Shown: positions 1 to 64,000 of the stretch, one piece after another | Numbering within the stretch: the first letter of the stretch is position 1 | Layout: each line of letters opens with the position of its first letter | Source of the DNA: Agromyces sp. Root81 | GTDB taxonomy: Bacteria > Actinomycetota > Actinomycetes > Actinomycetales > Microbacteriaceae | Length of the DNA stretch: 64,000 nt | NCBI RefSeq assembly: GCF_001429165.1 | Contig: NZ_LMIR01000001.1 | Location: 456,875-520,874, forward strand | Direction: 5' to 3' | The notes under the pieces: model-generated | What the model was told of the DNA's origin: nothing | The model's database searches: none | What the model saw: only the letters and a program-made list of their open reading frames with translations | Program-made: the position numbers and the translations under genes

Positions 1-477
1 CTCGAGGAGGCGCTCGACGCCTTCCCCGAGACGCGGTTCAACATCGACGTGAAGTCCGAAGACGCCGTCGAGGCGACCGTCGCGGCGATCGCCGCGGTGC
101 GGGCCGATTCTCGCGTGCTCCTCACGAGCTTCTCCGAACGCCGGCGGCTCCGGCTCGCCGGACTCGTCCCCGATGCGGTGACCTCGGCCGGCGGAGCCGG
201 AGTCATCCGTGCTCGTCTGGCTTCGCTCCTCGGCTCGAGCAGTCTGCTCGAGAACGCACTCCGCGGCGCGCGCGCCCTGCAGGTGCCGGAGCGGCTCGGC
301 GCCGTGCCGCTCGTGACCGAGCGGTTCGTGGCCGCGGTGCATCGCGCGGGCGCAGAGGTGCACGTCTGGACCATCAACGACACCGCTGACATGACGAGAC
401 TGCTCGACCTCGGTGTCGACGGGCTCGTGACCGACCGCGCCGACCTCGCACTCCCCCTCATCGCCGCACGAAGCTGA
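1..477 (+). CDS. glycerophosphodiester phosphodiesterase, C-terminal part (cut by window edge)
   Basis: Frame 1 is open from the first base to the TGA at 475-477, giving 158 residues of a protein whose start lies outside the window. The segment begins close to an FNIDVK motif, which matches the metal-binding E/N-x-D-x-K strand of the GDPD TIM barrel. It ends with VDGLVTDRADL, like the family's terminal G-x-DG-(I/V)-x-TDRP strand. The family hydrolyses glycerophosphodiesters to glycerol-3-phosphate and an alcohol. No signal peptide can be judged because the N-terminus is missing. The family is clear; the exact substrate is not. Confidence 0.85.
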   Translation, partial: LEEALDAFPETRFNIDVKSEDAVEATVAAIAAVRADSRVLLTSFSERRRLRLAGLVPDAVTSAGGAGVIRARLASLLGSSSLLENALRGARALQVPERLGAVPLVTERFVAAVHRAGAEVHVWTINDTADMTRLLDLGVDGLVTDRADLALPLIAARS

Positions 478-503
478 GAATTCCCCGGTAAACCTCAGGG
501 TCC

Positions 504-531
504 GGAAAGGGAATGCCCAGCTTGATCGTTT
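504..531 (+). promoter_or_regulatory. candidate ECF-sigma (SigR/SigH-type) promoter of rbpA
   Basis: GGAA at 504-507 and GTTT at 528-531 are separated by 20 nt, equal to GGAANN-N18-GTT. This is the spacing of thiol-stress ECF promoters of the SigR/SigH class. In Streptomyces rbpA is a known SigR target. Here the assignment rests only on the motif and its place about 30 nt before the rbpA start. Confidence 0.4.
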
Positions 532-560
532 AGACATGTAGCGAGCGAGAGGAGTACGCC

Positions 561-926
561 ATGGCGGACAGGAGCCTTCGAGGCATGCGCATCGGCGCAC
601 AGAGCCTGCAGAGTGAAGACGGCGTGGTGTTCGCGGACCGTGCGGAGTACGCCTATCGCTGCGAGACCTGCGGTCGTGAGACCGTGATGACGTTCTCGGC
701 CGAGGCCGAAGTGCCGGAGTCGTGGGAGTGCAAGCACTGCGGCGCATCCGCCGTGCTGCTCGTGGACTCGAAGCCGGTCGAGATCGACCGTTCGGGCGAG
801 AAGGTCGCCCGCACCCACTGGGACATGCTGCTCGAGCGTCGCACCCGTGCCGAGCTCGAAGAGCTTCTCGAAGAGCGGCTCAGCTACCTGCGAGCCCGTC
901 GCGGCCAGCAGAAGATCGGCGCTTAG
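561..926 (+). CDS. rbpA: RNA polymerase-binding protein RbpA
   Basis: This 121-residue protein matches actinobacterial RbpA along its full length. RbpA binds the principal sigma factor and the RNAP beta' zipper and stabilises the open complex. The N-terminal tail (MADRSLRGMRIG) is followed by a zinc-type core with C34-x2-C37 and C57-x2-C60. After it come a basic linker and the sigma-interaction region starting near THWDMLLERR. A GAGAGGAG Shine-Dalgarno lies 7 nt before the ATG. The 3' end overlaps the end of convergent lnt by 47 bp. A possible stress promoter precedes it. Confidence 0.95.
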   Translation: MADRSLRGMRIGAQSLQSEDGVVFADRAEYAYRCETCGRETVMTFSAEAEVPESWECKHCGASAVLLVDSKPVEIDRSGEKVARTHWDMLLERRTRAELEELLEERLSYLRARRGQQKIGA

Positions 927-2487
927 GCAGCATCCGATCCGACGGCAAATCGCCGCCCCGGTCGCGAGACCGTCGGCGCGCGATGATTCCGGCTGCGACG
1001 AGTGCTGCCAGCGAACCGATCACGATCACGAACGGCACGCTCGAGCCGAGCACCACCGACGGCGTCAATCCGTCGCGCAGCTCGACATCGGTCACCATCG
1101 CACCCGGTTCGTAGGCCGGCAGCGAATCGATGGTGCTCCCTGACGGGTCGATCACCTGGCTCGTGCCGACGGTCGAGATGTTCACGACCGAGCGACCGGT
1201 CTCGATCGCCCGGAGCCGGGCGATCGCGAGCTGCTGCTGGTTCTCGTCGGTGCCGCGGAAGTCGGCGTTGTTCGTCTGGAGCATGTAGAGCTGGGCGCCA
1301 TCGCGGGCGCCCTCCCAGATGACGTCGTCGTAGATGACATCGAAGCAGATCGCGAGGCCGGTGACGGCGTCACCGAGATCGAAGACCGGCGCGTTCGTGC
1401 CCGGGGTGTATCCGCGCTGCACGAGGCCGATCAGGTCGGGCGCGAGGGCGTACCAGAAGTCCCGGTCGGGGATGTACTCGCCGAAGGGCACCGGGTGCCG
1501 CTTGTCGTAGAGGTCGACGGCGCCCTCCCCCGCCCGCCACAGCATCGAGGTGTTGAAGTACTCGTCGGCGCGCACCGTGACCGTGTTCAGCACGAGTGGC
1601 GCGTCGAGTTCTTCGCTCAGTCGGTCGAAGATGCCGGCAACGGAGGCGCTCCGCGTCGGATCGATGTCGGAGCCGCCCTCGGGCCAGAGCAGCACGTCGA
1701 TGCCGGGCTCGTCGAGGATCGGCTCGGTCGCCGCGAGTTGCGCGGCCAGCACATCGCCCGGCTCCCGCTCGTCGAAGTAGCCGGAGGGCCCGTCGCCCTG
1801 CACACTCGCGACCCGGAGTTCACCGGCGGGCGTGGTCTGCCAGGCGGGCACGAGCATCGTGACCGCGAGGAGCCCGACGACCGGCAGCACGGTGACCGGC
1901 CGACGCCACCCGGCAAGCCGCACCCACTCGATCACGCCGGCCACGATGGCGACCATCACGAAGCTCAGGCCGGTGGAGCCGACCCACGACACGACCTGGG
2001 CGAATGGGCTCTCGGACTGGCTGAGCGCCGCCCTGCCCCAAGGGAACCCGCCGTAGGGCATGCTGCCGGTGGCGGCCTCGCGTACGCACCAGAGGCCGGC
2101 GACGAGCAGAGGCAGAGCGACCAGCCGGATCCACTGCGAACCGCTGACCCGCGGCAGCCATCGGTAGGCGAGCGCGATCAGCACACCGCCACCGGCCACG
2201 AAGAGGGCCTCGAGCACGGAGAGCGCGATCCAGGGCACCGGGCCGAGGTAGAGCGAGGTCCATGAGACCTGCAGCAGGTAGAACGAGAGGCCGAAGACGA
2301 GGCCGACGAGCGCCGCACCCCATGAGGAGCGGCCGATGAGGCTGATCAGTGCCAGGGCGATGCCGAGGAACGCGAGGGGCCAGATGCTCGCGCCCGGGAA
2401 GCCGAGGTCGTACGCGAATCCTCCGGCTGCGGCGGCGAGCACCGCGCCCCACAGCGGCAGCAGAGGGCGATGGGTCTTCTCGGGCAC
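880..2487 (-). CDS. lnt: apolipoprotein N-acyltransferase
   Basis: The 535-residue membrane protein has an N-terminal block of about six hydrophobic segments (to about residue 215), then a nitrilase-like domain and a final transmembrane helix near 495-512. The Glu-Lys-Cys catalytic triad of Lnt is visible: E in LLWPEGG, K in YDKRHPVPFGEY and C in AICFDVIY. The enzyme adds the third acyl chain to lipoproteins, fitting the many lipoproteins in this window. It lies 30 nt after helY on the same strand and overlaps rbpA tail to tail. The last 30 residues are basic and poorly conserved, so the true stop is as read but the tail is probably dispensable. Confidence 0.9.
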   Translation of the reverse strand: MPEKTHRPLLPLWGAVLAAAAGGFAYDLGFPGASIWPLAFLGIALALISLIGRSSWGAALVGLVFGLSFYLLQVSWTSLYLGPVPWIALSVLEALFVAGGGVLIALAYRWLPRVSGSQWIRLVALPLLVAGLWCVREAATGSMPYGGFPWGRAALSQSESPFAQVVSWVGSTGLSFVMVAIVAGVIEWVRLAGWRRPVTVLPVVGLLAVTMLVPAWQTTPAGELRVASVQGDGPSGYFDEREPGDVLAAQLAATEPILDEPGIDVLLWPEGGSDIDPTRSASVAGIFDRLSEELDAPLVLNTVTVRADEYFNTSMLWRAGEGAVDLYDKRHPVPFGEYIPDRDFWYALAPDLIGLVQRGYTPGTNAPVFDLGDAVTGLAICFDVIYDDVIWEGARDGAQLYMLQTNNADFRGTDENQQQLAIARLRAIETGRSVVNISTVGTSQVIDPSGSTIDSLPAYEPGAMVTDVELRDGLTPSVVLGSSVPFVIVIGSLAALVAAGIIARRRSRDRGGDLPSDRMLPKRRSSAGRDGLAGS

Positions 2488-2517
2488 CAGCTCAGCCTAG
2501 GCGACCGCGGGTGCCGC

Positions 2518-4950
2518 TCATGTGACGGCGCCGTACGCCACGACCCCGCGCCGCACCGAATCTATCGCAGCGCGCGCCGTGGCCCCGAGCTCCGCGTCGG
2601 CGACGATCGACACCTGGTCGAGCAGGTCGACGACCTGTTTCGTGAGCCGCACGAAGTCGCCGGCGGCGAGTTCGGTGTCGGCGAGCACCGTGCCGAGGCC
2701 GGCGCCGCGCGCCCAGGCGTGCATCGCGGAGGCGAGGGCGGGTGAGGGCACCTCGCTGCCCGGCAGCCGGTGATCGCGCTCGAGGTCGTCGAGCACGCTC
2801 CAGGTGTCGGTTGTGCGCTCGAACGCCTCTCGGAACCGGCCGCGCGGCAGTCGGTACTCGACGCCGCTGTCGTCGCGACGGGGTTCGTAGACGAGCGAGG
2901 CCGCCATGGCGGCGAGCCCGGCCTCGTCGAGGCCGTCCCAGATGCCGCGCCGCAGGCACTCGGCCACCAGCAGGTCGCGTTCGCCGTAGATGCGCTTCAG
3001 CACGCGGCCGGCCGAGGTCGAGACGAGCACACCGGATGCGTCGCGGTCGAGGTAGCCGAGCGACTCGAGCACCTCGGTGACCCGGTCGAAGCGCTTGGCG
3101 ACCTGCCCGGTGCGGGTGCGGATCTGGCGGGAGAGCTGCTCGTGCTCCTGCTTGAGCCGCCACCAGCGCTCGGCCCACCTCGCATGCGATTCCCGCTCGG
3201 CGCAGCCGTGGCACGGGTGCGCGCGCATGGCCTTGCGTGCCGCGGCGAGATCGCGCTGCATCCGATCGCGCTGGGCGTGCGTGGGATTGCCCTTCGACGA
3301 CTGCCGTTCGATCTCGCCGATGCGTCGCCTGAGGGCCGCATATTCGCCGAAGTCGCCCAGGTGGCAGCTCATGGCCTGCTCGAAGCCCGCCATCGACTCC
3401 TCCTGCTTGCGCAGGGTGCGGGCGAGGTCGACGACGGCACGGTCGGCCTGGAACTGCGCGAACGAGAGCTCGAGGATCTGCCGGGTGCGCTCGCGCCCGA
3501 ACTGGTCGATGAGATTCACGGCCATGTTGTACGTCGGCCGGAAGCTCGAGTTCATCGGGTAGCTGCGGCGAGACGCAAGTGCAGCGACTGCCTCGGGATC
3601 GAGCCCGTCGACCCACTGGATGACCGAGTGCCCCTCGACGTCGATGCCGCGTCGACCCGCTCGGCCGGTCAGCTGGGTGTACTCCCCCGGCGTGATCGGC
3701 ACCCGTGCTTCGCCGTTGAACTTCTCGAGCTTCTCGAGCACCACCGAGCGCGCCGGCATGTTGACGCCGAGCGCGAGCGTCTCGGTCGCGAAGACCACTT
3801 TCAGCAGCTTCAGCTGGAAGAGCTCCTCGACGATCTCCTTGAACGCCGGCAGCATACCGGCGTGGTGAGCGGCGACGCCGCGTTCGAGTCCCTCGAGCCA
3901 CTCCCAGTAGCCGAGCACCGCGAGGTCCTCATCGCGCAGCATGCGCGCACGGGACTCGACGATCTGCCGGATCTCGGCGCGCTCAACGGATTCGGTGAGA
4001 CGGATGCCGCTGCGCAGCACCTGCCGCACCGCCTGGTCGCACCCGACACGAGAGAAGATGAACACGATCGCCGGCAGCAGGTTCTTGCCCTGCAGCATCG
4101 CCACGACCTCCGGGCGGTCCGCACGGCCGCTGCCGCTGCGCGCGTCGCGGTGGTATCGGCCGCGGTCGCCGCCCCGCTGCCCGCGGGTGGACCGGCCAGA
4201 GATCGAGCGCCCGCCGGCGCGTGCGAGCTGCTTGAGCTCGGGGTTCACCCGGTTCGTCGATGCCTGGCCGGATGAGTCGAAGAGGTCGAGCATCTTCGAC
4301 TTCACGATGACGTGCTGCTCGAGGGGCACGGGCCGCTCCTCGGAGACGATCACGTCGGTGTCCCCGCGCACCGCCTGCAGCCAGTCGCCGAACTCCTCGG
4401 CGTTCGAGACGGTGGCCGAGAGGGAGACGAGTCGCACCGCCTCGGGCAGGTGGATGATCACCTCTTCCCAGACGGCCCCGCGGAAGCGGTCGGCGAGGTA
4501 GTGCACCTCGTCCATGACCACGTACGCGAGCCGGTCGAGCAGCGGCGAGTCGGCGTAGAGCATGTTGCGCAGCACCTCGGTCGTCATCACGACGATGCGG
4601 GCACCCGAGTTGACGTTGGTGTCGCCGGTGAGGAGGCCGACCGAATCGGCCCCCCAGGTGTCGACGAACTCCTGGTACTTCTGGTTCGAGAGCGCCTTGA
4701 TCGGCGTCGTGTAGAACACCTTCGCGCCGGCTTCCTGCATGGCCAGGAACACCGCGAACTCGGCGACGACCGTCTTGCCGGCACCGGTCGGCGCCGCGAC
4801 GAGCACGCTGCGTCCCTCGTCGAGCGCACCGCAGGCGGCGAGCTGGAACGGGTCGAGGTCGAATCGCTGACCCGCGACGAAGTCGGCGAGACGCGGCTGG
4901 CGGCGTTGCTGGCGAGAGAGCGCGTAACGCTCGGCCGGCGAGAGGCTCAT
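2518..4950 (-). CDS. helY: Ski2/Mtr4-like DEVH-box RNA helicase (HelY type)
   Basis: This 810-residue SF2 helicase has Walker A APTGAGKT and motif II DEVH (VVMDEVHYLAD) in the first 160 residues. Motif III is SATVSN, the helicase C domain includes QLTGRAGRRGID, and a C-terminal DSHCT-type helical domain follows. A CHGC-containing loop sits near residue 570. Mycobacterial HelY is the closest named relative; an RNA-processing role is inferred from the family. I chose the ATG at 4950 because a GGAG lies 5 nt before it; a GTG six bases upstream is the alternative. It follows tatC by 12 nt and is probably the end of the pafB-pafC-tatA-tatC-helY transcript. Confidence 0.9.
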   Translation of the reverse strand: MSLSPAERYALSRQQRRQPRLADFVAGQRFDLDPFQLAACGALDEGRSVLVAAPTGAGKTVVAEFAVFLAMQEAGAKVFYTTPIKALSNQKYQEFVDTWGADSVGLLTGDTNVNSGARIVVMTTEVLRNMLYADSPLLDRLAYVVMDEVHYLADRFRGAVWEEVIIHLPEAVRLVSLSATVSNAEEFGDWLQAVRGDTDVIVSEERPVPLEQHVIVKSKMLDLFDSSGQASTNRVNPELKQLARAGGRSISGRSTRGQRGGDRGRYHRDARSGSGRADRPEVVAMLQGKNLLPAIVFIFSRVGCDQAVRQVLRSGIRLTESVERAEIRQIVESRARMLRDEDLAVLGYWEWLEGLERGVAAHHAGMLPAFKEIVEELFQLKLLKVVFATETLALGVNMPARSVVLEKLEKFNGEARVPITPGEYTQLTGRAGRRGIDVEGHSVIQWVDGLDPEAVAALASRRSYPMNSSFRPTYNMAVNLIDQFGRERTRQILELSFAQFQADRAVVDLARTLRKQEESMAGFEQAMSCHLGDFGEYAALRRRIGEIERQSSKGNPTHAQRDRMQRDLAAARKAMRAHPCHGCAERESHARWAERWWRLKQEHEQLSRQIRTRTGQVAKRFDRVTEVLESLGYLDRDASGVLVSTSAGRVLKRIYGERDLLVAECLRRGIWDGLDEAGLAAMAASLVYEPRRDDSGVEYRLPRGRFREAFERTTDTWSVLDDLERDHRLPGSEVPSPALASAMHAWARGAGLGTVLADTELAAGDFVRLTKQVVDLLDQVSIVADAELGATARAAIDSVRRGVVAYGAVT

Positions 4951-4962
4951 CACCACTCCAGC

Positions 4963-5760
4963 CTAGACAGGCTCCCCGAATTCGAGGACGTTACGGCGTG
5001 CGACACGACGATCGTGCAGGTGCGCGATGAACCAGGCCAGGAAGTACAGGCCGATCATCGGGATCGCGAGCATGAACATCGACACGACATCGGCCGACGG
5101 CGTCGCGACGGCGGTGAAGAGCACGATCACGAGGATCGCGACCCGCCACGACTTGATGATGGACGCGGCACTGATGACGCCGGCGAAATTCAGCAGCACG
5201 ACGAACACGGGCACGACGAATGCGATGCCGATCGCCACGACGAGCTTCAAGACGAAGTCGATGTACTCCTTCGCGGTGAGCAGCGACAACGATCCTTCGG
5301 GAACGAATCCCGTCATGAGCTTCACGATGTTCGGCAGCACGAACCAACCGGCCGCACAGCCCGCGAAGAACAGCGGAATCGCGGTGGCGAAGAATACAAG
5401 TGTGAAGCGTCGCTCCTTCTTGTTCAGCCCGGGAACCAGGAACGCGAAGATCTGGTAGAGCCAGACCGGACTCGAGAGAACGATCCCGAGCGTGAACGCG
5501 ATCTGGAGGTACAGATCGAAACCGCTTGAGATCGTCGGAAAGACGAGGGACGTCTCGTTCGCTCGAGCCTCTGCGACCCGATTCACCGGCTCCTGCAGCG
5601 CATCCCAAACGAAGAGGTCGGTCAACCACCATCCGAGCGCAGCACCGACCACAATCGCGATCGCAGAGATGAAGAGGCGCTTGCGGAGCTCGATCAGATG
5701 CTGACCGAGCGACATCCGCTTCTCGCGGTCCTTCTCACCGCGATCTTTCACCGCGGTCAC
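4963..5760 (-). CDS. tatC: Sec-independent translocase subunit TatC
   Basis: The 265-residue protein has six predicted transmembrane helices and the TatC N-terminal signature (MSLGQHLIELRKRL). The conserved FLVPGL motif lies in the first periplasmic/cytoplasmic loop region, and the P-x(4)-E-type glutamate region is near residue 95-110. TatC recognises twin-arginine signal peptides. It starts 5 nt after the tatA stop, so the two are surely cotranscribed. TatB is not in the window. Confidence 0.95.
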   Translation of the reverse strand: MTAVKDRGEKDREKRMSLGQHLIELRKRLFISAIAIVVGAALGWWLTDLFVWDALQEPVNRVAEARANETSLVFPTISSGFDLYLQIAFTLGIVLSSPVWLYQIFAFLVPGLNKKERRFTLVFFATAIPLFFAGCAAGWFVLPNIVKLMTGFVPEGSLSLLTAKEYIDFVLKLVVAIGIAFVVPVFVVLLNFAGVISAASIIKSWRVAILVIVLFTAVATPSADVVSMFMLAIPMIGLYFLAWFIAHLHDRRVARRNVLEFGEPV

Positions 5761-5765
5761 CGTAG

Positions 5766-5978
5766 TCAGGAGTTCTTGCCGGAATCCGGGGCGTCGGCCT
5801 TCGGCGTCTCGTCGCCGGGCACGTCGGGATCGGCCTTGTCGGAGCGAACCTCCGTCTTGAGGATCTTCATCGACTGTCCGAGGCTACGGGCGAGCGCGGG
5901 AAGCTTGGGAGCTCCGAAAAGCAAGAGGATGACCACGAGGATGATCAGCGCGTGCCAACCAGTGAAGCCTTGCCACAT
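5766..5978 (-). CDS. tatA: Sec-independent translocase subunit TatA
   Basis: This 70-residue protein has a short N-terminal transmembrane helix (WHALIILVVILLLFGAPKLP). The FGxxKLP hinge and an amphipathic helix starting at LARSLGQSMKI follow, then an acidic, proline-rich tail. This is standard TatA architecture; TatA oligomers form the Tat pore with TatC. A TAGACT -10-like hexamer lies upstream on the minus strand, between tatA and pafC, so it may have its own promoter besides read-through from pafBC. Confidence 0.95.
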   Translation of the reverse strand: MWQGFTGWHALIILVVILLLFGAPKLPALARSLGQSMKILKTEVRSDKADPDVPGDETPKADAPDSGKNS

Positions 5979-6016
5979 GGGGGTTCGTCCGTTTCGTCGG
6001 TGAGGGTGACGACAGT

Positions 6017-7039
6017 CTACCTGTCGTCGATGTCAGGCTGTTGCCGCCCGACATCGGAGGGTACGGAATCAGCGTAGCCTGCCAGACCGGCTGCCGCCCA
6101 CTCCGCGACGACGGCTCGTGCCTCGGCCGGCGACACGACGGTCACGAGCCCCGGAAGCCCGGCGACCAGGCGCTTGAGACCGTGCACGTGCGCGAGGCGC
6201 AACGTCACGCGCAGGCGCCCGTCGACCTGCTCCGTGCGGGAGTCGGCGAGGTAGTCGGCGAGGAGCGGCAACGTCTCGGGCGCCACGTCGACCACGACGT
6301 CGAGGTCGGAATCCGAGCTCTGGAAGAGCGTGTCGGGCACGATGCGGTCGGAGTGGTCTTCGATCGGCGTATCGGAGACGAGCAGCTCGCTCATGCGATC
6401 GACGCGGAAGTTGCGCACGTCTTCGCGGGTGTGGCAGTACGCCTGGAGGTACCAGTCGGCGTCCTGCGACAGGATGCGCAGCGGGTCGACACGTCGACGC
6501 CCCGCGACGCCGAGCGCGTTGCGGTAGTCGAACTCGAGCTGGCGACCGCCGGTCACCGCTTCGCGGATCAGTGCCAGCGAGGCATCCGCTTCGGATTCTG
6601 CGACCGCCAGGCGGCTGGGTGCAGCGGATGCCCCGGCCGTGAGCTTCGCCATGAGGGAGGCGAGTGACGCCCGGCCGGCGTTCTCGGGCGACGCCGAGAG
6701 GTACTGGAGGCCGGCGATGAGTGCGGCGGCCTCGCGGGCCGACAGTCGCGGCGCGTCATCGATCGCGACGTGATGCACGATGACGATGACGTCGTCTTCC
6801 TCGAAGGCGTCCCAGTCGATGTCGAAGAGGTCGTTCGGCTGGTAGGTGCCGGTCTCACCGGGCAGCCCGGACGTCGCGATGAGTCGCACGGCGTGACGGA
6901 TCTCGTCTTCGGAGAGTCCGAAGTGCGTCGCCGCCTCTGCCACGTCGACGACGCGCTGCTCGAGCAGGTACGGCACGAACGAGAGCAGGAAGACGAGCTT
7001 GTCGGGTGCCTTCAACGGCTTCGACCGCTTGGCCATCAT
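6017..7039 (-). CDS. pafC: WYL-domain transcriptional regulator PafC
   Basis: The 340-residue protein has an N-terminal helix-turn-helix (VAEAATHFGLSEDEIRHAVRLI), a middle linker and a C-terminal WYL domain with DADWYLQAYCHTREDVRNFRVDRM. PafC forms a heterodimer with PafB that activates the LexA-independent DNA damage response in actinobacteria. Its ATG overlaps the pafB stop (ATGA), so the two are translationally coupled in the equimolar way expected for a heterodimer. The proteasome genes that flank pafBC in mycobacteria are not in this window. Confidence 0.92.
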   Translation of the reverse strand: MMAKRSKPLKAPDKLVFLLSFVPYLLEQRVVDVAEAATHFGLSEDEIRHAVRLIATSGLPGETGTYQPNDLFDIDWDAFEEDDVIVIVHHVAIDDAPRLSAREAAALIAGLQYLSASPENAGRASLASLMAKLTAGASAAPSRLAVAESEADASLALIREAVTGGRQLEFDYRNALGVAGRRRVDPLRILSQDADWYLQAYCHTREDVRNFRVDRMSELLVSDTPIEDHSDRIVPDTLFQSSDSDLDVVVDVAPETLPLLADYLADSRTEQVDGRLRVTLRLAHVHGLKRLVAGLPGLVTVVSPAEARAVVAEWAAAGLAGYADSVPSDVGRQQPDIDDR

Positions 7040-8079
7040 CGCTGCCCCTCCCCTGCCGTACCGGCGGCTCCATCGCGATGCGCCACGGCGACGGCGCGCA
7101 GTCGGTCGCGCACGGCGTCGCGCAGCGATGCCGGCGACAGCACGCGCACCTCGGGCCCATAGGCGGCCAGTTCATCGGCGAACACCGCGGCATCCGTGTA
7201 GTGCAGGCGGATGACGCCGGCGTCTTCATCGCCCTCGATCGCGCGCTTGCCGAGCCGCACCTCGGCGTCGCTGCCGCTGGTGACGGCGAGGTCGGCGACG
7301 TTGCGCTCGTGCAGCTCCTGCAGTTCGGCGATGATGCGGTCCTGAACGCCGAGCGGCGGCGCCTCGAACGAAGACCCGGGCACCGGCGTCACGTCACCGA
7401 GGATGCGCGACAGCAGGAAAGTACGGGAGCCCGCTGCGTCGTGATCGTAGGCGTGCAGGTGCCAGCGACCGTCGTGCAGCACCACTGCGAGCGGATCGAC
7501 CGTGCGCTGGCGGGGCTCGGCCTCACCGGGCTTGAAGTAGCGGAACCGCACCGACTGACGGCGATCGAGCGCCTGGCGGAGCGGCTCGAAGGCGGTGTCG
7601 CGCACGCGCAGGCGCGGAGCGTAGCCGATCACCGGTTCACGCGGCTCGATGCCGAGTGAGCGGAGCTTCGTGAGCGCGCGCTGCGAGTCCGCGGAGAGCG
7701 ATGCCTCGCGCCAGACCTCGGCGGCGAGGCCGAGCAGGGCGAGCTCGTCGGGAGTGAAACGGATGTCGCCCGGCAGGTCGTACTGGCCCTTGGGGATGCG
7801 ATAGCGCAGCGCCTGGTTGTCGCCGGGTCGATCGGGCGACTCGACGGTCTCGAGCGGGATGCCGAGCTCGCGGATGTCGTCTTTGTCGCGCTCGAACTGA
7901 CGCTCGAGATTCGCATTCTGACCGGCGGAATCGAATCGTTCGGCGTAGCCGCGCACCGTCGAGAGGATCTCGGACTTCAGGAGCCCGGTCTCGGTGGCGA
8001 GCAGCGCCAGCACGAGGCTGAACAGGCGATCCTCGACCGGGATCTTCGACACGCCCTTGCTCTCTCCGCCGCTTGCCAC
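7036..8079 (-). CDS. pafB: WYL-domain transcriptional regulator PafB
   Basis: The 347-residue protein has the PafB layout: a HTH region (VEDRLFSLVLALLATETGLLK start, dimer-type helices to about 100) and a WYL domain (DGRWHLHAYDHDAAGSRTFLLSRI). It partners with PafC. The start is a GTG with a TAAGAT hexamer ending 7 nt before it and no Shine-Dalgarno, so the transcript is probably leaderless. Together with the LexA-controlled imuA'-imuB-dnaE2 operon, this window carries parts of both actinobacterial DNA damage regulons. Confidence 0.92.
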   Translation of the reverse strand: MASGGESKGVSKIPVEDRLFSLVLALLATETGLLKSEILSTVRGYAERFDSAGQNANLERQFERDKDDIRELGIPLETVESPDRPGDNQALRYRIPKGQYDLPGDIRFTPDELALLGLAAEVWREASLSADSQRALTKLRSLGIEPREPVIGYAPRLRVRDTAFEPLRQALDRRQSVRFRYFKPGEAEPRQRTVDPLAVVLHDGRWHLHAYDHDAAGSRTFLLSRILGDVTPVPGSSFEAPPLGVQDRIIAELQELHERNVADLAVTSGSDAEVRLGKRAIEGDEDAGVIRLHYTDAAVFADELAAYGPEVRVLSPASLRDAVRDRLRAVAVAHRDGAAGTAGEGQR

Positions 8080-8086
8080 AGGTGCG

Positions 8087-8092
8087 ATCTTA
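8087..8092 (-). promoter_or_regulatory. -10 hexamer for leaderless pafB
   Basis: On the minus strand TAAGAT ends 7 nt before the GTG start of pafB. This places the expected transcription start at or next to the start codon. No convincing -35 is visible. Confidence 0.5.
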
Positions 8093-8129
8093 CTGAACCG
8101 CGGTGACGGCGAAGGCCGCCTCGAGGGGC

Positions 8130-9086
8130 TCAGATGACGCCCAGGATGTCGATCACGAAGAACAGGGTCGAGTTCGCCGGGATCTTTCCGCTGGCCTGGT
8201 CGCCGTAGCCGTCGCTCGGCGGAATCACGACCGCGACCTGCGAGCCGACCTTCTGCCCGATGATCGCCTTCGAGAAGCCCGGGATGACCTGGCTGTCGGC
8301 GCCGTCGGAGACGGTCATGATGGCCGGTACGCCCTTCTCCCAGCTCGAGTCGAACACCTTGCCATCGGCCCAGGTCACGCCCGTGTACTGCACGACGACC
8401 GTGTCACCCGACTCGACGACCTCGCCCGAGCCCTCTTTCAGGACCTCGACCTCGGTGGTCTCGAACGGAGCGGCCTTCGGCACCGTGATGCCGGGGCGTC
8501 CGTCGGGTGCGAGCACCACGGCGGGGAAGCCGTCACGGCTGAGACGCACCGCGCCGTCGGCACGCAACGGGAATGCGCGCTGGATGTCGAGCACGAACAC
8601 GAGGCTGTCCTCAGGCTCGACCCCCAGCTGCGCGTTGCCACCTGCCCCGAAGGCGTCCTCAGCGGGAATCACGACGGCTACCCTGGAACCGACCGAGCCG
8701 CACGTGAGGCCCTTGGTGAGCCCGGGCAGCCCCGTGACTGCATCGGAGATTGCCAGCTGCACGGGTTCACCGGTCTTGCCGCCGAAGCCGGTCACCTGCA
8801 AATTTTCGCCGGTGGCGCCGTTGTAGAGGGCGAGGCCGATGAGTGTCTGCTGCCCCTCGACGAGGGGCTCGCCGTCGCCGGCGATGATCTCGGTGCACTG
8901 CGTCTCTGCGGGCACGAGCGGCGTGGGGAACTCGACACGCGGCGCGTCGCCGAAGTCGCCCGTCACCGTGACAGCGTCAGAGGAATCACCGGACTCCGCC
9001 GCTGGAGCGGCAGGTGCCGACGAGCAACCCGACAGCGTCAGGGCGATGATGCCGGCCGTGGCGATGAGCGCGAATGACGAGCGCAC
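8130..9086 (-). CDS. FKBP-type peptidyl-prolyl isomerase lipoprotein
   Basis: The 318-residue protein starts with a lipoprotein signal peptide ending in LTLSGC (lipid-modified C21) and an acidic/Ala linker. The C-terminal third is a typical FKBP domain: VVQYTGVTWADGKVFDSSW, then QVIPGFSKAIIGQKVGSQVAVVIPP and FFVIDILGV. The preceding 120 residues repeat the same plan in weaker form (GLPGLTKGLTCGSVGSRVAVVIPAEDAFG...LVFVLDI), so this looks like a tandem with a degenerate first domain. It should act as an extracytoplasmic folding catalyst. It sits downstream of trmI on the same strand. Confidence 0.9.
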   Translation of the reverse strand: MRSSFALIATAGIIALTLSGCSSAPAAPAAESGDSSDAVTVTGDFGDAPRVEFPTPLVPAETQCTEIIAGDGEPLVEGQQTLIGLALYNGATGENLQVTGFGGKTGEPVQLAISDAVTGLPGLTKGLTCGSVGSRVAVVIPAEDAFGAGGNAQLGVEPEDSLVFVLDIQRAFPLRADGAVRLSRDGFPAVVLAPDGRPGITVPKAAPFETTEVEVLKEGSGEVVESGDTVVVQYTGVTWADGKVFDSSWEKGVPAIMTVSDGADSQVIPGFSKAIIGQKVGSQVAVVIPPSDGYGDQASGKIPANSTLFFVIDILGVI

Positions 9087-9128
9087 TGATCCTCGATTCT
9101 TGGGTGATCGGTGAGGGGCGATGAAAGC

Positions 9129-10181
9129 CTACCCGTCCAGACCGGACGGTTCCGTCTCGGGCGACTCGTCGCCGGCCGTCTCAGGCACCTCGGACTCGTC
9201 GCCGGCGCGCGACCGGGTCGCCGCGGCATCCGCCTGTCGAACGCGCTTTCGCAGGCTCTTGTCGCTCACGTTGCGCTCGCCGAGCGCGCCGGGCGTCCAG
9301 GCCTCGACGTCCTCGTCGCTGAACTCCGTCTTCGACGGGCGGCGCTTCAGCTCGGGCAGGATCGTGTCGGGTGCGAGACGCCGGGCGGTGATGAGGAAGC
9401 CCGTGTGGGCGATCATGCGGTGGTCGGGGCGCACGGCGAGACCCTGCACGTGCCAACCGCGCACCATCGTCTCGGAGGACTGCGGCTCGGTGTACTCCCC
9501 CGTGGCGCGGATCGCCTCGGCGACCCTCGACAGCTGCGTCGCGGTGGCGATGTAGCAGAGCATCACGCCGCCGGGTTTGAGCGCGGCGGAGACCGACTGC
9601 AGGCACTCCCAGGGCGCGAGCATGTCGAGCACGACACGGTCGACGGATGCCTCGTCGACCGTCTCGGGCAGCACCTCTGCGAGGTCGCCGAGCGTGATCG
9701 ACCAGTTCTCGGGGTCGGCGCCGTGGAACGTGGCGACGTTGGCGCGGGCGACGCTCGCGAAGTCGTCGCGCCGCTCGAACGAGTACAGATGACCGGCCGG
9801 GCCGATCGCCCGGAGCAGCCAGAGGGAGAGCGCACCGGATCCGACGCCGGCTTCGACCACGCGGGCGCCCGGGAAGATGTCGGCCTGCGCGAGGATCTGC
9901 GCTGCGTCCTTCGGGTAGACGATCGCGGCGCCGCGCGGCATCGACATGACGAAGTCGGTGAGCAGCGGGCGGAGGGCCAGGTACTCGACGCCGGCCTGGT
10001 TCGCGACGACGGAGCCGTCGGGGCGACCGATCAGGTCGTCGTGCGCGAGCAGCCCCTTGTGCGAGTGGAAGTGCGCGCCCGGCTGGAGCGTGATCGTGTG
10101 GAGCCGGCCCTTGGGACCGGTCAGCTGCACGCGGTCGCCCACTCGGAACGGGCCGCTCTGCTCGCCTCTGCTCTCGATCAT
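9129..10181 (-). CDS. trmI: tRNA (adenine-N1)-methyltransferase TrmI family
   Basis: This 350-residue class I methyltransferase has an N-terminal barrel (FRVGDRVQLTGPKGRLHTI) and the SAM-binding motif VVEAGVGSGALSLWLL. It also has the family motif DMLAPWECL, in which Asp and Pro face the target base. TrmI makes m1A58 in tRNA. I placed the start at 10181 because this ATG overlaps the stop of the upstream HAD gene (ATGA). A longer frame to 10250 encodes only an Arg-rich artefact. The C-terminal 60 residues are acidic and probably disordered. Confidence 0.92.
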   Translation of the reverse strand: MIESRGEQSGPFRVGDRVQLTGPKGRLHTITLQPGAHFHSHKGLLAHDDLIGRPDGSVVANQAGVEYLALRPLLTDFVMSMPRGAAIVYPKDAAQILAQADIFPGARVVEAGVGSGALSLWLLRAIGPAGHLYSFERRDDFASVARANVATFHGADPENWSITLGDLAEVLPETVDEASVDRVVLDMLAPWECLQSVSAALKPGGVMLCYIATATQLSRVAEAIRATGEYTEPQSSETMVRGWHVQGLAVRPDHRMIAHTGFLITARRLAPDTILPELKRRPSKTEFSDEDVEAWTPGALGERNVSDKSLRKRVRQADAAATRSRAGDESEVPETAGDESPETEPSGLDG

Positions 10182-10873
10182 GCCGTGACCTCGCGAATCG
10201 TCATGAGTGCGGCGACGTCGTCGACGGTCGTGCCGTCGAGCGTCGGCCACAGAGCCGCGGCCGGCAGGCCGTCGAGCGGGATGAAGTTCGGCACGGCGAG
10301 GGCGATCGCGCCTGATGCGTGCGCGGAGGCGAGGCCCGTGGGCGAATCCTCGATGGCGACGCAGTCGGCGATGTCGACGCCGAGCTTCGCCGCGGCGGTG
10401 AGGTAGGGCTCGGGGTGCGGCTTCGCGTTCTCGACGCTGTCGCCGGAGACGATCAGGTCGAACGCCTCGAACGGGATGGCGCCGACGATGTCGTCAGCCA
10501 TCGAACGGATCGACATGGTCACGAGCGCGGTGGGCACGGATGCCTCGCGCAGCGCCAGCAGCAACTCGCGGGCCCCTGGCCGCCACGGCACGCCGTGCTC
10601 CTCGAGCTGCTCGCGCACCCGGTCGGTGAGGCGGTTCACGATCGTGTCGGCGTCGAGGTCGACGCCCTTCGCCTGGAAGTACGCCGCCCCGTCCCAGAGG
10701 CCGCTGCCGACGAGCTCGAGCGCATCGTCGTGACTCCACGGGAGTCCGAAGGCCTCCATGAGTTCCGTCTCTGCGGCCATCCAGTAGTGCTCGGTGTCGA
10801 CAAGGGTGCCGTCCATGTCCCAGAGGACTGCGGCGGGGAGGCGAGTGGTCACAACCGTCAAGTCTACGGGCAC
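10178..10873 (-). CDS. HAD-superfamily hydrolase (phosphatase/phosphomutase-like)
   Basis: The 231-residue protein has HAD motif I DMDGTLVDTE near residue 19. A four-helix cap (WMAAETELMEAFGLPWS) follows, with motif II (VTMSIRS), motif III lysine in NAKPHPEPYL and motif IV EDSPTGLASAHASG. This is the subfamily I (beta-phosphoglucomutase/phosphatase) layout; the substrate is unknown. It is coupled to trmI by a 4-bp overlap. The GTG start at 10873 has a CACAAT -10-like hexamer 5 nt upstream that overlaps, on the other strand, the TATTGT of the divergent PAC2 gene. A few-residue later start is possible. Confidence 0.88.
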   Translation of the reverse strand: MPVDLTVVTTRLPAAVLWDMDGTLVDTEHYWMAAETELMEAFGLPWSHDDALELVGSGLWDGAAYFQAKGVDLDADTIVNRLTDRVREQLEEHGVPWRPGARELLLALREASVPTALVTMSIRSMADDIVGAIPFEAFDLIVSGDSVENAKPHPEPYLTAAAKLGVDIADCVAIEDSPTGLASAHASGAIALAVPNFIPLDGLPAAALWPTLDGTTVDDVAALMTIREVTA

Positions 10874-10927
10874 GGCCTATTGTGGAGGTGAACCCGGAGA
10901 TCCGGGGCGGGAAGCGGGGCACCAGGA

Positions 10928-11842
10928 GTGAATCAGCCGGCCGGTTTCGATGGCGGAAGGCTGCTCGTCGTCGCATTCGAAGGATGGAACGACGCCGGAG
11001 AGGCGGCGACCGGGGCGGCGAAGCTCCTCGTCGAGCGACTCGGCCTCGTCGAGATCGCCGCGGTCGACCCCGAACTCTACTTCGACTACCAGTTCACGCG
11101 CCCCACGATCGTCGTCGGCGACGACGGTGCACGCCGGCTCGAATGGCCGGGTGCGGCGATCATGGGTCCGGGCGGCCTGCCGGCGGGCGACGATGACGAC
11201 GCTCGGGTCACCGGCCCGGGCGCCGAAACGCTGCACGTGCTGATCGGCGCCGAGCCGGCCCGCAGCTGGAAGGGCTTCGCCGCCGAACTCATCGACGCCG
11301 CGCTCGCCGCCGACATCGAGGGCATCGTGCTGCTGGGCGCCATGCTCGCCGACGCGCCGCACACCCGCCCGCTGTCGGTCTTCGCCTCGAGCGAGAACCC
11401 CGATGTTCGCTCGGCGCTCGGCGTCGAACGCTCGAACTACGAGGGCCCCGTCGGCATTCTCAGCGTCATCGCAGACCAGGCGGAGCGTGCCGGCATCCCC
11501 ACGGTCTCGCTCTGGGCGTCGGTGCCGCACTACGTGCACAACGCGCCGTCGCCGAAGGCGGTGCTGGCGCTCCTCGGCAAGGTCGAGGAGCTCATCGGGC
11601 TCTCAATCCCCCGCGGCAGCCTCGAGGTCGACGCGAAGGCGTGGGAGGCCGGCGTCGACGCCCTCGCCGCCGAAGACGACGAGATGGCCGGCTACATCAC
11701 CCAGCTCGAGCAGGCCCGCGACGCGGTCGACGCCCCCGAGGCGAGCGGCGAGGCCATCGCGCAGGAGTTCGAGCGCTACCTCCGCCGTCGGGGCGAGGAG
11801 CCGGGCGGCCGCGCCGACGGACGCGGCGAAGGGCCGCGCTGA
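10928..11842 (+). CDS. PAC2-family protein (proteasome-assembly-chaperone fold)
   Basis: The 304-residue protein starts RLLVVAFEGWNDAGEAATGA, the hallmark of actinobacterial PAC2/DUF75 proteins. It continues with VVDPELYFDYQFTRP-type and PTVSLWASVPHYVHNAPSPKA blocks. A coiled, charged C-terminus ends in EFERYLRRRGEEPGG. Its molecular role in bacteria lacking a proteasome is not known. The start codon is GTG, with purine-rich sequence (GGCGGGAAGCGGGG) before it. It is divergent from the HAD gene and convergent with uppP. Confidence 0.85.
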   Translation: MNQPAGFDGGRLLVVAFEGWNDAGEAATGAAKLLVERLGLVEIAAVDPELYFDYQFTRPTIVVGDDGARRLEWPGAAIMGPGGLPAGDDDDARVTGPGAETLHVLIGAEPARSWKGFAAELIDAALAADIEGIVLLGAMLADAPHTRPLSVFASSENPDVRSALGVERSNYEGPVGILSVIADQAERAGIPTVSLWASVPHYVHNAPSPKAVLALLGKVEELIGLSIPRGSLEVDAKAWEAGVDALAAEDDEMAGYITQLEQARDAVDAPEASGEAIAQEFERYLRRRGEEPGGRADGRGEGPR

Positions 11843-11891
11843 GACATCGCTCACTGCGGAGTACCCGTTGGGCGCTGGAGCACCTGATGCG

Positions 11892-11921
11892 ATCGGATGC
11901 CGCGGCACTCCGCCGCGCATC
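11892..11921. terminator. bidirectional hairpin between PAC2 gene and uppP
   Basis: CGCGGC (11901-11906), loop ACTCC, and GCCGCG (11912-11917) form a perfect stem. GATG/CATC extend it below a single bulged C. A second outer pair, GAGTACCCG (11859-11867) with CGGGTACTC (11921-11929), encloses it. The site separates convergent genes, as expected of a shared terminator. There is no strong U-tract. Confidence 0.55.
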
Positions 11922-11945
11922 GGGTACTCGGCTGAGCCGGGGTGA

Positions 11946-12773
11946 TCAGGCGTTGATCGCCCCGGTGCCGAGCAGCACGAGGATCGTCGTGCCGAGGAGC
12001 ACCCGGTAGATCACGAACGGCAGGAAGCTGCGCTTCGAGATGTAGCTCATGAAGAACGCGATCACGAGCAGGCCCACGACGAACGCGACGAGCGTCGCCG
12101 CGGCCGTCTCGATCGGGTCGTAGACGGAGGGCTCGTCGAGGCTCTTCACGAGCTGGAAGAATCCGCTGCCGAAGACCGCAGGAATCGCGAGCAGGAAGGC
12201 GTAGCGCGCCGCAGCGGCCCGCTCGTAGCCCAGGAAGAGCCCCATCGTGATGGTGCCGCCCGATCGCGAGACACCGGGAATGAGGGAGAGCGCCTGGGCG
12301 AGTCCGAAGAAGATGCCGTGCGGCACCGTGAGGTCGTCGAGCTTGCGGCGCTTGGCGCCCGCCCAGTCGGCGAGGCCGAGGATGAGGCCGAACACGATGA
12401 GCATCGTCCCGACGATCCAGAGCGAACGCAGGCTCGTCTCGATCTGGTCCTGGAACAGGACGCCGAGCACGACGATCGGCACCGAGCCGATGATGATGAG
12501 CCAGCCCATGCGCGCATCGGGGTCATTGCGCGGCACCCGGCCGGTGAACGAGCCGAACCAGTGCGAGACGATGCGCACGATGTCGCGCCAGAAGAAGACC
12601 ACGACGGCCGTCTCGGTGCCGAGCTGCGTGATCGCGGTGAAGGCGGCTCCCGGGTCCTGCGCACCGGGCAGGAACTCCCCCAGGATGCGCAGGTGAGCGC
12701 TCGAGGAGATCGGCAGGAACTCGGTGAGGCCCTGAACCAGGCCGAGGATGAGCGCTTCGATCACGTGTGGCAT
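11946..12773 (-). CDS. uppP: undecaprenyl-diphosphate phosphatase UppP (BacA)
   Basis: The 275-residue polytopic protein carries both family signatures. Near the N-terminus is [14 protein letters not shown], holding the catalytic Glu and Ser residues. In the middle is [14 protein letters not shown], with the essential Ser and Arg. The enzyme recycles undecaprenyl diphosphate to the monophosphate carrier for peptidoglycan synthesis and confers bacitracin tolerance. It starts with an ATG after AGGCGG and ends at the convergent hairpin shared with the PAC2 gene. Confidence 0.95.
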
Positions 12774-12809
12774 CCGCCTTCCGCCTCCGCGAAGCAGAGG
12801 GCTGAGTTC

Positions 12810-12916
12810 GGTCAGTCGTCGAGGAGGCGGTCGCGCTGAGCCCGCCTGCCTGCCGAAGACCGACCCATACGGTCAGTAGTCGAGGAGGAGGTCGCGCAGA
12901 ACCCGCCTACCGAAGA
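12810..12916. repeat. imperfect direct repeat copying the 3' end of the M20 peptidase gene
   Basis: Bases 12871-12916 contain the M20 gene's last codons and stop. Bases 12810-12860 repeat the same sequence with about eight differences and a 4-nt insertion, both ending in CCGAAGAC. Read on the minus strand, the spare copy gives [12 protein letters not shown]-stop against GRRVLRDLLLDY-stop in the gene. It is a decayed duplicate of the C-terminal coding end, with no other function visible. Confidence 0.7.
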
Positions 12917-14198
12917 CTAATGCGTCAAGCGGCACCCGCTCGTCAACACCGTGGAACATCGCCGGGAAGTCCAAGCCTTCTGGCAGCTTCAGCGGGGCGA
13001 AGCCGTAGCCGGCGATGCCGAGTCGGCTGAGCGCCTTGTTGTCGGTGCCGCCCGAGAGCAGGTAGGGGAAGACCGGGGCACCGGGATCGTGCACGCCGAG
13101 CGTGTGCTTCACAGCGTCGACGAGGGCACCGGATGTCGCGGCCTCGAGCCCGACGTCGCGGTGCACGATCTCGACCTCGACCTCGTCGCCGACGAGCTCA
13201 CGCACCTCGGCGAGCACCGCGTCCTCCTCGCCGGGCAGGGTGCGGATGTCGACGAGCGCCTCGGCGCGATCGGGGATGACGTTGTGCTTGTAGCCCGCGG
13301 TGAGGAGCGTGGGGTTCGTCGTCGTGCGCAACGTCGCGGTGATGAAGCCCGAAGCCGAGCCCGTGGCGAGGGCGAGTTCGTCGGGCGAGACCTGCTCGGG
13401 GTCGACGCCGAGCACGCCGGCGATCTCGGCGAGCAGTTCGCGGGTGGTGCCGGTGAGGCGGATCGGCCATTCGGTGCGCCCGAGCGTCGCGACCGCTTCG
13501 GCGAGCTTCGTGATCGCGTTGTCGCGGATGAGCCGCGAGCCGTGCGCAGCGGTGCCCTTCGCGACGAGACGGACCCAGAGCAGCGACTTCTCGCCGGTCT
13601 GCAGCAGGTAGGCGCGGCGGCCGTCGACGGTGATCGAGTAGCCGCCGACCTCGCTGATCGCCTCGGTGGCGCCGTCGAAGAGTTCGGGGTGGTGGTCGAC
13701 GAGCCAGCCGGACCCGGCGCCGCCGCCGGCCTCCTCGTCGGCGAAGAAGGCGACCACGAGGTCGCGCGCCGGCTGCGAACCCGAGCCGATGATGTCGCCG
13801 AGTGCGGTCAGCATCATCGCGTCCATGTCCTTCATGTCGACCGCGCCGCGGCCCCAGAGCATGCCGTCGCGCACCTCGCCCGCGAACGGGTCGACGCTCC
13901 AGTTGCGCGCGTCGGCGGGCACGACGTCGAGGTGCCCGTGCACGATGAGGGCGGGCTTTGACGAATCGCGCCCGGGCACGCGTGCGATGACGCTCGTACG
14001 ACGCGGCTCGGGTTCGAAGAGCTGCGGGGCGAGCCCGAGCGCGGCCAGGCGCGCCTCGACGTACTCGGCGGCCTCGCGCTCGCCGTTGGCCCGGCCTTCG
14101 CCGTAGTTCGAGGTGTCGAAGCGGATCAGGTCGCGCGCGACGATCGCCGTCTCATCGAGTTCTGCATCGGAAGGAGTGCCAGTGGGAGACGGGGCCAT
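12873..14198 (-). CDS. M20-family metallopeptidase (DapE/ArgE/carboxypeptidase-like)
   Basis: The 441-residue protein has all M20 metal ligands in order: VHGHLDVVPAD (His, Asp), GRGAVDMKDMD (bridging Asp), FADEEAGG (catalytic Glu and ligand Glu), EVGGYS, and the late AMFHGVDERVPL His. A dimerisation domain lies between. The family hydrolyses amide bonds of small peptides or N-acyl amino acids; the substrate is open. I set the start at ATG 14198. A TACCGT hexamer ends 7 nt before it, and upstream codons look non-coding. Confidence 0.88.
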   Translation of the reverse strand: MAPSPTGTPSDAELDETAIVARDLIRFDTSNYGEGRANGEREAAEYVEARLAALGLAPQLFEPEPRRTSVIARVPGRDSSKPALIVHGHLDVVPADARNWSVDPFAGEVRDGMLWGRGAVDMKDMDAMMLTALGDIIGSGSQPARDLVVAFFADEEAGGGAGSGWLVDHHPELFDGATEAISEVGGYSITVDGRRAYLLQTGEKSLLWVRLVAKGTAAHGSRLIRDNAITKLAEAVATLGRTEWPIRLTGTTRELLAEIAGVLGVDPEQVSPDELALATGSASGFITATLRTTTNPTLLTAGYKHNVIPDRAEALVDIRTLPGEEDAVLAEVRELVGDEVEVEIVHRDVGLEAATSGALVDAVKHTLGVHDPGAPVFPYLLSGGTDNKALSRLGIAGYGFAPLKLPEGLDFPAMFHGVDERVPLDALVFGRRVLRDLLLDY

Positions 14199-14311
14199 GC
14201 CCTTCACGGTAGCCGGGGCATCCGTGGTTGGCCACCGTGGTCGAAGGCACCTCTGAAACCGTGCTAATGTCTTCTCTCGGGCCACCGAGTGATCGGAATG
14301 GCCTGACACGA

Positions 14312-14395
14312 GCGCGGGTGGCGGAAATGGCAGACGCGCTAGCTTGAGGTGCTAGTGCCCTAACGGGCGTGGGGGTTCAAGTCCCCCCTCGCGCA
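14312..14395 (+). tRNA. tRNA-Leu (GAG)
   Basis: The acceptor stem GCGCGGG (14312-14318) pairs with CTCGCGC (14388-14394), followed by discriminator A. The D arm has TGGCAGACGC, the anticodon loop is TTGAGGT with GAG at 14346-14348, the variable arm is long and type II, and the T loop is GTTCAAG. CCA is not encoded. A strong terminator follows 14 nt later. Confidence 0.97.
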
Positions 14396-14408
14396 CGCTT
14401 GTGTCGAG

Positions 14409-14440
14409 AAGGCCGGATCAGTTTCTGATCCGGCCTTTTC
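14409..14440 (+). terminator. Rho-independent terminator after tRNA-Leu
   Basis: A perfect 13-bp stem (14409-14421 with 14425-14437) has a TTT loop, and the 3' arm runs into TTTTC. This is the clearest intrinsic terminator in the window. Confidence 0.9.
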
Positions 14441-14553
14441 GCATTTCCGGGGGCGGGTGCGAAGTTCTTTTCGCACATCTTCTCGTCGCTCATCCGACGT
14501 CTGTCGCGAGGTCATCCGACGTTCCGGACAGTCGGCACTGCCGACTTGCCGTA

Positions 14554-14571
14554 TTCGAACATGTGTTCGAA
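14554..14571 (+). promoter_or_regulatory. LexA SOS box of the imuA'-imuB-dnaE2 operon
   Basis: TTCGAACATGTGTTCGAA is a perfect 18-bp palindrome. It matches the actinobacterial LexA consensus TCGAAC-N4-GTTCGA exactly. It lies 16 bp before the imuA' ATG. Upstream are a second palindrome, GTCGGCACTGCCGAC (14531-14545), and a direct repeat of TCATCCGACGT at 14490 and 14512, both of unknown role. Confidence 0.93.
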
Positions 14572-14586
14572 ACTGTGAGGGTGACC

Positions 14587-15321
14587 ATGACCGCTCCCCT
14601 CGCTCCGACCGAAGCGCCGTCGCGCGTCGAGGAGCTGCAGGCGCGCATCCGGGGCATGCAGGCGACGCGGCTCGATTCGAAGGCGGTGCCCACGCATCCG
14701 GCCTTCGAGCAGGTGCTGCCCGGCGGCAGCCTCCGCGAGGGCACGGTCGTCTCGGTCGAGGGGTCGACGACCCTGCTCATGGCGCTGCTCGCCGGTCCCT
14801 CGGCGAGCGGGCGCTGGGTCGCGGTCGCCGGCATGCCCGAGTTCGGCGTCGAGGCGGCCTCGCGGTTCGGCATCGACCTCGAGCGGCTCGCGCTCGTGCC
14901 CGACCCCGGGCGGCAGTGGCTCACCGTGGTCGCGGCGCTCGCCGACGTCATCCCCGTGGTCGCCGTGCGACCGGTCGGCCGGGTCTCCTCCGCCGAGGCG
15001 TCGCGGTTGACCGCCCGGCTCAGGCAGCGCGGCACCGTGCTGCTCGTCGCTGGCGAGTGGCCGGGCAGCGACGCGAGCCTCGGCGTCGAGACGAGCGAGT
15101 GGCACGGGCTCGAGCTCGGGCACGGGCACCTCAGCGACCGCGACGTCGTCGTCTCGGCGGGCGGGCGCGGGGAGTTCGGCCGCCGCGGCCGTTCCCGGCT
15201 CCAGCTGCCGGGGCATTCCCTCGAGTTCCGGGTCGCCGCCGATGCGGCGGTTCCCCAGGGCGCATCGGCGCCCCTGAACGAGCCGGTGCGACTCGACGAG
15301 TACGTTCGGCGGGCCGTCTGA
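14587..15321 (+). CDS. ImuA-like RecA-fold protein of the mutagenesis cassette
   Basis: This 244-residue protein is the first gene of an SOS-controlled operon with ImuB and DnaE2. Its N-terminus (THPAFEQVLPGGSLREGTVVSVEGSTTLLMALLAG) follows the RecA/ImuA beginning, but the P-loop GKT is lost (VEGSTTLLM), so ATP binding is unlikely. ImuA proteins link the polymerase pair to RecA filaments; a similar bridging role is inferred. The ATG at 14587 has GAGGG 5 nt upstream; GTG at 14581 is a possible alternative. Its stop overlaps the imuB start (TGATG). Confidence 0.82.
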   Translation: MTAPLAPTEAPSRVEELQARIRGMQATRLDSKAVPTHPAFEQVLPGGSLREGTVVSVEGSTTLLMALLAGPSASGRWVAVAGMPEFGVEAASRFGIDLERLALVPDPGRQWLTVVAALADVIPVVAVRPVGRVSSAEASRLTARLRQRGTVLLVAGEWPGSDASLGVETSEWHGLELGHGHLSDRDVVVSAGGRGEFGRRGRSRLQLPGHSLEFRVAADAAVPQGASAPLNEPVRLDEYVRRAV

Positions 15322-16901
15322 TGGCGGTCGACCCGGTGCACGTCGATCCCACCCGCACGATCGTGCTCTGGTGCCCCGACTGGCCCGTGTTCGCGGCGTG
15401 CCGCGAATCGGGGCTCGACCCGGCCACGCCCGTCGCCCTCACCGAGGGCGGGCAGATCTTCGCCTGCTCGGCGGCAGCCCGTCGAGACGGGGTGGTGCGC
15501 CGACTGAGGCTCCGCGAGGCGCAGTACCGCTCCCCCGGGCTCGCCCTGCTCGACTACGACGCCTCGCTCGACATGCGCGTCTTCGAGCCGGTCGTGCGGC
15601 GGGTCGAAGAGACGGTGCCGGGAGTGCAGCTCATCCGGCCCGGCACGCTCGCCATGCGGGCCCGCGGTCCGGCACGCTACTACGGCGGTGAGGATGCCGC
15701 GGCGCGGGCGCTGCTCGACACCGTCGCCGCACTCGACGTGGTCGGCGCACGGGTCGGGGTCGCCGACGGGCCGTTCGCGGCCGAGCAGGCGGCCCGGGCG
15801 GCGGGCGGCGGAGGTGCCGCGGGCGGGTCGCCCGTGGGCATCGTCGCGCCCGGGGCATCCGCTGCCTTCATCGCACCGCTGCCGGTGGGCCTCGTCGTCG
15901 ATGCCCGCATCGGCACCCTGCTGAACCGGCTCGGGGTGCGCACCCTGGGCGAGTTCGCGGCCCTGCCCGAGGCCGATGTGCGCCGCCGGTTCGGCGCGGC
16001 CGGCGCCTTCGCGCACGATCGGGCCGCCGGTCGCGAGCAGGCGAGGGTGCTCGCCCGCACCCCGCCGCCCGAGTTCGAGGTCGCGCAGGAGTTCGAGCCG
16101 CCGCTCGACCGCATCGACCAACTCGCCTTCGCGTTCCGCGTGCAAGCCTCCGAGTTCATCGAACGCATGCGGGCGAAGCGGCTCGTGTGCACCGGCATCC
16201 GCGTCGAGATCGACGACGAGGCCGGCGGCCACTCCAGCCGCAGCTGGCTGCACCCGCGCTGGTTCACCCCCGCCGACGTCGTCGACCGCGTGCGCTGGCA
16301 GCTGCAGGGCGCCGGCACCGCCGACAGCGCGCTCACCTCGCCGATCGTGCGCCTGCGCGTGGTGCCCGAGCGCATCGATTCGACCGGCAATCACGAAGAG
16401 GGGCTCTGGGGCGGCGGACCCGACGAGCGCGTGCATCACGGGCTCACCCGGGTGCAGAGTATGCTCGGCCACGACGCGGTCGTCACCGCGGCGATCGGCG
16501 GGGGCCGCATGCTCGCCGACCGGCAGGTGCTCGTGCCCTGGGGCGACCGGGCACCCGAACGCGTCGGCGAGGGCGCACCGTGGCCCGGCAGTCTGCCCGT
16601 ACTGGCGCCCGCGAGCGTGTTCCGCGAGCGACTGCCGATCGGGCTGCTCGACGCCGGAGGGGCGGTCGTCACGATCGATGCCCGCGGTGCGATCTCGGCG
16701 AAGCCCGAACGCTTCGCGCTCGCCGGCGCCGCAGCCGCGCCCGTGCGGGCCTGGGCGGGCCCCTGGCCGGTCGTCGAACGCTGGTGGGACGCCGAGCACG
16801 CGCGGCGCGTGCACCGCTTCCAGATCGTCGACGACGACGGGTGCGCGTGGCTCCTCGTGCGCGACGACGAGGGCTGGTGGGCCGAGGCGAGGTACGACTG
16901 A
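15321..16901 (+). CDS. imuB: ImuB, catalytically inactive Y-family polymerase homologue
   Basis: The 526-residue protein has the Y-family polymerase fold: an N-terminal palm/fingers part, a thumb-type HhH (IGTLLNRLGVRTLGEFAALPE), a little-finger region and an ImuB-specific C-terminus. The first catalytic motif reads VLWCPDWPVFAA in place of the D-x-D-x-F-F of Pol IV, and the second acidic pair is not kept. Loss of activity matches known ImuB, which works as a beta-clamp and protein hub for DnaE2. It overlaps imuA' by one base and lies 49 nt before dnaE2. Confidence 0.92.
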   Translation: MAVDPVHVDPTRTIVLWCPDWPVFAACRESGLDPATPVALTEGGQIFACSAAARRDGVVRRLRLREAQYRSPGLALLDYDASLDMRVFEPVVRRVEETVPGVQLIRPGTLAMRARGPARYYGGEDAAARALLDTVAALDVVGARVGVADGPFAAEQAARAAGGGGAAGGSPVGIVAPGASAAFIAPLPVGLVVDARIGTLLNRLGVRTLGEFAALPEADVRRRFGAAGAFAHDRAAGREQARVLARTPPPEFEVAQEFEPPLDRIDQLAFAFRVQASEFIERMRAKRLVCTGIRVEIDDEAGGHSSRSWLHPRWFTPADVVDRVRWQLQGAGTADSALTSPIVRLRVVPERIDSTGNHEEGLWGGGPDERVHHGLTRVQSMLGHDAVVTAAIGGGRMLADRQVLVPWGDRAPERVGEGAPWPGSLPVLAPASVFRERLPIGLLDAGGAVVTIDARGAISAKPERFALAGAAAAPVRAWAGPWPVVERWWDAEHARRVHRFQIVDDDGCAWLLVRDDEGWWAEARYD

Positions 16902-16950
16902 GCCGAGCTGATCATCTGGAAGGCGGGGCTGAAGAAGGGGGCGGTGGCTG

Positions 16951-19900
16951 ATGGGGTGGAACAACCCGGGCATCCCGTGGTCGGAGCTCGAACGCAAGCT
17001 CTCCGACGTGCGCCGGCCGGGTGCGCCGAAGACCATCGGCGACGGCGGCGACTCGCCGGCATGGAGCCGGAAGCGCCACCCGTACCGTCCGGCAGAGGGG
17101 CTCGCCGCCCCCACCGGGCCGATCGTGCCCTACGCCGAGCTGCACGCGCACTCGAACTTCAGCTTCCTCGACGGCGCCTCCTCGCCCGAGCAGCTGGTCG
17201 AGGAGGCGCAGCGCCTCGGGCTCACCGGACTCGCCGTCACCGACCACGACGGCTTCTACGGCATCGTGCACTTCGCCGAGGCCGCCGAGAGCTTCCCCGA
17301 GTTGCAGACGGTCTTCGGCGCCGAGCTCTCGCTCGGGCTGCAGGGGCCGCAGAACGGCTTCGCCGACCCCGAGGGCGAGCACCTGCTCGTGCTCGCCCGG
17401 CGCGAGGCGGGCTACCACCGGCTCGCCGGTGCGATCACCGCGGGGCAGCTCGCCGGCGGTGAGAAAGGGCGACCGGTGTACTCCCTCGAAGAGCTCGCCG
17501 AGCAGGCGGGCGGCGAGTGGATCGTGCCGACGGGGTGCCGCAAGGGCGCCGTGCGCCGTGCGCTCGCCGAGGGCGGGGCGGATGCCGCGGCGCGCGAGCT
17601 CGACCGCCTCACCGCGCTCTTCGGCCGCGACAACGTCGTGGTCGAGCTCTTCGACCACGGGCATCCGTTCGACCAGGAGGCGAACGACGCGCTCGCCGGC
17701 CTCGCCGAACGCGCGGGCCTGCCACTGCTCGCGACGAACGCCGTGCACTACGCGACGCCGCCCGAGCATCGTCTCGCGGCCGCCCTCGCGGCCGTGCGGG
17801 CGCGGCGCAGCCTCGACGAGCTCGACGGGTGGCTCCCGGCCTCCGACCAGCTGCACCTCCGCAGCGGCGCCGAGATGGCCGCCCGGTTCGCCCGCTACCC
17901 CGGCGCCGTCGCGCGCTCGGTGACGCTCGCCGACGACCTCGCCTTCACCCTGCGCAGCGCCCGCCCGAAGCTGCCGAAGCAGGAGGTGCCGGCCGGGCAC
18001 ACCCCGATGAGCTGGCTGCGGGTGCTCGTCTGGCAGGGCGCCGAAGAGCTCTACCCCGGCGTGCCCCGGCATGTGCGGGAGCGGCTCGAGCGCGAGCTCG
18101 ACATCATCGAGCTGAAGGACTTCTCGGGCTACTTCCTCATCGTGCACGACATCGTGGCCGAGGCACGGCGGCGCGGCATCCTCTGCCAGGGCCGCGGCTC
18201 GGCGGCGAACTCGGCGGTCTGCTACGCCCTGCGCATCACCGCGGTCGACTCGATCGGGTACCGGCTGCCCTTCGAGCGCTTCCTCTCCGCGCTCCGCGAC
18301 GAGGAGCCCGACATCGACGTCGACTTCGACTCCGACCGCCGCGAGGAGATCATCCAGTACGTCTACGCGAAGTACGGCCGCCAGAACGCGGCGCAGGTCG
18401 CGAACGTCATCAGCTACCGGCCGAAGGTCGCGGTGCGCGACATGGCGAAGGCGCTCGGCTACTCCACGGGCCAGCAAGACGCCTGGTCGCGCCAGGTGGA
18501 GCGCTGGGGCGCCGTCGTCGAGACCGACGACCACGACATCCCCGACGCCGTCGTCGAGCTCGCCGGGCAGGTGCTCACCTTCCCGCGCCACCTCGGCATC
18601 CACTCGGGCGGCATGGTGCTGACCGACCGGCCCGTCGGCGAGGTCGTGCCGATCGAGCACGCCCGCAAAGAGAACCGAACCGTGGTGCAGTGGGATAAAG
18701 ACGACTGCGCGTGGATGGGTCTCGTGAAGTTCGACCTGCTGGGCCTCGGCATGCTCGCGGCCCTGCAGTACACCTTCGACCTCGTGCGCGATTCGACCGG
18801 CGAGGTGTGGGAGCTTGCGAGCCTGCCGAAGGAGGAGGCCGCGGTCTACGACATGCTCTGCCGCGCCGACTCGATCGGCGTGTTCCAGGTGGAGAGCAGG
18901 GCGCAGATGGGCACGCTCCCCCGGCTGAAGCCCCGGTGCTTCTACGATCTCGTGGTCGAGATCGCGCTCATCCGTCCCGGTCCGGTGCAGGGCGGCGCGG
19001 TGCATCCGTACATCCGCCGTCGTACCGGCGAAGAGGCCGTCAGCTACCTGCATCCGAAGCTCGAACCGGTGCTCGAACGCACGCTGGGCGTGCCGCTCTT
19101 CCAGGAGCAGCTCATGCAGATGGCGGTCGCGGTCGGCAACTGCAGCGCCGCCGACGCCGACCTGCTGCGGCGCGCCATGGGCTCCAAGCGCGGCGTCGAG
19201 AAGATCGAGCGGCTGAAGGCGAAGCTCTACGCCGGAATGGCCGAGAACGGCATCGAGGGCGAGGTCGCCGACTCGATCTACGAGAAGATCGAGGCCTTCG
19301 CGAACTTCGGCTTCGCCGAGAGTCACGCGCTGAGCTTCGGGCTGCTCGTCTACGCGAGCTCGTGGCTGAAGCTGCACTACCCGGCGGCGTTCCTCGCGGC
19401 GCTGCTCCGCGCCCAGCCCATGGGCTTCTACTCACCGCAGACGCTCACCGCCGACGCACGCCGCCACGGGGTGGAGATGCTACGGCCAGACATCCTGCGG
19501 TCTGGGGTGCACGCTGGGCTCGAGGCCGCAGACGGTGCGGTCTCAGACCTCGGTGACGGATGCCGCGCGCCGACCGGTTTCGAGGCGTGCGCCGAGCCCG
19601 TGCAGCCGCCCGTCGGGAAGTTCGATCGCCGGGAACCCGACCGCGGAGCCGAGCACCGGCGTGACGGCGCATTCGTGGTGCGGCTCGGCCTCGCCGACGT
19701 CTCCTCCATCGGCCGGACCGTCGCCGAACGCCTCATCGCCGAGCGCGAGGCCCGCGGCCCGTACCGCGACATGGCCGACGTCTCGCGCCGAGGGGCACTC
19801 GACGCCACGCAGCTCGAGGCGCTCGCCGCGGCGGGCGCGTTCGACGGCTTCGGGCTCGAGCGGCGTGAGGCGCTCTGGATGGCTGGCGAGGCGGCCCTCG

Positions 19901-20376
19901 ACCGCGAGGAGTACCTCGCGGGCTCCGTCGTCGTCGTGCAGCCGCCGCTGCTGCCGATGCTGAGCCCGGCCGAGCAGGTCGTCTACGACCTCTGGGCCAC
20001 GGGCATCTCGCCCGACGACCACCCCATCAGGCACGTGCGCGAACGGCTCGACGAGCGCGGGGTCATCCGCATCGATCTGCTGCAGCAGGCGGAGTCGGGG
20101 CGGCGCATCGAGGTGGGCGGAGTGGTCACGCACCGGCAGCGGCCCGCGACGGCGAGCGGCATCACCTTCCTCAACCTCGAAGACGAGTCGGGCACGCTGA
20201 ACGTCATCGCGGGCGTCGGGGTGTGGAACCGCTACCGCCGCATCGCCCGCGAGGCGCCGGCGATGATCGTGCGCGGCATCCTCGAACGCTCGCGCGAAGG
20301 CGTCACCAATCTCGTCGCCGATCGATTCGAGCCCCTCACGGTGACGGCCCCGCACCGATCGCGCGACTTCCGCTGA
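16951..20376 (+). CDS. dnaE2: error-prone DNA polymerase DnaE2
   Basis: This 1141-residue C-family polymerase is a normal length for DnaE2. The N-terminal PHP domain starts YAELHAHSNFSFLDGASSPE. The palm aspartates are in PDIDVDFDSDRRE (about residues 449-461), preceded by GRGSAANSAVCY. A helix-hairpin-helix and a C-terminal OB fold (IEVGGVVTHRQRPATASGITFLNLEDE) follow. A roughly 60-residue charged insertion (about 850-910) replaces the short linker seen in many DnaE2 proteins. It performs translesion synthesis with ImuA'/ImuB after SOS induction. Confidence 0.96.
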   Translation: MGWNNPGIPWSELERKLSDVRRPGAPKTIGDGGDSPAWSRKRHPYRPAEGLAAPTGPIVPYAELHAHSNFSFLDGASSPEQLVEEAQRLGLTGLAVTDHDGFYGIVHFAEAAESFPELQTVFGAELSLGLQGPQNGFADPEGEHLLVLARREAGYHRLAGAITAGQLAGGEKGRPVYSLEELAEQAGGEWIVPTGCRKGAVRRALAEGGADAAARELDRLTALFGRDNVVVELFDHGHPFDQEANDALAGLAERAGLPLLATNAVHYATPPEHRLAAALAAVRARRSLDELDGWLPASDQLHLRSGAEMAARFARYPGAVARSVTLADDLAFTLRSARPKLPKQEVPAGHTPMSWLRVLVWQGAEELYPGVPRHVRERLERELDIIELKDFSGYFLIVHDIVAEARRRGILCQGRGSAANSAVCYALRITAVDSIGYRLPFERFLSALRDEEPDIDVDFDSDRREEIIQYVYAKYGRQNAAQVANVISYRPKVAVRDMAKALGYSTGQQDAWSRQVERWGAVVETDDHDIPDAVVELAGQVLTFPRHLGIHSGGMVLTDRPVGEVVPIEHARKENRTVVQWDKDDCAWMGLVKFDLLGLGMLAALQYTFDLVRDSTGEVWELASLPKEEAAVYDMLCRADSIGVFQVESRAQMGTLPRLKPRCFYDLVVEIALIRPGPVQGGAVHPYIRRRTGEEAVSYLHPKLEPVLERTLGVPLFQEQLMQMAVAVGNCSAADADLLRRAMGSKRGVEKIERLKAKLYAGMAENGIEGEVADSIYEKIEAFANFGFAESHALSFGLLVYASSWLKLHYPAAFLAALLRAQPMGFYSPQTLTADARRHGVEMLRPDILRSGVHAGLEAADGAVSDLGDGCRAPTGFEACAEPVQPPVGKFDRREPDRGAEHRRDGAFVVRLGLADVSSIGRTVAERLIAEREARGPYRDMADVSRRGALDATQLEALAAAGAFDGFGLERREALWMAGEAALDREEYLAGSVVVVQPPLLPMLSPAEQVVYDLWATGISPDDHPIRHVRERLDERGVIRIDLLQQAESGRRIEVGGVVTHRQRPATASGITFLNLEDESGTLNVIAGVGVWNRYRRIAREAPAMIVRGILERSREGVTNLVADRFEPLTVTAPHRSRDFR

Positions 20377-20392
20377 ACGACTATTCGTTCAG
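20373..20392. terminator. short hairpin spanning both convergent stop codons
   Basis: CTGAACG (20373-20379), a six-base loop and CGTTCAG (20386-20392) form a perfect 7-bp stem. It covers the stop of dnaE2 and the stop of the convergent LuxR gene. Only 4 bp separate the genes, so this is the only visible punctuation. It is weak for a terminator. Confidence 0.35.
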
Positions 20393-22003
20393 GAGCCCAT
20401 GGCGGTCTGCTTGGATCAGGGCCTCGTGGCGGCTCGACACGTCGAGCTTCCGGTAGATGTGCTTGACCTGTGTGCGCACCGTGTTCACCGAGACGCTCGA
20501 GCGGTCTGCAATCCCCCTCGTCGTGAGGCCGCCGGCGAGAGCGCGGAGCACCTCGAGCTCTCGAGGGGTGAGGAGCACCAACTGCACGTGCCGTGCATCC
20601 CGCGTGGTCGGCAGCGACGTCGCGTCGGCGTGCCCGGAGGTCTCGAGCAGTGTCGAGAGTTCCGCGTGCGGGATTCGCGCGTACACGGCGGGGTGGTCCT
20701 GGGGCATGCCGAGCCGAAGGGCGGCGCCGAACGCATCCACCGCTTCCTCGGATCGTCCGAGTCGGAGCAGAGCCACTGCGAGCATCAGCCGGAGTTCCAG
20801 GGTGTCGCGGCTGTTGAGGGTGGTCCGCCGGAGCGCTCGCGAGGCGATGCGGATGACTTCGGAGTCGCGACCGGCGAGCAGGTTCGTCCGCGTGACCGGC
20901 ACCTTCATCACGACGGGTCTTCCCGCCCGCTCAGCGAGCGTGAGGACCATGGTCCCTTCACCGGTCTCGACCAGCAGGTCGAGGTAGGCGCGGAGCAGCA
21001 TGTGGCCCGCGATGGTCGAACCGTCGAGCCGGTGATTGTGGGCGAGCGCGGTCGCCTTGATCCGCTCCAAACCGGCGGGCGCCCGGTCGAACGCGATGTC
21101 GAAAGCGGCGTGGACGGCTGCTGCGAACGGCCAGAGCTCGACCGAGTCGCTTGCAGGTCCGACCTCTCTCAGGGCGGCTTCGGCGCCGGCGCGGTCGAGC
21201 TGGTCGATGGCCAGTTGGGCGCGGGCGATCTTCGCGCCGAGGTTCGTGAGGTGCTCCACCTGAGCCGGAACGGGTCCGAACTCGGCGTGCCGGCCGAGCC
21301 AGGCGAGCGCGAGCGGTTGATGGCCCTGCTGCGCGGTCAGCATCGCCATGTTCGCTGCGGCGTTGACGCCGGCGTAGTGCTGGTAGGGCGCTGGGCCGGC
21401 CTCGGTGATGGCCCGCTGGTACAGCTGCATCGCCCCGCCGAAGTCGCCGATGAGGGTGAGCGTGAGGCCCCGCTGGCAGCTGAGCTGACCGGGCCGCATG
21501 GCGATGAACGACGGCTCCCATGGAAGTGCCGCCTGCGCCGAGTGGTCGAGTCGCGCTTGAACGTTGTCGCCGATCTTTCGCGCTTGTTGAAGGTCGCCGT
21601 AGAGGCGTGCAGCAGCCAGGGACGTCAGGCCGACGGTGAGCTGATCATGCGGATGCTCCGATGTGCGCCGCCTTCGACCGGCATGCTTCCGAGTGCTCGC
21701 GATGAACAACTGCTCGAGACTGCGAAGGTGCAGGTCGCTCCGGCCGGAACGGAACTGGTACGCGAGCATGCCTGTGCTCACCACTCGTGGCCGGTTGGCG
21801 ATCTCATCCGGCGAGGCCTCCTCGAGCACGGCGATGAACTCATCAGCGAATCGCGCCGGGAGGTCGTACCACATCACGTCGATGAGCATTTCGATCTTCG
21901 CCCAGTCGCCTGAACGGAGCGTCGCGCGCACGACCTCGTCAGGGACCTCCTCGCCAGACGGCATGTCGAGCCGGGCAGCGTCGAGGTCATCTGGTCTGGT
22001 CAT
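20381..22003 (-). CDS. large LuxR-family transcriptional regulator
   Basis: The 540-residue protein ends in a LuxR/GerE helix-turn-helix (LTPRELEVLRALAGGLTTRGIADRSSVSVNTVRTQVKHIYRKL). The long N-terminal part is all-helical with repeated hydrophobic pairs (TPR-like, MalT/LAL type), but I see no Walker A NTPase motif. I chose the ATG at 22003 because ATGAGG lies 6 nt before it; the frame opens 12 bases earlier. The target is unknown. The divergently placed 660-bp gap has direct repeats and a palindrome that could be its sites. Confidence 0.82.
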   Translation of the reverse strand: MTRPDDLDAARLDMPSGEEVPDEVVRATLRSGDWAKIEMLIDVMWYDLPARFADEFIAVLEEASPDEIANRPRVVSTGMLAYQFRSGRSDLHLRSLEQLFIASTRKHAGRRRRTSEHPHDQLTVGLTSLAAARLYGDLQQARKIGDNVQARLDHSAQAALPWEPSFIAMRPGQLSCQRGLTLTLIGDFGGAMQLYQRAITEAGPAPYQHYAGVNAAANMAMLTAQQGHQPLALAWLGRHAEFGPVPAQVEHLTNLGAKIARAQLAIDQLDRAGAEAALREVGPASDSVELWPFAAAVHAAFDIAFDRAPAGLERIKATALAHNHRLDGSTIAGHMLLRAYLDLLVETGEGTMVLTLAERAGRPVVMKVPVTRTNLLAGRDSEVIRIASRALRRTTLNSRDTLELRLMLAVALLRLGRSEEAVDAFGAALRLGMPQDHPAVYARIPHAELSTLLETSGHADATSLPTTRDARHVQLVLLTPRELEVLRALAGGLTTRGIADRSSVSVNTVRTQVKHIYRKLDVSSRHEALIQADRHGLLNE

Positions 22004-22564
22004 GGCGCACCTCATCGTGATCGGATGTCGGGCCGGCGGAACAGCGGTGGCCTCAGGTTCCCGGGCGGAGGGCAGCGCGAGCTCGGCATCAAGCGCATGG
22101 TCCCCCCGGATACCCGTACCGTAATCGATCCCACCCCCGTCGGCCGATTCCCACGCACGGGTGGGTGATTCGGTGGGTGATGTTCGCAGCTGCAGCCCTT
22201 CGGGGGCGTCATAGTGGCCGCGGTGCCCCGTCTCCTCGGTAGGGACCGAACTCTGCGCCGCGTCGCGGCGAGATCTGGGGGATCACATGCATCGAGCACG
22301 GGGAATGGCGTTCGCCGCGTCCGCGGCGTGCCCTGTCCGCGTCTCGAAACGCTCAAGTCGCGTGCACTGTGCCAGGAGTTCGACACCTTCGCGGTTGAAG
22401 CCTCAGCCGCCGACCTCGGACTGGCAGGTCCGCCACACTCCCTCCCCCCTGGCGGGCCTGTCTTCAAGCCGCATCCGCGGGAACGTGCCCCACGCGATCC
22501 AGCGGATGCGCCCGCGCACGTGACCGACCCGACGGCCGACGTGCGCGAACCCAGGGCGTCTCAC

Positions 22565-22580
22565 CCGTGACCGGTCACGG
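22565..22580. repeat. 16-bp perfect palindrome
   Basis: CCGTGACCGGTCACGG is self-complementary over all 16 bases and lies 115 bp before the small membrane protein gene. It is a possible operator; the regulator is unknown. Confidence 0.5.
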
Positions 22581-22603
22581 CCCGCGCGTGAGATCCCACG
22601 GGG

Positions 22604-22636
22604 GCCGGCGCTGGTACTCCCCACACCAGCGCCGGC
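22604..22636 (+). terminator. 12-bp stem hairpin
   Basis: GCCGGCGCTGGT (22604-22615) pairs perfectly with ACCAGCGCCGGC (22625-22636) around a 9-nt loop, followed by TTCTCCCCCC. It looks like a terminator for a plus-strand transcript. No intact gene lies upstream, which supports loss of a gene here. Confidence 0.55.
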
Positions 22637-22679
22637 TTCTCCCCCCATTCGTAGTTCGACCAGGACGGAAGGCGTACCG

Positions 22680-23159
22680 ATGGACTCACCTCCACCAGGC
22701 GTCAGCGCGCCGAAAGGTCCCGCGCAGCTCGGCCGCGCGCAGAGCACCTTCGTCTGGCTGGCGATCGTCTCCTGCTCGGTCGGTGGCCTGCTCGTAGCCG
22801 CCGACCTCGCGTTCTCGTCGCAGCCCGAGCGCGTCTACTCCGTCTACGCGTACTCCCTCTCGAAACTGGATGAGGAGCCGAGAGCACAGCCCATCGTGGA
22901 GTTGCTCTCCGACTCGTCTCGTGACATCCGTCTCATCTGGCAGCCGGCGGCGGGCGCCGCCGCCATGGCATGGAACTCCACCACGGCCACACCACCGCCA
23001 GAGGGGTGCGAGCGCGTCATCAGCCCGGAGCCCCCGGCGTTCGCAGAGAAGATGATTCGGCTCGGCCCGGAGCAGTACGACGCCCTCGATTGCGGAGAGT
23101 TCATCGTCGTCGACCGCAGCGGCGAGACGTACGCGTGGACCGACGCCGGCGAGCGCTGA
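22680..23159 (+). CDS. small membrane-anchored protein of unknown function
   Basis: This 159-residue protein has a Pro-rich cytoplasmic start, one transmembrane helix (about residues 25-47, TFVWLAIVSCSVGGLLVAADLAF) and an outer domain of about 110 residues with two cysteines (CERVI and LDCGEF). It lacks a lipobox. A GGACGGAAGG Shine-Dalgarno precedes the ATG. I do not recognise the family. It points toward the minus-strand lipoprotein pair at 23.2-24.4 kb. It does not share their four-cysteine pattern. Confidence 0.65.
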   Translation: MDSPPPGVSAPKGPAQLGRAQSTFVWLAIVSCSVGGLLVAADLAFSSQPERVYSVYAYSLSKLDEEPRAQPIVELLSDSSRDIRLIWQPAAGAAAMAWNSTTATPPPEGCERVISPEPPAFAEKMIRLGPEQYDALDCGEFIVVDRSGETYAWTDAGER

Positions 23160-23227
23160 AGCCACGACACAGGCGATTCCAACTCCCGAGTCAGACGACC
23201 GTCGCCGGCATCGACCGCAGCTGGCCG

Positions 23228-23797
23228 CTACTCAACTCTGGACTGAGGGCACTTCTCCTCCGCCTTCGCGAACTCCTTGGGGCCGAGCTCTGCAAGCTCA
23301 GGGCTCGAATAGGGAAGCCACGGGTCGCTGTCGTACGTGTCTTGGAACACCTGCCGTGACGGCGCCGGAGGAATGTCATATCCGAGCTCAGTCAGACACT
23401 TCGCGTTCTCCAAGGTCAACTCGTAGAGAGTGTCATAGTCCGCGTCGGTCAACTCTTCGAACTGGAAGACACCAAGACTCTGGCGGCACGCTTCCTGGAC
23501 TGCCGCCACCTCCGATTGCTGCTCGGGCGGGGCGTCGACGGACATCCCATCAGGAGGGAAGACGGTCACGTCGAATCCCGCCTCCCGAACGCACTCGGCA
23601 AGCTGGTCGATCTCGGATACCTCGGTGGTCGGTGCGTCTGGTTCGTTGGCTTCGGGCGCGGCTGTGCTGCATCCCGCCAGCAGTAGACAGAACAGGGCGG
23701 TTACCGCCGCGCCAGCGAGCGCAGTCCTGGCGCCCACTACGCCTGGCAAAGCTAGCAGTGCTACCCCAAATCCACGTAGCGGATGGGCTGAGGACAT
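23228..23797 (-). CDS. four-cysteine lipoprotein, family member L1
   Basis: The 189-residue product has a lipoprotein signal (FCLLLAGC) after an unusually long N-terminus. A GTG at 23737 would give a more normal signal (GARTALAGAAV). The mature part has the family pattern shared with four other genes here: Cys before G-F/W (CVREAGFDV), a middle Cys (EACRQSL), CLTELGYDIPPAPS, a YS...W block and a final CPQ. The function is unknown. It overlaps the 3' end of L2 by 37 bp from the upper start and is in the same transcript. Confidence 0.75.
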   Translation of the reverse strand: MSSAHPLRGFGVALLALPGVVGARTALAGAAVTALFCLLLAGCSTAAPEANEPDAPTTEVSEIDQLAECVREAGFDVTVFPPDGMSVDAPPEQQSEVAAVQEACRQSLGVFQFEELTDADYDTLYELTLENAKCLTELGYDIPPAPSRQVFQDTYDSDPWLPYSSPELAELGPKEFAKAEEKCPQSRVE

Positions 23798-24375
23798 ACA
23801 GCGTTGATCTCATCCCAAGGTGGTGCCTTGCCTTGTGCTTCTAGCACCCCGAAATCGTCAATGAACCCGGAGTAGGCGGACCAGCGGTCGGTCGTTGTGA
23901 ATCGCTCGATGAACGCCTCTTCTGACGGCGGCGTGTCAACCGGGAGGCCGAGACTACTGAGGCAGTCACGGGTTGCCAGCTCATATGAGTACAGCTTTGA
24001 GAGGGCACGTGGATCGACCTCCTCCGGACCACTCCAACCGGTACTCTCAGAGCACGTCCGATACACCTCAGCCACGATTGGACGTTGCTCTTCTGTCTCG
24101 CCAATCACCGTGAACGATTCCTTGCCTGCGACTTCGACCGGCCAGCCGTTCTCTTCCATGCACGCAAGAACGTCACGAAACACCTGTTCCCGTCGTTCCA
24201 ATCCCGCTTGAATCTCGTTCAACAGAGCGGGATCCATCTGAATCGTGGTCGGAACGGCACTCGAGATACTCGAGGAACCAGGACCGTTCGCCGGCGAGGA
24301 GCAAGCTGCCAAGGTAAGAGCGAGGCCCGCCAAGCCAGCCAGAGCGGTTCGGCGGAGAGCTAGAGCGGCGCGCAA
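23761..24375 (-). CDS. four-cysteine lipoprotein, family member L2
   Basis: The 204-residue lipoprotein starts with TTG (24375), overlapping the end of the upstream small exported gene by 16 bp. The signal peptide has an RR pair and lipobox LAAC (C25). The mature domain shows CMEENGWPVEV, TCSESTG, ELATRDCLSSLG, PPSEEAFIERF, WSAYSG and CPQP. These are the same landmarks as L3 and L6 in the second cluster. The conserved cysteines are even in number and exported, so disulfides are plausible. No known domain is recognised. Confidence 0.78.
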   Translation of the reverse strand: MRAALALRRTALAGLAGLALTLAACSSPANGPGSSSISSAVPTTIQMDPALLNEIQAGLERREQVFRDVLACMEENGWPVEVAGKESFTVIGETEEQRPIVAEVYRTCSESTGWSGPEEVDPRALSKLYSYELATRDCLSSLGLPVDTPPSEEAFIERFTTTDRWSAYSGFIDDFGVLEAQGKAPPWDEINAVCPQPIRYVDLG

Positions 24376-24676
24376 CTAGCACCCCCGCCGTTCGGCAATC
24401 CATTCGTGTACCAATACCACTGTCCGGCCCCGGTGTAGCCCCGGGTGATCTGGGACCCTTCTCCGATGTACTCTCGCGACCAGTGCGGCCCGTCACCGTC
24501 GTACTCGTGCCAGCCGGAACCGCTGGAACTCGTGGAGACGCGGATCTGGGTCGTCTGACTGCAATTGTGCCGCGTCCGAGCAGTGGAATAGTCTGCCCAT
24601 GCTGGCGCTGAAACTCCAACGCCCGCCAAGACTAGCCCCACTCCGGCTGCAGCGATTCCCGCCGGATTTTACGCAC
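24360..24676 (-). pseudogene. small exported protein with frameshift inside its signal peptide
   Basis: A GTG at 24676 with GGGAGAAA upstream begins VRKIRRES, the basic n-region of a signal peptide. The hydrophobic part and AWA cleavage site (VGLVLAGVGVSAPAWADYS) are in another frame, so one base is missing near 24655. The only in-frame start after the shift (GTG 24641) gives a signal with no positive charge and no Shine-Dalgarno. The mature part is about 77 residues, Gly/Ser/Trp/Tyr-rich, with two cysteines (HNCSQ and GASCAPL). It may be a real lesion or a sequence error. The family is not recognised. Confidence 0.6.
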
Positions 24677-24913
24677 GATTTCTCCCTTGAACGGTTCTGC
24701 GTGCCATGTTCCTGAGCCGACGAAGTGAACGAATCGCGACTCGGATCGAAGCTGGTCGAGCTATATCGTTCTGTGACGCTAGCAGTGATCCGCTTTCATG
24801 GGTCAGTCCTCATTAAAGGGGACCGGTGAATGGGCGCCGGCCGGGCAGCCAGGAGGGGTGCGCCCAGCGATGACCTCACAGCCGCGAAAGTCGCCCCAAT
24901 AGTAGTCCGCGAA

Positions 24914-25555
<642 letters not shown>

Positions 25556-25793
25556 CCCGCTGCTTCCGCGGTGGCGAGGTCCCGTGCGGCGAGGAGCCCG
25601 CACTGAACTTGCGCATGCCGAAGGCACGGATACTCGTCGACAACCCCAGCGATGGTCGTCTCGAAGGTGAGCTCGCCGACAAAATGGCGTGCCGGACTGT
25701 TGCAGCCTTCAAACTGATGCGGACGAGCTACTCGACCGTGGTTGCGTGCGGAACTTCGCTGCCGGCGACATCCGGAATCGCGGTGACGTTCGG

Positions 25794-25799
25794 TATCAT
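25794..25799 (+). promoter_or_regulatory. -10 hexamer for leaderless padR-like gene
   Basis: TATCAT ends exactly 6 nt before the ATG at 25806 and no Shine-Dalgarno is present. PadR proteins commonly bind their own promoter, and such a site would overlap this hexamer. Confidence 0.5.
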
Positions 25800-25805
25800 G
25801 GGCGG

Positions 25806-26132
25806 ATGGAGCCGATCCAACGCGTGACACCACCGACCCTCGATGTGCTTGTCGCGCTCGTGGAGTCGGCGTCACCGATGTGGGGCCTCCAGATCATCAA
25901 GGACTCCGGCCGGAACCCGGGTACCGTCTACCCGATCCTCGAGCGTCTCGAGGGACTGGGCTGGTTGACGTCGGACTGGCCTGCGGAGCCTGAGCGTAGC
26001 GGTCCGCGCCGCCACTATTACGAGCTGACGGCCGACGGCCGGAAGGCTGCGGTCAAGCTGCTGCTGGAACGCGCCGGGAGCCGGGTACAGAGCCCGGAAC
26101 GGGGCGCGGTGTTGCGAGGCGCGCGGGCATGA
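25806..26132 (+). CDS. PadR-family transcriptional regulator
   Basis: The 108-residue winged-helix protein has the PadR core: TPPTLDVLVALVESASPMWGLQII, then GRNPGTVYPILERLEGLGWLTSDW, and a wing with RRHYYELTADGRKA. It lacks the long C-terminal dimer helix, so it is a short (subfamily 2) PadR. Its stop overlaps the next gene's ATG (ATGA). It probably represses the unit it heads. Confidence 0.88.
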   Translation: MEPIQRVTPPTLDVLVALVESASPMWGLQIIKDSGRNPGTVYPILERLEGLGWLTSDWPAEPERSGPRRHYYELTADGRKAAVKLLLERAGSRVQSPERGAVLRGARA

Positions 26133-26518
26133 CTCCACGGGTCCAGCGGCTCCTCGCGCTTGTGGCGCTCCTCGTGCCACGAGAGCGGCGAGAGCGTTGG
26201 ATGGCGGAATGGTCGGCAGACCTCAGCTCCTGCGAGGAGCTCGGCATGTCCAAGCGTTCGCTGCTCACCTCGCTTGCCGGCGCCGCGTTCTCACTCCGTT
26301 GGACGGCGGCAACCGCGGAGGTCACCAAAATGTGGTCAGGCGTCGACCGGATGCGACTGCTCGTCGTCGGTGTGCTGTTGCCTGGGTTCGCCGCCATGCT
26401 CGTCATCGTTGGGATGAACGTCTACCAGCCTCCCGCCGGTGCGAATGAGCCGCCGAAGCCGACGAAGAACACCTACATCATCGACCCTGCGACCGGCGCG
26501 ATCATCGGGACGGAATAG
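26129..26518 (+). CDS. PadR-linked small membrane protein
   Basis: This 129-residue protein is translationally coupled to the PadR gene. The N-terminal half has RERWMAEWSADL, a motif seen in actinobacterial membrane proteins encoded after PadR regulators. One clear transmembrane helix (about 78-97, LLVVGVLLPGFAAMLVIVG) is followed by an outer tail ending IDPATGAIIGTE. The same DPATGA...TE string occurs in the exported protein encoded just downstream on the other strand. The function is unknown; an anti-sigma- or sensor-like role is only a guess. Confidence 0.7.
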   Translation: MTPRVQRLLALVALLVPRERRERWMAEWSADLSSCEELGMSKRSLLTSLAGAAFSLRWTAATAEVTKMWSGVDRMRLLVVGVLLPGFAAMLVIVGMNVYQPPAGANEPPKPTKNTYIIDPATGAIIGTE

Positions 26519-26524
26519 GTCGAA

Positions 26525-26567
26525 GGAAGCGAGGCCGCAGCAGTAGATGGGCCGCAGCCTCGCTTTC
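26525..26567. terminator. hairpin between convergent genes
   Basis: AAGCGAGGC (26527-26535) pairs with GCCTCGCTT (26557-26565). The pair can be extended by GU/GC at the base. It sits between the PadR-linked membrane gene and the convergent exported-protein gene. Confidence 0.5.
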
Positions 26568-26570
26568 GGG

Positions 26571-27026
26571 TTAGAAGATCTTGACCGACGTGACGGTCAC
26601 GGCCGAGCCTCCCCAGCCTGCGCTCGAGCCCGGGCCGAGGGTCGGGCCGGTCACGGTGCTTCCGCTGTAGATCCACCGCAGCTGCGCCGTCCATGAGCCG
26701 GTGTCGTAGGAGGTCCGGTTGCTCCATGAGCCTGTGGTCGTGCCGGACCCCTGGAACCCGACTGCCGTCCCGAAGTTGCTGCGCAGGCACACGGTGCTGC
26801 TGGTGCACGCCCCGGAAATGGTGGCAGGTGCGACCATCAGCTCCGTCACGGCGACGACGGCGCCGGTGGCGGGGTCGAGCGTCACGTGGACGTTCTCGAG
26901 GGGCGCGTCGGCTTCTGACTCGGCCGCGGCCACAGTCGTTTGGGGTGCTGCGGTAGCCGGCGCGGCGGCGCCGAGAATAGTGATTCCGGCGATGAGCGCC
27001 GCGCCGATCAGGGTCTTCTTCGACAT
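26571..27026 (-). CDS. small exported protein with DPATGA motif
   Basis: The 151-residue protein starts at ATG 27026 after AGAGGAAC and has a classical signal peptide (SKKTLIGAALIAGITILGAAAPATAAP). After an acidic linker comes VTLDPATGAVVAVTEL, matching the tail of the membrane protein next door. A Ser/Thr/Gly/Trp-rich beta domain with two cysteines (GACTSSTVCLRSNFG) follows. It resembles small secreted beta-rich proteins, but I cannot name a family. Its facing arrangement with the PadR pair suggests a shared process. Confidence 0.7.
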   Translation of the reverse strand: MSKKTLIGAALIAGITILGAAAPATAAPQTTVAAAESEADAPLENVHVTLDPATGAVVAVTELMVAPATISGACTSSTVCLRSNFGTAVGFQGSGTTTGSWSNRTSYDTGSWTAQLRWIYSGSTVTGPTLGPGSSAGWGGSAVTVTSVKIF

Positions 27027-27169
27027 CGTTGTTCCTCTCGTGCTCGAGGGAAATTCCTCGGGTCGAGAGGTAGTATCGCCCACGAATTCGATCTGTCCAA
27101 CATAGGTCGGCCTACGCTCGACCGAGTCGCCGCGGTGAGAGCTGCCTGACCTGCCGCGGGCATGCGAGA

Positions 27170-27236
27170 GGCGGGCGGCATGTACTGCCGCCCGCCTCGA
27201 TGGGCCGAGGGAGAAGGGTGGATGGGACCTTCTCCC
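27170..27236 (-). terminator. two hairpins after the DUF11 surface-protein gene
   Basis: GGCGGGCGGCA (27170-27180) pairs perfectly with TGCCGCCCGCC (27186-27196). A second stem, GGGAGAAGG (27209-27217) with CCTTCTCCC (27228-27236), lies just nearer the gene. Both follow the minus-strand stop at 27246. Confidence 0.65.
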
Positions 27237-27245
27237 CCGGGTCTG

Positions 27246-29465
27246 TTACGCCCGGCGGACTCGTCGGAGCGTCAGCAGGAGACCGACAGCGAGGATGCCG
27301 CCGCCGATCCCGGCCCAGACGCCGAGGCTCACGCCAGTGCTTGCCAGACCGGCCGCTGCGGGCTTCGCAGGTACCCCAGGCACGACAGGCGTTGGCTTGA
27401 CCGGGTACTTGACGACATCGCACGGGACATCCGACGTGGCCGGGTCAGCGCACTCAGGTGTCTGGTCGGTGGGCAGGCCCGTGAAGGCGACGTTGCGCAC
27501 CGACTGGTCGCCGCCGTCGTGGAGGGTCACGCTGTACCGGAGTTCGACGTACTCCCCTGCTGCCAGCGGCCCGTTCCAGATGAGCTTCGGCTCCGAGTAG
27601 GTCAGGCTGCCGTCGGTGACGGTCGCGTCACCGTTGTAGTCCGCGTCGTCCAGGACGCCGGTCATGTCGTCGACGAACGCGGCAGGGTCGCCGCCCGTGT
27701 ACGGGCCATCGCCGACGTTCGTGACCTTGACCGTGTAGTGCACGGTGTCGCCCACTCGCGCGCCGTCGGCCTGGTCGGAGGTTTTGTCGATGACGAGCAT
27801 CGGCGTCAGCTTGACCGGGAACTCGACCGCGTCGCACGGGGTCGGCGAATCGGTCGGGTCATCGCACTTGGGCGTCTTGTCGGTGGGTTCGCCGGCGAAG
27901 GCGACGTTGCGCACGAGCAGGTCACCTTCGGCGCCGAGTTCGACCGAGTACCGGATCGTGACGGACTCGCCGACCGGCAGCGCACCGGACCAGCGCAGCT
28001 TCGGGTCGGTGAAGGTGACTGCGCCGCGGTCGCTGGTCGCGTCGCTCTGGTACGCGGCGTCGTCGAGCACTCCGGTGAGGTCGTCCGTGACGATTGCCGG
28101 GTGCTCCGCCGTGTAGTCGCCGGTTCCGGAGTTCGTCGCAGTCACTTCGTAGGTGACGATGTCGCCGGGCTTGCCGGGCGCGACGGCGTCGGAGGTCTTC
28201 TGGAGCGTGAGCTTCGGTTCGCTGTAGAACTCGACGCTCGCGCAGCCGGGAAGGTCGAGGCCGACGACGCCGTCGATGTTCGCAGCGCAGTTCTCGAACG
28301 TCTTCGACGGTGCATCGGCGCCGCGCGGGGCGTCGGAGGTGACATCGACTGTGATCGTGCAGGAGACGTCGCCTGCGTCGAGCTTGCCGCCGGTGATCGT
28401 CACGGCGTTGCCGCCGGCAGTCGCGGTCGTCGTCGCGTCGCAGGTGCCGCCGACGTTCGCGTCGTCGGCGACGACGAGGCCATCCGGGAGCGTGTCGGTG
28501 AACTGCCAGCCGTCCTTCGCTGCGAGCTCGGCCGTGTTCGTCACGGTGAACGTCAGGGTCGAGACTCCGCCGACCGGGACACGCTTCGGGCTGAACGCCT
28601 TGTCCAGCTGCGGCGTCACATCCAGCAGACGGATGTCGTCGAATGCGCCGTCGTTGCCGGCCGTGGCACCGCTGCCGTTGCGCATCACGATGCCCACGGG
28701 CGAGCCGCTCGTCAGGAACGAGCCGTCGGATGCGAACTCACCCCCGTAGTAGACAGGGCTGTCGGGCTGCTGCGTCGGCGCGACGACCTCAGCACGCGGG
28801 TCGGTGCACGGGTTGATGCCGCCGCCCGAGATGGGCGTCTCGACACCGCCGGCGAGGACGGAGAACCGCATCTCGGGATGCGCAGCCCAGCATGACGTCG
28901 CCGCCGCGTTGACCGAGAACGTCACGAACCGGTTCGCGGCGGGCAGCGGGATCACTTCACCGTCGGTTGCGAACTGGACCTGGTCCGGTGCATACGACCG
29001 CCCTGAGGTGTAGGCGGCGACCGCGCTGTTCGCCTTCGGGTCCGACCCATTGACCTGGCCGAGCACGTCGGTGAGGTTGCGCAGGCCACCCTGTGAGGAC
29101 GCCGAATCACCACAGAGCCCGGTCAGGTCGTTCCCTCCCGACAGGACGAACCCGTTGCAAGATGCCACCGGGTCCTCCCACTCCCCGTCAGCGGTGTACT
29201 GGTACCCGTCCGGCGCGGACACATAGTCCACCAGGTCCGTCGAGGGCCCGCTGTCGGGCGCGTTCTCGAAGTCCTCGTGGAACAGGGCCACCGGCGCAGC
29301 GGGCTGCCCGCGCGTGCCAGGGCCGGGCGGCAGCGCGTGTGCCGCGGTTCCGGCGCCGTCGAGCGCGACGAACGTCGGCGCCACGAGCCCGGCACCGAGA
29401 ACGAGAGCCGAGAGTACGGCGCTCCCCACCTTGCCGGGCCGTCTGCTGATACTTCTCGATCTCAT
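27246..29465 (-). CDS. DUF11-repeat cell-surface protein with LASTG sorting signal
   Basis: The 739-residue exported protein has a long signal peptide (basic start RSRSISRRPGK, hydrophobic core, cleavage near AHA-L). A jelly-roll-like N-terminal domain (to about 270) carries a cysteine pair. Next come a DUF11-type block (LDKAFSPKRVPVGGVSTLTFTVTN) and two tandem repeats of about 130 residues. Each repeat starts (L/I)xKTSD and includes VTDDLTGVLDDA or VDDMTGVLDDA. The C-terminus is LASTG (707-711), a hydrophobic helix and RRVRRA, a sortase-type anchor. A GAAGGAGAG Shine-Dalgarno precedes the ATG. No sortase gene is in the window. Confidence 0.88.
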   Translation of the reverse strand: MRSRSISRRPGKVGSAVLSALVLGAGLVAPTFVALDGAGTAAHALPPGPGTRGQPAAPVALFHEDFENAPDSGPSTDLVDYVSAPDGYQYTADGEWEDPVASCNGFVLSGGNDLTGLCGDSASSQGGLRNLTDVLGQVNGSDPKANSAVAAYTSGRSYAPDQVQFATDGEVIPLPAANRFVTFSVNAAATSCWAAHPEMRFSVLAGGVETPISGGGINPCTDPRAEVVAPTQQPDSPVYYGGEFASDGSFLTSGSPVGIVMRNGSGATAGNDGAFDDIRLLDVTPQLDKAFSPKRVPVGGVSTLTFTVTNTAELAAKDGWQFTDTLPDGLVVADDANVGGTCDATTTATAGGNAVTITGGKLDAGDVSCTITVDVTSDAPRGADAPSKTFENCAANIDGVVGLDLPGCASVEFYSEPKLTLQKTSDAVAPGKPGDIVTYEVTATNSGTGDYTAEHPAIVTDDLTGVLDDAAYQSDATSDRGAVTFTDPKLRWSGALPVGESVTIRYSVELGAEGDLLVRNVAFAGEPTDKTPKCDDPTDSPTPCDAVEFPVKLTPMLVIDKTSDQADGARVGDTVHYTVKVTNVGDGPYTGGDPAAFVDDMTGVLDDADYNGDATVTDGSLTYSEPKLIWNGPLAAGEYVELRYSVTLHDGGDQSVRNVAFTGLPTDQTPECADPATSDVPCDVVKYPVKPTPVVPGVPAKPAAAGLASTGVSLGVWAGIGGGILAVGLLLTLRRVRRA

Positions 29466-29626
29466 CTCTCTCCTTCACGCGCACCGCCATGGCAGCGGTG
29501 GCCTCATGGGAGAGACGGTTCAGTCGAACGTTCGTGATGGGGCGCAACGAAACATCACCCACCTGATACCCCACTCCGCGACGCGCTATCGGATCGCTGC
29601 GGATGGGATCAGGTGGCACAGCCCGG

Positions 29627-30232
29627 TCAGCCGCCGAAGGTGCCATGCCCTCCGGAGACGGCTTTCGCGCTGGACCCGAACCCGCCTTTGCCGGACGAGC
29701 CGAACCCGCCGGTCAGCGGCGCTCGTGTGCCGACCTTCGAGCCTGCGGGCGCCTTCTCCACGACGTCGCTGTGCGCTGCGGATCCTGGTGCCGCGAACCC
29801 GCCGCCGGCGACAGGCGCCCATGACGAGACGCGCGGGCTGTCCCATCGCGACGACGCGAACAGCAGCGGGCCGAGCCACACACCGGAGGAGTAGTGGCCG
29901 TTGTAGGTGTCGGAGGATTCGCAGAGGCTCTCGGGCGAGTCATCGACTGGTTCTCCTTCCTGGCGGAGCTTCTCGAGCTGTTCGGCGACGTCGGCGATAC
30001 AGTCATCACGCGAGGCGTAGACGGGGCGTTCGGTCCCGTCCGGGAGGATGTACTGCTCGCCGTCGGCACCGGTGACCACTTCGCCGTCCGATGGGAAAGT
30101 GCTGCAGCCGGCGAAGAGCAGTACGGCGCTTGCGACTCCGATGGCGGCGACCGTCTTCGTGGCGGACGGGCGGGTCGCACCGGACAGCGTCACGGTGCCG
30201 CTTCGGCGGCGGGTCGGGGCTTCGGCGCTCAC
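29627..30232 (-). CDS. YgiB-like (DUF1190) lipoprotein
   Basis: The 201-residue product has an N-terminal lipoprotein signal with lipobox LFAGC and the DUF1190 landmark YASRDDCIADV. A middle WLGPLLFASSRWDSP segment and a Gly/Ser tail with two GGFGSS repeats follow. The order matches E. coli YgiB, which is always paired with YgiC as here. The GTG start overlaps the stop of the ygiC-like gene (GTGA), with AAGGAGG just before, so the pair is coupled. The function of the pair is not established. Confidence 0.75.
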   Translation of the reverse strand: MSAEAPTRRRSGTVTLSGATRPSATKTVAAIGVASAVLLFAGCSTFPSDGEVVTGADGEQYILPDGTERPVYASRDDCIADVAEQLEKLRQEGEPVDDSPESLCESSDTYNGHYSSGVWLGPLLFASSRWDSPRVSSWAPVAGGGFAAPGSAAHSDVVEKAPAGSKVGTRAPLTGGFGSSGKGGFGSSAKAVSGGHGTFGG

Positions 30233-31434
30233 GCGGCCTCCTTGGGGTCGATGATGTAGTGCGGCACGAACTCGGCGAGGTCGCCGGTGATGGGGCCGCT
30301 GGTTTCGCGGATGTCGATGCCGGCAGGAGTCTCCCCGACGACCCAGGAGCCGATGATGACGGTCTTCCCGTCGACGCGGCCGAGTTCGGCTCGCTGCTGG
30401 TAGATGAAGCCTTCGGCGCCGTAGTCGCCGCCGTTCAGCGCGTCCACGTCACCGTGCTCGGTGAAGATGGTGACGTTGGCGCCCTCGCGGCCGAGCATCG
30501 GCTTCTGGACGTGTGCGACACCGGCCAGCGGCTCCTGGGTTGCGAACGCAGGCAGGAGCAGCGGGTGGCCCGGGAACAGCTCCCAGAGCACGACGAGGAG
30601 CTGCTTGTTCGAGAGCATCATCTTCCAGATCGGCTCGATCCAGACGGTGGTGTCGCGGGTGGAGTTGAGGAAGCCGGCGAACTGCTCGTGCACCATCCAC
30701 TCCCACGGGTACAGCTTGAAGATCCGCTCGACGGGCTCGCCGTCCGCGTCGACGAAGCGGTGGGCGGCGGTGTCGAACTGGACGTCCTCCATGAACATCT
30801 GCTTGGTGTCGAACCCGGCTTGCCGGGCGGTCTCCGCCATGTACGCGACGGTGTCGGCGTCCTCGACGATGAGTTCGCCGTCTCCGCTGTTGTGCAGCGA
30901 CACGAGGTGGAGACGAGCACCCTCGGGGAGGCCCAGGCGTTCGGTGCGGACGTGCGCCCACTGCTCGACGAGGAGCTCGTGGATGAGGTTGAACTGGTCG
31001 GCGTCCTCGCCGCGGGTCTCGACGAGCCACTGCCACTGCGCGGCCGCGGACTCGATGAGCGAGGTCGGGGTGTCGGCGTTGAACTCGAGCATCTTGATGG
31101 TGCCGTGGCCGTCGTAGCCGAGGTCGAATCGGCCGTAGACGGTCGGGTCTTCTTCGTCCCACGACTTCGCGACGAGGTCGTGCAGGGCGGCCGGGATGCC
31201 GAACTCGGTGAAGCGGCGGTTGCGGACGATGTGCTCGCACGCGTCCATGCAGAGCTGGAAGAGCTCGGCGGTGGCCTGCTCGAGCTGGTCGATCTCCGAG
31301 CTCGTGAACCCGTAGGCGGCCTCCTCCTGCCAGTAGGGTCTGCCGCCTTCGGACTCCATGTCGTAGAACGTGAATCCGATGCTGTCGAAGCGCTGGCGCC
31401 AGTCGGGTCGGGGCGATGATGCAGTGCGGATCAC
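30229..31434 (-). CDS. glutathionylspermidine synthase-like ATP-grasp protein (YgiC family)
   Basis: The 401-residue protein keeps the C-terminal amidase-free synthetase domain of glutathionylspermidine synthase: YGRFDLGYDGHGTIKMLEFNADTPTSLIESA (ATP-grasp metal and nucleotide strands), KLYPWEWM, NKQLLVVLWELFPGHPLLLPAF, KPMLGREGANV and GSWVVGETPAGIDIRE. YgiC-type proteins have no demonstrated glutathionylspermidine activity, so a peptide or polyamine ligase role is only inferred. Actinobacteria lack glutathione, which makes another substrate likely. It is the first gene of the pair with the YgiB-like lipoprotein. Confidence 0.85.
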   Translation of the reverse strand: MIRTASSPRPDWRQRFDSIGFTFYDMESEGGRPYWQEEAAYGFTSSEIDQLEQATAELFQLCMDACEHIVRNRRFTEFGIPAALHDLVAKSWDEEDPTVYGRFDLGYDGHGTIKMLEFNADTPTSLIESAAAQWQWLVETRGEDADQFNLIHELLVEQWAHVRTERLGLPEGARLHLVSLHNSGDGELIVEDADTVAYMAETARQAGFDTKQMFMEDVQFDTAAHRFVDADGEPVERIFKLYPWEWMVHEQFAGFLNSTRDTTVWIEPIWKMMLSNKQLLVVLWELFPGHPLLLPAFATQEPLAGVAHVQKPMLGREGANVTIFTEHGDVDALNGGDYGAEGFIYQQRAELGRVDGKTVIIGSWVVGETPAGIDIRETSGPITGDLAEFVPHYIIDPKEAA

Positions 31435-31506
31435 GCGGGTGTCCTCCGGGTTGTAGGTGTGAAGGGCGGGACTGGTGAGGAGCGCCCGCTCACCTGCTCT
31501 GCGGTG

Positions 31507-31605
31507 TCAGGCGTCGGTCGTCACTCGGGCGGAGTGACCACCTCGGAAGCGCGCGGCCTGCAACGCGAGAGCGGCGGACTTGCTTCGGTACGAGACGTCG
31601 GTCAT
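31507..31605 (-). CDS. possible 32-residue peptide upstream of the ygiC-like gene
   Basis: An ATG at 31605, with AGGA 8 nt upstream, opens a 32-codon frame with actinobacterial codon use. The peptide is basic (six Arg, one Lys) and Ala-rich with no membrane segment. It could be a leader peptide or small protein. Only context and codon use support it. Confidence 0.3.
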   Translation of the reverse strand: MTDVSYRSKSAALALQAARFRGGHSARVTTDA

Positions 31606-31673
31606 GAGTAAGGTCCTGCCGGGCGCCGGGCGCCGGGCGCGGGCGACGTGCTGTCATCCTCGTCGATGCACGG

Positions 31674-32954
31674 TCAGCTGCGCCGCCGGCTGGCGCGCTC
31701 CGCGAACTGGTCGAGCGCACCGAGCACCTCGTCCGAGCGCCAGACCTGACCGATCTTGTACTCGGACTTCTGCTCGAGGATGCCGAGCTCGGCGAGCTTC
31801 CGGAGGTGCGGGTAGATGTTCGTCGTGCCGATGCCCAGGTCCGCGGACGCCGTGGCGGCGGTGAAGACCGGCTGCCGGGCGGCGTAGTCGAGGAGCTTCT
31901 CGAGTTGCGAGCCGGTGCGAGGCTTCGCCATCTCACGCCACCCTGTGATCGTCTCCCGGAGCTGGTCGACGAGGGTCCGGGCGTTCCGGATGGCGTCGTC
32001 GCTGGCTACCGCCATCTGCTCGACGATGGGCTCGACGTCGCCGGCTCGGTACGCGGTGAGCGCGTCATGGTACGCGTTCACGTCGGTGAGGAGCCCTGCG
32101 GAGACAGGGACGGTGACGGAGCGGGTGATGTCCTTGCCTCGGAGCATCGACTGGACGAGCGTACGGCCGGTCCTGCCGTTTCCGTCGGTGAAGGGGTGGA
32201 TGGTCTCGAACTGGGCGTGGGCGATGGCGATCTGAGCGAGGACGGGAAGGTCGTCACGTCGCGCGAAGGTCATGACGTCGTCCATGAGTGCTGGCACGCG
32301 TTCGTACCTGGGGCCGACGAACGCGGCGCCGACGGGACTGCGCGCGCTCGTGCCGATCCAGACTGGTTCGGTCCGCCAGTCGCCGGGTGTGTGGTTCGTG
32401 CCGTCCATGAGGACTTCGTGCATCTTGCGCACGGAGTCCGGGGTGAGCTCGTCGGCGAGGGCGAGGGCAGACTGCATCGCTCGGGTGTTTCCCACGATCT
32501 CGGTGGCGTTGCGCTTGCCGGTGTCGCCGATCTCGGCGGTGAGGATGGCGCGGGCGCTGGCTGAGAGGTGCTCGATCTGCGATGACGCGGCGGCCTCGGA
32601 GCGGAGGAGCAGCGGCGCGAATCCGGTCATCTCATCGTTCAGGGACGCGTCGAAGCGGATGAGCTCGTTCTCGGCGGTGCGCGAGAGCGCGGCGGTCTGG
32701 GGGCTCAGCCGGAGCGCGCGCTCGGAGATGAACGGCGGCACGGCGGCGTCGTAGGTCTGCGGGCGGGGGCTGTACCGCTCGAGCGCGGAAGGCTCCGCGT
32801 ACTGGCTCTCCCAATCGAGGGTTTCGGAGCCGATGGCCGGCCAGGAGTCCGGCGTACCGAGCGCGGCCTTTGGGTCGGAGCGGGTTCGCTCGGAGAACGA
32901 GCCCGCGTTGCTCGCGTGGCCTCGCGCGTGCTTCCCGGGGTCGAATGCGCTCAT
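31674..32954 (-). CDS. Fic-domain AMPylase with N-terminal inhibitory helix and C-terminal winged helix
   Basis: The 426-residue protein has the full Fic active site HPFTDGNGRTGR (H253-R264), catalytic His 253 and the phosphate/metal loop intact. Upstream SSQIEH (S124-H129) fits the class II inhibitory motif [S/T]xxxE(G/N), with E128 as the likely regulatory glutamate. The C-terminus (about 360-426) is a winged-helix DNA-binding domain (TASADLGIGTTNIYPHLRKLAELGILEQK). The enzyme should transfer AMP to a protein hydroxyl; the target is unknown. Two operator-like repeats sit directly upstream, suggesting autoregulation. No separate antitoxin gene is adjacent. Confidence 0.9.
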   Translation of the reverse strand: MSAFDPGKHARGHASNAGSFSERTRSDPKAALGTPDSWPAIGSETLDWESQYAEPSALERYSPRPQTYDAAVPPFISERALRLSPQTAALSRTAENELIRFDASLNDEMTGFAPLLLRSEAAASSQIEHLSASARAILTAEIGDTGKRNATEIVGNTRAMQSALALADELTPDSVRKMHEVLMDGTNHTPGDWRTEPVWIGTSARSPVGAAFVGPRYERVPALMDDVMTFARRDDLPVLAQIAIAHAQFETIHPFTDGNGRTGRTLVQSMLRGKDITRSVTVPVSAGLLTDVNAYHDALTAYRAGDVEPIVEQMAVASDDAIRNARTLVDQLRETITGWREMAKPRTGSQLEKLLDYAARQPVFTAATASADLGIGTTNIYPHLRKLAELGILEQKSEYKIGQVWRSDEVLGALDQFAERASRRRS

Positions 32955-32971
32955 CGCTCTCCTCGTGCGGG

Positions 32972-33040
32972 TTCATAACCCACTGCACTCATTTTATGGG
33001 AAATCGCCGTTTTTCATAAGAGGCGGTGACTATTTTATGG
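32972..33040 (-). promoter_or_regulatory. tandem operator and promoter of the Fic gene
   Basis: TTCATAA-N12-ATTTTATGG occurs twice, at 32972-32999 and 33013-33040, with the same 12-nt gap and a 41-bp period. Each unit is an imperfect inverted repeat (CATAA facing TTATG). On the minus strand TTATGA and TAAAAT lie 17 bp apart within this region, a good -35/-10 pair 20-60 nt before the Fic start. A protein bound here would cover the promoter. Confidence 0.65.
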
Positions 33041-33129
33041 ATTCCCGCCGATATCCATCAGTGTCACGATTCGGGCCCCGCCGGCTACTTCGCCCGTACC
33101 GGCGACACAGGTTCCGTGGGTCGTCGCCT

Positions 33130-33888
33130 CTACCGCGTCGGATCGACGCCGTCGAAGACGTCGGGGTAGTTGCCGAGCCATGCCCACCGGTCCAGCGGCC
33201 AGCTCACGAGGAACGCGGCGCCGACGACGTCGTCGATGGGGACGAAGCCGTGCGTCGGGGTGTCGGCGTGGAAACGCGAGTCTTGGGAGTCCTCGCGGTT
33301 GTCGCCCATCACCCAGAGCGAATCCTCTGGCACGACGACATCGAAGTCAACGCTTGACGCTTCGGTCACGTCCGGCGAGTGGATGGCATACGGCTCCCGG
33401 AGCGGCACCCCGTTGACACTCATCTGGCCGAGCCCGTTGCAGCAGACCACCCGGTCGCCGGGCAGCCCGATGACGCGCTTGACGAGGTGCTCGTCGGAGT
33501 CCGGTGCGGACACGCCCACGGCCGCGGTGAGCCAGTCGAACGCGGCGGCCATGGGCGGCTGGACGGGGGCTTCCCCGCGGTACGGGAGCCACTCCCCCGG
33601 GTCCTTGAACACGACGACGTCGCCGCGTTCGATGGGACTGACCTCGGGCTTGAGCTGATTCACGATGATGCGGTCGTCGACCTCGAGTGTGTGGGACATC
33701 GACCCGGACGGGATGTAGAACGACCGGATGACGAACGTCTTGATCAGGAAGGAGACCAGCACCGCGACGAGGAAGATGACGAGGATGTCGCGGAGGAACC
33801 TGAGGGCCCCACCCGTGCGTGGCTCGTCGCGAGGTCGCTCTCGCTTCGGGGCCTCCTCGGCCGGTGCGATCTGGGCGTCGGTGATCAT
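33130..33888 (-). CDS. lepB: signal peptidase I
   Basis: The 252-residue membrane peptidase has a cytoplasmic tail rich in charged residues and a transmembrane helix (about 31-54). The Ser box is IPSGSMSHTL (catalytic S63) and the Lys box is HLVKRVIGLPGD (catalytic K137), followed by the GDNREDSQDSR motif of type I peptidases. I chose ATG 33888 because a GAAGGG sits before it; the frame extends 11 residues upstream without support. A second-copy SPase in an exported-protein island may serve local substrates. Upstream is an AT-rich TTCTATATAGGTCGA element. Confidence 0.92.
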   Translation of the reverse strand: MITDAQIAPAEEAPKRERPRDEPRTGGALRFLRDILVIFLVAVLVSFLIKTFVIRSFYIPSGSMSHTLEVDDRIIVNQLKPEVSPIERGDVVVFKDPGEWLPYRGEAPVQPPMAAAFDWLTAAVGVSAPDSDEHLVKRVIGLPGDRVVCCNGLGQMSVNGVPLREPYAIHSPDVTEASSVDFDVVVPEDSLWVMGDNREDSQDSRFHADTPTHGFVPIDDVVGAAFLVSWPLDRWAWLGNYPDVFDGVDPTR

Positions 33889-34015
33889 GGTTCGTGCCCT
33901 TCTTGCCAGGGGTCGTCCCAAGCGTTCAGCTACGGTACCAGCTGTCTCGACCTATATAGAATAGCGCGGACCATCGATCGACGATGACCTGTCGAGGAAG
34001 CCGCTGTAGCCGACC

Positions 34016-34510
34016 TCAGCCGGCCGCCGGGTCCGAGGGATCCTGTATCGCGTCGAGGAATTCCGCGAACGTCGGTGCCGCGCCTGCGGTGTCGCGACCT
34101 TCCCGCATTGCTGACGCGCGGCTCTCCGTCCATTCCTTCGCGTGATCGATGCCTTCCGGCGCGCCGCCCTTGCTCATGAGTTGGAAGTCCCGGGCGAGTT
34201 CGGCTGCGACCTCTGCTCGTACGTTTCGGAGCCAGCGGTCGAACGCGATGCGGCGCTCTTCCGTGTCGGCGGCCGGCGCCTGCCAGGCTTCGATCTGGCC
34301 AGCATCCCAGACCGCCAGGAGTCCTGCCTCCGCGCCCTCATACGGGTCGTTCGTGAGGTAGGTGGTCTCGCCGCTGACTTTCCGGTTGAGGGCGTGCCTG
34401 AGCTTGTCGTCGTCGTCGGGCCAGAGCTTGCGGAGGTGCGGAAGCAGTTCGGCTGTCGTCGAGGTGAGCAGCCATGATGGGAGCTTCCTGGGCTCATCGG
34501 CGGTCGTCAT
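34016..34510 (-). CDS. hypothetical protein
   Basis: The 164-residue soluble protein is rich in Trp, Asp and Glu (PSWLLTSTTAELLPHLRKLWPDDDD near the start). It has no signal peptide, membrane segment or recognised motif. The ATG at 34510 has GAGGAG 7 nt upstream. It overlaps by 17 bp a small upstream frame with CxxC. I do not recognise a family. Composition suggests an all-helical cytoplasmic protein. Confidence 0.6.
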   Translation of the reverse strand: MTTADEPRKLPSWLLTSTTAELLPHLRKLWPDDDDKLRHALNRKVSGETTYLTNDPYEGAEAGLLAVWDAGQIEAWQAPAADTEERRIAFDRWLRNVRAEVAAELARDFQLMSKGGAPEGIDHAKEWTESRASAMREGRDTAGAAPTFAEFLDAIQDPSDPAAG

Positions 34511-34622
34511 CGTGACTCTCCTCAGCGGTTGGGTGGGCCTGCACAACGATGTCCGGGACGCGACCGCACAGCATGCAGATCCTGATTGCACCGAACATCT
34601 CGGAGCCTGCGTTCGTTGCCAC
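34494..34622 (-). CDS. possible small CxxC protein or 5'-truncated gene remnant
   Basis: From just after the permease stop (about 34731) to the stop at 34494, one frame reads like a real protein: RELEQGTAAVRSAIAEG, IQWNACDDTEAGYRAVATN, ICMLCGRVPDIVVQAH. Yet there is no ATG/GTG/TTG before the GTG at 34622, which would leave 42 residues with one CxxC. It is either a remnant that lost its start or a short metal-binding peptide. It overlaps the next gene's ATG by 17 bp. Confidence 0.35.
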   Translation of the reverse strand: MATNAGSEMFGAIRICMLCGRVPDIVVQAHPTAEESHDDDRR

Positions 34623-34719
34623 GGCCCGGTACCCGGCTTCGGTATCATCGCAGGCATTCCACTGGATCGTGAGTCCTTCCGCGATTGCGCTGCGGACGGC
34701 TGCCGTCCCTTGCTCGAGT

Positions 34720-35907
34720 TCACGGCACCCGGAGCTCTCTGATCGGCTCCCGCCGGGATGCGGCGACCGCGGGCAGGAGTGCGGAGACGGTCGCGACGAG
34801 CACGGCGAGGATGCAGACTCCGGCGACGTAGCTCCATCCCGGGAGCGGGTCACCGGTGACGGCGAGCACCATGAGTGCGGTCGCGGAGCCGATGGCGGCG
34901 CCGACGGTCGCGACGGCTGCGGTCTGGATGGTGATGAGGGCGACGATGAGTCGTTGCGACGCCCCGAGTGCACGGCGGCGGCCGAAGTCCTTCCGCCGCA
35001 GCATCACCATGCCGTAGAGGAGCACCGCGACGAGGAACGCGGTGACGGCGAGGATGCCGAGGGTGAGGGTGCGGCCGAAGCTGCCGAGCTGGCCCTCGAT
35101 GATCGCGCGGAGCGAGGCGAGGTCTTCGCTGGTCTGCACGCTGACCTTCGTCGGGTCGTCGACGCCGAGCACGGAGCCGACAGCTTCGGCGACGGGTGCG
35201 ACGAGGTCGGGACGTTCGGCGATGACGAGTAGCGCGCCGACGGGCGCGGGCGGGGCGTCCCCCAGTTGCGGGGCCAGGAGCAGTGGTTCGAGGAACGCGA
35301 GGTGCTCGGGGACGGCGATGCGGCCGCCGACGGCGTAGCCGCCGGTGCCGTCGGTGAGCTCGACCGATCCGATGGGTTCGTCGAGCCCGAGTTGGGCGAG
35401 TGCGGTGTCGGACGCGTACGCGACATCCCCGTCGCCTGGGAGCGTCTCCGGCAGGCCGAGCTGTGTCCAGTCGTCGGCCCAGACCTGTCGGAGCGGGACC
35501 CGGGTGCCGTCGTCGAATGCGGCGTTGCGGACGTCTTGGGCGAGGCTGAATGCGCCGGCCCATTCGATGCCGTCGAGGTGTCTGATCCGGTCGAGCACGG
35601 TCGTGTCGAGGCCTGCGGCGGGTTCGGCGCGGACGATGATGGACCGGGTGCCGGCGGAGTCGATGGACCCGATGACGTCTTGTTCGGCGCCGACCGCGCG
35701 GCCGGAGGTCAGCAGCACCGCGGCGCACATCCCGGCGATCACGACAAGGGTGAGCACGGATGCGACCGGTTGGGTGAGCGCGGAGACCAGCGCCTCCCGC
35801 ACGACTGCCCACCACGACGGCGTGCGTCGCCCTGTGCTTCGCACGCGGCCGCCGCTTGCGGTCGCGCCCGATGGGTTCGCGGCGAGTTCTCGCTCGGTCG
35901 TGGTCAC
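34720..35907 (-). CDS. FtsX/MacB-type ABC transporter permease
   Basis: The 395-residue protein has a transmembrane helix after a cytoplasmic start (about 46-66). A large extracytoplasmic domain of about 200 residues (MacB-like periplasmic core) and three C-terminal helices (about 280-385) follow. The ending LRVP after RREPIREL is usual for FtsX permeases. It is the third gene of an adaptor-ATPase-permease unit, with a 4-bp overlap with the ATPase. It should move a peptide or lipid-like substrate at the outer membrane leaflet or outside; the substrate is unknown. Confidence 0.88.
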   Translation of the reverse strand: MTTTERELAANPSGATASGGRVRSTGRRTPSWWAVVREALVSALTQPVASVLTLVVIAGMCAAVLLTSGRAVGAEQDVIGSIDSAGTRSIIVRAEPAAGLDTTVLDRIRHLDGIEWAGAFSLAQDVRNAAFDDGTRVPLRQVWADDWTQLGLPETLPGDGDVAYASDTALAQLGLDEPIGSVELTDGTGGYAVGGRIAVPEHLAFLEPLLLAPQLGDAPPAPVGALLVIAERPDLVAPVAEAVGSVLGVDDPTKVSVQTSEDLASLRAIIEGQLGSFGRTLTLGILAVTAFLVAVLLYGMVMLRRKDFGRRRALGASQRLIVALITIQTAAVATVGAAIGSATALMVLAVTGDPLPGWSYVAGVCILAVLVATVSALLPAVAASRREPIRELRVP

Positions 35908-36545
35908 AGCATCAGCTCCCGGTCGCAGCGGGCGACCAGCGCCGGGTCGTGCGTGACGACGATGACGGCCGCGCCGCGCCTGGCCTGTTCGTGCAGTGCG
36001 GTCACGACGACATCGGATGACGCGGGGTCGAGGTTACCGGTCGGCTCATCGGCGAGGAGGATCCGAGGGTCGCCCAGCAGGGCCCGGCACAGAGCGATGC
36101 GTTGCGCCTGGCCGCCGGAGACCTGCCCGGGCTTGGCGCCGGCGCGGAGTGCGACCCCGAACTGGTCCATCAGCTCGTGCGCCCGTCCGGTCGCGGCGCG
36201 GCGGTCGTCGCCGCGGTACAGCACCGTCTCGAGGATGTTGTCGAGCACGGTGCGGGACGCGTCCAGCGCAGCATCCTGGAACACGAAGCCGAACGTCGAA
36301 CTCCGAAGTGCCGCGCGGTCCCGGTCCGGCAGGCCCTGCGCAGCCTCACCGTCGACGAGCACTCGCCCGCCGACTGGTTTCAGCATCATGCCGAGCAGGT
36401 ACAGCAGGGTCGACTTGCCTCGGCCCGACGGACCGGTGACGGCGACGACTTCACCGGCATGGAAGTCGGCCGACCAGCCGTCGAGGAGCAGGGAACGCGG
36501 ATCGTACCCGAAGGAGAGCCCGTCAGCGGCGAGCAGCGCGGTCAC
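35904..36545 (-). CDS. ABC transporter ATP-binding protein (LolD/MacB type)
   Basis: The 213-residue ATPase has Walker A GPSGRGKST, Q-loop FVFQDAAL, signature VSGGQAQR, Walker B ILLADEPTGNLD and H-loop VVTHD. The start is GTG 36545, overlapping the stop of the adaptor gene (GTGA). The open frame to 36908 is a shadow of the adaptor gene. Length and TGNLDP wording are typical of MacB/LolD-like ATPases, which use the ATPase cycle for mechanotransmission, not classical import. Confidence 0.93.
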   Translation of the reverse strand: MTALLAADGLSFGYDPRSLLLDGWSADFHAGEVVAVTGPSGRGKSTLLYLLGMMLKPVGGRVLVDGEAAQGLPDRDRAALRSSTFGFVFQDAALDASRTVLDNILETVLYRGDDRRAATGRAHELMDQFGVALRAGAKPGQVSGGQAQRIALCRALLGDPRILLADEPTGNLDPASSDVVVTALHEQARRGAAVIVVTHDPALVARCDRELML

Positions 36546-37666
36546 GACTTCCCGCCGGCAGCCTCTTCGCCGGACGCGGGAACCCGCACTCGCATGCCGG
36601 CCGGTGCGCCGTCGATGACCGACATGCCCTTCGCCGCCGCGACGACGGCAACCTCGTGCCGCTCGCCCTCGTCGTCGACGACCGAGATGGTTCCGTCGGT
36701 CGCTGACAGGAGCGCCGCCGACGGGGCGACGACACCCGTCACCGTCGGCTGGGTCACAATCTTCGACAGCAGCCGGGACGAGCCTTCGGCAGGGAGGGTG
36801 CCGCACCCGGCGCCGCAGATCGTCGCGCCGCCCACGCCCTGCAGCACGACATCGACCTGATCGCCGGACTCCTCCGAAGGCTTCTGGCTCGCCACCTCCG
36901 CCGCCCACACGGTTCCGTCCGGCGCCTGCACCTCGACCGCCGTGCCGACAGGCATCGACCCCGCCTGCGACACCGTCACCGGGATCGTGAACACCGGCTC
37001 AGCAGACAGCGCCGACACCGCCGCTTCGCCGCCGCTCAGCGACGCGCCCCTGAACACGATCTCCGGGTCGAGGGTGACCCGGGTCGGCAACGTCGGCACG
37101 AAGACCACGTCACCCGGTTGCACGACCCCGTCGTCCCCAATCCCGAGCGAGTCCTGCCAGTCCTTCACGGCAGCCTCCGTCCGGCTGCCGAACTCGCCGT
37201 CGACCGCACCGGAGTAAAACCCGAGCTCGGTCAGCAGCTGCTGCAGCTGCTGCACGTCCGAGCCCTTCGCCTCCCGACTCAGCGGCCGAAACACCGGCGT
37301 CGCACCGGCCGCCACGACGACCGGCCGGAGGTTCACCGAGTACAGCACCGAACCCGCCCGCACCTCGTCCCCAGGCGCGACAGTCACTGACGTCACGGTT
37401 CCCGATGCCTGATTCGTAGCGGCAAGCGCCGGCTGCCACTCCGCGACCGTGTTCAGCTGCATCGACGAGCCGACCTCACCGTCCACGAGCTCCACGTACG
37501 TATACGGCGTCTCCGACAGCACGTCACGCGGCGGCGCGAACACCGCGGTGACCGCCCACCCTGCGACAGCACCGACCGCGAGCAGGCTGACGACCAACAC
37601 CGGGATGCGCCACCAGCGCCGCCGAGGCTTCTCGGCGTTCATGTTCATCGGGCCATTGTCGGTCAC
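36542..37666 (-). CDS. exporter adaptor with peptidoglycan-binding domain
   Basis: The 374-residue protein has an N-terminal membrane anchor (about 19-42), a HlyD/biotinyl-lipoyl-like hairpin (about 80-115, SGTVTSVTVAPGDEVRAGSVL) and a PG_binding_1 domain inserted after it (about 133-170, GSDVQQLQQLLTELGFYSGAVDGEFG). A beta-barrel part with CGAGCG follows. Such adaptors replace the periplasmic fusion protein in Gram-positive MacB-like exporters and tie it to the cell wall. It is first in a three-gene operon. An AT-rich inverted repeat (37766-37789) lies upstream. Confidence 0.85.
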   Translation of the reverse strand: MTDNGPMNMNAEKPRRRWWRIPVLVVSLLAVGAVAGWAVTAVFAPPRDVLSETPYTYVELVDGEVGSSMQLNTVAEWQPALAATNQASGTVTSVTVAPGDEVRAGSVLYSVNLRPVVVAAGATPVFRPLSREAKGSDVQQLQQLLTELGFYSGAVDGEFGSRTEAAVKDWQDSLGIGDDGVVQPGDVVFVPTLPTRVTLDPEIVFRGASLSGGEAAVSALSAEPVFTIPVTVSQAGSMPVGTAVEVQAPDGTVWAAEVASQKPSEESGDQVDVVLQGVGGATICGAGCGTLPAEGSSRLLSKIVTQPTVTGVVAPSAALLSATDGTISVVDDEGERHEVAVVAAAKGMSVIDGAPAGMRVRVPASGEEAAGGKS

Positions 37667-37765
37667 GACACTCCTTCATGCGACTCATCGGTGAGATGGC
37701 CCTGCGTTCTTGTCTGTTTCGGCGCTGTGGTTCCCACCGGCAGCCGGTTCGTCAGCAGCTTGCGA

Positions 37766-37789
37766 CCCAATATAAGTCGAATATGGGTG
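37766..37789 (-). promoter_or_regulatory. AT-rich inverted repeat upstream of the exporter operon
   Basis: ACCCAATAT and ATATGGGT face each other around AAGTCGA. The core (minus strand ATTCGACTTA) resembles the TATCGACTTA upstream of lipoprotein L3 and the TATCGATTTA upstream of L6. It could be a common activator site or extended -10 region; the regulator is unknown. Confidence 0.4.
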
Positions 37790-37853
37790 GTCGTCTACCG
37801 GATCGATGCCGCCTCCGAGGCGAGGCCTGACGTGCCGGAAGAATGCGCCCCTG

Positions 37854-38405
37854 TTACCAGGTACCGAAGAACCAGGCTGGTTGCGGGCATGCCTCGTTGA
37901 CCTCGCGCCACTTCGAGTCAGGCATGCCCATGACGCCCGAACTTGCGGCGTACGCGGACCAGCGCCCTGCGCCCGGGAAGGCGTCGATGAACTCCTGCTC
38001 CGACGGCGGCTCGTCGATGTCGTCGTAGCCGAGCTCGATGAGGCAGTCACGCGTCTCGAGCTCCTGGGCGTAGACCTTCTTCATGTCGGCGGTCGACATG
38101 TTCGTGATGGCGTCGTCGTACGGCGCCCAGCACTCGTCGGCATCTGCACGGTAGAGCTCGTACTGGTCGTCCGGTATGTCGCCGGCGTCCGTGCCGACGC
38201 CCCCGTCCCACGAGATCGTGACGGGCCAACCCTTCTCGATCAGACACCTGTACGCCTCGTTCGACGCCGGTGACAGGCTGAGCCCTTCATCGACCGGAGA
38301 GGTGGTCGGTTCCGGCTTCTCACTCTGGCCGGCGCAGCCGGTCAGCACGAGCCCGGCGCTGAGCGCCAGCATGGTCGGCATTCCCCTTCGACGTGCTGTG
38401 AGCAT
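37854..38405 (-). CDS. four-cysteine lipoprotein, family member L3
   Basis: The 183-residue lipoprotein has lipobox LTGC. Its mature part shows CLIEKGWPVTISWDGG, DECWAPYDDA, ELETRDCLIELGYDD, PPSEQEFIDAFPGAGRWSAY and CPQPAW. It is nearly a copy of L6 (39634-40179), about three quarters identical by eye including the C-terminus, so one arose by recent duplication. The 60-90 bp upstream are duplicated as well. It has its own promoter region and probably a separate transcript from L4-L6. The function is unknown. Confidence 0.8.
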   Translation of the reverse strand: MLTARRRGMPTMLALSAGLVLTGCAGQSEKPEPTTSPVDEGLSLSPASNEAYRCLIEKGWPVTISWDGGVGTDAGDIPDDQYELYRADADECWAPYDDAITNMSTADMKKVYAQELETRDCLIELGYDDIDEPPSEQEFIDAFPGAGRWSAYAASSGVMGMPDSKWREVNEACPQPAWFFGTW

Positions 38406-38508
38406 CGTCCCTCATTCCAGTCGGAGCAGTCGTTCGCTGCGGTCGATGGTAAGTCGATATAGACGGATTAGCTAGCATCTCGCGTCGGTATATGGAGTCC
38501 TCGCGTGC

Positions 38509-38565
38509 GGCGAGACATCCGGTTTTCGTCTCTCGCCACCTCACCGGCACCGACTACTGCCGGTG
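38509..38565 (-). terminator. hairpins at the end of the L4 gene
   Basis: CACCGGCA (38542-38549) and TGCCGGTG (38558-38565) form a stem that contains the L4 stop codon. GGCGAGA (38509-38515) and TCTCGCC (38531-38537) form a second just downstream in the minus-strand sense. They separate the L6-L5-L4 transcript from L3. Confidence 0.5.
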
Positions 38566-39228
38566 CAGTTCCGCCGGAACCATCGGGCACAACTCGGGAA
38601 TCTCCGACGCTTCCTCCATCGTCAGTGCATCGTCGTCACCGTACGGAATCCAGGGCCGACCGTTCTCCCAGTCCTCGATGAAGACTTGTTCGCTCGGAAG
38701 CGCCGACGCCGACGACCCTGCCTGTTCGATGCAGGGGATGACCGTGTGCTTTTGGTACGCGTAGATGTAGCGAAGCTCGGCCTCGGTGTACGGGCGAATG
38801 AACCGGGGGTCGAGTGGGTACATCACGTCGCAGGCGTATGCAGCGAGCGTCTGAGCTTCTGCCTGCTCATCCGGCGGTACCGGGGAGTAGGTGATACCCC
38901 CTTCGTCATTCGGATGGGCAGGGAATCCCTGCTCGGTGACGCAGTCAGCCTTGACGTGAGCGATCTCGCTCTGCGTGACGAACCGCACCCGGTCAGGGGT
39001 CGGCAGCACGGCACCGGGATACAGCGACAGAATTCTCCCCCCCTTCTCCTCGAGGATGCTCGCGGCCAGCGCTTCTGACTGCGACTCGCTCAGCGGAGCG
39101 ACGGATGGCACGGGCGGCAACTCGTCCACTGAGCACGCCGTGAGCGGGATGGCGCTGAGCGCGACAACGCCGACCAGCGCCATGACGACGAAGGGCCCCC
39201 GGTGCGGCTCTCGCGAGGATCCAGTCAC
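38554..39228 (-). CDS. divergent four-cysteine lipoprotein, family member L4
   Basis: The 224-residue lipoprotein has lipobox LTAC after a clear hydrophobic core. I chose GTG 39228 as start because it overlaps the stop of the broken L5 gene (GTGA). It keeps the family spacing: a Cys before G-F (CVTEQGFPAH), a second Cys (YACDVMY), a third in IPCIEQAG, LPSEQVFIEDW, W-I-PYG and a final CP. It has an extra 40-residue N-terminal segment (LEEKGGRILSLYPGA) that the others lack. It is the most diverged intact member. Confidence 0.75.
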   Translation of the reverse strand: MTGSSREPHRGPFVVMALVGVVALSAIPLTACSVDELPPVPSVAPLSESQSEALAASILEEKGGRILSLYPGAVLPTPDRVRFVTQSEIAHVKADCVTEQGFPAHPNDEGGITYSPVPPDEQAEAQTLAAYACDVMYPLDPRFIRPYTEAELRYIYAYQKHTVIPCIEQAGSSASALPSEQVFIEDWENGRPWIPYGDDDALTMEEASEIPELCPMVPAELHRQ

Positions 39229-39592
39229 CCCCAGAGGCCCTTTGGCAACTGGGGGCACGTCTCATCGGCCCCAGCGAAGGACGACATGTCGACCTCGTTG
39301 ATCGGGTTGTACCCGCCCGTTCGTGGGTACTCGTCGAGGAAGACCTGCTCCGAGGTGGGTTCGGAGATCTCGTGGCCGAGGTCGATCAGGCATTGCCGCA
39401 TCTCACCCGCCCGGTACCGGTAGAGGTACACATTGCCGCGAGTTCGGTTTCCACGATCTGCTCGGATTCCGATGCGGAAAGGGCGTCTGGGATCGGCTTC
39501 GCGTCGGCGGGCTGGCCTGCGTAGCTGGCGACGAGGAACGTGACGGTGCCCGCAACGACCCAACCTAGATTCCGACGCGTGCGGTTCAACAT
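39225..39592 (-). pseudogene. frameshifted family member L5
   Basis: An ATG at 39592 with GAGGAGG starts a signal-peptide-like N-terminus (MLNRTRRNLGWVVAGTVTFLVAS). The frame then reads SASESEQIVETELAA. A one-base loss near 39431-39440 shifts the rest: VYLYRYRAGEMRQCLIDLG, SEQVFLDEYP and CPQLPKG lie in another frame, ending at 39225. The N-terminal half of the family domain (first two Cys) is missing, and there is no lipobox. L5 sits between L6 and L4 in one transcript. Confidence 0.75.
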
Positions 39593-39633
39593 GTGCCTCC
39601 TCGAATTGACATGCAGACGGAGCATGGGCGCCG

Positions 39634-40179
39634 CTACCAGGTTCCGAACGACCAGGCCGGCTGCGGGCAGGCCTCGTTGACCTCACGCCACTTCGAGTCC
39701 GGCATACCCATGACGCCGGCGCTGGCGCTGTACGCGGACCACCGGCCGGCGCCCGGGAACGAGTCGATGAACTCCTGCTCCGACGGCGGCTCGTCGAGGT
39801 CGTCGAAGCCGAGCTCGATGAGGCAGTCACGCGTCTCGAGCTCCTGGAGGTAGACCGTCTCGATGTCCGAGACCGGCATGTTCAGGCTGGCCTCGTTGAT
39901 CGGCGCCCAGCACTCGTCGGAGTCCGCTTTGTACAACTCCATCTGTTCGGCCGGGATGCTGTCACTGTCTGTGCCGATTCCGCCGTCCCACGAAATGGTG
40001 ACGTCCCAGCCCCTCACGGTCAAGCACTCGTAGACCTGGTTCGACGCCGGCGACAGGCTGAGCCCTTCATCGACCGGCGACGTCGTCGGTTCCGGGGCCG
40101 GGCTGCTGCAGCCCGTCAATACGAGGCCGGCCCCCACGGCCAGCGTGGTGAGCACTCCCCATTGACGTGCTCGGTGCAT
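39634..40179 (-). CDS. four-cysteine lipoprotein, family member L6
   Basis: The 181-residue lipoprotein is the close sister of L3, with lipobox LTGC followed by PEPTTSPVDEGLSLSPASN in both. Its landmarks are CLTVRGWDVTISWDGG, DECWAPINEA, ELETRDCLIELGFDD, PPSEQEFIDSFPGAGRW and CPQPAW. GGAATGAGG precedes the ATG. It heads the L6-L5-L4 transcript. Sequence up to about 75 bp upstream is shared with L3, including CTATATCGA and CTAGCTAAT. Confidence 0.8.
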   Translation of the reverse strand: MHRARQWGVLTTLAVGAGLVLTGCSSPAPEPTTSPVDEGLSLSPASNQVYECLTVRGWDVTISWDGGIGTDSDSIPAEQMELYKADSDECWAPINEASLNMPVSDIETVYLQELETRDCLIELGFDDLDEPPSEQEFIDSFPGAGRWSAYSASAGVMGMPDSKWREVNEACPQPAWSFGTW

Positions 40180-40366
40180 CGTTCCTCATTCCAGTCGGAG
40201 CAGTTGTCCACTGCAGTCGATGGTAAATCGATATAGCCAGATTAGCTAGTCCTCGCAGAATCGTGCACGGCATCCGAGAACGCTCGCGTGCCGAAGAGCG
40301 GCCCAGCGAATAGCCTGAGGTCGTGGACTGCTGCGATCCACGACCGCCGAGCCGAGGCGCCCCGCG

Positions 40367-41557
40367 ATGACGCGCCGGGCCGTCTCGCAGCGCCTGTTCT
40401 CACCCGCCTTCATCGCGCTGGGCGTCGCGGAGCTCTGCTACTTCACGGCCGTCGGGGTGTCGATCTACGCGCTGCCGCTCACCATCACCGGTCCGATCGG
40501 CGGCGACGAGGCGATGGCCGGCCTCGCGTTCGGAGCGTTCGCCCTGTCGGCCCTGGTGCTGCGTCCCGTCGCCGGGCGCCTCGCGGACACCCTCGGCCGG
40601 CGGCCGTTGCTCCTCGGGGGCGCGCTCATCGCCGCGCTGAGCCTGGCCCTGCTCGCGATCGCCGGCGACATCGTGACGATCATCGTGCTTCGCCTCCTCG
40701 CGGGCGTCGCCGAGGCGGCGTTCTTCGTCGCCGGGTTCGCGGCGCTCGCCGACCTTGCGCCGCGCGACCGCATGGGCGAGGCGCTGTCGTACAACTCGCT
40801 CGGGCTCTACCTCGGCATCGCCCTCGGTCCGCCGCTCGGCGAGGCGCTCGTCGGCGTCTCGGGGTTCGCCCTCGCGTGGAACGGCGCGGCGGTGCTCGCC
40901 GTGCTCGCCGCCGGGCTCTCGCTCCTCATCGGCGAGACGAGGGAGGGGCCGCCGCCCGCGAAGGCGGATCGACGAATCATCCACCGCCCCGCGCTGCCGA
41001 TCTCGCTCGGCTTCCTCTCGTCGCTCGTGCCGATCGGTGGCTTCCTCGCCTTCGCGGCACTGCAGGGCGAAGCGGTCGGCTCCGGGAACGCGAGCACGGC
41101 ACTGTTCGTCTACGGCGGGGTGGTCGTGGTGTGCCGCATCGCCTTCGCCCGCGTCCCCGACCGGCTGCCCCCGCTTGCCCTCGGCGCTGCAGCGCTCCTC
41201 ACGATCGGCGTCGGCCTCGTGATCATCGCGTCGTGGGCATCGCCGATCGGCCTCATGCTCGGCACGGGCGTCGCGGCGATCGGGGTCGCCTTCAGCACTC
41301 CCGCGTTCTTCGGGGCGATCTTCGCGACCGCTTCGCCGTCGCAGCGCGGCGTGGCATCCGGCACCGCGAGTGCCGCCATCGACCTCGGGCTCGGACTGGG
41401 ACCGATCGTGCTCGGCATCGTCGCCGACGCCGCAGGGCTCCCGTGGGCCTTCGGCATCGGAGCGGCCGTCGCCGGTATCGGGGCAGTTTGGACGCTCCTC
41501 CTCTTCCGCAGCGCCGGTGCGTCGGCCCGGCGCCCGCAGACGAACCTGCCCGCCTGA
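40367..41557 (+). CDS. MFS transporter
   Basis: The 396-residue protein has about 12 transmembrane helices. The MFS motif A-like loop between helices 2 and 3 is GRLADTLGRRPLLL, and a second such loop is ARVPDRLPPLAL. It is of the drug/sugar efflux type; the substrate is unknown. Its upstream region contains a TAGCCT hexamer at 40311-40316. It marks the return to core sequence after the accessory region. No Shine-Dalgarno is obvious before ATG 40367. Confidence 0.85.
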   Translation: MTRRAVSQRLFSPAFIALGVAELCYFTAVGVSIYALPLTITGPIGGDEAMAGLAFGAFALSALVLRPVAGRLADTLGRRPLLLGGALIAALSLALLAIAGDIVTIIVLRLLAGVAEAAFFVAGFAALADLAPRDRMGEALSYNSLGLYLGIALGPPLGEALVGVSGFALAWNGAAVLAVLAAGLSLLIGETREGPPPAKADRRIIHRPALPISLGFLSSLVPIGGFLAFAALQGEAVGSGNASTALFVYGGVVVVCRIAFARVPDRLPPLALGAAALLTIGVGLVIIASWASPIGLMLGTGVAAIGVAFSTPAFFGAIFATASPSQRGVASGTASAAIDLGLGLGPIVLGIVADAAGLPWAFGIGAAVAGIGAVWTLLLFRSAGASARRPQTNLPA

Positions 41558-41631
41558 CGCGGGCTCGCGAGGTCGGCACGCGAGGTTCACCGCATCCCCG
41601 TGTCGGACCCCGCCGACCCCGCGACATCCGT

Positions 41632-41637
41632 TAGCCT
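41632..41637 (+). promoter_or_regulatory. -10 hexamer for leaderless DUF3097 gene
   Basis: TAGCCT ends exactly 6 nt before the GTG at 41644, with no Shine-Dalgarno between. Confidence 0.45.
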
Positions 41638-41643
41638 CGATCG

Positions 41644-42522
41644 GTGCCCGCGACGCCCCCTGATTCCTTCCGCAGCGACCCCCACGACCGGTACAGCGGT
41701 GATGTGCTCGCCGGCGACTGGAAGGCGCGCGGGCGCAAGGTGGTCCCGACGGTCGAGGCCGAGCGCGACCTCGTCGTCGAGCTCGCCGAGAGCGGGTTCT
41801 GCGGTGCCGTGATCGGCATCGAGAAGAACATCGTGGTGCTCGAAGACCGCTTCGGCGCGAAGCGCATGTTCCCGCTCGGCCACGGCTTCCTCGTCGACGG
41901 CGAGGCTGTGCAGCTCGTCGCGCCGAGGCCGAAGGCGCCCGCCGGGCGACTTCGCACGGCATCCGGCTCGTTCGCCGTCGAGTCCGCGCCGGCGCGAGTC
42001 GCGCTGCCGAGCCGGATCTTCGTCGAGGGGCGCCACGACGCCGAGCTCGTCGAGAAGGTCTGGGGCGCCGACCTCCGCATCGAGGGCGTCGTCGTCGAGT
42101 ACCTCGAGGGTGTCGACGTGCTCGCCGACGCGCTCGCGGAGTTCCGCCCCGGCCCCGGTCGCAAGGCCGGGGTGCTCGTCGACCACCTCGTGCCCGGCTC
42201 GAAGGAGCAGCGCATCGCCGATGCCGTCATGCGCGGCCCGCACGGGGCGAACGTGCTCGTGGTGGGGCATCCGTTCATCGACATCTGGCAGGGCGTGAAG
42301 CCGGCCCGCCTCGGCAAGGAGGCCTGGCCCGTGATCCCCCGGGGCACAGAGTGGAAGCACGGCGTCTGCGACGCGTTCGGCTGGCCGCACGCCGAGCAGG
42401 CCGACATCGCGCGAGCCTGGCAGCACATCCTCGGCCGGGTGCGCGGCTACGGCGACCTCGAGCCGGCCCTGCTCGGCCGTGTCGAGGAGCTCATCGACTT
42501 CGTGACCGCACCCGCCGGCTGA
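41644..42522 (+). CDS. DUF3097 family protein
   Basis: The 292-residue protein matches the actinobacterial DUF3097 family. Landmarks are DRYSGDVLAGDWK near the start, FVEGRHDAELVEKVWGADLRIEGVVVEYLEG (a Toprim-like strand-E-strand feature) in the middle and GVCDAFGWPHAEQADIARAWQHIL at the end. The function is unknown; the VEGRHDAELVEKVWG segment resembles the Toprim start seen in RNase M5/primase folds. It begins with GTG directly after a -10 hexamer. It lies between the MFS gene and the convergent SDR. Confidence 0.82.
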   Translation: MPATPPDSFRSDPHDRYSGDVLAGDWKARGRKVVPTVEAERDLVVELAESGFCGAVIGIEKNIVVLEDRFGAKRMFPLGHGFLVDGEAVQLVAPRPKAPAGRLRTASGSFAVESAPARVALPSRIFVEGRHDAELVEKVWGADLRIEGVVVEYLEGVDVLADALAEFRPGPGRKAGVLVDHLVPGSKEQRIADAVMRGPHGANVLVVGHPFIDIWQGVKPARLGKEAWPVIPRGTEWKHGVCDAFGWPHAEQADIARAWQHILGRVRGYGDLEPALLGRVEELIDFVTAPAG

Positions 42523-42556
42523 CGACGCAGCCGTCGCAACGGCGGGTCGCGGCGAG

Positions 42557-43309
42557 TCAGATCGAGAAGCCGCCGTCGCTCATGATCAGCTGACCCGTCA
42601 CCCAGCGGCCCTCGTCGGAGACGAGGAAGCGCACGAGGCGTGCGGCATCGTCGGGCGTGCCGAGCCTGCCGCTCGGCTGGGCGGCGGTGAGCGCCATGCG
42701 CGTCTCGTCGTCCATCCAGCCGGTGTCGACCGGCCCGGGGTTCACGAGGTTCGCCGTGATGCCGAGCGGCGCGAGCTCGCGGGCGGCGGCGATGACGATG
42801 CGGTCGAGCGCGCCCTTGCTCGCGCCGTAGGGCACGTTGCCGACGACGTGATCGCTCGTGAGGGCGACGACACGGCCGCCGCCGCTCGGCACCTGTGCGG
42901 CGAAGGACTGCAGCAGCAGCCACGACGCACGGGTGTTGACCGCGAAGTGCCGGTCGAAGCTCTCGATCGTGGTGTCGAGGATCCCCGAGTCCACGCCCTC
43001 GGCGTGCGAGAGCACGAGCGCACTGATCGGCCCCAGAGCAGCGGATGCCTCGGCGACGAGCCGGCCCGGGACCTCCGGGTCGGCGAGGTCGGTGTCGAGG
43101 GCGATCGTGCGGGCGCCGAGTGCGCGGAGTGCGGCCGCGAGCGCCGCCGGATCCCGGTCGGGGTCGCCGCCCAGCGACATCCGCCGGTCGTAGTCGCCGA
43201 GGTGACTGAACGCGACGTCCCAGCCGTCGGCGGCGAGGGTGGCGGCGATCGCCCAGGCGATGCCGTTGCTGCGGCCGGCGCCGGTGAGCAGTGCGACTGG
43301 TCGTGACAT
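42557..43309 (-). CDS. short-chain dehydrogenase/reductase
   Basis: This 250-residue classical SDR has nucleotide-binding TGAGRSNGIAWAIA near the N-terminus (an FabG/FabI-like G-x5-GIG variant), NTRASW, the catalytic Tyr-Lys in VPYGASKGALDR, and NPGPVDTGWM. The C-terminus GQLIMSDGGFSI is usual. It is a probable NAD(P)-dependent oxidoreductase with unknown substrate. Asp after the second strand suggests NAD or NADP cannot be told apart here. It follows the VIT1 gene by 7 bp, so they are probably cotranscribed. Confidence 0.87.
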   Translation of the reverse strand: MSRPVALLTGAGRSNGIAWAIAATLAADGWDVAFSHLGDYDRRMSLGGDPDRDPAALAAALRALGARTIALDTDLADPEVPGRLVAEASAALGPISALVLSHAEGVDSGILDTTIESFDRHFAVNTRASWLLLQSFAAQVPSGGGRVVALTSDHVVGNVPYGASKGALDRIVIAAARELAPLGITANLVNPGPVDTGWMDDETRMALTAAQPSGRLGTPDDAARLVRFLVSDEGRWVTGQLIMSDGGFSI

Positions 43310-43316
43310 GGGACTC

Positions 43317-44411
43317 CTAGACGATGGTGGTGCCGAAGGCGAGGCCGAGGAGGTACGTGACCGCCGCAGCTCCGAGGCCGATGCCGAGCTGACGGAGTGC
43401 CCGCTTCAGCGGTGATGCGCCCGAGAGGAGTCCGACGATCGCTCCGGTGGCGAGGAGTGCGATGCCGACGAGCACCGTCGCCGTCAGGATCGCCGGCAGG
43501 CCCGTCATGCCGAAGAGGTACGGCAGCACGGGGATCAGCGCGCCCGACGCGAAGAAGCAGAAGCTCGAGACCGCGGCCGAGAGGCCGGTGCCGACGGCTT
43601 CGTCGTCGTGCTCGACGATGCTGAGCGCGTCGGTCGGCGCCTGCACCTGTTCGGCGGCGTGCACCCGCGCGACGACGAAGGCGGCGTGCTCGATGGCATC
43701 CTGTTCGTCCATGCCGCGCGCGCGGTAGACGAGCGCGAGTTCGTTGGCGTCGATGTCGAGGTCGGGCAGCGCCTCGCGCGCAGTGGGGTCTGGGGCGGAT
43801 GCCTCGAGCAGCTCGCGCTGCGACCGCACAGAGACGTACTCCCCCGCACCCATCGACAGCGCGCCGGCGAGCAGGCCCGCGATGCCCGTGAACAGCACGA
43901 CGGCCGCAGGCACGCCGGTGGCGCCGATGCCGAGCACGAGCGCGAGGTTCGAGACGAGTCCGTCGTTGGCGCCGAAGACCGCGGCGCGGAACGTGCCGGC
44001 GAGGCGGCGACGCCCACGCGACGCGAGCCCGCGCACGACCTCGCCGTGGATGCGCTCGTCGGCCGCCATGGCCGCGGTCGCGTCGGGGTCGGTGGCGTAC
44101 GGGGAACGGGCCTCGGCGCGCTGCGCGAGGGCGAGCACGAAGATGGAGCCGAATCGGCGGGCGAGCGCTCCGAGCAGGCGCGTGCGCACGTCGGCGCGGG
44201 GCACGCCGCTGTCGTCGCCCCCGAGCAGGGCGAGCCAATGGGCTTCGTGGCGACCCTCCGCCGCGGCGAGGGCGAGGAGGATGTCGCGCTCCTCACCGTC
44301 ACGCCGTGCCGCGAGCTCGCGGTAGACGGCCGCCTCCGCACGCTCGTCGGCGAGGTAGCGGCGCCACCGCGCCCGGTCGGCGGCGGTGCCTGCCGGCTGT
44401 ACGTCGTTCAT
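43317..44411 (-). CDS. ferritin-like/VIT1 fusion iron-manganese transporter
   Basis: The 364-residue protein fuses an N-terminal rubrerythrin-like domain (ERAEAAVYRELAARRDGEER, AEGRHEAHWLALLG, iron-type Glu/His ligands) to a C-terminal VIT1/CCC1 domain (FGANDGLVSNLALVLGIG, SMGAGEYVSVRSQRELLEA). The latter has five membrane helices. Fusions of this type (MbfA) export iron or manganese. I use ATG 44411, which has GGGAG close upstream; ATG 44426 is the alternative. It points away from the Lrp gene. Confidence 0.88.
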   Translation of the reverse strand: MNDVQPAGTAADRARWRRYLADERAEAAVYRELAARRDGEERDILLALAAAEGRHEAHWLALLGGDDSGVPRADVRTRLLGALARRFGSIFVLALAQRAEARSPYATDPDATAAMAADERIHGEVVRGLASRGRRRLAGTFRAAVFGANDGLVSNLALVLGIGATGVPAAVVLFTGIAGLLAGALSMGAGEYVSVRSQRELLEASAPDPTAREALPDLDIDANELALVYRARGMDEQDAIEHAAFVVARVHAAEQVQAPTDALSIVEHDDEAVGTGLSAAVSSFCFFASGALIPVLPYLFGMTGLPAILTATVLVGIALLATGAIVGLLSGASPLKRALRQLGIGLGAAAVTYLLGLAFGTTIV

Positions 44412-44570
44412 GGTGCTCCCGTTCATCGCGGGCGCCCGGCTGTCGCGGCTGAACTCGTCCCGCGCCATCGCATGCGGCCGCCCGCGCGGCCTCAGCCACG
44501 CTATCGGGCGTGTGCGTCGCGAGCGCCGGACTCGCCCGGATTGGCAGCTTTTCGGAGCGCCGAACCGGGT

Positions 44571-45047
44571 TCAGCCGACGAGCTTGTTCCAGCCGTCGCC
44601 GTCGACGTGCTCGAAGATCAGATTCGTCTCGGTGTGGGCAACGGCAGGATGCCCCGTGAGGTAGTTGAGCACGAACTCGCGCAGTTCTTCGGCATCGCGT
44701 GCCGCGACGTGGATCAGGTAGTCCTCGGCTCCGGCCATGTGGAAGACGCCGATGACGCCGGGCAGGTGCGGCACGGCCTGGCGGAACGCGTCGATCTCGC
44801 TGCGGTCGTGCTTGACGAGCCGGATCGCGATGAGCGCTTGCAGCGAGACGCCGAGCGAGGCGAGGTCCACGTCGACCCGGTAGCCGCGCACGGTGCCGAG
44901 GGACTGCAGCCGGCGGAGACGAAGCGATACGGTGGACTCGGCGACACCGACCTCGGCGGCGAGGGCGGCACCCGACGCGCGAGCGTTGGTCGAGAGCGCT
45001 TGGAGCAGTGCACGGTCGACGCGGTCGAGTTCTGGTTTCTGCGCCAC
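44571..45047 (-). CDS. Lrp/AsnC-family transcriptional regulator
   Basis: The 158-residue regulator has an N-terminal HTH (LDRVDRALLQALSTNARASGAALAAEVGVAESTVSLRLRRL) and a C-terminal RAM domain (GVIGVFHMAGAEDYLIHVAARDAEELREFV). The GTG at 45047, with AGGAG 8 nt before it, is the start; longer frames are unsupported. It is divergent from the PLP enzyme gene, the usual setting of an Lrp regulator controlling amino-acid metabolism. TTCGAG repeats in the shared 110-bp gap may be its site. Confidence 0.9.
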   Translation of the reverse strand: MAQKPELDRVDRALLQALSTNARASGAALAAEVGVAESTVSLRLRRLQSLGTVRGYRVDVDLASLGVSLQALIAIRLVKHDRSEIDAFRQAVPHLPGVIGVFHMAGAEDYLIHVAARDAEELREFVLNYLTGHPAVAHTETNLIFEHVDGDGWNKLVG

Positions 45048-45157
45048 TGGTGGTCTCCTGAGGGATCGGGAATGCAGAACATTCGAGATTTCGAGCATAT
45101 CCCATCGAAGCTTCACCGTGGTTTGCTGAATGTCACAGATTCTGCTTGATTCAAGCC

Positions 45158-46399
45158 ATGCAGACATCGTCGTCGCACCTCGAGACCCGCGCCGTCCACG
45201 GCGGCATGGCGGGCGTTCGAGAGAGCGGATCCCATGTGCCCGTCATCGACTTCTCCACCACGAATCCGCTCGGCGACGTCGAGACCGGCGGTGCCTCCTA
45301 CGAGGAGCTCGCGACCGGGCACGACCTCGGCGAGGGCCGCTCCGCGGTGTACCAGCGGCTCTGGCAGCCGGGCGTCGCCCGCTTCGAGGAATCGCTCGCA
45401 GGGCTCGAGGGCACCGAGGGCGCCGTCGCCTTCGCGAGCGGCATGGCCGCGCTCGCCGCGACGCTCATCGCCACGGCCTCTGCCGGTCGGCCGCACGTCG
45501 TCGCGGTGCGCCCGCTCTACGGCGGCACCGACCACGTGCTCGCGAGCGGCCTGCTCGGCACCGAAGTGACCTGGACGGATGCCGCGGGCATCGCGAGTGC
45601 CATCCGGCCCGACACCGGGCTCGTCGTCATCGAGACGCCCGCGAACCCGACGCTCGAACTCCTCGACATCAGGGCCGTCGCGGATGCCGCGGGCGACGTG
45701 CCCCTGCTCGTCGACAACACGTTCGCGACGCCGGTGCTGCAGCGCCCGGTCGAGCACGGCGCGACGCTCGTGCTGCACAGCGCGACGAAGTACCTCGGCG
45801 GTCACGGCGACGTGATGGGCGGCGTCGTGGCGGCCGACCAGGCGTGGGTGGAGCGACTGCGACAGGTGCGTGCCCTGACCGGCGGACTGCTGCATCCGAT
45901 GGCCGCGTACCTGCTGCACCGCGGACTCCGCACCCTGCCGTTGCGGGTCCGCGCGCAGCAGGCGACCGCCGCCGTGCTCGCCGAGCGACTGCTCGCCCAC
46001 CCGGCCGTGGCGAGCGTGCACTACCCCGGCCTGCCCGGCCAGGACCCGGCCGGCCTGCTCGGCCGCCAGCTCGAGGGGCCGGGTTCGATCATCGCCCTCG
46101 ACCTGGTCGGCGGCTACGACGCGGCGGCACGATTCACGGAGTCCTGCGAGCTCGTCACCCATGCCGTCTCGCTCGGCGGTGTCGACTCGCTCGTGCAGCA
46201 CCCCGCATCGCTGACCCATCGACCGGTCGCCGGCGAGGCGAAGCCCGGCGCGGGCATCGTGCGCCTCGCGATCGGGCTCGAGCACGTCGACGATCTCACG
46301 AGCGACCTCATGGCGGCGCTCGACCGTGCGGCCGAGCTCGGCGGGATCGAGGCCGTACCGAGCGACGACGCCGACCGCGAGCGCGTCGAAGTCCGCTGA
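45158..46399 (+). CDS. PLP-dependent cystathionine gamma-synthase/lyase family enzyme
   Basis: The 413-residue protein has the Cys/Met metabolism PLP fold. It shows VYQRLWQPGVARFEESLAGLEGTEGAVAFASGMAA, the aspartate in LLVDNTFATPVLQRP, the PLP lysine in HSATKYLGGHGD (about K211) and SLGGVDSLVQHPASLTH near the end. Whether it is a lyase, synthase or methionine gamma-lyase cannot be decided. I start at ATG 45158; the frame opens with TTG 12 bases before. It is probably controlled by the divergent Lrp protein. Confidence 0.88.
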   Translation: MQTSSSHLETRAVHGGMAGVRESGSHVPVIDFSTTNPLGDVETGGASYEELATGHDLGEGRSAVYQRLWQPGVARFEESLAGLEGTEGAVAFASGMAALAATLIATASAGRPHVVAVRPLYGGTDHVLASGLLGTEVTWTDAAGIASAIRPDTGLVVIETPANPTLELLDIRAVADAAGDVPLLVDNTFATPVLQRPVEHGATLVLHSATKYLGGHGDVMGGVVAADQAWVERLRQVRALTGGLLHPMAAYLLHRGLRTLPLRVRAQQATAAVLAERLLAHPAVASVHYPGLPGQDPAGLLGRQLEGPGSIIALDLVGGYDAAARFTESCELVTHAVSLGGVDSLVQHPASLTHRPVAGEAKPGAGIVRLAIGLEHVDDLTSDLMAALDRAAELGGIEAVPSDDADRERVEVR

Positions 46400-46402
46400 A
46401 GT

Positions 46403-46449
46403 GTCACCCGACCGGCGCTCGGGATCAGTCGCGCGCCGGTTCGGGTGAC
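46403..46449. terminator. bidirectional terminator spanning the MFS stop
   Basis: GTCACCCG-ACCGGCGC (46403-46418) pairs with GCGCCGGT-T-CGGGTGAC (46433-46449), giving a 16-bp stem with one bulge. The stop codon of the convergent MFS gene lies in the loop. A related GTCACCCGACC element ends the GT4 gene near 55.57 kb. Confidence 0.7.
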
Positions 46450-47813
46450 GGCATCGTGGTCGTGTGCACGGGGTTCCGGATCCCGATCCACGACACGATG
46501 CCGCCGACGAGGAGGAACATGGCCGTCGCGATCGCGGCCCGGTGGAACCCGATGACGTCGAGCTGTGCGCCGACGATGACGCCGATCGAGGCGATCGCGA
46601 CGAGTCCTGCGATGCGCGCGACGGCGTTGTTGACGGCGGAGCCGATGCCGGCGCGCGCCGGATCGACCGCGCCGAGGATCGCCGCGGTGAGCGGCGCCAC
46701 GGTCATCGCCATGCCGAGCCCCATCACGATGATGCCGGGCAGGAGTTGGGTCCAGTACGACACCTCGGTCGTGACTGTCAGGGTGAGCAGGTACCCGATG
46801 GCGACGGTGATCGGTCCGAGCGTCATGAAGATGCGCGGCCCGAGGCGGGTCGACAACCCGCCGAACCAGGAGCCGAGGAAGACGATCATGATCGTCGGCG
46901 GCAGCGTCGCGAGCCCGGCGAGCGTCGCCGAGAATCCGGCGTACTCCTGCAGGAAGATCGTGATCGCGAACGGTCCGAGCGAGAACGCGGCGTAGATGAA
47001 GAGCGTCGCGAGGTTGCCAGCAGCGAAGTTGCGTGCGCGGAAGAGGCTGAGCGGCAGCATCGGCTGCGGCGCCCGATGCTCCCACCAGACGAAGACGACC
47101 AGGGCGACCAGACCGACGATGAGCGGGATGTAGACGACCGGCGACGACCAGCCGAACCGGCCCTGCTCGATGAGCGCGAAGACCGTGCCGCCGAGGCCGA
47201 CGACGCCGAGGGCGGCGCCCAGCCAGTCGATGCGCTCCTTGGCGGGATTGGCCGCGTCGCGACCGAGCACGCGCATGAGCACGAGCGCGAATGCGATCGG
47301 CAGCAGGTTGATCCAGAAGACGAGTCGCCACGAGACGAGGTCGACGAGCAGACCGCCGAGGAGCGGTCCGACGAGGAACGCGACGGTGGTCCACGCCGTC
47401 CAGCGCCCGATCGCCTTGCCCTGCTCCGCCGCCGGAAACGTCGCGATGATGAGGGCGAGCGAACTCGGCACGAGGAGCGCGCCGGCTGCCCCTTGCAGCC
47501 CTCTGCCGATGACGAAGACGAGCCCGTCGGGCGCGACGGCGCACAGCACCGAGGTGGCGGCGAAGCCGTAGAGCCCGATCCGGATGATCCGCAGCCGCCC
47601 GTAGGAGTCCGACAGCGACCCGGCGAGCAGGATGAGCGAGCCGAGCGTCAGCAGGTAGGCGTCGACCGCCCATTGCTGCAGGGCGAGCCCTCCACCGAGC
47701 TCCGCCTCGATCGCGGGAAGCGCGACATTGATGACCGCACCGTCGAGGAACGCGATGAAGGCGACGACGATCGCGACGACGAGCACCCGGGAGCGGCGTT
47801 CCATACTCGTCAT
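46425..47813 (-). CDS. DHA2-family (14-TMS) MFS drug exporter
   Basis: The 462-residue protein has about 14 transmembrane helices. The family motifs are FLDGAVINVALPAIE in helix 1, SDSYGRLRIIRIG (motif A) and GRGLQGAAGALLVPSSLALI (motif B/C), as in EmrB/QacA-like exporters. The substrate is unknown. I choose ATG 47813; the frame opens at a TTG inside the terminator of the upstream hmp gene. Weak Shine-Dalgarno signals make the start uncertain by three codons. Confidence 0.88.
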   Translation of the reverse strand: MTSMERRSRVLVVAIVVAFIAFLDGAVINVALPAIEAELGGGLALQQWAVDAYLLTLGSLILLAGSLSDSYGRLRIIRIGLYGFAATSVLCAVAPDGLVFVIGRGLQGAAGALLVPSSLALIIATFPAAEQGKAIGRWTAWTTVAFLVGPLLGGLLVDLVSWRLVFWINLLPIAFALVLMRVLGRDAANPAKERIDWLGAALGVVGLGGTVFALIEQGRFGWSSPVVYIPLIVGLVALVVFVWWEHRAPQPMLPLSLFRARNFAAGNLATLFIYAAFSLGPFAITIFLQEYAGFSATLAGLATLPPTIMIVFLGSWFGGLSTRLGPRIFMTLGPITVAIGYLLTLTVTTEVSYWTQLLPGIIVMGLGMAMTVAPLTAAILGAVDPARAGIGSAVNNAVARIAGLVAIASIGVIVGAQLDVIGFHRAAIATAMFLLVGGIVSWIGIRNPVHTTTMPSPEPARD

Positions 47814-47826
47814 GCTAGCCCGCGCC

Positions 47827-47864
47827 AAAAGGGCGGTGGCGGCCGGACCCGGCCACCACCGCCC
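47827..47864 (-). terminator. Rho-independent terminator of hmp
   Basis: GGGCGGTGG (47831-47839) pairs with CCACCGCCC (47856-47864), and GGCCGG pairs with CCGGCC inside. On the minus strand the stem is followed by TTTT. It lies 19 bp after the hmp stop and just before the MFS start. Confidence 0.85.
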
Positions 47865-47882
47865 TCCGCGGAGCGGGCCTCG

Positions 47883-49055
47883 CTAGGCGGCCAGCCAGAC
47901 GTCGGGCCCGAACACCTCGTAGTGGATGTCGGTCGCCGGGATGCCTGCGCTGATGGCCTGCGACCGGATGGAACGCATGAAGGGCAGCGGTCCGCAGAGG
48001 TACAGCTTGGCGCCGGTCGGCAGGTCGATGCCGTTCAGGTCCATGAACCCGGACTCGGCGTCGACACCCGCCGCGGCCTCCTCCAGCCAGAGCTGCAGCT
48101 CGGCGTTGGGCAACTGCTCCACCGCGGAGCGCATCTGGCCTTCGAGAGCCCAGTTCCCGGCGCGCTGCTCGGCGTGCAGCACGAGGACTCGGCGGTCGGA
48201 GACCCGCTGCGCGAGGGATTGCAGGATGGACGCGCTCGGAGTGCAGCCGATCCCCGCGGTGGCGAGCACGATCGGGGCATCCGAGTCGTCGAGTTCGATG
48301 TCGCCGTACGGGTTCGAAAGCTCGACGACGTCGCCGACGTTCACCGAGCCGTGCAGGTGGGGCGAGACCTCGCCGCCCTCGTCGAGCTTGGTCGTGAAGA
48401 CCCGCTCGGTGAGCGAGTCCACGCTGTCCGACAGCGAGTACTGGCGTGCCTGGCGAAGGCCATCGGCGAGGCGCACTCGCACGGAGACGTACTGGCCGGG
48501 GGTGGCGCGGGTGACCGGCGTGCTGTCAGCGGGAGTCAGGCGGAAGGTGATGGATCCCGCACCGGCGGCATCCTTCGCGGTGACGCGCCACGACGTCCAC
48601 ATCTCATCGTTCGCCTGCTGGGCGTAGAGGCCCTTCTCGAGCTTGATCAGCGCATCGGCCATGAGCCAGTAGACCTCGGTCCACGCTTCGGCGACCTCGG
48701 GCGTGACGGCTTCGCCCAGGTCGTCGGCGATCGCGGCGAAGAGGTGCTCGTAGACGATCGGGTAGCCGGACTCGGGGATGCCGAGCGAGGTGTGCTTGTG
48801 CGCGATCCTCGACAGCACGGCCTCGGGAAGCGTGCCCGGGTGGGCCATCAGGTGGGATGCGAAAGCGGCGATGCTGCCGGCGAGGGCCCGCTGCTGGGTG
48901 CCGTTCTGCTGGTTGGCGCGGCTGAACATGCCGTCCATCAGCTCGGGATGCGCGGCGAACAGGCGGCGGTAGAACTTCGGGGTGATCTCGTCGATGCGTC
49001 CCGCGATGACGGGCAGTGTGGCTTCGATGACGGGGCGGGACTTCTCAGACAGCAT
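47883..49055 (-). CDS. hmp: flavohemoglobin, nitric oxide dioxygenase
   Basis: The 390-residue protein has the globin domain with Tyr B10 near residue 29 and proximal His in SRIAHKHTSLG (H86). A FAD domain (GQYVSVRV, RQYSLSD) and an NAD domain (IVLATAGIGCTPSASILQ, YLCGPLPFMRSI) follow. Hmp converts NO and O2 to nitrate using NAD(P)H. A 19-bp palindrome lies 51 bp upstream and is the likely control site. It ends in a strong terminator. Confidence 0.95.
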   Translation of the reverse strand: MLSEKSRPVIEATLPVIAGRIDEITPKFYRRLFAAHPELMDGMFSRANQQNGTQQRALAGSIAAFASHLMAHPGTLPEAVLSRIAHKHTSLGIPESGYPIVYEHLFAAIADDLGEAVTPEVAEAWTEVYWLMADALIKLEKGLYAQQANDEMWTSWRVTAKDAAGAGSITFRLTPADSTPVTRATPGQYVSVRVRLADGLRQARQYSLSDSVDSLTERVFTTKLDEGGEVSPHLHGSVNVGDVVELSNPYGDIELDDSDAPIVLATAGIGCTPSASILQSLAQRVSDRRVLVLHAEQRAGNWALEGQMRSAVEQLPNAELQLWLEEAAAGVDAESGFMDLNGIDLPTGAKLYLCGPLPFMRSIRSQAISAGIPATDIHYEVFGPDVWLAA

Positions 49056-49105
49056 CGTTTCTCCTTCGAGCGTCGAACCGGGACCTGATGGCCGATTCCG
49101 CTCTA

Positions 49106-49124
49106 TTTCTACACGCTGTAGAAA
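49106..49124 (-). promoter_or_regulatory. 19-bp palindromic operator upstream of hmp
   Basis: TTTCTACACGCTGTAGAAA is a perfect 8-bp inverted repeat around CGC, placed where a repressor would cover the hmp promoter. NsrR or another NO-responsive regulator is expected from function. The TACA-N3-TGTA core is not a textbook NsrR site, so the regulator is open. Confidence 0.65.
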
Positions 49125-49178
49125 ACATGTCCAAATCGCGCTCCCTCGGGTGGATCGGCCCGGGTCTGCGTCGTCGGC

Positions 49179-50978
49179 TCAGCGACTGCCGAGCCGCTTG
49201 CGCAGGAACTCGATGCGCGCCTGCAGCTGCGTCACCGTGGCCTGCGCGACCGCGGGGCCGCCGCACACGCGGCGCAGCTCGCCGTGCACCTGCGAGTGCG
49301 CCTCGCCGGTATGCCGCGCCCAGAGGCCCACGAGGCTGTTGAGCAGCGACCGCTGCTCCTTCAGCGTGCGGAAGAGCGCGACCGGTTCGGGGTCCTCGTC
49401 GGCGACCACGTGCTTGCGCCGCTCCCCCGCACGTCGTGCCTGCCGCGCCTGCCGGTGCCGCAACAGCTCGGAGACCTGCTCGGGCTCGAGCAGGCCGGGG
49501 ATGCCGATGAAGTCGAACTCCTCGTCACTGCCGGGCTCGGCGAGGGTGCCGAACTCGGTGCCGTCGTAGAGCACCCGGTCGAACGAGGCATCCGACCCGA
49601 TCGCCTCCCAGGTGCCGAACTCCAGCTGCTCCTCGGAGGCGCGCTCCTCGCGATTGGCCGACTCGAGCAGGCTGTCGTCGAGCCCGTCGTCGTCGGCATC
49701 GCCGCCGCGCCGATCGAGGGCGTGGTCGCGTTCGAGCTCCATCTGCGACGCGAGGTTCATGAGGGTGGGCACGTTGGGCAGGAAGACCGAGGCCGTCTCA
49801 CCGCGGCGACGGGCCCGCACGAAGCGGCCGATCGCCTGCGCGAAGAAGAGCGGCGTCGACGCGCTCGTGGCGTAGACGCCCACCGCGAGTCGCGGCACGT
49901 CGACGCCCTCGGACACCATGCGCACGGCGACCATCCACCGAGTCGTGCTCGCCGAGAACTCCTCGATGCGCGCGCTCGCCTCCTTCTCGTCGGAGAGCAC
50001 GATCGTCACCTTCTCGCCGCAGATCTGCTCGAGGATCTGCGCGTAGGCGCGAGCGACGGTCTGGTCGGTCGAGATGACGAGGCCGCCGGCATCGGGGATG
50101 CCGTGCCGCACCTCGGTGAGACGCCGGTCGGCCGCAGCCAGCACCGCGGGGATCCACTCGCCGCTCGGCTCGAGCGCCGTGCGCCAGGCCGAGGAGGTGA
50201 TGTCCTTGGTGTTGTCCTCGCCGAGCTTCGCCTCCATCTCGTCGCCGGCCTTCGTGCGCCAGCGCATGTGGCCCGCGTAGACCATGAAGAGGACCGGACG
50301 CACGACGCCGTCGGCGAGGGCACGGCCGTAGCCGTAGTCGTAGTCGGTCTTCGAGAGCCGTACACCCTGCGCGTCGGGCGCGTACTGCACGAACGGGATC
50401 GGCGCGGTGTCGGAGCGGAACGGCGTGCCGGTCAGCGAGAGCCGCTTCTCGGCGCGCTCGAACGCCTCGCGGATCGCGTCGCCCCACGAGAGCGTGTCAC
50501 CGCCGTGGTGCACCTCATCGAGGATCACGAGGGTCTTGCCCGAGAGCGTCACCTCACGGTGCAGCCCCGGCCGCATCGCGACCTGCGCGTACGTCACGGC
50601 GACGCCGTGATAGTGGCGGGAGCTGCGCCCGTGGGCGTTGCGGAAATCCGGGTCGAGCCGGATTCCGACGCGCGCCGCGGCATCCGCCCACTGGCGTTTC
50701 AGATGGTCGGTCGGCGCCACCACGGTGATGCGGTCGATGATGCGCCGCGCACGCAGCTCGGCCGCGAGTCGCAGGGCGAACGTCGTCTTGCCTGCGCCCG
50801 GTGTCGCGGCGGCGAGGAAGTCGCGGGGCAGCTCGGCGAGGTACTGCTCGAGGGCTTCGGCCTGCCAGGCCCGGAGCTTCGAGGCGGTGCCCCACGCTGC
50901 GCGTTCGGGGAACGAGGGTGAGAGGTGCTCGGCGGCTGACGTGCCCGGTTGGGGGCCGAAAGGGATCGCGGTACTCAC
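49179..50978 (-). CDS. superfamily II DEAD/DEAH-type helicase
   Basis: The 599-residue helicase has Walker A ATPGAGKTTFA, motif Ib APTDHLKRQWADAA, motif II DEVHHGGD, motif III SLTGTPFRSD and motif VI-type QAIGRFVRARR. The C-terminal third is charged and variable. The type resembles type III restriction/SSL2-like helicases, but no nuclease partner is adjacent, so its role is unknown. I start at GTG 50978; the ATG at 51023 leaves only 20 nt to the divergent SGNH gene. Confidence 0.85.
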   Translation of the reverse strand: MSTAIPFGPQPGTSAAEHLSPSFPERAAWGTASKLRAWQAEALEQYLAELPRDFLAAATPGAGKTTFALRLAAELRARRIIDRITVVAPTDHLKRQWADAAARVGIRLDPDFRNAHGRSSRHYHGVAVTYAQVAMRPGLHREVTLSGKTLVILDEVHHGGDTLSWGDAIREAFERAEKRLSLTGTPFRSDTAPIPFVQYAPDAQGVRLSKTDYDYGYGRALADGVVRPVLFMVYAGHMRWRTKAGDEMEAKLGEDNTKDITSSAWRTALEPSGEWIPAVLAAADRRLTEVRHGIPDAGGLVISTDQTVARAYAQILEQICGEKVTIVLSDEKEASARIEEFSASTTRWMVAVRMVSEGVDVPRLAVGVYATSASTPLFFAQAIGRFVRARRRGETASVFLPNVPTLMNLASQMELERDHALDRRGGDADDDGLDDSLLESANREERASEEQLEFGTWEAIGSDASFDRVLYDGTEFGTLAEPGSDEEFDFIGIPGLLEPEQVSELLRHRQARQARRAGERRKHVVADEDPEPVALFRTLKEQRSLLNSLVGLWARHTGEAHSQVHGELRRVCGGPAVAQATVTQLQARIEFLRKRLGSR

Positions 50979-51031
50979 TGGATCCGAGCGTAGCGGAGGC
51001 GCCTGACATCCCCGAACCGGCATCGAGTTGG

Positions 51032-51037
51032 CACAAT
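51032..51037 (+). promoter_or_regulatory. -10-like hexamer of the SGNH hydrolase gene
   Basis: CACAAT ends exactly 6 nt before ATG 51044. The 6 nt between (GGAGGA) could also serve as a Shine-Dalgarno, so leaderless use is uncertain. Confidence 0.3.
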
Positions 51038-51043
51038 GGAGGA

Positions 51044-51829
51044 ATGGTCACGCAGCAGCATCCCTGGTCCCGCTACGTCGCCCTCGGCGACTCGTTCACG
51101 GAGGGCATCGGCGACCCCGAGCCGACCGCGCCCGGCGGACACCGCGGCTGGGCCGACCGCGTCGCCGAAGAACTGGCGCAGGGCACCGAGGACTTCGCGT
51201 ACGCGAACCTCGCCGTGCGCGGCAAGCTCATCCAGCAGATCATCGACGAGCAGATCGAGCCCGCGCTCGCGCTGCGCCCCGACCTCGTCACGATCTCCGC
51301 GGGCGGCAACGACGTCATCCGGCCGCGCACCGACCCCGACGAGATCGCGGCGCGCTTCGAGTACGCGATCGAGCGCCTCTCCCGCGACCACGCCACGATC
51401 GTCATCTTCACGGGCGTCGACGTGGGCTTCTCCCCCGTGTTCCGCGGCATCCGCGGCAAGGTCGCGATCTACAACGAGAACCTGCGCACGATCGCCGCGA
51501 AGTACGACTGCATCGTGGCCGACCAGTGGGCGCTCACCGCCATTCAGGACCAGCGCATGTGGGCGCCCGACCGGCTGCACCTGAACTCGCTCGGCCACCA
51601 CACGGTCGCGCGCATGGTGATCGACGCGCTGAACGTCGAGCACGACCTCGAGCCGCTGCGACCCGAGCCCCTGCCGTCGGGCACGTGGCGCCAGGCACGT
51701 GTCGACGACATCTCATGGGCGCGCGAGTACCTCGTGCCGTGGGTCGTGCGGCGCATCCGTCACCAATCGTCGGGCGACCTCATCAGCGCCAAGCGACCGG
51801 ATGCCGCGCCGTACACGTCTCCCGAGTAG
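51044..51829 (+). CDS. SGNH/GDSL-family hydrolase
   Basis: The 261-residue protein has block I YVALGDSFTEGIGD (catalytic S17), block III SAGGNDVI and block V DRLHLNSLGHH (Asp and His). It lacks a signal peptide, so it is a cytosolic esterase or acetylhydrolase of unknown substrate. The start at 51044 is set by GGAGGA immediately before it. It is divergent from the helicase gene. Confidence 0.88.
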   Translation: MVTQQHPWSRYVALGDSFTEGIGDPEPTAPGGHRGWADRVAEELAQGTEDFAYANLAVRGKLIQQIIDEQIEPALALRPDLVTISAGGNDVIRPRTDPDEIAARFEYAIERLSRDHATIVIFTGVDVGFSPVFRGIRGKVAIYNENLRTIAAKYDCIVADQWALTAIQDQRMWAPDRLHLNSLGHHTVARMVIDALNVEHDLEPLRPEPLPSGTWRQARVDDISWAREYLVPWVVRRIRHQSSGDLISAKRPDAAPYTSPE

Positions 51830-51868
51830 GCCCGAGCCGTCTCGCCGGGCAGTCGCGGTTCGCCGAAC

Positions 51869-53119
51869 TCAGCCGAGCGCGCCCGGATTCGAGAGGCGCC
51901 ACCACGTTCCGGGATCGGCGAGCTGGGCGTCGAGCACGAGCGGCACGCTGATCTCCTGCGAGCCGGCGCGCACGACGGCCGTGCCGACCTGCGTGCCGCG
52001 TTCCGCGGTCGTGACGGGCTCGGCCTGCACCTCGACGTCGACGGGCGTGTCGCTCCACACGACGAGGCTGGCCCCGTCGGCGGTGCGCGCCCGAGCGGTC
52101 TCGCCCCACGGTGTCGAGTACTCGGCGAGCACCTGGTTCGCCTCGAGCGGCGCGACCTCGTGGAACCCGGGGGCGACAGAGTCGAGCAGGGCCGCGATGG
52201 CCTCGTCGAGCACGGAGTGGCTCTCGCCGCCGAGCAGCACGCCGACCACGGTCACGTTCGACGCACCCACGGCGTAGTCGGCCGTGAACAGCAGGTTCGC
52301 CGCGTCATCCGTCGTGCCGGTCTTCATGCCGTCGACGCCGTGCGTGCCGAGCAGCTTGTTCGAGTTCTCCAGGGTGCCGATCTCGGGGATCTCGACGCTC
52401 TTCGACGCGACGATGGCCGCGACCGTCGGGTCGCGGAGTGCGATCTCGCCGAGTGCGACCATGTCGGCCGCGGTGCCGACGTTGTCGTCGGAGATGCCGC
52501 TGGAGTCGACGACGTGGGTGTTCGCAAGCCCATTGGCGGCCAGCCAGGCGTTGGCCTTCTCGACGAGCGCCTCCTCGGAGCCGAAGGCCCAATTCGCGAT
52601 GGAGATGCCGTAGTTGTTGCCCGACGGGATGAGGAGGGCCTCGAGGCTCTCCTTGAGGCTCAGCGTCGCGCCGGCCTCGACGGGGGCGACCGAGCCGTTC
52701 TGGGCGACCATGTCCCAGTAGATGTCGACGTCAGCGTCGGTGTAGGCGATGTCGGGGCCGCTCTCGCCGGCCGGGATCGGATGCTCGGCGAGCACCGTGA
52801 GCGCGGTGATCACCTTCGTGATGCTCGCCATCGGCATGGGGGTCGACTCGTTGCCGGCGGCCAGGAGTCCGTCGAACCCGACGGCGCCGACGGCGTAGCT
52901 CCCGAACCCGGGCAGTGAAAGCGGCTGCGGGGCCGCGGCGACCGGCTCGGGGTCGGTGATCTGCGGCGCTGCGGCGGGCACTGCGGCGCCGAGCGCGTTG
53001 GCGGTGTAGACGCCGCCGGTCGTGAACAGCGCGATGACGAGCGCGAGCGCGCTGAACACGACGATGCGACGGCGTCGGTACACCTTCGCCTTCGTCTCCC
53101 GAGCCTCGGCGTCAGTCAT
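51869..53119 (-). CDS. D-alanyl-D-alanine carboxypeptidase (S11-like)
   Basis: The 416-residue protein has a cytoplasmic basic start, a transmembrane anchor (about 19-41), and an Ala/Pro linker. The penicillin-binding active site follows: SITK (S99, K102), SGNN and KTG in DGMKTGTTDDA. The C-terminal beta-rich domain is usual for this class. It trims peptidoglycan stem peptides outside the cell. Its ATG overlaps the stop of the SpoU methyltransferase gene by 8 bp, so the two are coupled. Confidence 0.9.
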   Translation of the reverse strand: MTDAEARETKAKVYRRRRIVVFSALALVIALFTTGGVYTANALGAAVPAAAPQITDPEPVAAAPQPLSLPGFGSYAVGAVGFDGLLAAGNESTPMPMASITKVITALTVLAEHPIPAGESGPDIAYTDADVDIYWDMVAQNGSVAPVEAGATLSLKESLEALLIPSGNNYGISIANWAFGSEEALVEKANAWLAANGLANTHVVDSSGISDDNVGTAADMVALGEIALRDPTVAAIVASKSVEIPEIGTLENSNKLLGTHGVDGMKTGTTDDAANLLFTADYAVGASNVTVVGVLLGGESHSVLDEAIAALLDSVAPGFHEVAPLEANQVLAEYSTPWGETARARTADGASLVVWSDTPVDVEVQAEPVTTAERGTQVGTAVVRAGSQEISVPLVLDAQLADPGTWWRLSNPGALG

Positions 53120-53933
53120 CGGCGGCCTCCTCGTCGAGGGCGACCGCGTAGAGCACGACCGCGGCGGCCGCCGCGACGTTCAGCGAGTCGACGCCGTGGC
53201 GCATGGGGATCGTCACGACCCGGTCGGCCGATTCGAGGGCGGTGCGGCTGAGACCGTCGCCCTCTGCACCGAAGACGAGCGCGAGGCGCTCGGGCGCATC
53301 TGCGGCGAGGTCGGGCAGTGAGACCGCGTCATCGGCGAGGGCGAGGGCCGCGATCGTGAAGCCGTGCGCGTGCAGCAGTTCGGCCGCCTCCGGCCATTCG
53401 GGCAACCGCGTCCACGGCACCTGGAACACCGTGCCCATGCTCACGCGCACGCTCCGGCGGTAGAGCGGATCGGCGCAGCGCGGGCTGACGAGCACAGCGT
53501 CGGCGCCGAGGGCGGCCACGCTCCGGAAGATGGCCCCGACGTTCGTGTGATCGACGATGTCCTCGAGCACGACGACGCGCCGGGCGCCCGAGAGGAGCTC
53601 GGCCGGGTCGGCGAGCACCGGCCGCTCGAACGCCGCCAGCGCACCGCGGTGCACGCGGTACCCCGTGATCGCCTCGAGCTGGTCGGGGTCGGCGAGGTGC
53701 ACGGGGATGTCGAACGGCGCGAGCACCGGTTCGAGGCCCGCGAGCCACTTCTCCTCCATGAGCACCGAGCGCGGGCGGTGGCCGGCGCCGATCGCCCGGC
53801 GGATGACCTTCGCCGATTCGGCGATGTAGAGGCCCTGTTCGGGCTCGTGGGTGCTGCGCAGCGCGACGTCGGTGAGCCGTGCGTAATCGGCCACCGCATC
53901 GGATGCCGCGTCGCGGACTCGTTCGATGTGCAT
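53112..53933 (-). CDS. SpoU/TrmH-family RNA 2'-O-methyltransferase
   Basis: The 273-residue protein has an L30e-like substrate domain in the first 110 residues. The SPOUT knot follows: VVLEDIVDHTNVGAIFRSVAALGADAVLVSP (motif 1), LALVFGAEGDGLS (motif 2) and IPMRHGVDSLNVAAAAAVVLY (motif 3). It methylates a ribose in rRNA or tRNA; the site is not predictable. The ATG at 53933 after GGTGAGGAG is the start. The open frame upstream is not supported. Confidence 0.92.
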   Translation of the reverse strand: MHIERVRDAASDAVADYARLTDVALRSTHEPEQGLYIAESAKVIRRAIGAGHRPRSVLMEEKWLAGLEPVLAPFDIPVHLADPDQLEAITGYRVHRGALAAFERPVLADPAELLSGARRVVVLEDIVDHTNVGAIFRSVAALGADAVLVSPRCADPLYRRSVRVSMGTVFQVPWTRLPEWPEAAELLHAHGFTIAALALADDAVSLPDLAADAPERLALVFGAEGDGLSRTALESADRVVTIPMRHGVDSLNVAAAAAVVLYAVALDEEAADD

Positions 53934-54024
53934 GCGTCTCCTCACCCTCCAGCCTGCCAGTGCCGGAAACATTCCGGAAAACGGAGACGTCTAGACTCGG
54001 CACCATTGTGGAAGGGAGAGTCGC

Positions 54025-54870
54025 GTGAGCACTGATACCGAGGCTCCGGTCGCGGCCGGACCGCAGCTCGCGGAGGCGATCGAACTGCTCCGCGGCGCGC
54101 GCGTCGCGGTGCTCACCGGGGCGGGCGTCAGCACCGACTCCGGCATCCCCGACTATCGCGGCGAGGGTGCGCCGGTGCGCACGCCGATGACCGTGCAGAC
54201 CTTCCTCGCCTCCGAGCAGGCGCGCAAGCGCTACTGGGCGGGCAGCCACCTCGGCTGGCGCAGCTTCGGCAGCGCCGTGCCGAACCGGGGCCACCTCGCC
54301 CTCGCCGAACTCGAAGCGCGCGGCGTCGTCGGCGGTGTGATCACCCAGAACGTCGACGGGCTCCACCGGCGGGCAGGCAACCGGCACGTCATCGAACTGC
54401 ACGGCAGCATGGACCGCGTGCTGTGCCTCACCTGCGGCCAGCACTACGCCCGCCAGGCGATCGCAGCCCGGCTCGAGGCCCTGAACCCCGAGATCGACCT
54501 CGAGACCACGATCCGGCCCGCTCCCGACGGCGATGTGGAGGTCGACGACGTCGATGCCCTGGTGATTCCGTCGTGCACCGTGTGCGGCGGCATCCTGAAG
54601 CCCGACGTGGTCTTCTTCGGCGAGTTCGTGCCCGCCGACCGGTTCCAGGCCGCGGCCTCCCTCGTGCAGGGCGCCGACGTGCTGCTCGTCGCCGGCTCCT
54701 CGCTCGTCGTGAACTCCGGCATGCGACTCATCGAGCAGGCGCGGCGCAAGCGTCTGCCGATCGTCATCGTCAACCGAGGCGTCACGAAGGGCGATGGCCG
54801 CGCCGCAGTCAAGGTCGACGCGGGCGCGAGCGAGACGCTCGTCGCGATCGCGGCCGCCCTCGATTCGTGA
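54025..54870 (+). CDS. NAD-dependent deacylase, Sir2 family
   Basis: The 281-residue sirtuin has the NAD motif TGAGVSTDSGIPDYRG (GAG 32-34), ITQNVDGLHRRAGN, catalytic H126 in IELHGSM, and a zinc finger C134-x2-C137 / C184-x2-C187. It also has KPDVVFFGE and GSSLVVNSG. It removes acyl groups from protein lysines. The GTG start is preceded by GGGAG. A TAGACT -10 hexamer lies at 53992-53997. It is followed by the histidine phosphatase after 31 bp, so they probably share a transcript. Confidence 0.93.
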   Translation: MSTDTEAPVAAGPQLAEAIELLRGARVAVLTGAGVSTDSGIPDYRGEGAPVRTPMTVQTFLASEQARKRYWAGSHLGWRSFGSAVPNRGHLALAELEARGVVGGVITQNVDGLHRRAGNRHVIELHGSMDRVLCLTCGQHYARQAIAARLEALNPEIDLETTIRPAPDGDVEVDDVDALVIPSCTVCGGILKPDVVFFGEFVPADRFQAAASLVQGADVLLVAGSSLVVNSGMRLIEQARRKRLPIVIVNRGVTKGDGRAAVKVDAGASETLVAIAAALDS

Positions 54871-54901
54871 CGGCCGCGGTCGTTCTGCGAGAGTTGACGC
54901 C

Positions 54902-55513
54902 ATGACGGATGCTGCGACCGACGCCCGCACCGAGTCGGTGCTCATCGCCCTCGTGCGCCACGGCGAGACCGACTGGAACCGCGAACGGCGCATCCAGGGC
55001 ACCACGGACATCCCGCTGAACGACACCGGTCGCGCGCAGGCGGCGCAGACGGCCGAGCGCCTCGCGAGCGAGCCCTGGAATGCCGTCTACGGCACCCCGC
55101 TCTCGCGTGCCGCCGAGACGGCGCAGATCATCGCCCGTTCGCTCGAGCTGCCCGAGCCCCCGCTCGTCGCGGGGCTCGCGGAGCGCAGCCACGGCGTGCT
55201 CGAAGGTCTCGACCACGCGGGTCGCGCCGCGCTCGAGGCTCAGGCCGCGACCATCGAGGGACTCGAGCCCCGCTCGACCGTGATCGAGCGGTCGACCGCG
55301 GCGCTCGCCGAGATCGCGGCGGCCCACCCCGGCGGCTCCGTCGTCGTGGTCTCGCACGGCGGCGTCATCCACTCGCTCATGCTGCACCTCAGCGGCTGGA
55401 CGCTGCCCGGCGCCGGCTACGCGGTCGCCAACGGCTCCGTGCACCTCGTGCGCTTCGAGGCGGGCGAGCTGCAGCTCGTCGAGCCCGAGGCGCTCACTGG
55501 CACGAACGCGTAG
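54902..55513 (+). CDS. histidine phosphatase family protein
   Basis: The 203-residue protein has LVRHGETDWNRERRIQG (RHG 19-21, catalytic H20) and the second His in VVVSHGGVIHSLM, with acid Glu in LAERSHGVLEG. It resembles phosphoglycerate-mutase-type phosphatases; the substrate is unknown. The ATG at 54902 was chosen because upstream codons belong to the intergenic space after the sirtuin. A GC-rich stem (GGGTCGGGT with ACCCGACCC) marks the convergent end. Confidence 0.87.
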   Translation: MTDAATDARTESVLIALVRHGETDWNRERRIQGTTDIPLNDTGRAQAAQTAERLASEPWNAVYGTPLSRAAETAQIIARSLELPEPPLVAGLAERSHGVLEGLDHAGRAALEAQAATIEGLEPRSTVIERSTAALAEIAAAHPGGSVVVVSHGGVIHSLMLHLSGWTLPGAGYAVANGSVHLVRFEAGELQLVEPEALTGTNA

Positions 55514-55521
55514 CGGAACCC

Positions 55522-55582
55522 GGGTCGGGTACGACCACGTCGAGGCTCGCCGAGTGCACGGTTCGGCAGTGTCACCCGACCC
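55522..55582. terminator. inverted repeat at the convergent ends of phosphatase and GT4 genes
   Basis: GGGTCGGGT (55522-55530) pairs with ACCCGACCC (55574-55582) around a 43-nt loop. It includes the GT4 stop codon. A GTCACCCGACC string is shared with the terminator at 46.4 kb. Confidence 0.45.
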
Positions 55583-56669
55583 GACGGCGCCGGCGGCGCC
55601 GGTTGCCGGCGACCGTCGACTGCATGAGCGCGAGCAGGCGGTCGGCCGACGCCGCCCAGTTGTAGCGGGCGGCGACACCCACGCCGGCCTCGGAGCGCCG
55701 CTCCCACTCCCCTTCGCGTTCGAGCGACCAGAGCGCCGCGACGAGCGACTCGGGGTTCTCGGGGTCGAAGTAGACGGCGGCGGCGCCGCCGATCTCGCGG
55801 AAGATCGGGATGTCGCTGACGACCACGGGCGTGCCGAGCCGCATCGCCTCGACGAGCGGGATGCCGAAGCCCTCGGCCTTCGACGCGTGCACGAGCGCGG
55901 TCGCGCCAGAGAGCAGCTCGGCGTACGCGGCATCCGTCACGCCGTCGTGGAAGACGAGCCGAGCCTGCGGCGCGAGGCGCGTGAGTCGCGAACGTTCATC
56001 GGCGCTGATGCGGCTGAGCAGGTGCAGCTCGTGGTCGGGCAGGGCCGCGACGGCGCGCACGAGCGTGTCGACGTTCTTGTAGGGCATGTAGGAGCCCATG
56101 TAGACGAGCCGGTGGCCCTCGGGGCGCGTACGCGGCAGCGCCGGCGCGCCGAGGTCGTCGGCCGCGTTGGGCACGACGGTGACGGGCCGGTCGGTCAGGT
56201 GATGCTCGTGGATGAGGCCAGCCGTCGTCTCGGAAACCGTCACGACCTGGTCGGCGCGGTTCAGCAGCATGCGCTGCGGCCACCAGGCGAGGTGGTACAG
56301 GCGCCAGAGCAGGCGCACGGGAGCCGGCAGGTCGCGCGGCGGCGTGCGGTTCTCGTAGTAGATCAGGTCGTGCAGCGTCAGCAGCAGCTTGTAGTCGCGC
56401 CCCCACGAGCCCATCGTCTGCATCGGCGTGAAGACGACGTCGGGCCGCAGCTTCTTGACCTGCAGGGCGACGAGCGGCTCGCGGATGCTCGTGGGCGAGC
56501 TCACGAGCTGCCATGGCAGCTCGGGCAGCATGGCGAGCTGACGGTGGTCGCTCACGAGCATGGTGAGCGGATGCCGCTTGCCGAGCTCCGTCACGATGCC
56601 CGCCGTGAATCGGCTGATGCCGTCGTGCTGCCCGATGCGGGTGTAGCGGCAGTCGACGATGATCCTCAC
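55572..56669 (-). CDS. GT4-family glycosyltransferase
   Basis: The 365-residue protein has a GT-B fold: an N-terminal acceptor domain (GQHDGISRFTAG) and a C-terminal nucleotide-sugar domain (YMGSYMPYKNVDTLVRAVAAL). The E-x7-E motif is in KAEGFGIPLVEAM. It transfers a sugar to an unknown acceptor, probably an exopolysaccharide or lipid. It overlaps the alpha/beta hydrolase gene by 4 bp. The C-terminal basic tail is RRRRRRRVG. Confidence 0.88.
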   Translation of the reverse strand: MRIIVDCRYTRIGQHDGISRFTAGIVTELGKRHPLTMLVSDHRQLAMLPELPWQLVSSPTSIREPLVALQVKKLRPDVVFTPMQTMGSWGRDYKLLLTLHDLIYYENRTPPRDLPAPVRLLWRLYHLAWWPQRMLLNRADQVVTVSETTAGLIHEHHLTDRPVTVVPNAADDLGAPALPRTRPEGHRLVYMGSYMPYKNVDTLVRAVAALPDHELHLLSRISADERSRLTRLAPQARLVFHDGVTDAAYAELLSGATALVHASKAEGFGIPLVEAMRLGTPVVVSDIPIFREIGGAAAVYFDPENPESLVAALWSLEREGEWERRSEAGVGVAARYNWAASADRLLALMQSTVAGNRRRRRRRVG

Positions 56670-57559
56670 GCGCGCGCCCCGGCGCCGAGGAACGTCAGGA
56701 TGCGCGAGGCGGCATCACCGGGCGTCTCGTAGTGGATGAGGTGGCCGACCTCGGGGATCACCTCGAGGGTCGCGTCGGGGAAGAGCGTGACGAGCCGGTG
56801 CTGCGCCGTGATCGGCGTGACGTCGTCGCGCTCGGCGGCGACGAGGAGGGTCGGCACTGAGATGTCGGCGGCGAACTGGCTGACGTCGTTGCTGACGGAG
56901 GCCTGGAACGCCTCGAGCACCGCGTCGCGGTCGCCGAACGCCGAGAAGTAGCGGTCGTGCTGGTCGTGGATGAAGCGGCGGAGCGACTTCGACCGGGTCT
57001 TGGCCATCGTCACGCTCATGACGCGCACGACGACGCCGTTGCGGAGCAGCGCGAAGCCGGCGCGCTCGGGCAGCGCGGCCGCGGTGCGGTAGTAGAAGAC
57101 CGCGAGTCGGGTCATGATGCCGCGCGGGCCCTCGAGGGCCGGGGCGCCGATCGGGTTGACGAGCACGAGGCGCTCGGGTGCGAGCCCGCCGGCGACGGCG
57201 GCCGCCGAGACGATCGAGCCGAAGGAGTGGCCGAGCAGGGCGTAGGGACCGGTGATGCCGACGGCGTCGATGAACGCGCCGAGCCAGGCGGCGTACGCCT
57301 CGATGTCGTGCGGGCGGTCGGCGAAGGTCGCCGATTCGCCGAACCCCGGCAGGTCGGGCGAGATGATGCGGAAGCCGGGCAGCTGGGCGACGACAGGTTC
57401 AAGGCCGTGGTGGTCGCCGCGGAAGCCGTGCACGAGCACGAGCAACGGGGCATCCGCTTCGCCGTACTCCCACCAGGCCGTCTCGGTGCCGTCGACGTCG
57501 ACGCGGTGCGCTCGCACGGGGATGCGAGCGAGCTGCTCGGCGTACGGAGAGGTGATCAT
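56666..57559 (-). CDS. alpha/beta hydrolase
   Basis: The 297-residue protein has LVLVHGFRGDHHGLEPV (oxyanion His-Gly), the nucleophile elbow GHSFGS, and the late GHLIHYETPGD with catalytic His. The substrate is unknown. I start at ATG 57559 because TAGAAT ends 7 nt before it; ATG 57568 is nine bases further upstream. A long open frame further upstream is not coding. It is divergent from the exonuclease gene and coupled to the GT4 gene. Confidence 0.86.
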   Translation of the reverse strand: MITSPYAEQLARIPVRAHRVDVDGTETAWWEYGEADAPLLVLVHGFRGDHHGLEPVVAQLPGFRIISPDLPGFGESATFADRPHDIEAYAAWLGAFIDAVGITGPYALLGHSFGSIVSAAAVAGGLAPERLVLVNPIGAPALEGPRGIMTRLAVFYYRTAAALPERAGFALLRNGVVVRVMSVTMAKTRSKSLRRFIHDQHDRYFSAFGDRDAVLEAFQASVSNDVSQFAADISVPTLLVAAERDDVTPITAQHRLVTLFPDATLEVIPEVGHLIHYETPGDAASRILTFLGAGARA

Positions 57560-57566
57560 CCCTGCC

Positions 57567-57572
57567 ATTCTA
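57567..57572 (-). promoter_or_regulatory. -10 hexamer for leaderless alpha/beta hydrolase gene
   Basis: On the minus strand TAGAAT ends 7 nt before ATG 57559. No Shine-Dalgarno with normal spacing precedes that ATG. Confidence 0.45.
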
Positions 57573-57673
57573 TGGTTCGAGGCGGAGTGCCTGCTGATCG
57601 CCGTGGAGACCGGTGGCCGTGCGGATGCCGCCGACACGCGACCTCGCACGGCATCGATGACGGTGGCCGACCG

Positions 57674-57679
57674 TAGCCT
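57674..57679 (+). promoter_or_regulatory. -10 hexamer for leaderless exonuclease gene
   Basis: TAGCCT ends exactly 6 nt before ATG 57686, identical to the arrangement before the DUF3097 gene. Confidence 0.45.
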
Positions 57680-57685
57680 GACGGC

Positions 57686-58384
57686 ATGGATCTTCTGGGT
57701 GGCCACTGGGCCGACACGCTCGCCGTCTTCGACCTCGAGACGACGGGCATCGACGTCGACACGTGCCGCATCGTCACGGCCCACGTCGGCGTGATCGGCG
57801 CCTCCGGCGAGGTGCTCGAGCGGCGGGAGTGGCTCGTCGACCCGGGGGTCGAGATCCCCACCGCGGCGTCGCTCATCCACGGCGTCAGCACCGAACGCGC
57901 CCGCCTCGAGGGGCAGCAGGCGCCGGTCGCGGTCGCCGAGATCGTCGGCGCATTGACGGATGCCGCGGCGCGGGGCCTGCCGATCGTGGCGTACAACGCC
58001 GCGTACGACCTCACGATCCTCGACCGCGAGGCGTCCAGGTACGGCGTCGCTCCCCTGCCAGTGCCCGGTGCGGTCATCGACCCGCTCGTCATCGACAAGG
58101 CCGTCGACAAATACCGCCGCGGCAAGCGCACGCTCTCGGCGACCGCCGAGCACTACGGCGTCGTGCTCGACGACGCCCACGATGCCGGCGCCGACGCCGT
58201 GGCAGCCGGGCGCGTCGCCCAGGCCATCGCGCGCACCTTCCCCGAGCTCGCCGCGACCGCCGTCGCCGAGTTGCACGCACGACAGGTCGACTGGAGCCGC
58301 GAGCAGGCCGAGAGCTACCAGGCGTGGCGCCGCAAGAACGGCGAGCCCGAGTTCACGACGTCAGGCGCCTGGCCGGTGCGCTGA
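57686..58384 (+). CDS. DnaQ-like 3'-5' exonuclease (DEDDh)
   Basis: The 232-residue protein has exo I FDLETTG (D16, E18), exo II around AYNAAYDLTILDRE (D108) and exo III HDAGADA (H165, D170). It is stand-alone, so it is an epsilon-like exonuclease or proofreader of unknown partner. The ATG is placed by the -10 hexamer 6 nt upstream. It overlaps the 3' end of the convergent GNAT gene by 24 bp. Confidence 0.9.
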   Translation: MDLLGGHWADTLAVFDLETTGIDVDTCRIVTAHVGVIGASGEVLERREWLVDPGVEIPTAASLIHGVSTERARLEGQQAPVAVAEIVGALTDAAARGLPIVAYNAAYDLTILDREASRYGVAPLPVPGAVIDPLVIDKAVDKYRRGKRTLSATAEHYGVVLDDAHDAGADAVAAGRVAQAIARTFPELAATAVAELHARQVDWSREQAESYQAWRRKNGEPEFTTSGAWPVR

Positions 58385-58972
58385 GTCATCCTTCGACTCC
58401 CCCGGCGCGCGAATCCTCGAGTAGACGAACAGGTCCCGTCGCTCGGAACGGATCACGCGCCATGATCTGAGCAGCCCCTCGCGCTCGAACCCCGCCGCCT
58501 CGGCGGCCTTCCAGGAACCGGTGTTCCATGGCTCGACGAACAGTTCGAGGCGCTCGAGCGACTGCAGGCTCCACGCCCACGTGCTGAGCGCACGCAGGGC
58601 GGCTGAAGCGTAGCCGTTGCCACGCGCCGACTCGACGATCCAGTAGCCGATGCTGGCGCGCCCCGGATCGTCGCCAGCGGGCCAGAGCCCGATCTGGCCG
58701 ATGGCTCGATCGGCGGCGTCCGCGATCGCGAACGAGTACCCCGTGCCCGAGCGCAGGCGCCGATGCTGGCGTGCGATGTACGCGAGTGCGCCTCGGCGGT
58801 CGGCGTTTCGGGGAACGGTGGTGATGTCGGGGATCAACGGATCCCGTGAGGCCTCGCGCACCGTCTCGACGTCATCGTCGCGGAACGCGCGAAGCACGAC
58901 TCCCGTGCCCGCCAGGGCGGGCAGCGTGAGCGCAGGTGGCGTGCTCCTGCGACTGCGCGACGGTCCCGGCAT
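58361..58972 (-). CDS. GNAT-family N-acetyltransferase (RimJ-like)
   Basis: The 203-residue protein has VVLRAFRDDDVETVREASRDP, IGYWIVESARGNGYASAALRALSTWA (acetyl-CoA loop R-G-N-G-Y) and FVEPWNTGSWKAAEAAGFEREGLLR. This is the layout of ribosomal-protein acetyltransferases of the RimJ/RimL group. The target is unknown. The start at 58972 has a Ser/Arg-rich extension whose first 15 residues may not be translated. Confidence 0.85.
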   Translation of the reverse strand: MPGPSRSRRSTPPALTLPALAGTGVVLRAFRDDDVETVREASRDPLIPDITTVPRNADRRGALAYIARQHRRLRSGTGYSFAIADAADRAIGQIGLWPAGDDPGRASIGYWIVESARGNGYASAALRALSTWAWSLQSLERLELFVEPWNTGSWKAAEAAGFEREGLLRSWRVIRSERRDLFVYSRIRAPGESKDDSAHRPGA

Positions 58973-59020
58973 CCGGCGACGCTAACACGAACCGCTCAGG
59001 GCGCGACAGCACCCGTGCAG

Positions 59021-59057
59021 ACGACGAAGGCCCCGCCATCGGCGGGGCCTTCGTCGT
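59021..59057 (-). terminator. perfect 17-bp hairpin after rpmE2
   Basis: ACGACGAAGGCCCCGCC (59021-59037) pairs perfectly with 59041-59057 around ATC. It lies 11 bp beyond the L31 stop on the minus strand and lacks a long U-tract. Confidence 0.8.
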
Positions 59058-59067
59058 GCGGCGGTGT

Positions 59068-59316
59068 TTAGGCGCCGAAGTTCTTGAAGCGCTGGTTGAA
59101 CTTCTCGACGCGGCCGGCCGAGTCCATGATGCGCTGCTTGCCCGTGTAGAACGGGTGCGACTCGGACGAGATCTCGACGTCGATGACCGGGTAGGTCTCA
59201 CCGTCGAGCTCGATCGTCTTGTCGCTCGTCGCCGTCGAGCGGGTGAGGAACGTGGCGCCCGAAGCGAGGTCGCGGAAGACGATTGCGTTGTACTCGGGGT
59301 GGATGTCGGTCTTCAT
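59068..59316 (-). CDS. rpmE2: 50S ribosomal protein L31, type B (Cys-free)
   Basis: The 82-residue protein reads [20 protein letters not shown], then [28 protein letters not shown]. It has no CxxC pair, so it is the zinc-independent type B form. Such copies are often Zur-regulated. I looked for a Zur box upstream and saw none. The ATG at 59316 follows AAGGAAG; the longer frame is unsupported. Confidence 0.95.
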
Positions 59317-59441
59317 GGAGACTTCCTTGGATTTCAGCTGGTGAAGCATTCGGACGGTGGATACGAAGCCTGCGCGCGCAGGGAAAAAAGGCGGCCCACG
59401 GGCCAGCTATCGATCTTAGCAGAATCGACGGCAATGTGCGG

Positions 59442-60227
59442 TCACACGGCGCGAGCCGCGTATCGACCGTCGGTCTCGGTCAGCTCGATCTTCATGTCGA
59501 ACGTCTTCGAGAGGTTCTCGGCGGTGAGCGCCTCCGCGAGCGGACCCGCGGTGACGATGCCGCCCTTCTGCAGCAGCAGGGCGTGCGTGAAGCCGACCGG
59601 GATCTCTTCGACGTGGTGGGTGACCATCACGATCGCGGGCGAGGCCGACGACGCGGCATAGCCGCCGAGCAGGGCGACGAGCTCTTCGCGGGCACCGAGG
59701 TCGAGGCTCGCGGCCGGCTCGTCGAGCAGCAGCAGTTCGGGGTCGGTCATGACCGAGCGGGCGATCTGCACGCGCTTCTGCTCGCCGTCGGAGAGGCTGC
59801 CGAAGCGGCGGTCGGCGAAGCCCTCGAGGCCCCACTCCGAGAGCACGCGCTGCGCACGGCGGAGGTCGATCGCCTCGTACTCCTCGTTCCAGCGGCCGGT
59901 GACCGAGTAGGCCGCCGTCAGCACGACGTCGATGACCGTCTCGTTGCGCGGGATCTTGCGGGCCATCGCGGTCGAGGCGAACCCGATCATGGGGCGCAGC
60001 TCGAAGACGTCGACCTTGCCGAGCGCCTCCTGCAGCACGTCGGCGGTACCCGAGGTGGGGTGCATCGCGGCAGCTGCGATCTGCAGCAGCGTGGTCTTGC
60101 CCGCGCCGTTCGGCCCGAGGATGACCCAGCGTTCGTCGGAGGCGACGCTCCAGTTGACCGAGTCGAGGATCGTGTTGCCATCGCGGACCACCGACACATC
60201 GTGGAACTGCAGAACCGTGCTCGCCAT
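59442..60227 (-). CDS. ABC transporter ATP-binding protein
   Basis: The 261-residue ATPase has Walker A GPNGAGKTTL, signature LSDGEQKRVQIAR, Walker B LLLLDEPAASLD and H-loop VMVTHHVEE. The middle segment after Walker A is of the molybdate/iron type (ModF/YlmA-like). No permease gene is beside it. I start at ATG 60227. It may supply an exporter encoded elsewhere, or act as a soluble ABC-F-like protein, though only one NBD is present. Confidence 0.87.
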   Translation of the reverse strand: MASTVLQFHDVSVVRDGNTILDSVNWSVASDERWVILGPNGAGKTTLLQIAAAAMHPTSGTADVLQEALGKVDVFELRPMIGFASTAMARKIPRNETVIDVVLTAAYSVTGRWNEEYEAIDLRRAQRVLSEWGLEGFADRRFGSLSDGEQKRVQIARSVMTDPELLLLDEPAASLDLGAREELVALLGGYAASSASPAIVMVTHHVEEIPVGFTHALLLQKGGIVTAGPLAEALTAENLSKTFDMKIELTETDGRYAARAV

Positions 60228-60295
60228 GCGTCCCATGCTATCGGCAGCGCGGAGGTCGCTCGGCGCACCCGACTCGCCGCGCGCGTCGACGCGGG

Positions 60296-61483
60296 TCACC
60301 GAGCGAGCACCCGGCTGTACAGCTCGAGCGTGCGCTCGGCGATCGCCGCCCAGCCGAAGTCAGACTCGGCGCGTCGCCGCCCGGCGGCACCCATCTCGGC
60401 CGCGCGCGCGGGGTCGCTCACGACCGCGGTGAGCGCCGCAGCGAGGTCGACGACGAAGCGGTCGGGATCGACCGGCGTGCCGGTGCCGTCGTCGAGCTGC
60501 TCGATCGGCACGAGCACGCCCGTGACGCCATCGGCCACGACCTCGGGGATGCCGCCCGTGGCCGTGCCGACCACCGGCGCACCGCAGGCCATCGCCTCGA
60601 GGTTCACGATGCCGAGCGGCTCGTAGACCGAGGGACAGACGAAGGTCGTGGCGGAGGTGAGGAGCGCGGAGAGCTCGGCGCGCGGCAGGTGCCGGTCGAT
60701 CCAGACCACCCCGCCGCGTTCGGCGCGCAGCTCGTCGACGAGGGCGGTGACCTCCGCCATGATCTCCTCGGTGTCGGGCGCACCGGCGCAGAGCACGAGC
60801 TGCACGTCGTCGGGCAGCAGGCGTGCAGCGCGGAGCAGGTAGGGCAGCCCCTTCTGCCGGGTGATGCGGCCCACGAAGACGATCGACGGCCGCCCGGGGT
60901 CGACACCGAGCGACCGCACCGTGTCGGGATCGTCACGCGGAGCCCAGTCCTCGAGGTCGATGCCGTTGTAGACGACCTCCACCCTGGCCGGGTCGATCGA
61001 CGGGTAGGAGCGCAGGATGTCGCGGCGCATGCCCTCGCTCACGGCGATCACCGCATCGGCGTCCTCGAAGGCGGTGCGCTCGACCCAGGACGAGAGCCGG
61101 TACCCGCCGCCGAGCTGCTCGGCCTTCCACGGACGCAGCGGCTCGAGGCTGTGCGCCGTCACCACGTGCGGCACCCCGTGCAACCGCTTCGCCGTGAACC
61201 CGGCGAAGTTCGCGTACCAGGTATGCGAGTGCACGAGATCGGCGCCGGCGGTGTCGCCCGCCATGAGCAGGTCGACGCCCATGGTGCCGAGCGCCGGGTT
61301 CGCCGCGGCGAACTCCGGCGGAGTCGGATATCCGAACGTGCTCGGCTCGGCACGCGGCGCACCGAAACACCGCACCTGCACGTCGATGCTCGTGCGCAGC
61401 GCTCGCACGAGCTCCGCGACGTGCACACCGGCACCCCCGTAGACCTCGGGTGGATACTCGCGGGTGAGCAGGTCGACGCGCAT
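60296..61483 (-). CDS. glgA: GlgA-type glycogen/maltose-1-phosphate synthase
   Basis: The 395-residue GT5/GT4-like enzyme starts [25 protein letters not shown] (ADP-glucose loop) and has [17 protein letters not shown] and [20 protein letters not shown]. Its length and form match the actinobacterial GlgA/GlgM that uses ADP-glucose from GlgC. GlgM would make maltose-1-phosphate and GlgA would extend glucan; the two cannot be told apart here. It is divergent from glgC with about 80 bp between. Confidence 0.9.
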
Positions 61484-61551
61484 GCTGCAAACGTAGCGCA
61501 GCGGCATCCGTCATGCCCCGACTTCGCGGCCCGCCATCGCGCCGCGCTGAC

Positions 61552-61557
61552 TACAGT
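61552..61557 (+). promoter_or_regulatory. -10 hexamer for leaderless glgC
   Basis: TACAGT ends exactly 6 nt before ATG 61564, with no Shine-Dalgarno in between. Confidence 0.5.
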
Positions 61558-61563
61558 TGTGGC

Positions 61564-62811
61564 ATGGCGACGCGCAAGGTTTTCGGCATCGTCCTCGCCG
61601 GCGGCGAGGGCAAACGACTCATGCCCCTGACGGAAGACCGTGCAAAGCCCGCGGTGCCGTTCGGCGGTCAATACCGCCTCATCGACTTCGCTCTCTCGAA
61701 CCTGCTGAACTCCGGCCTTCGACAGATCGTCGTGCTCACCCAGTACAAGTCGCACAGCCTCGACCGCCACGTCTCCCAGACCTGGCGTCTCAGCGGGTTG
61801 CTGAACTCCTACGTGGCCTCGGTGCCCGCCCAGCAGCGCCTCGGCAAGCGCTGGTTCTCCGGATCGGCCGATGCGATCCTGCAGAGCCTCAACCTCATCT
61901 ACGACGAACGCCCCGACCTCATCGTCGTGGTCGGCGCCGACCACGTGTATCGCATGGACTTCAGCCAGATGATCGAGGCGCACCTCGAGTCCGGCGCCGC
62001 CGCGACCGTCGCGGCGATCCGTCAGCCGATGGCACTCGCCGACCAGTTCGGCGTCATCGAGGTCGATCCAGCCAACCCCGGCCGCATCCATCGGTTCCTC
62101 GAGAAGCCCACCGACCCGATCGGCCTCCCCGATTCGCCGAACGAGGTGCTCGCCTCGATGGGCAACTACGTCTTCGACGCCGATGCACTCATCGACGCCG
62201 TGCTCCGCGACGGCGAGCGCACCGACTCGAGCCACGACATGGGCGGCGACATCATCCCGGCGTTCGTCGCACAGGGTGCGGCCGGCGTGTACGACCTGCA
62301 GCGCAATGTCGTGCCGGGGTCCACCGACCGCGACCGGTACTACTGGCGGGACGTCGGATCCATCGACTCGTTCTTCGAGGCCCATCAGGACCTGATCTCG
62401 GTGCTGCCCGTCTTCAACCTCTACAACAGGGAGTGGCCCATCTTCGGTCAGCAGCTGAACTCTCCTCCGGCGAAGTTCACGCGCGATGCCCGCGGCACGC
62501 TCGGCACCGTCATCGACTCGATCGTCTCGCTCGGCTCCGTGATCTCCGGTGCGCACGTCGAACGCAGCGTCATCGGGCCGTGGGCGATCGTCGGCTCCGG
62601 CGCGCACGTTGCCGACTCGATCCTCTTCGACCGGGCGCGCATCGACGCCGGCGCCACTGTGCGGCGGGCGATCCTCGACAAGGAGGTCGTCGTCGACGCG
62701 GGAGCGCGCATCGGCGTCGACCGGGCCGAAGACCTCGCACGCGGTTTCATCGTGACCGACAGCGGCATCACCGTCGTGGGCAAGGGCTCACGCGTCCGGG
62801 CCGCCGCGTGA
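61564..62811 (+). CDS. glgC: glucose-1-phosphate adenylyltransferase
   Basis: The 415-residue protein has [36 protein letters not shown] (nucleotide-binding), [25 protein letters not shown] and [18 protein letters not shown]-terminal left-handed beta-helix (hexapeptide repeats) ends at GSRVRAAA. It makes ADP-glucose for GlgA/GlgM. Its stop overlaps the serB start (GTGA). It is divergent from glgA, so both ends of the pathway can be co-regulated. Confidence 0.96.
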
Positions 62812-63470
62812 GCGCCGGCACCACCGGCCGCGCGAGCGGCCCCCTCGTCGTGCTCGACGCCGACTCGACCCTCATCCGCGAGGAGGCGATCGAGCTGCTC
62901 GCCGAAGCAGCCGGCAGCCTCGAGCACGTCGCCGCGGTGACGGAACGCGCGATGCGGGGCGAGCTGGACTTCGCCGAGAGTCTGCGCGAACGCGTCGCGA
63001 CCCTCGCCGGCCTCGACGCCGACGCGCTCGCCGCGGCGCGTGAGCGCATGACGCCGACCCCGGGCGTGCAGGAGCTCATCGCCGGCGTGCACGCGGCAGG
63101 AGGGCGGGTGGGCGTCGTCTCCGGCGGCTTCCACGAACTGCTCGACCCGCTCGCCGAGCGACTCGGGCTCGACTTCTGCCGGGCGAACCGGCTCGAGGTC
63201 GTCGACGGCCGGCTCACCGGCGTGGTCGACGGACCCATCATCGATGCGGCTGCGAAGGCGACGGCGCTCGCCGAATGGGCCGAGGCCAGCGGCATCCCGC
63301 TCCATCGCACCGTCGCCGTGGGCGACGGTGCGAACGACCTGCGCATGCTCGACCGCGCGGCGCTCGGCATCGCGTTCTGCGCGAAGCCGATCGTGCGCGC
63401 ACAGGCGGATGTCGCGATCGATCGACCCGACCTGTCGCCGGTGCTCGCACTGCTCGGCCTGCGCGGGTGA
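62808..63470 (+). CDS. serB: phosphoserine phosphatase SerB
   Basis: The 220-residue HAD enzyme has motif [10 protein letters not shown] (D17, D19), [17 protein letters not shown] (motif II), [10 protein letters not shown] (Lys) and [23 protein letters not shown] (motif III-IV). It ends serine synthesis from phosphoserine. It has no ACT domain, so it is the short form. The GTG start overlaps the glgC stop. Confidence 0.92.
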
Positions 63471-63512
63471 CCGACGGCGTGCCGCTCGCTGGCCTTCGAC
63501 AGCGCCCCGGCG

Positions 63513-63518
63513 TAGCAT
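63513..63518 (+). promoter_or_regulatory. -10 hexamer for leaderless UspA-like gene
   Basis: TAGCAT ends exactly 6 nt before ATG 63525. There is no Shine-Dalgarno. Confidence 0.5.
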
Positions 63519-63524
63519 CGCGGC

Positions 63525-64000
63525 ATGGCTGAGCCCCACGGTGGTCGCTCGGCGCACCCTGTGATCCTCGGGGTGACCCCCGGGCAGCCGCAGCACGTCG
63601 TGCTGCAGGCCGCCGTCTTCGCGAGTCGCTTCGGAACCGAGCTGGTGTGCGCGTACGTCAATCCGGCGCGGTACCCGACCGATGAGTCCGACGACGGCTC
63701 GGTCGAGAGCGCCTCGATCGATCCCGACTTCGCCGACGAGCACGAGACGGCGTTCGACGAGGCGCTGGCGGTCTCATTGCGCCACACCCTCGCCGACTCC
63801 GATGTGTCGTGGCGGCTGCTCGCACTCGCCGGCGATGTCGCAGGCGCGCTCGGACACCTCGCTGAAACGCTCGACGCCGCCATGATCGTCGTGGGGACGC
63901 ATGACCGCTCACTCGGCGGGAGCCTGCACGGGTTCTTCAGCCGCTCGGTCGGTGCACAGTTGGCGCACCGTCAGCCTCGACCGGTCGTCGTCGTTCCCGC
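63525..64000 (+). CDS. universal stress protein UspA family (cut by window edge)
   Basis: The first 158 residues are present. They show VILGVTPGQPQHVVLQAAVFASRFGTELVCAYVNP, ETLDAAMIVVGTHDRSLGGSLHGFFSRSVGAQLAHRQPRPVVVVP, the UspA fold with its ATP-binding G-x2-G-x(9)-G-S/T region. A second domain may follow beyond the window. Usp proteins bind ATP and act in stress and dormancy. A -10 hexamer sits 6 nt before the ATG. Confidence 0.85.
   Translation, partial: MAEPHGGRSAHPVILGVTPGQPQHVVLQAAVFASRFGTELVCAYVNPARYPTDESDDGSVESASIDPDFADEHETAFDEALAVSLRHTLADSDVSWRLLALAGDVAGALGHLAETLDAAMIVVGTHDRSLGGSLHGFFSRSVGAQLAHRQPRPVVVVP

Follow-up and report, generated by a model that had tools for sequence, protein, structure and literature searches.

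Four-cysteine lipoproteins (LPs) encoded in a 64,000-nucleotide stretch of the Agromyces sp. Root81 genome (the window) belong to an undescribed family, whose members often recur across actinobacteria beside a small secreted two-cysteine protein (PEP) and an operon that encodes an FtsX-type permease, an ABC ATPase and a putative membrane-anchored adaptor (MFP). The LPs and the small secreted proteins, both without any family model, are parts of one recurrent module, which profile-based mining would miss because neither matches Pfam or NCBIfam. We propose, at roughly even chances, that PEP is a bacteriocin-like protein, the LP its cognate immunity lipoprotein and MFP-ABC-FtsX a MacAB-like pump. 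The genes of the window are listed in Table 1.

Table 1. Genes and duplicated units of the lipoprotein region, in window positions.
Feature	Position	Strand	Description
L1	23228..23797	-	four-cysteine lipoprotein; intact ORF with lipobox; start overlaps L2 stop
L2	23761..24375	-	four-cysteine lipoprotein; intact ORF with lipobox; start overlaps PEP stop
PEP	24360..24641	-	secreted, two cysteines; GTG as start codon; mature part predicted at ~24363-24593; beside L2/L1
FtsX-type permease	34720..35907	-	Pfam FtsX 36 bits, cut-off 25.5
ABC ATPase	35904..36545	-	Pfam ABC_tran E 1.8e-28
MFP, membrane-anchored adaptor	36542..37666	-	Pfam PG_binding_1 E 1.1e-14
Duplicated unit with L3 and its upstream region	37840..38475	-	80% identical to 39621-40249
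L3	37854..38405	-	four-cysteine lipoprotein; intact ORF with lipobox
L4	38554..39189	-	four-cysteine lipoprotein, long N-terminal type; intact ORF with lipobox
L5	~39225..39592	-	frame-broken copy; one frame keeps only the part with mature Cys 3 and 4
Duplicated unit with L6 and its upstream region	39621..40249	-	partner of L3 unit
L6	39634..40179	-	four-cysteine lipoprotein; intact ORF with lipobox; 75% identical to L3

A preliminary description of this DNA had proposed a lipoprotein family with five intact members, a broken copy and four conserved mature cysteines, and all of this was borne out. Five genes are intact, and L5 retains a partial profile match (107-173 of 174, E 9e-15). Aligning the five intact window LPs gave 16 invariant columns; they include the lipobox cysteine and all mature cysteines but the second, which is out of register in this alignment. 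In the wider core alignment all four are invariant (55/55 rows), and cysteines 1 to 4 are present in 62, 62, 62 and 60 members of a 62-member alignment; judged from the sequences, two disulfides are plausible. The family is beyond chance, since an iterated profile recovered 65 members from the window and 40 fetched loci. The shared motif stands as a common plan but is looser than had been quoted: L1 ends in CPQS and has APSRQVF, L2 has PPSEEAFI, and L4 ends in CPMV and has LPSEQVFI.

The source genome contains eight LP places at E <= 0.001, namely the six window copies and two others, of which one lies on another contig (sharing 82% DNA identity with L2 across 600 bp; an orphan without PEP) and one is a distant member. 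L3 and L6 represent a DNA duplication of ~636 bp with 80% identity, upstream region included. L1 and L2 were missed by the automatic gene callers used. The window region is accessory and contains gene remnants.

Scans of Pfam and NCBIfam, where an existing family or DUF might have claimed the LPs, gave a best E of 0.021 for the five window members, far under the curated cut-off, and of 0.0028 for 55 aligned members, every listed family matching a single member; a known domain or DUF was thereby ruled out. Nothing was found among PDB sequences at E <= 10. The AlphaFold2 model of the LP (mean pLDDT 78) is mostly helical, and its search against PDB folds returned nothing better than E 2.6. The family thus holds as undescribed in all four comparisons. 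A phage origin was rejected: eight lipoproteins in a single alignment, without the distant members, served to scan viral contigs, and no relative was found.

The preliminary interpretation as a new family was supported, and it was incomplete in overlooking the PEP and exporter partners, though both lie in the window. The exporter operon (34720-37666) adjoins the L3-L6 array, and the PEP/L2/L1 cassette is located ~10 kb from this exporter/L3/L4/L5/L6 array. MFP carries an N-terminal membrane segment and matches the adaptor profiles HlyD_D23, RND_mfp and NHLM HlyD (E 0.05-0.1) as well as Biotin_lipoyl_2 (E 0.0097), all below the cut-offs; a CxxxC motif is kept in 19/19 aligned adaptors. Hydropathy analysis of the permease showed four hydrophobic segments (39-74, 276-305, 319-340 and 354-385) with ~200 residues between segments 1 and 2. 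A separate ATPase and an FtsX permease with the order TM1, large outside domain, TM2-4 are features of a type VII ABC (MacAB-like) exporter.

A typical PEP consists of a Sec signal and ~75 mature residues with two cysteines. An iterated profile collected 47 PEPs, and 44 of them lie <=565 nt from an LP core. A profile-free rule, requiring a Sec signal, a ribosome-binding site and exactly two cysteines, at both ends of the mature part, selected 24 ORFs <=1.2 kb from LPs and 0 in 728 kb lying >3 kb away, the rule having been written after the PEPs were known. When the locus of each PEP was left out in turn, the full profile, which spans the signal peptide, recovered 39/47 PEPs at E <= 1e-5; a mature-only profile recovered 8/47 at E <= 1e-5, 14/47 at 1e-3 and 22/47 at 0.1. 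These low mature-only scores suggest that the PEPs may be several families sharing one plan, with only partial homology of the mature parts, and this weakening of the single-family claim lowers our confidence in the bacteriocin-immunity reading proposed above and in its broader form given below. The window PEP scored E 8.6e-12 with the full leave-one-locus-out profile and 0.0042 with the mature-only profile; its genome-search E of 1.1e-18 comes from a profile that included the window PEP itself. Its signal region is short and without positive charge, and a start codon occurs just upstream in another frame; the gene may be broken near its start.

PEPs showed no match to known bacteriocin families. 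A single-sequence model is all-beta at low confidence (pLDDT 58), and its fold search gave only matches at E >= 1.2. Against the PDB, the PEP profile had 37 hits at E <= 10. In the top hit (E 0.0007), a 'Hydrolase' (5hdf/5hdp), the alignment starts in the signal peptide; all these hits were taken as chance or signal-peptide matches.

To follow the linkage, LP-centred loci were fetched in two rounds. Adaptor and ATPase are present in 33/40 loci of the first fetch and 18/20 of the second, and loci with LP and exporter come from 17 genera of the window's family and from 8 further actinobacterial families. PEP, LP and ABC exporter occur together in 36 of the 60 fetched loci and PEP in 37; LP and exporter without PEP above threshold were found in 15, and in one of these, L209, a candidate scores E 0.05. 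Many LPs adjoin PEP and exporter; 8/60 loci have neither. In three loci (L068, L074 and L075) two or three PEP-LP pairs accompany a single exporter, and in some loci several different LPs stand beside one exporter. PEP, LP and MFP are co-directional with the LP in between in L090, L101, L106, L207, L214, L222 and L223, and 16 of 47 PEPs are encoded on the strand opposite to their nearest LP. Orphan LPs without PEP and LP arrays both occur.

We then surveyed 199 genomes of the window's family, 45 of which contain LPs, with MFP and PEP profiles that were built from LP-linked genes. All 23 MFP places with E < 1e-50 lie <=5 kb from an LP; among the 45 weaker places one is LP-linked within 5 kb, and that one is a fragment of the same kind. 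PEP places are found <=700 bp from an LP in 13 of 16 cases. A separate large LP clade (support 90; 31/32 rows unlinked) lacks both exporter and PEP: they were absent from all 20 loci that had been selected from LP places without a known exporter nearby. Linkage labels on the LP tree change 12 times compared with 34 in shuffles, a difference biased by the 20 loci chosen as not known near an exporter.

For loci whose PEPs match each other, the paired LP is also the top LP match in 12/17 comparisons against 6.7 expected, many of these being reciprocal and not independent. Overall, PEP and LP co-diverge weakly (Mantel r 0.175, p ~0.001; 0.117 controlling for MFP), and no more strongly than PEP and MFP (r 0.177). 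The nearest pair between two species beyond one genus cluster shares 78% identity in the PEPs and 62% in the LPs. Mean column identity, calculated on different row sets, is 70% for ABC, 53% for MFP, 35% for LP and 28% for PEP, and we count this drop in conservation from pump to peptide for a bacteriocin.

In the mechanism that we propose, PEP would leave the cell by Sec and would form one disulfide between its two cysteines. Each LP, on the outer face of the membrane, would bind PEP there as its cognate immunity protein. The MacAB-like pump would not transfer PEP through the membrane; with an adaptor predicted to bind peptidoglycan, it would dislodge PEP from the membrane/wall interface and expel it through the peptidoglycan. 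Killing, immunity, PEP-LP binding and this direction of transport are what we infer from family, linkage and gene order. Orphan LPs and LP arrays fit stored immunity, and several PEP-LP pairs per exporter are cassette behaviour; we count both for this mechanism, together with the linkage, the recurrent secreted proteins, the presence of the set on a mobilizable plasmid and the precedents described below. Against it weigh the loci with LP and exporter that lack a PEP, the unlinked LP clade, the limited homology of the mature PEPs, the weak PEP-LP co-divergence, the absence of a match to known bacteriocins and the possible break in the window PEP. With L5 dead and the window PEP possibly so too, the locus here may now mainly serve protection. 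In a broader proposal, to which we give slightly less than an even chance, the PEPs would be actinobacterial bacteriocins of an unrecognised class: proteins of ~75 residues, exported by Sec and closed by a disulfide, each with its own four-cysteine immunity LP of new fold and all with a common wall-tethered MacAB-like pump, orphan LPs and arrays being a record of past encounters.

Several known systems resemble parts of this module. Excerpts of PMC5985334 and PMC5768738 report or propose that Gram-positive MacB-type pumps with adaptors (YknXYZ, Spr0693-0695, AS-48EFGH) protect against or export toxic peptides. Spr0693-0694-0695, YknXYZ and AS-48EFGH, as described there, combine a separate adaptor, an ATPase and an FtsX/MacB-type permease in one operon, as do the genes here with MFP as the putative adaptor. 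In contrast to these MacAB-like systems, the adaptor here has PG_binding_1 and a conserved CxxxC, and the operon travels with PEP and a four-cysteine LP, which those excerpts of PMC5768738 and PMC5985334 do not mention for their systems. Lantibiotic immunity is conferred by the lipoproteins NisI, SpaI and MlbQ; NisI and MlbQ reportedly resemble each other neither in sequence nor in structure, each being specific to its own peptide (PMC4828448, in part). As in these LanI systems with LanFEG, so far as that part of the source describes them, the lipoprotein adjoins a secreted peptide, antibacterial in LanI, and an ABC transporter. The LPs differ: they matched no PDB sequence at E <= 10 and no fold below E 2.6, their model is mostly helical, and they have four cysteines. 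No lanthipeptide enzyme is among the recurring neighbours listed. The Lactococcin 972 family, according to excerpts of PMC9964109 and PMC5719810, comprises small, unmodified, beta-rich bacteriocins that are spread in actinobacteria and whose genes accompany those of an ABC ATPase and of membrane proteins. PEP is likewise small and has such genes as neighbours, but here the permease is FtsX-type, and the set includes a lipoprotein and an adaptor. Membership was ruled out by PF09683, which matched none of 10 PEPs and none of 32 aligned PEPs at E <= 0.1, and by TIGR03608, the transporter model, where the ATPase reached 158.3 bits against a cut-off of 254.85. Titles and abstract openings among the matches listed from open-access full-text literature did not describe the module, weak evidence of absence from partial listings.

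Conserved cysteines in all three extracytoplasmic parts (four in the LP, two in PEP, CxxxC in the adaptor) and the seven loci with the LP between co-directional PEP and MFP would also suit a maturation or hand-over factor. Such an LP would hold PEP after Sec, aid its disulfide and deliver it to the adaptor to be exported across the wall, whether PEP is a bacteriocin or any other secreted protein. We regard this as unlikely: LPs occur as orphans and in arrays without PEP, one exporter can be flanked by several different LPs, and a PEP can be on the strand opposite to its nearest LP (16/47). Less probable again for the module as a whole is a resistance island, in which LPs sequester foreign peptides of neighbours, the pump clears them and PEP is an add-on. 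It nevertheless describes the L3-L6/exporter half of the window, taken alone, better than any other reading, since four LP genes form an array there with no adjacent PEP, and it would account for the 15 loci in which LP and exporter occur without a PEP. When the analogous pump Spr0693-0695 is lost, the LL-37 MIC drops from 32 to 8 ug/mL (excerpt of PMC5768738). However, PEP in 37/60 loci, mostly <=565 nt from an LP, is more than an occasional add-on.

A secreted PEP with an all-beta model, albeit of low confidence, next to a protein with a lipobox could also be an extracellular signal or a structural protein of wall or surface, the LP acting as receptor or anchoring partner and the pump placing PEP in the wall. 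This seems improbable, as no regulator recurs in more than four loci among the neighbour clusters listed (the four-locus case is TetR-like by sequence), and an effector agrees better with the divergence of PEP and with several PEP-LP cassettes at one exporter. Mere hitch-hiking of accessory genes in one island would agree with the accessory nature of the window region and its gene remnants; we give it very little credence, given the recurrence of LP and exporter in 17 genera and 8 further families and the LP linkage of every strong MFP place.

If PEP is antibacterial, as a bacteriocin with a cognate immunity lipoprotein would be, the module would supply antibacterials that are unmodified and gene-encoded and come with ready immunity genes. 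It also provides a concrete test of MacAB-like pump function in bacteria without an outer membrane. The PEP-LP-exporter set was also found on a Clavibacter plasmid typed as mobilizable; on this plasmid a 'thiopeptide-type bacteriocin biosynthesis protein' is encoded ~6 kb from the set.

The lipoprotein (LP) genes of the window lie in two groups, as the preliminary description had stated, and comprise five intact copies (L1 to L4 and L6) and one broken copy (L5), all on the minus strand. L3 and L6 represent a duplicated unit of about 636 bp at 80% identity, upstream region included.

Features of the window and their coordinates
Feature	Position	Strand	Remark
L2 and L1 (intact lipoprotein genes)	23228-24375	-	first group
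Gene for small secreted protein (PEP)	24360-24641	-	
Ribonucleotide reductase small subunit remnants	24914-25700	-	broken frames
60-residue ORF	25045-25227		
Divergent gene	26129-26518	+	
Divergent gene	26571-27083	-	
Signal peptidase I	33130-33888	-	
Exporter operon (adaptor, ABC ATPase, FtsX-type permease)	34720-37666	-	genes overlap by 4 nt
Adaptor (MFP)	36542-37666	-	
L6, L5 (broken), L4 and L3 (lipoprotein genes)	37854-40179	-	second group

A profile of the mature LP parts, iterated over the window and 40 fetched LP-centred loci, collected 65 members, 62 of which cover at least 70% of the model. The four mature cysteines, described earlier as conserved, are kept in 62, 62, 62 and 60 of these 62, and the first is followed by G in all of them; Y, CL, G, PS, W and a terminal CP are frequent. 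Searches against Pfam and NCBIfam gave no match near the cut-off for the five window LPs or for 55 aligned members, and a PDB sequence search found no relative at E <= 10. AlphaFold2, run on the five window sequences alone, predicted a mostly helical protein (mean pLDDT 78.2, pTM 0.65; ten-residue blocks between residues 21 and 150 at 80-94 except one at 68). Comparison of this model with 350,542 chains using Foldseek yielded nothing better than E 2.6. The earlier view that the proteins carry no known domain thus stands, and the lipoprotein family is apparently undescribed.

Two neighbours of the LP genes, an exporter and a small secreted protein, had been missed in the preliminary description; both recur, but not at every locus. 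An adaptor with a peptidoglycan-binding domain (MFP) and an ABC ATPase were found near LP in 33 of the 40 loci, nearly always accompanied by an FtsX-type permease. A second set comprised 20 loci, 18 of which came from outside the window's family; 18 of the 20 had the exporter. In 199 genomes of the window's family, Microbacteriaceae, all 23 strong MFP places (E < 1e-50; 22 genes, one being split) lie within 5 kb of an LP, against one of 45 weaker places, itself a fragment of the same kind; as the MFP profile derives from adaptors that are LP-linked, the result speaks for linkage of this subfamily and not of adaptors in general. Conversely, a strong MFP lies no more than 6 kb away from 30 of the 84 LP places in these genomes, and from 23 of the 29 that score best. 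A signal peptidase I gene is located near the window exporter. Among the 40 loci, a signal peptidase gene near the module was seen only on a Clavibacter plasmid, where lepB (E 1e-82 to the window protein) lies near lipoprotein and exporter.

The secreted protein (PEP) comes from a short ORF that specifies a Sec signal and two cysteines. A profile from 19 such ORFs found 47 upon iteration. With each locus left out in turn, 39 of the 47 were recovered at E 1e-5 or better (weakest 0.006; window PEP 8.6e-12). When signal peptides were removed and one genus was left out as a block, 8 reached 1e-5, 14 reached 1e-3 and 22 reached 0.1 (window PEP 0.0042). Much of the profile score comes from the signal peptide; judged by mature sequence, about half of the PEPs can be recognised as one family, the rest sharing plan and place. 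The PEP lies within 565 nt of the LP core in 44 of 47 cases, on the same strand in 31. A profile-free rule, written after the PEPs had been seen and applied to the 60 loci without the window, returned 24 ORFs of this kind less than 1.2 kb from LPs (199 kb) and none at distances above 3 kb (728 kb); every one of the 24 is also in the profile's list. Genome-wide, an LP lies no more than 700 bp from 13 of 16 PEP places, and from 12 of 12 at E < 1e-13. PEP fits no family of Pfam or NCBIfam, and its best PDB sequence match (E 0.0007) begins in the signal peptide; PEPs are apparently undescribed secreted proteins. The stop of the window PEP gene overlaps the start of L2, and L2 and L1 overlap in the same way, so that PEP, L2 and L1 look like one operon. 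The window PEP may be broken near its start: its signal region is short and uncharged, with a start codon just upstream in another frame.

The adaptor subfamily carries CxxxC in 19 of 19 aligned members, and thus conserved cysteines occur in each of the module's three extracytoplasmic parts. Upstream of the PEP gene lie the ribonucleotide reductase remnants, their extent beyond one ORF judged by eye; this 60-residue ORF is similar to solved R2 subunits (E 5e-23) and also matches Pfam PF00268. Both products of the divergent gene pair contain an I/L-DPATGA-I/V stretch. To the eye, the minus-strand product resembles a further small secreted protein that has a pro-region; neither Pfam nor NCBIfam matched it at E <= 1.

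The module most likely consists of a secreted effector, a paired membrane-anchored partner and a shared pump. PEP would be an antibacterial protein and LP its immunity protein, and the pump would remove PEP from the membrane and expel it through the wall. Some loci (L068, L074 and L075) hold two or three PEP-LP pairs with a single exporter. Among locus pairs with PEPs matching at E < 1e-6 and two or more LPs in the target locus, the paired LP was the best LP match in 12 of 17 comparisons (6.7 expected). Overall, PEP and LP co-diverge weakly (r 0.175, 42 pairs; 0.117 controlled for MFP), to the same degree as PEP and MFP (0.177); the pairing argument therefore rests on close pairs. Conservation decreases from ATPase to adaptor, LP and PEP.

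In passages of two papers, removal or export of toxic peptides by Gram-positive MacB-type pumps with adaptors is reported or proposed, and MacB is said not to move its substrate over the inner membrane (PMC5985334, PMC5768738); a passage of a third ascribes lantibiotic immunity to lipoproteins that differ between peptides (PMC4828448). By analogy, the roles suggested for PEP, LP and pump would fit those of lantibiotic immunity lipoproteins and MacB-type pumps. The exporter belongs to the MacAB-like type; its adaptor is a putative member. LP would work like LanI but has no likeness to any solved LanI, and PEP would act in the manner of lactococcin 972 without passing the tests for that family. 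The plan of peptide, immunity lipoprotein and ABC pump is known, and the LP family and the secreted proteins are apparently undescribed; among the matches listed in open-access full text, none described the LP/PEP/exporter module.

Killing by PEP, immunity through LP and pump action are proposed functions. Of the 60 fetched loci, 15 have LP and exporter without a PEP above threshold, 8 have LPs only and one has PEP without exporter. A further 20 loci (L226-L245), chosen from LP places without a known exporter nearby, contained neither exporter nor PEP in any case, and most of their LPs fall into one clade of a poorly resolved tree. The four-cysteine LP family is therefore wider than the module. 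A near copy of L2 elsewhere in the genome, on a separate contig (82% identical in DNA over 600 bp), stands alone, with neither PEP nor exporter in the 19.5 kb read around it. Some LPs of L226-L245 recur beside genes of unrelated appearance; a gene resembling, by eye, an LLM-type flavin oxidoreductase lies near LP in 7 of the 20. Tandem LP arrays also occur, with six LPs in L243.

The distributed gene table of the Clavibacter plasmid pCL-A6099 (L187) is incomplete and lists neither lipoprotein, PEP nor adaptor; such missing gene calls may help to explain why the module had escaped notice. A contig of one surveyed Microbacteriaceae genome has a stretch identical to this plasmid. The LP core profile was positive in 45 of 199 Microbacteriaceae genomes (E <= 1e-7), in 37 of 297 genomes of an order sample (E <= 1e-4, part of them partial matches) and in 5 of 296 genomes of a phylum sample, the window's own genome being counted each time.
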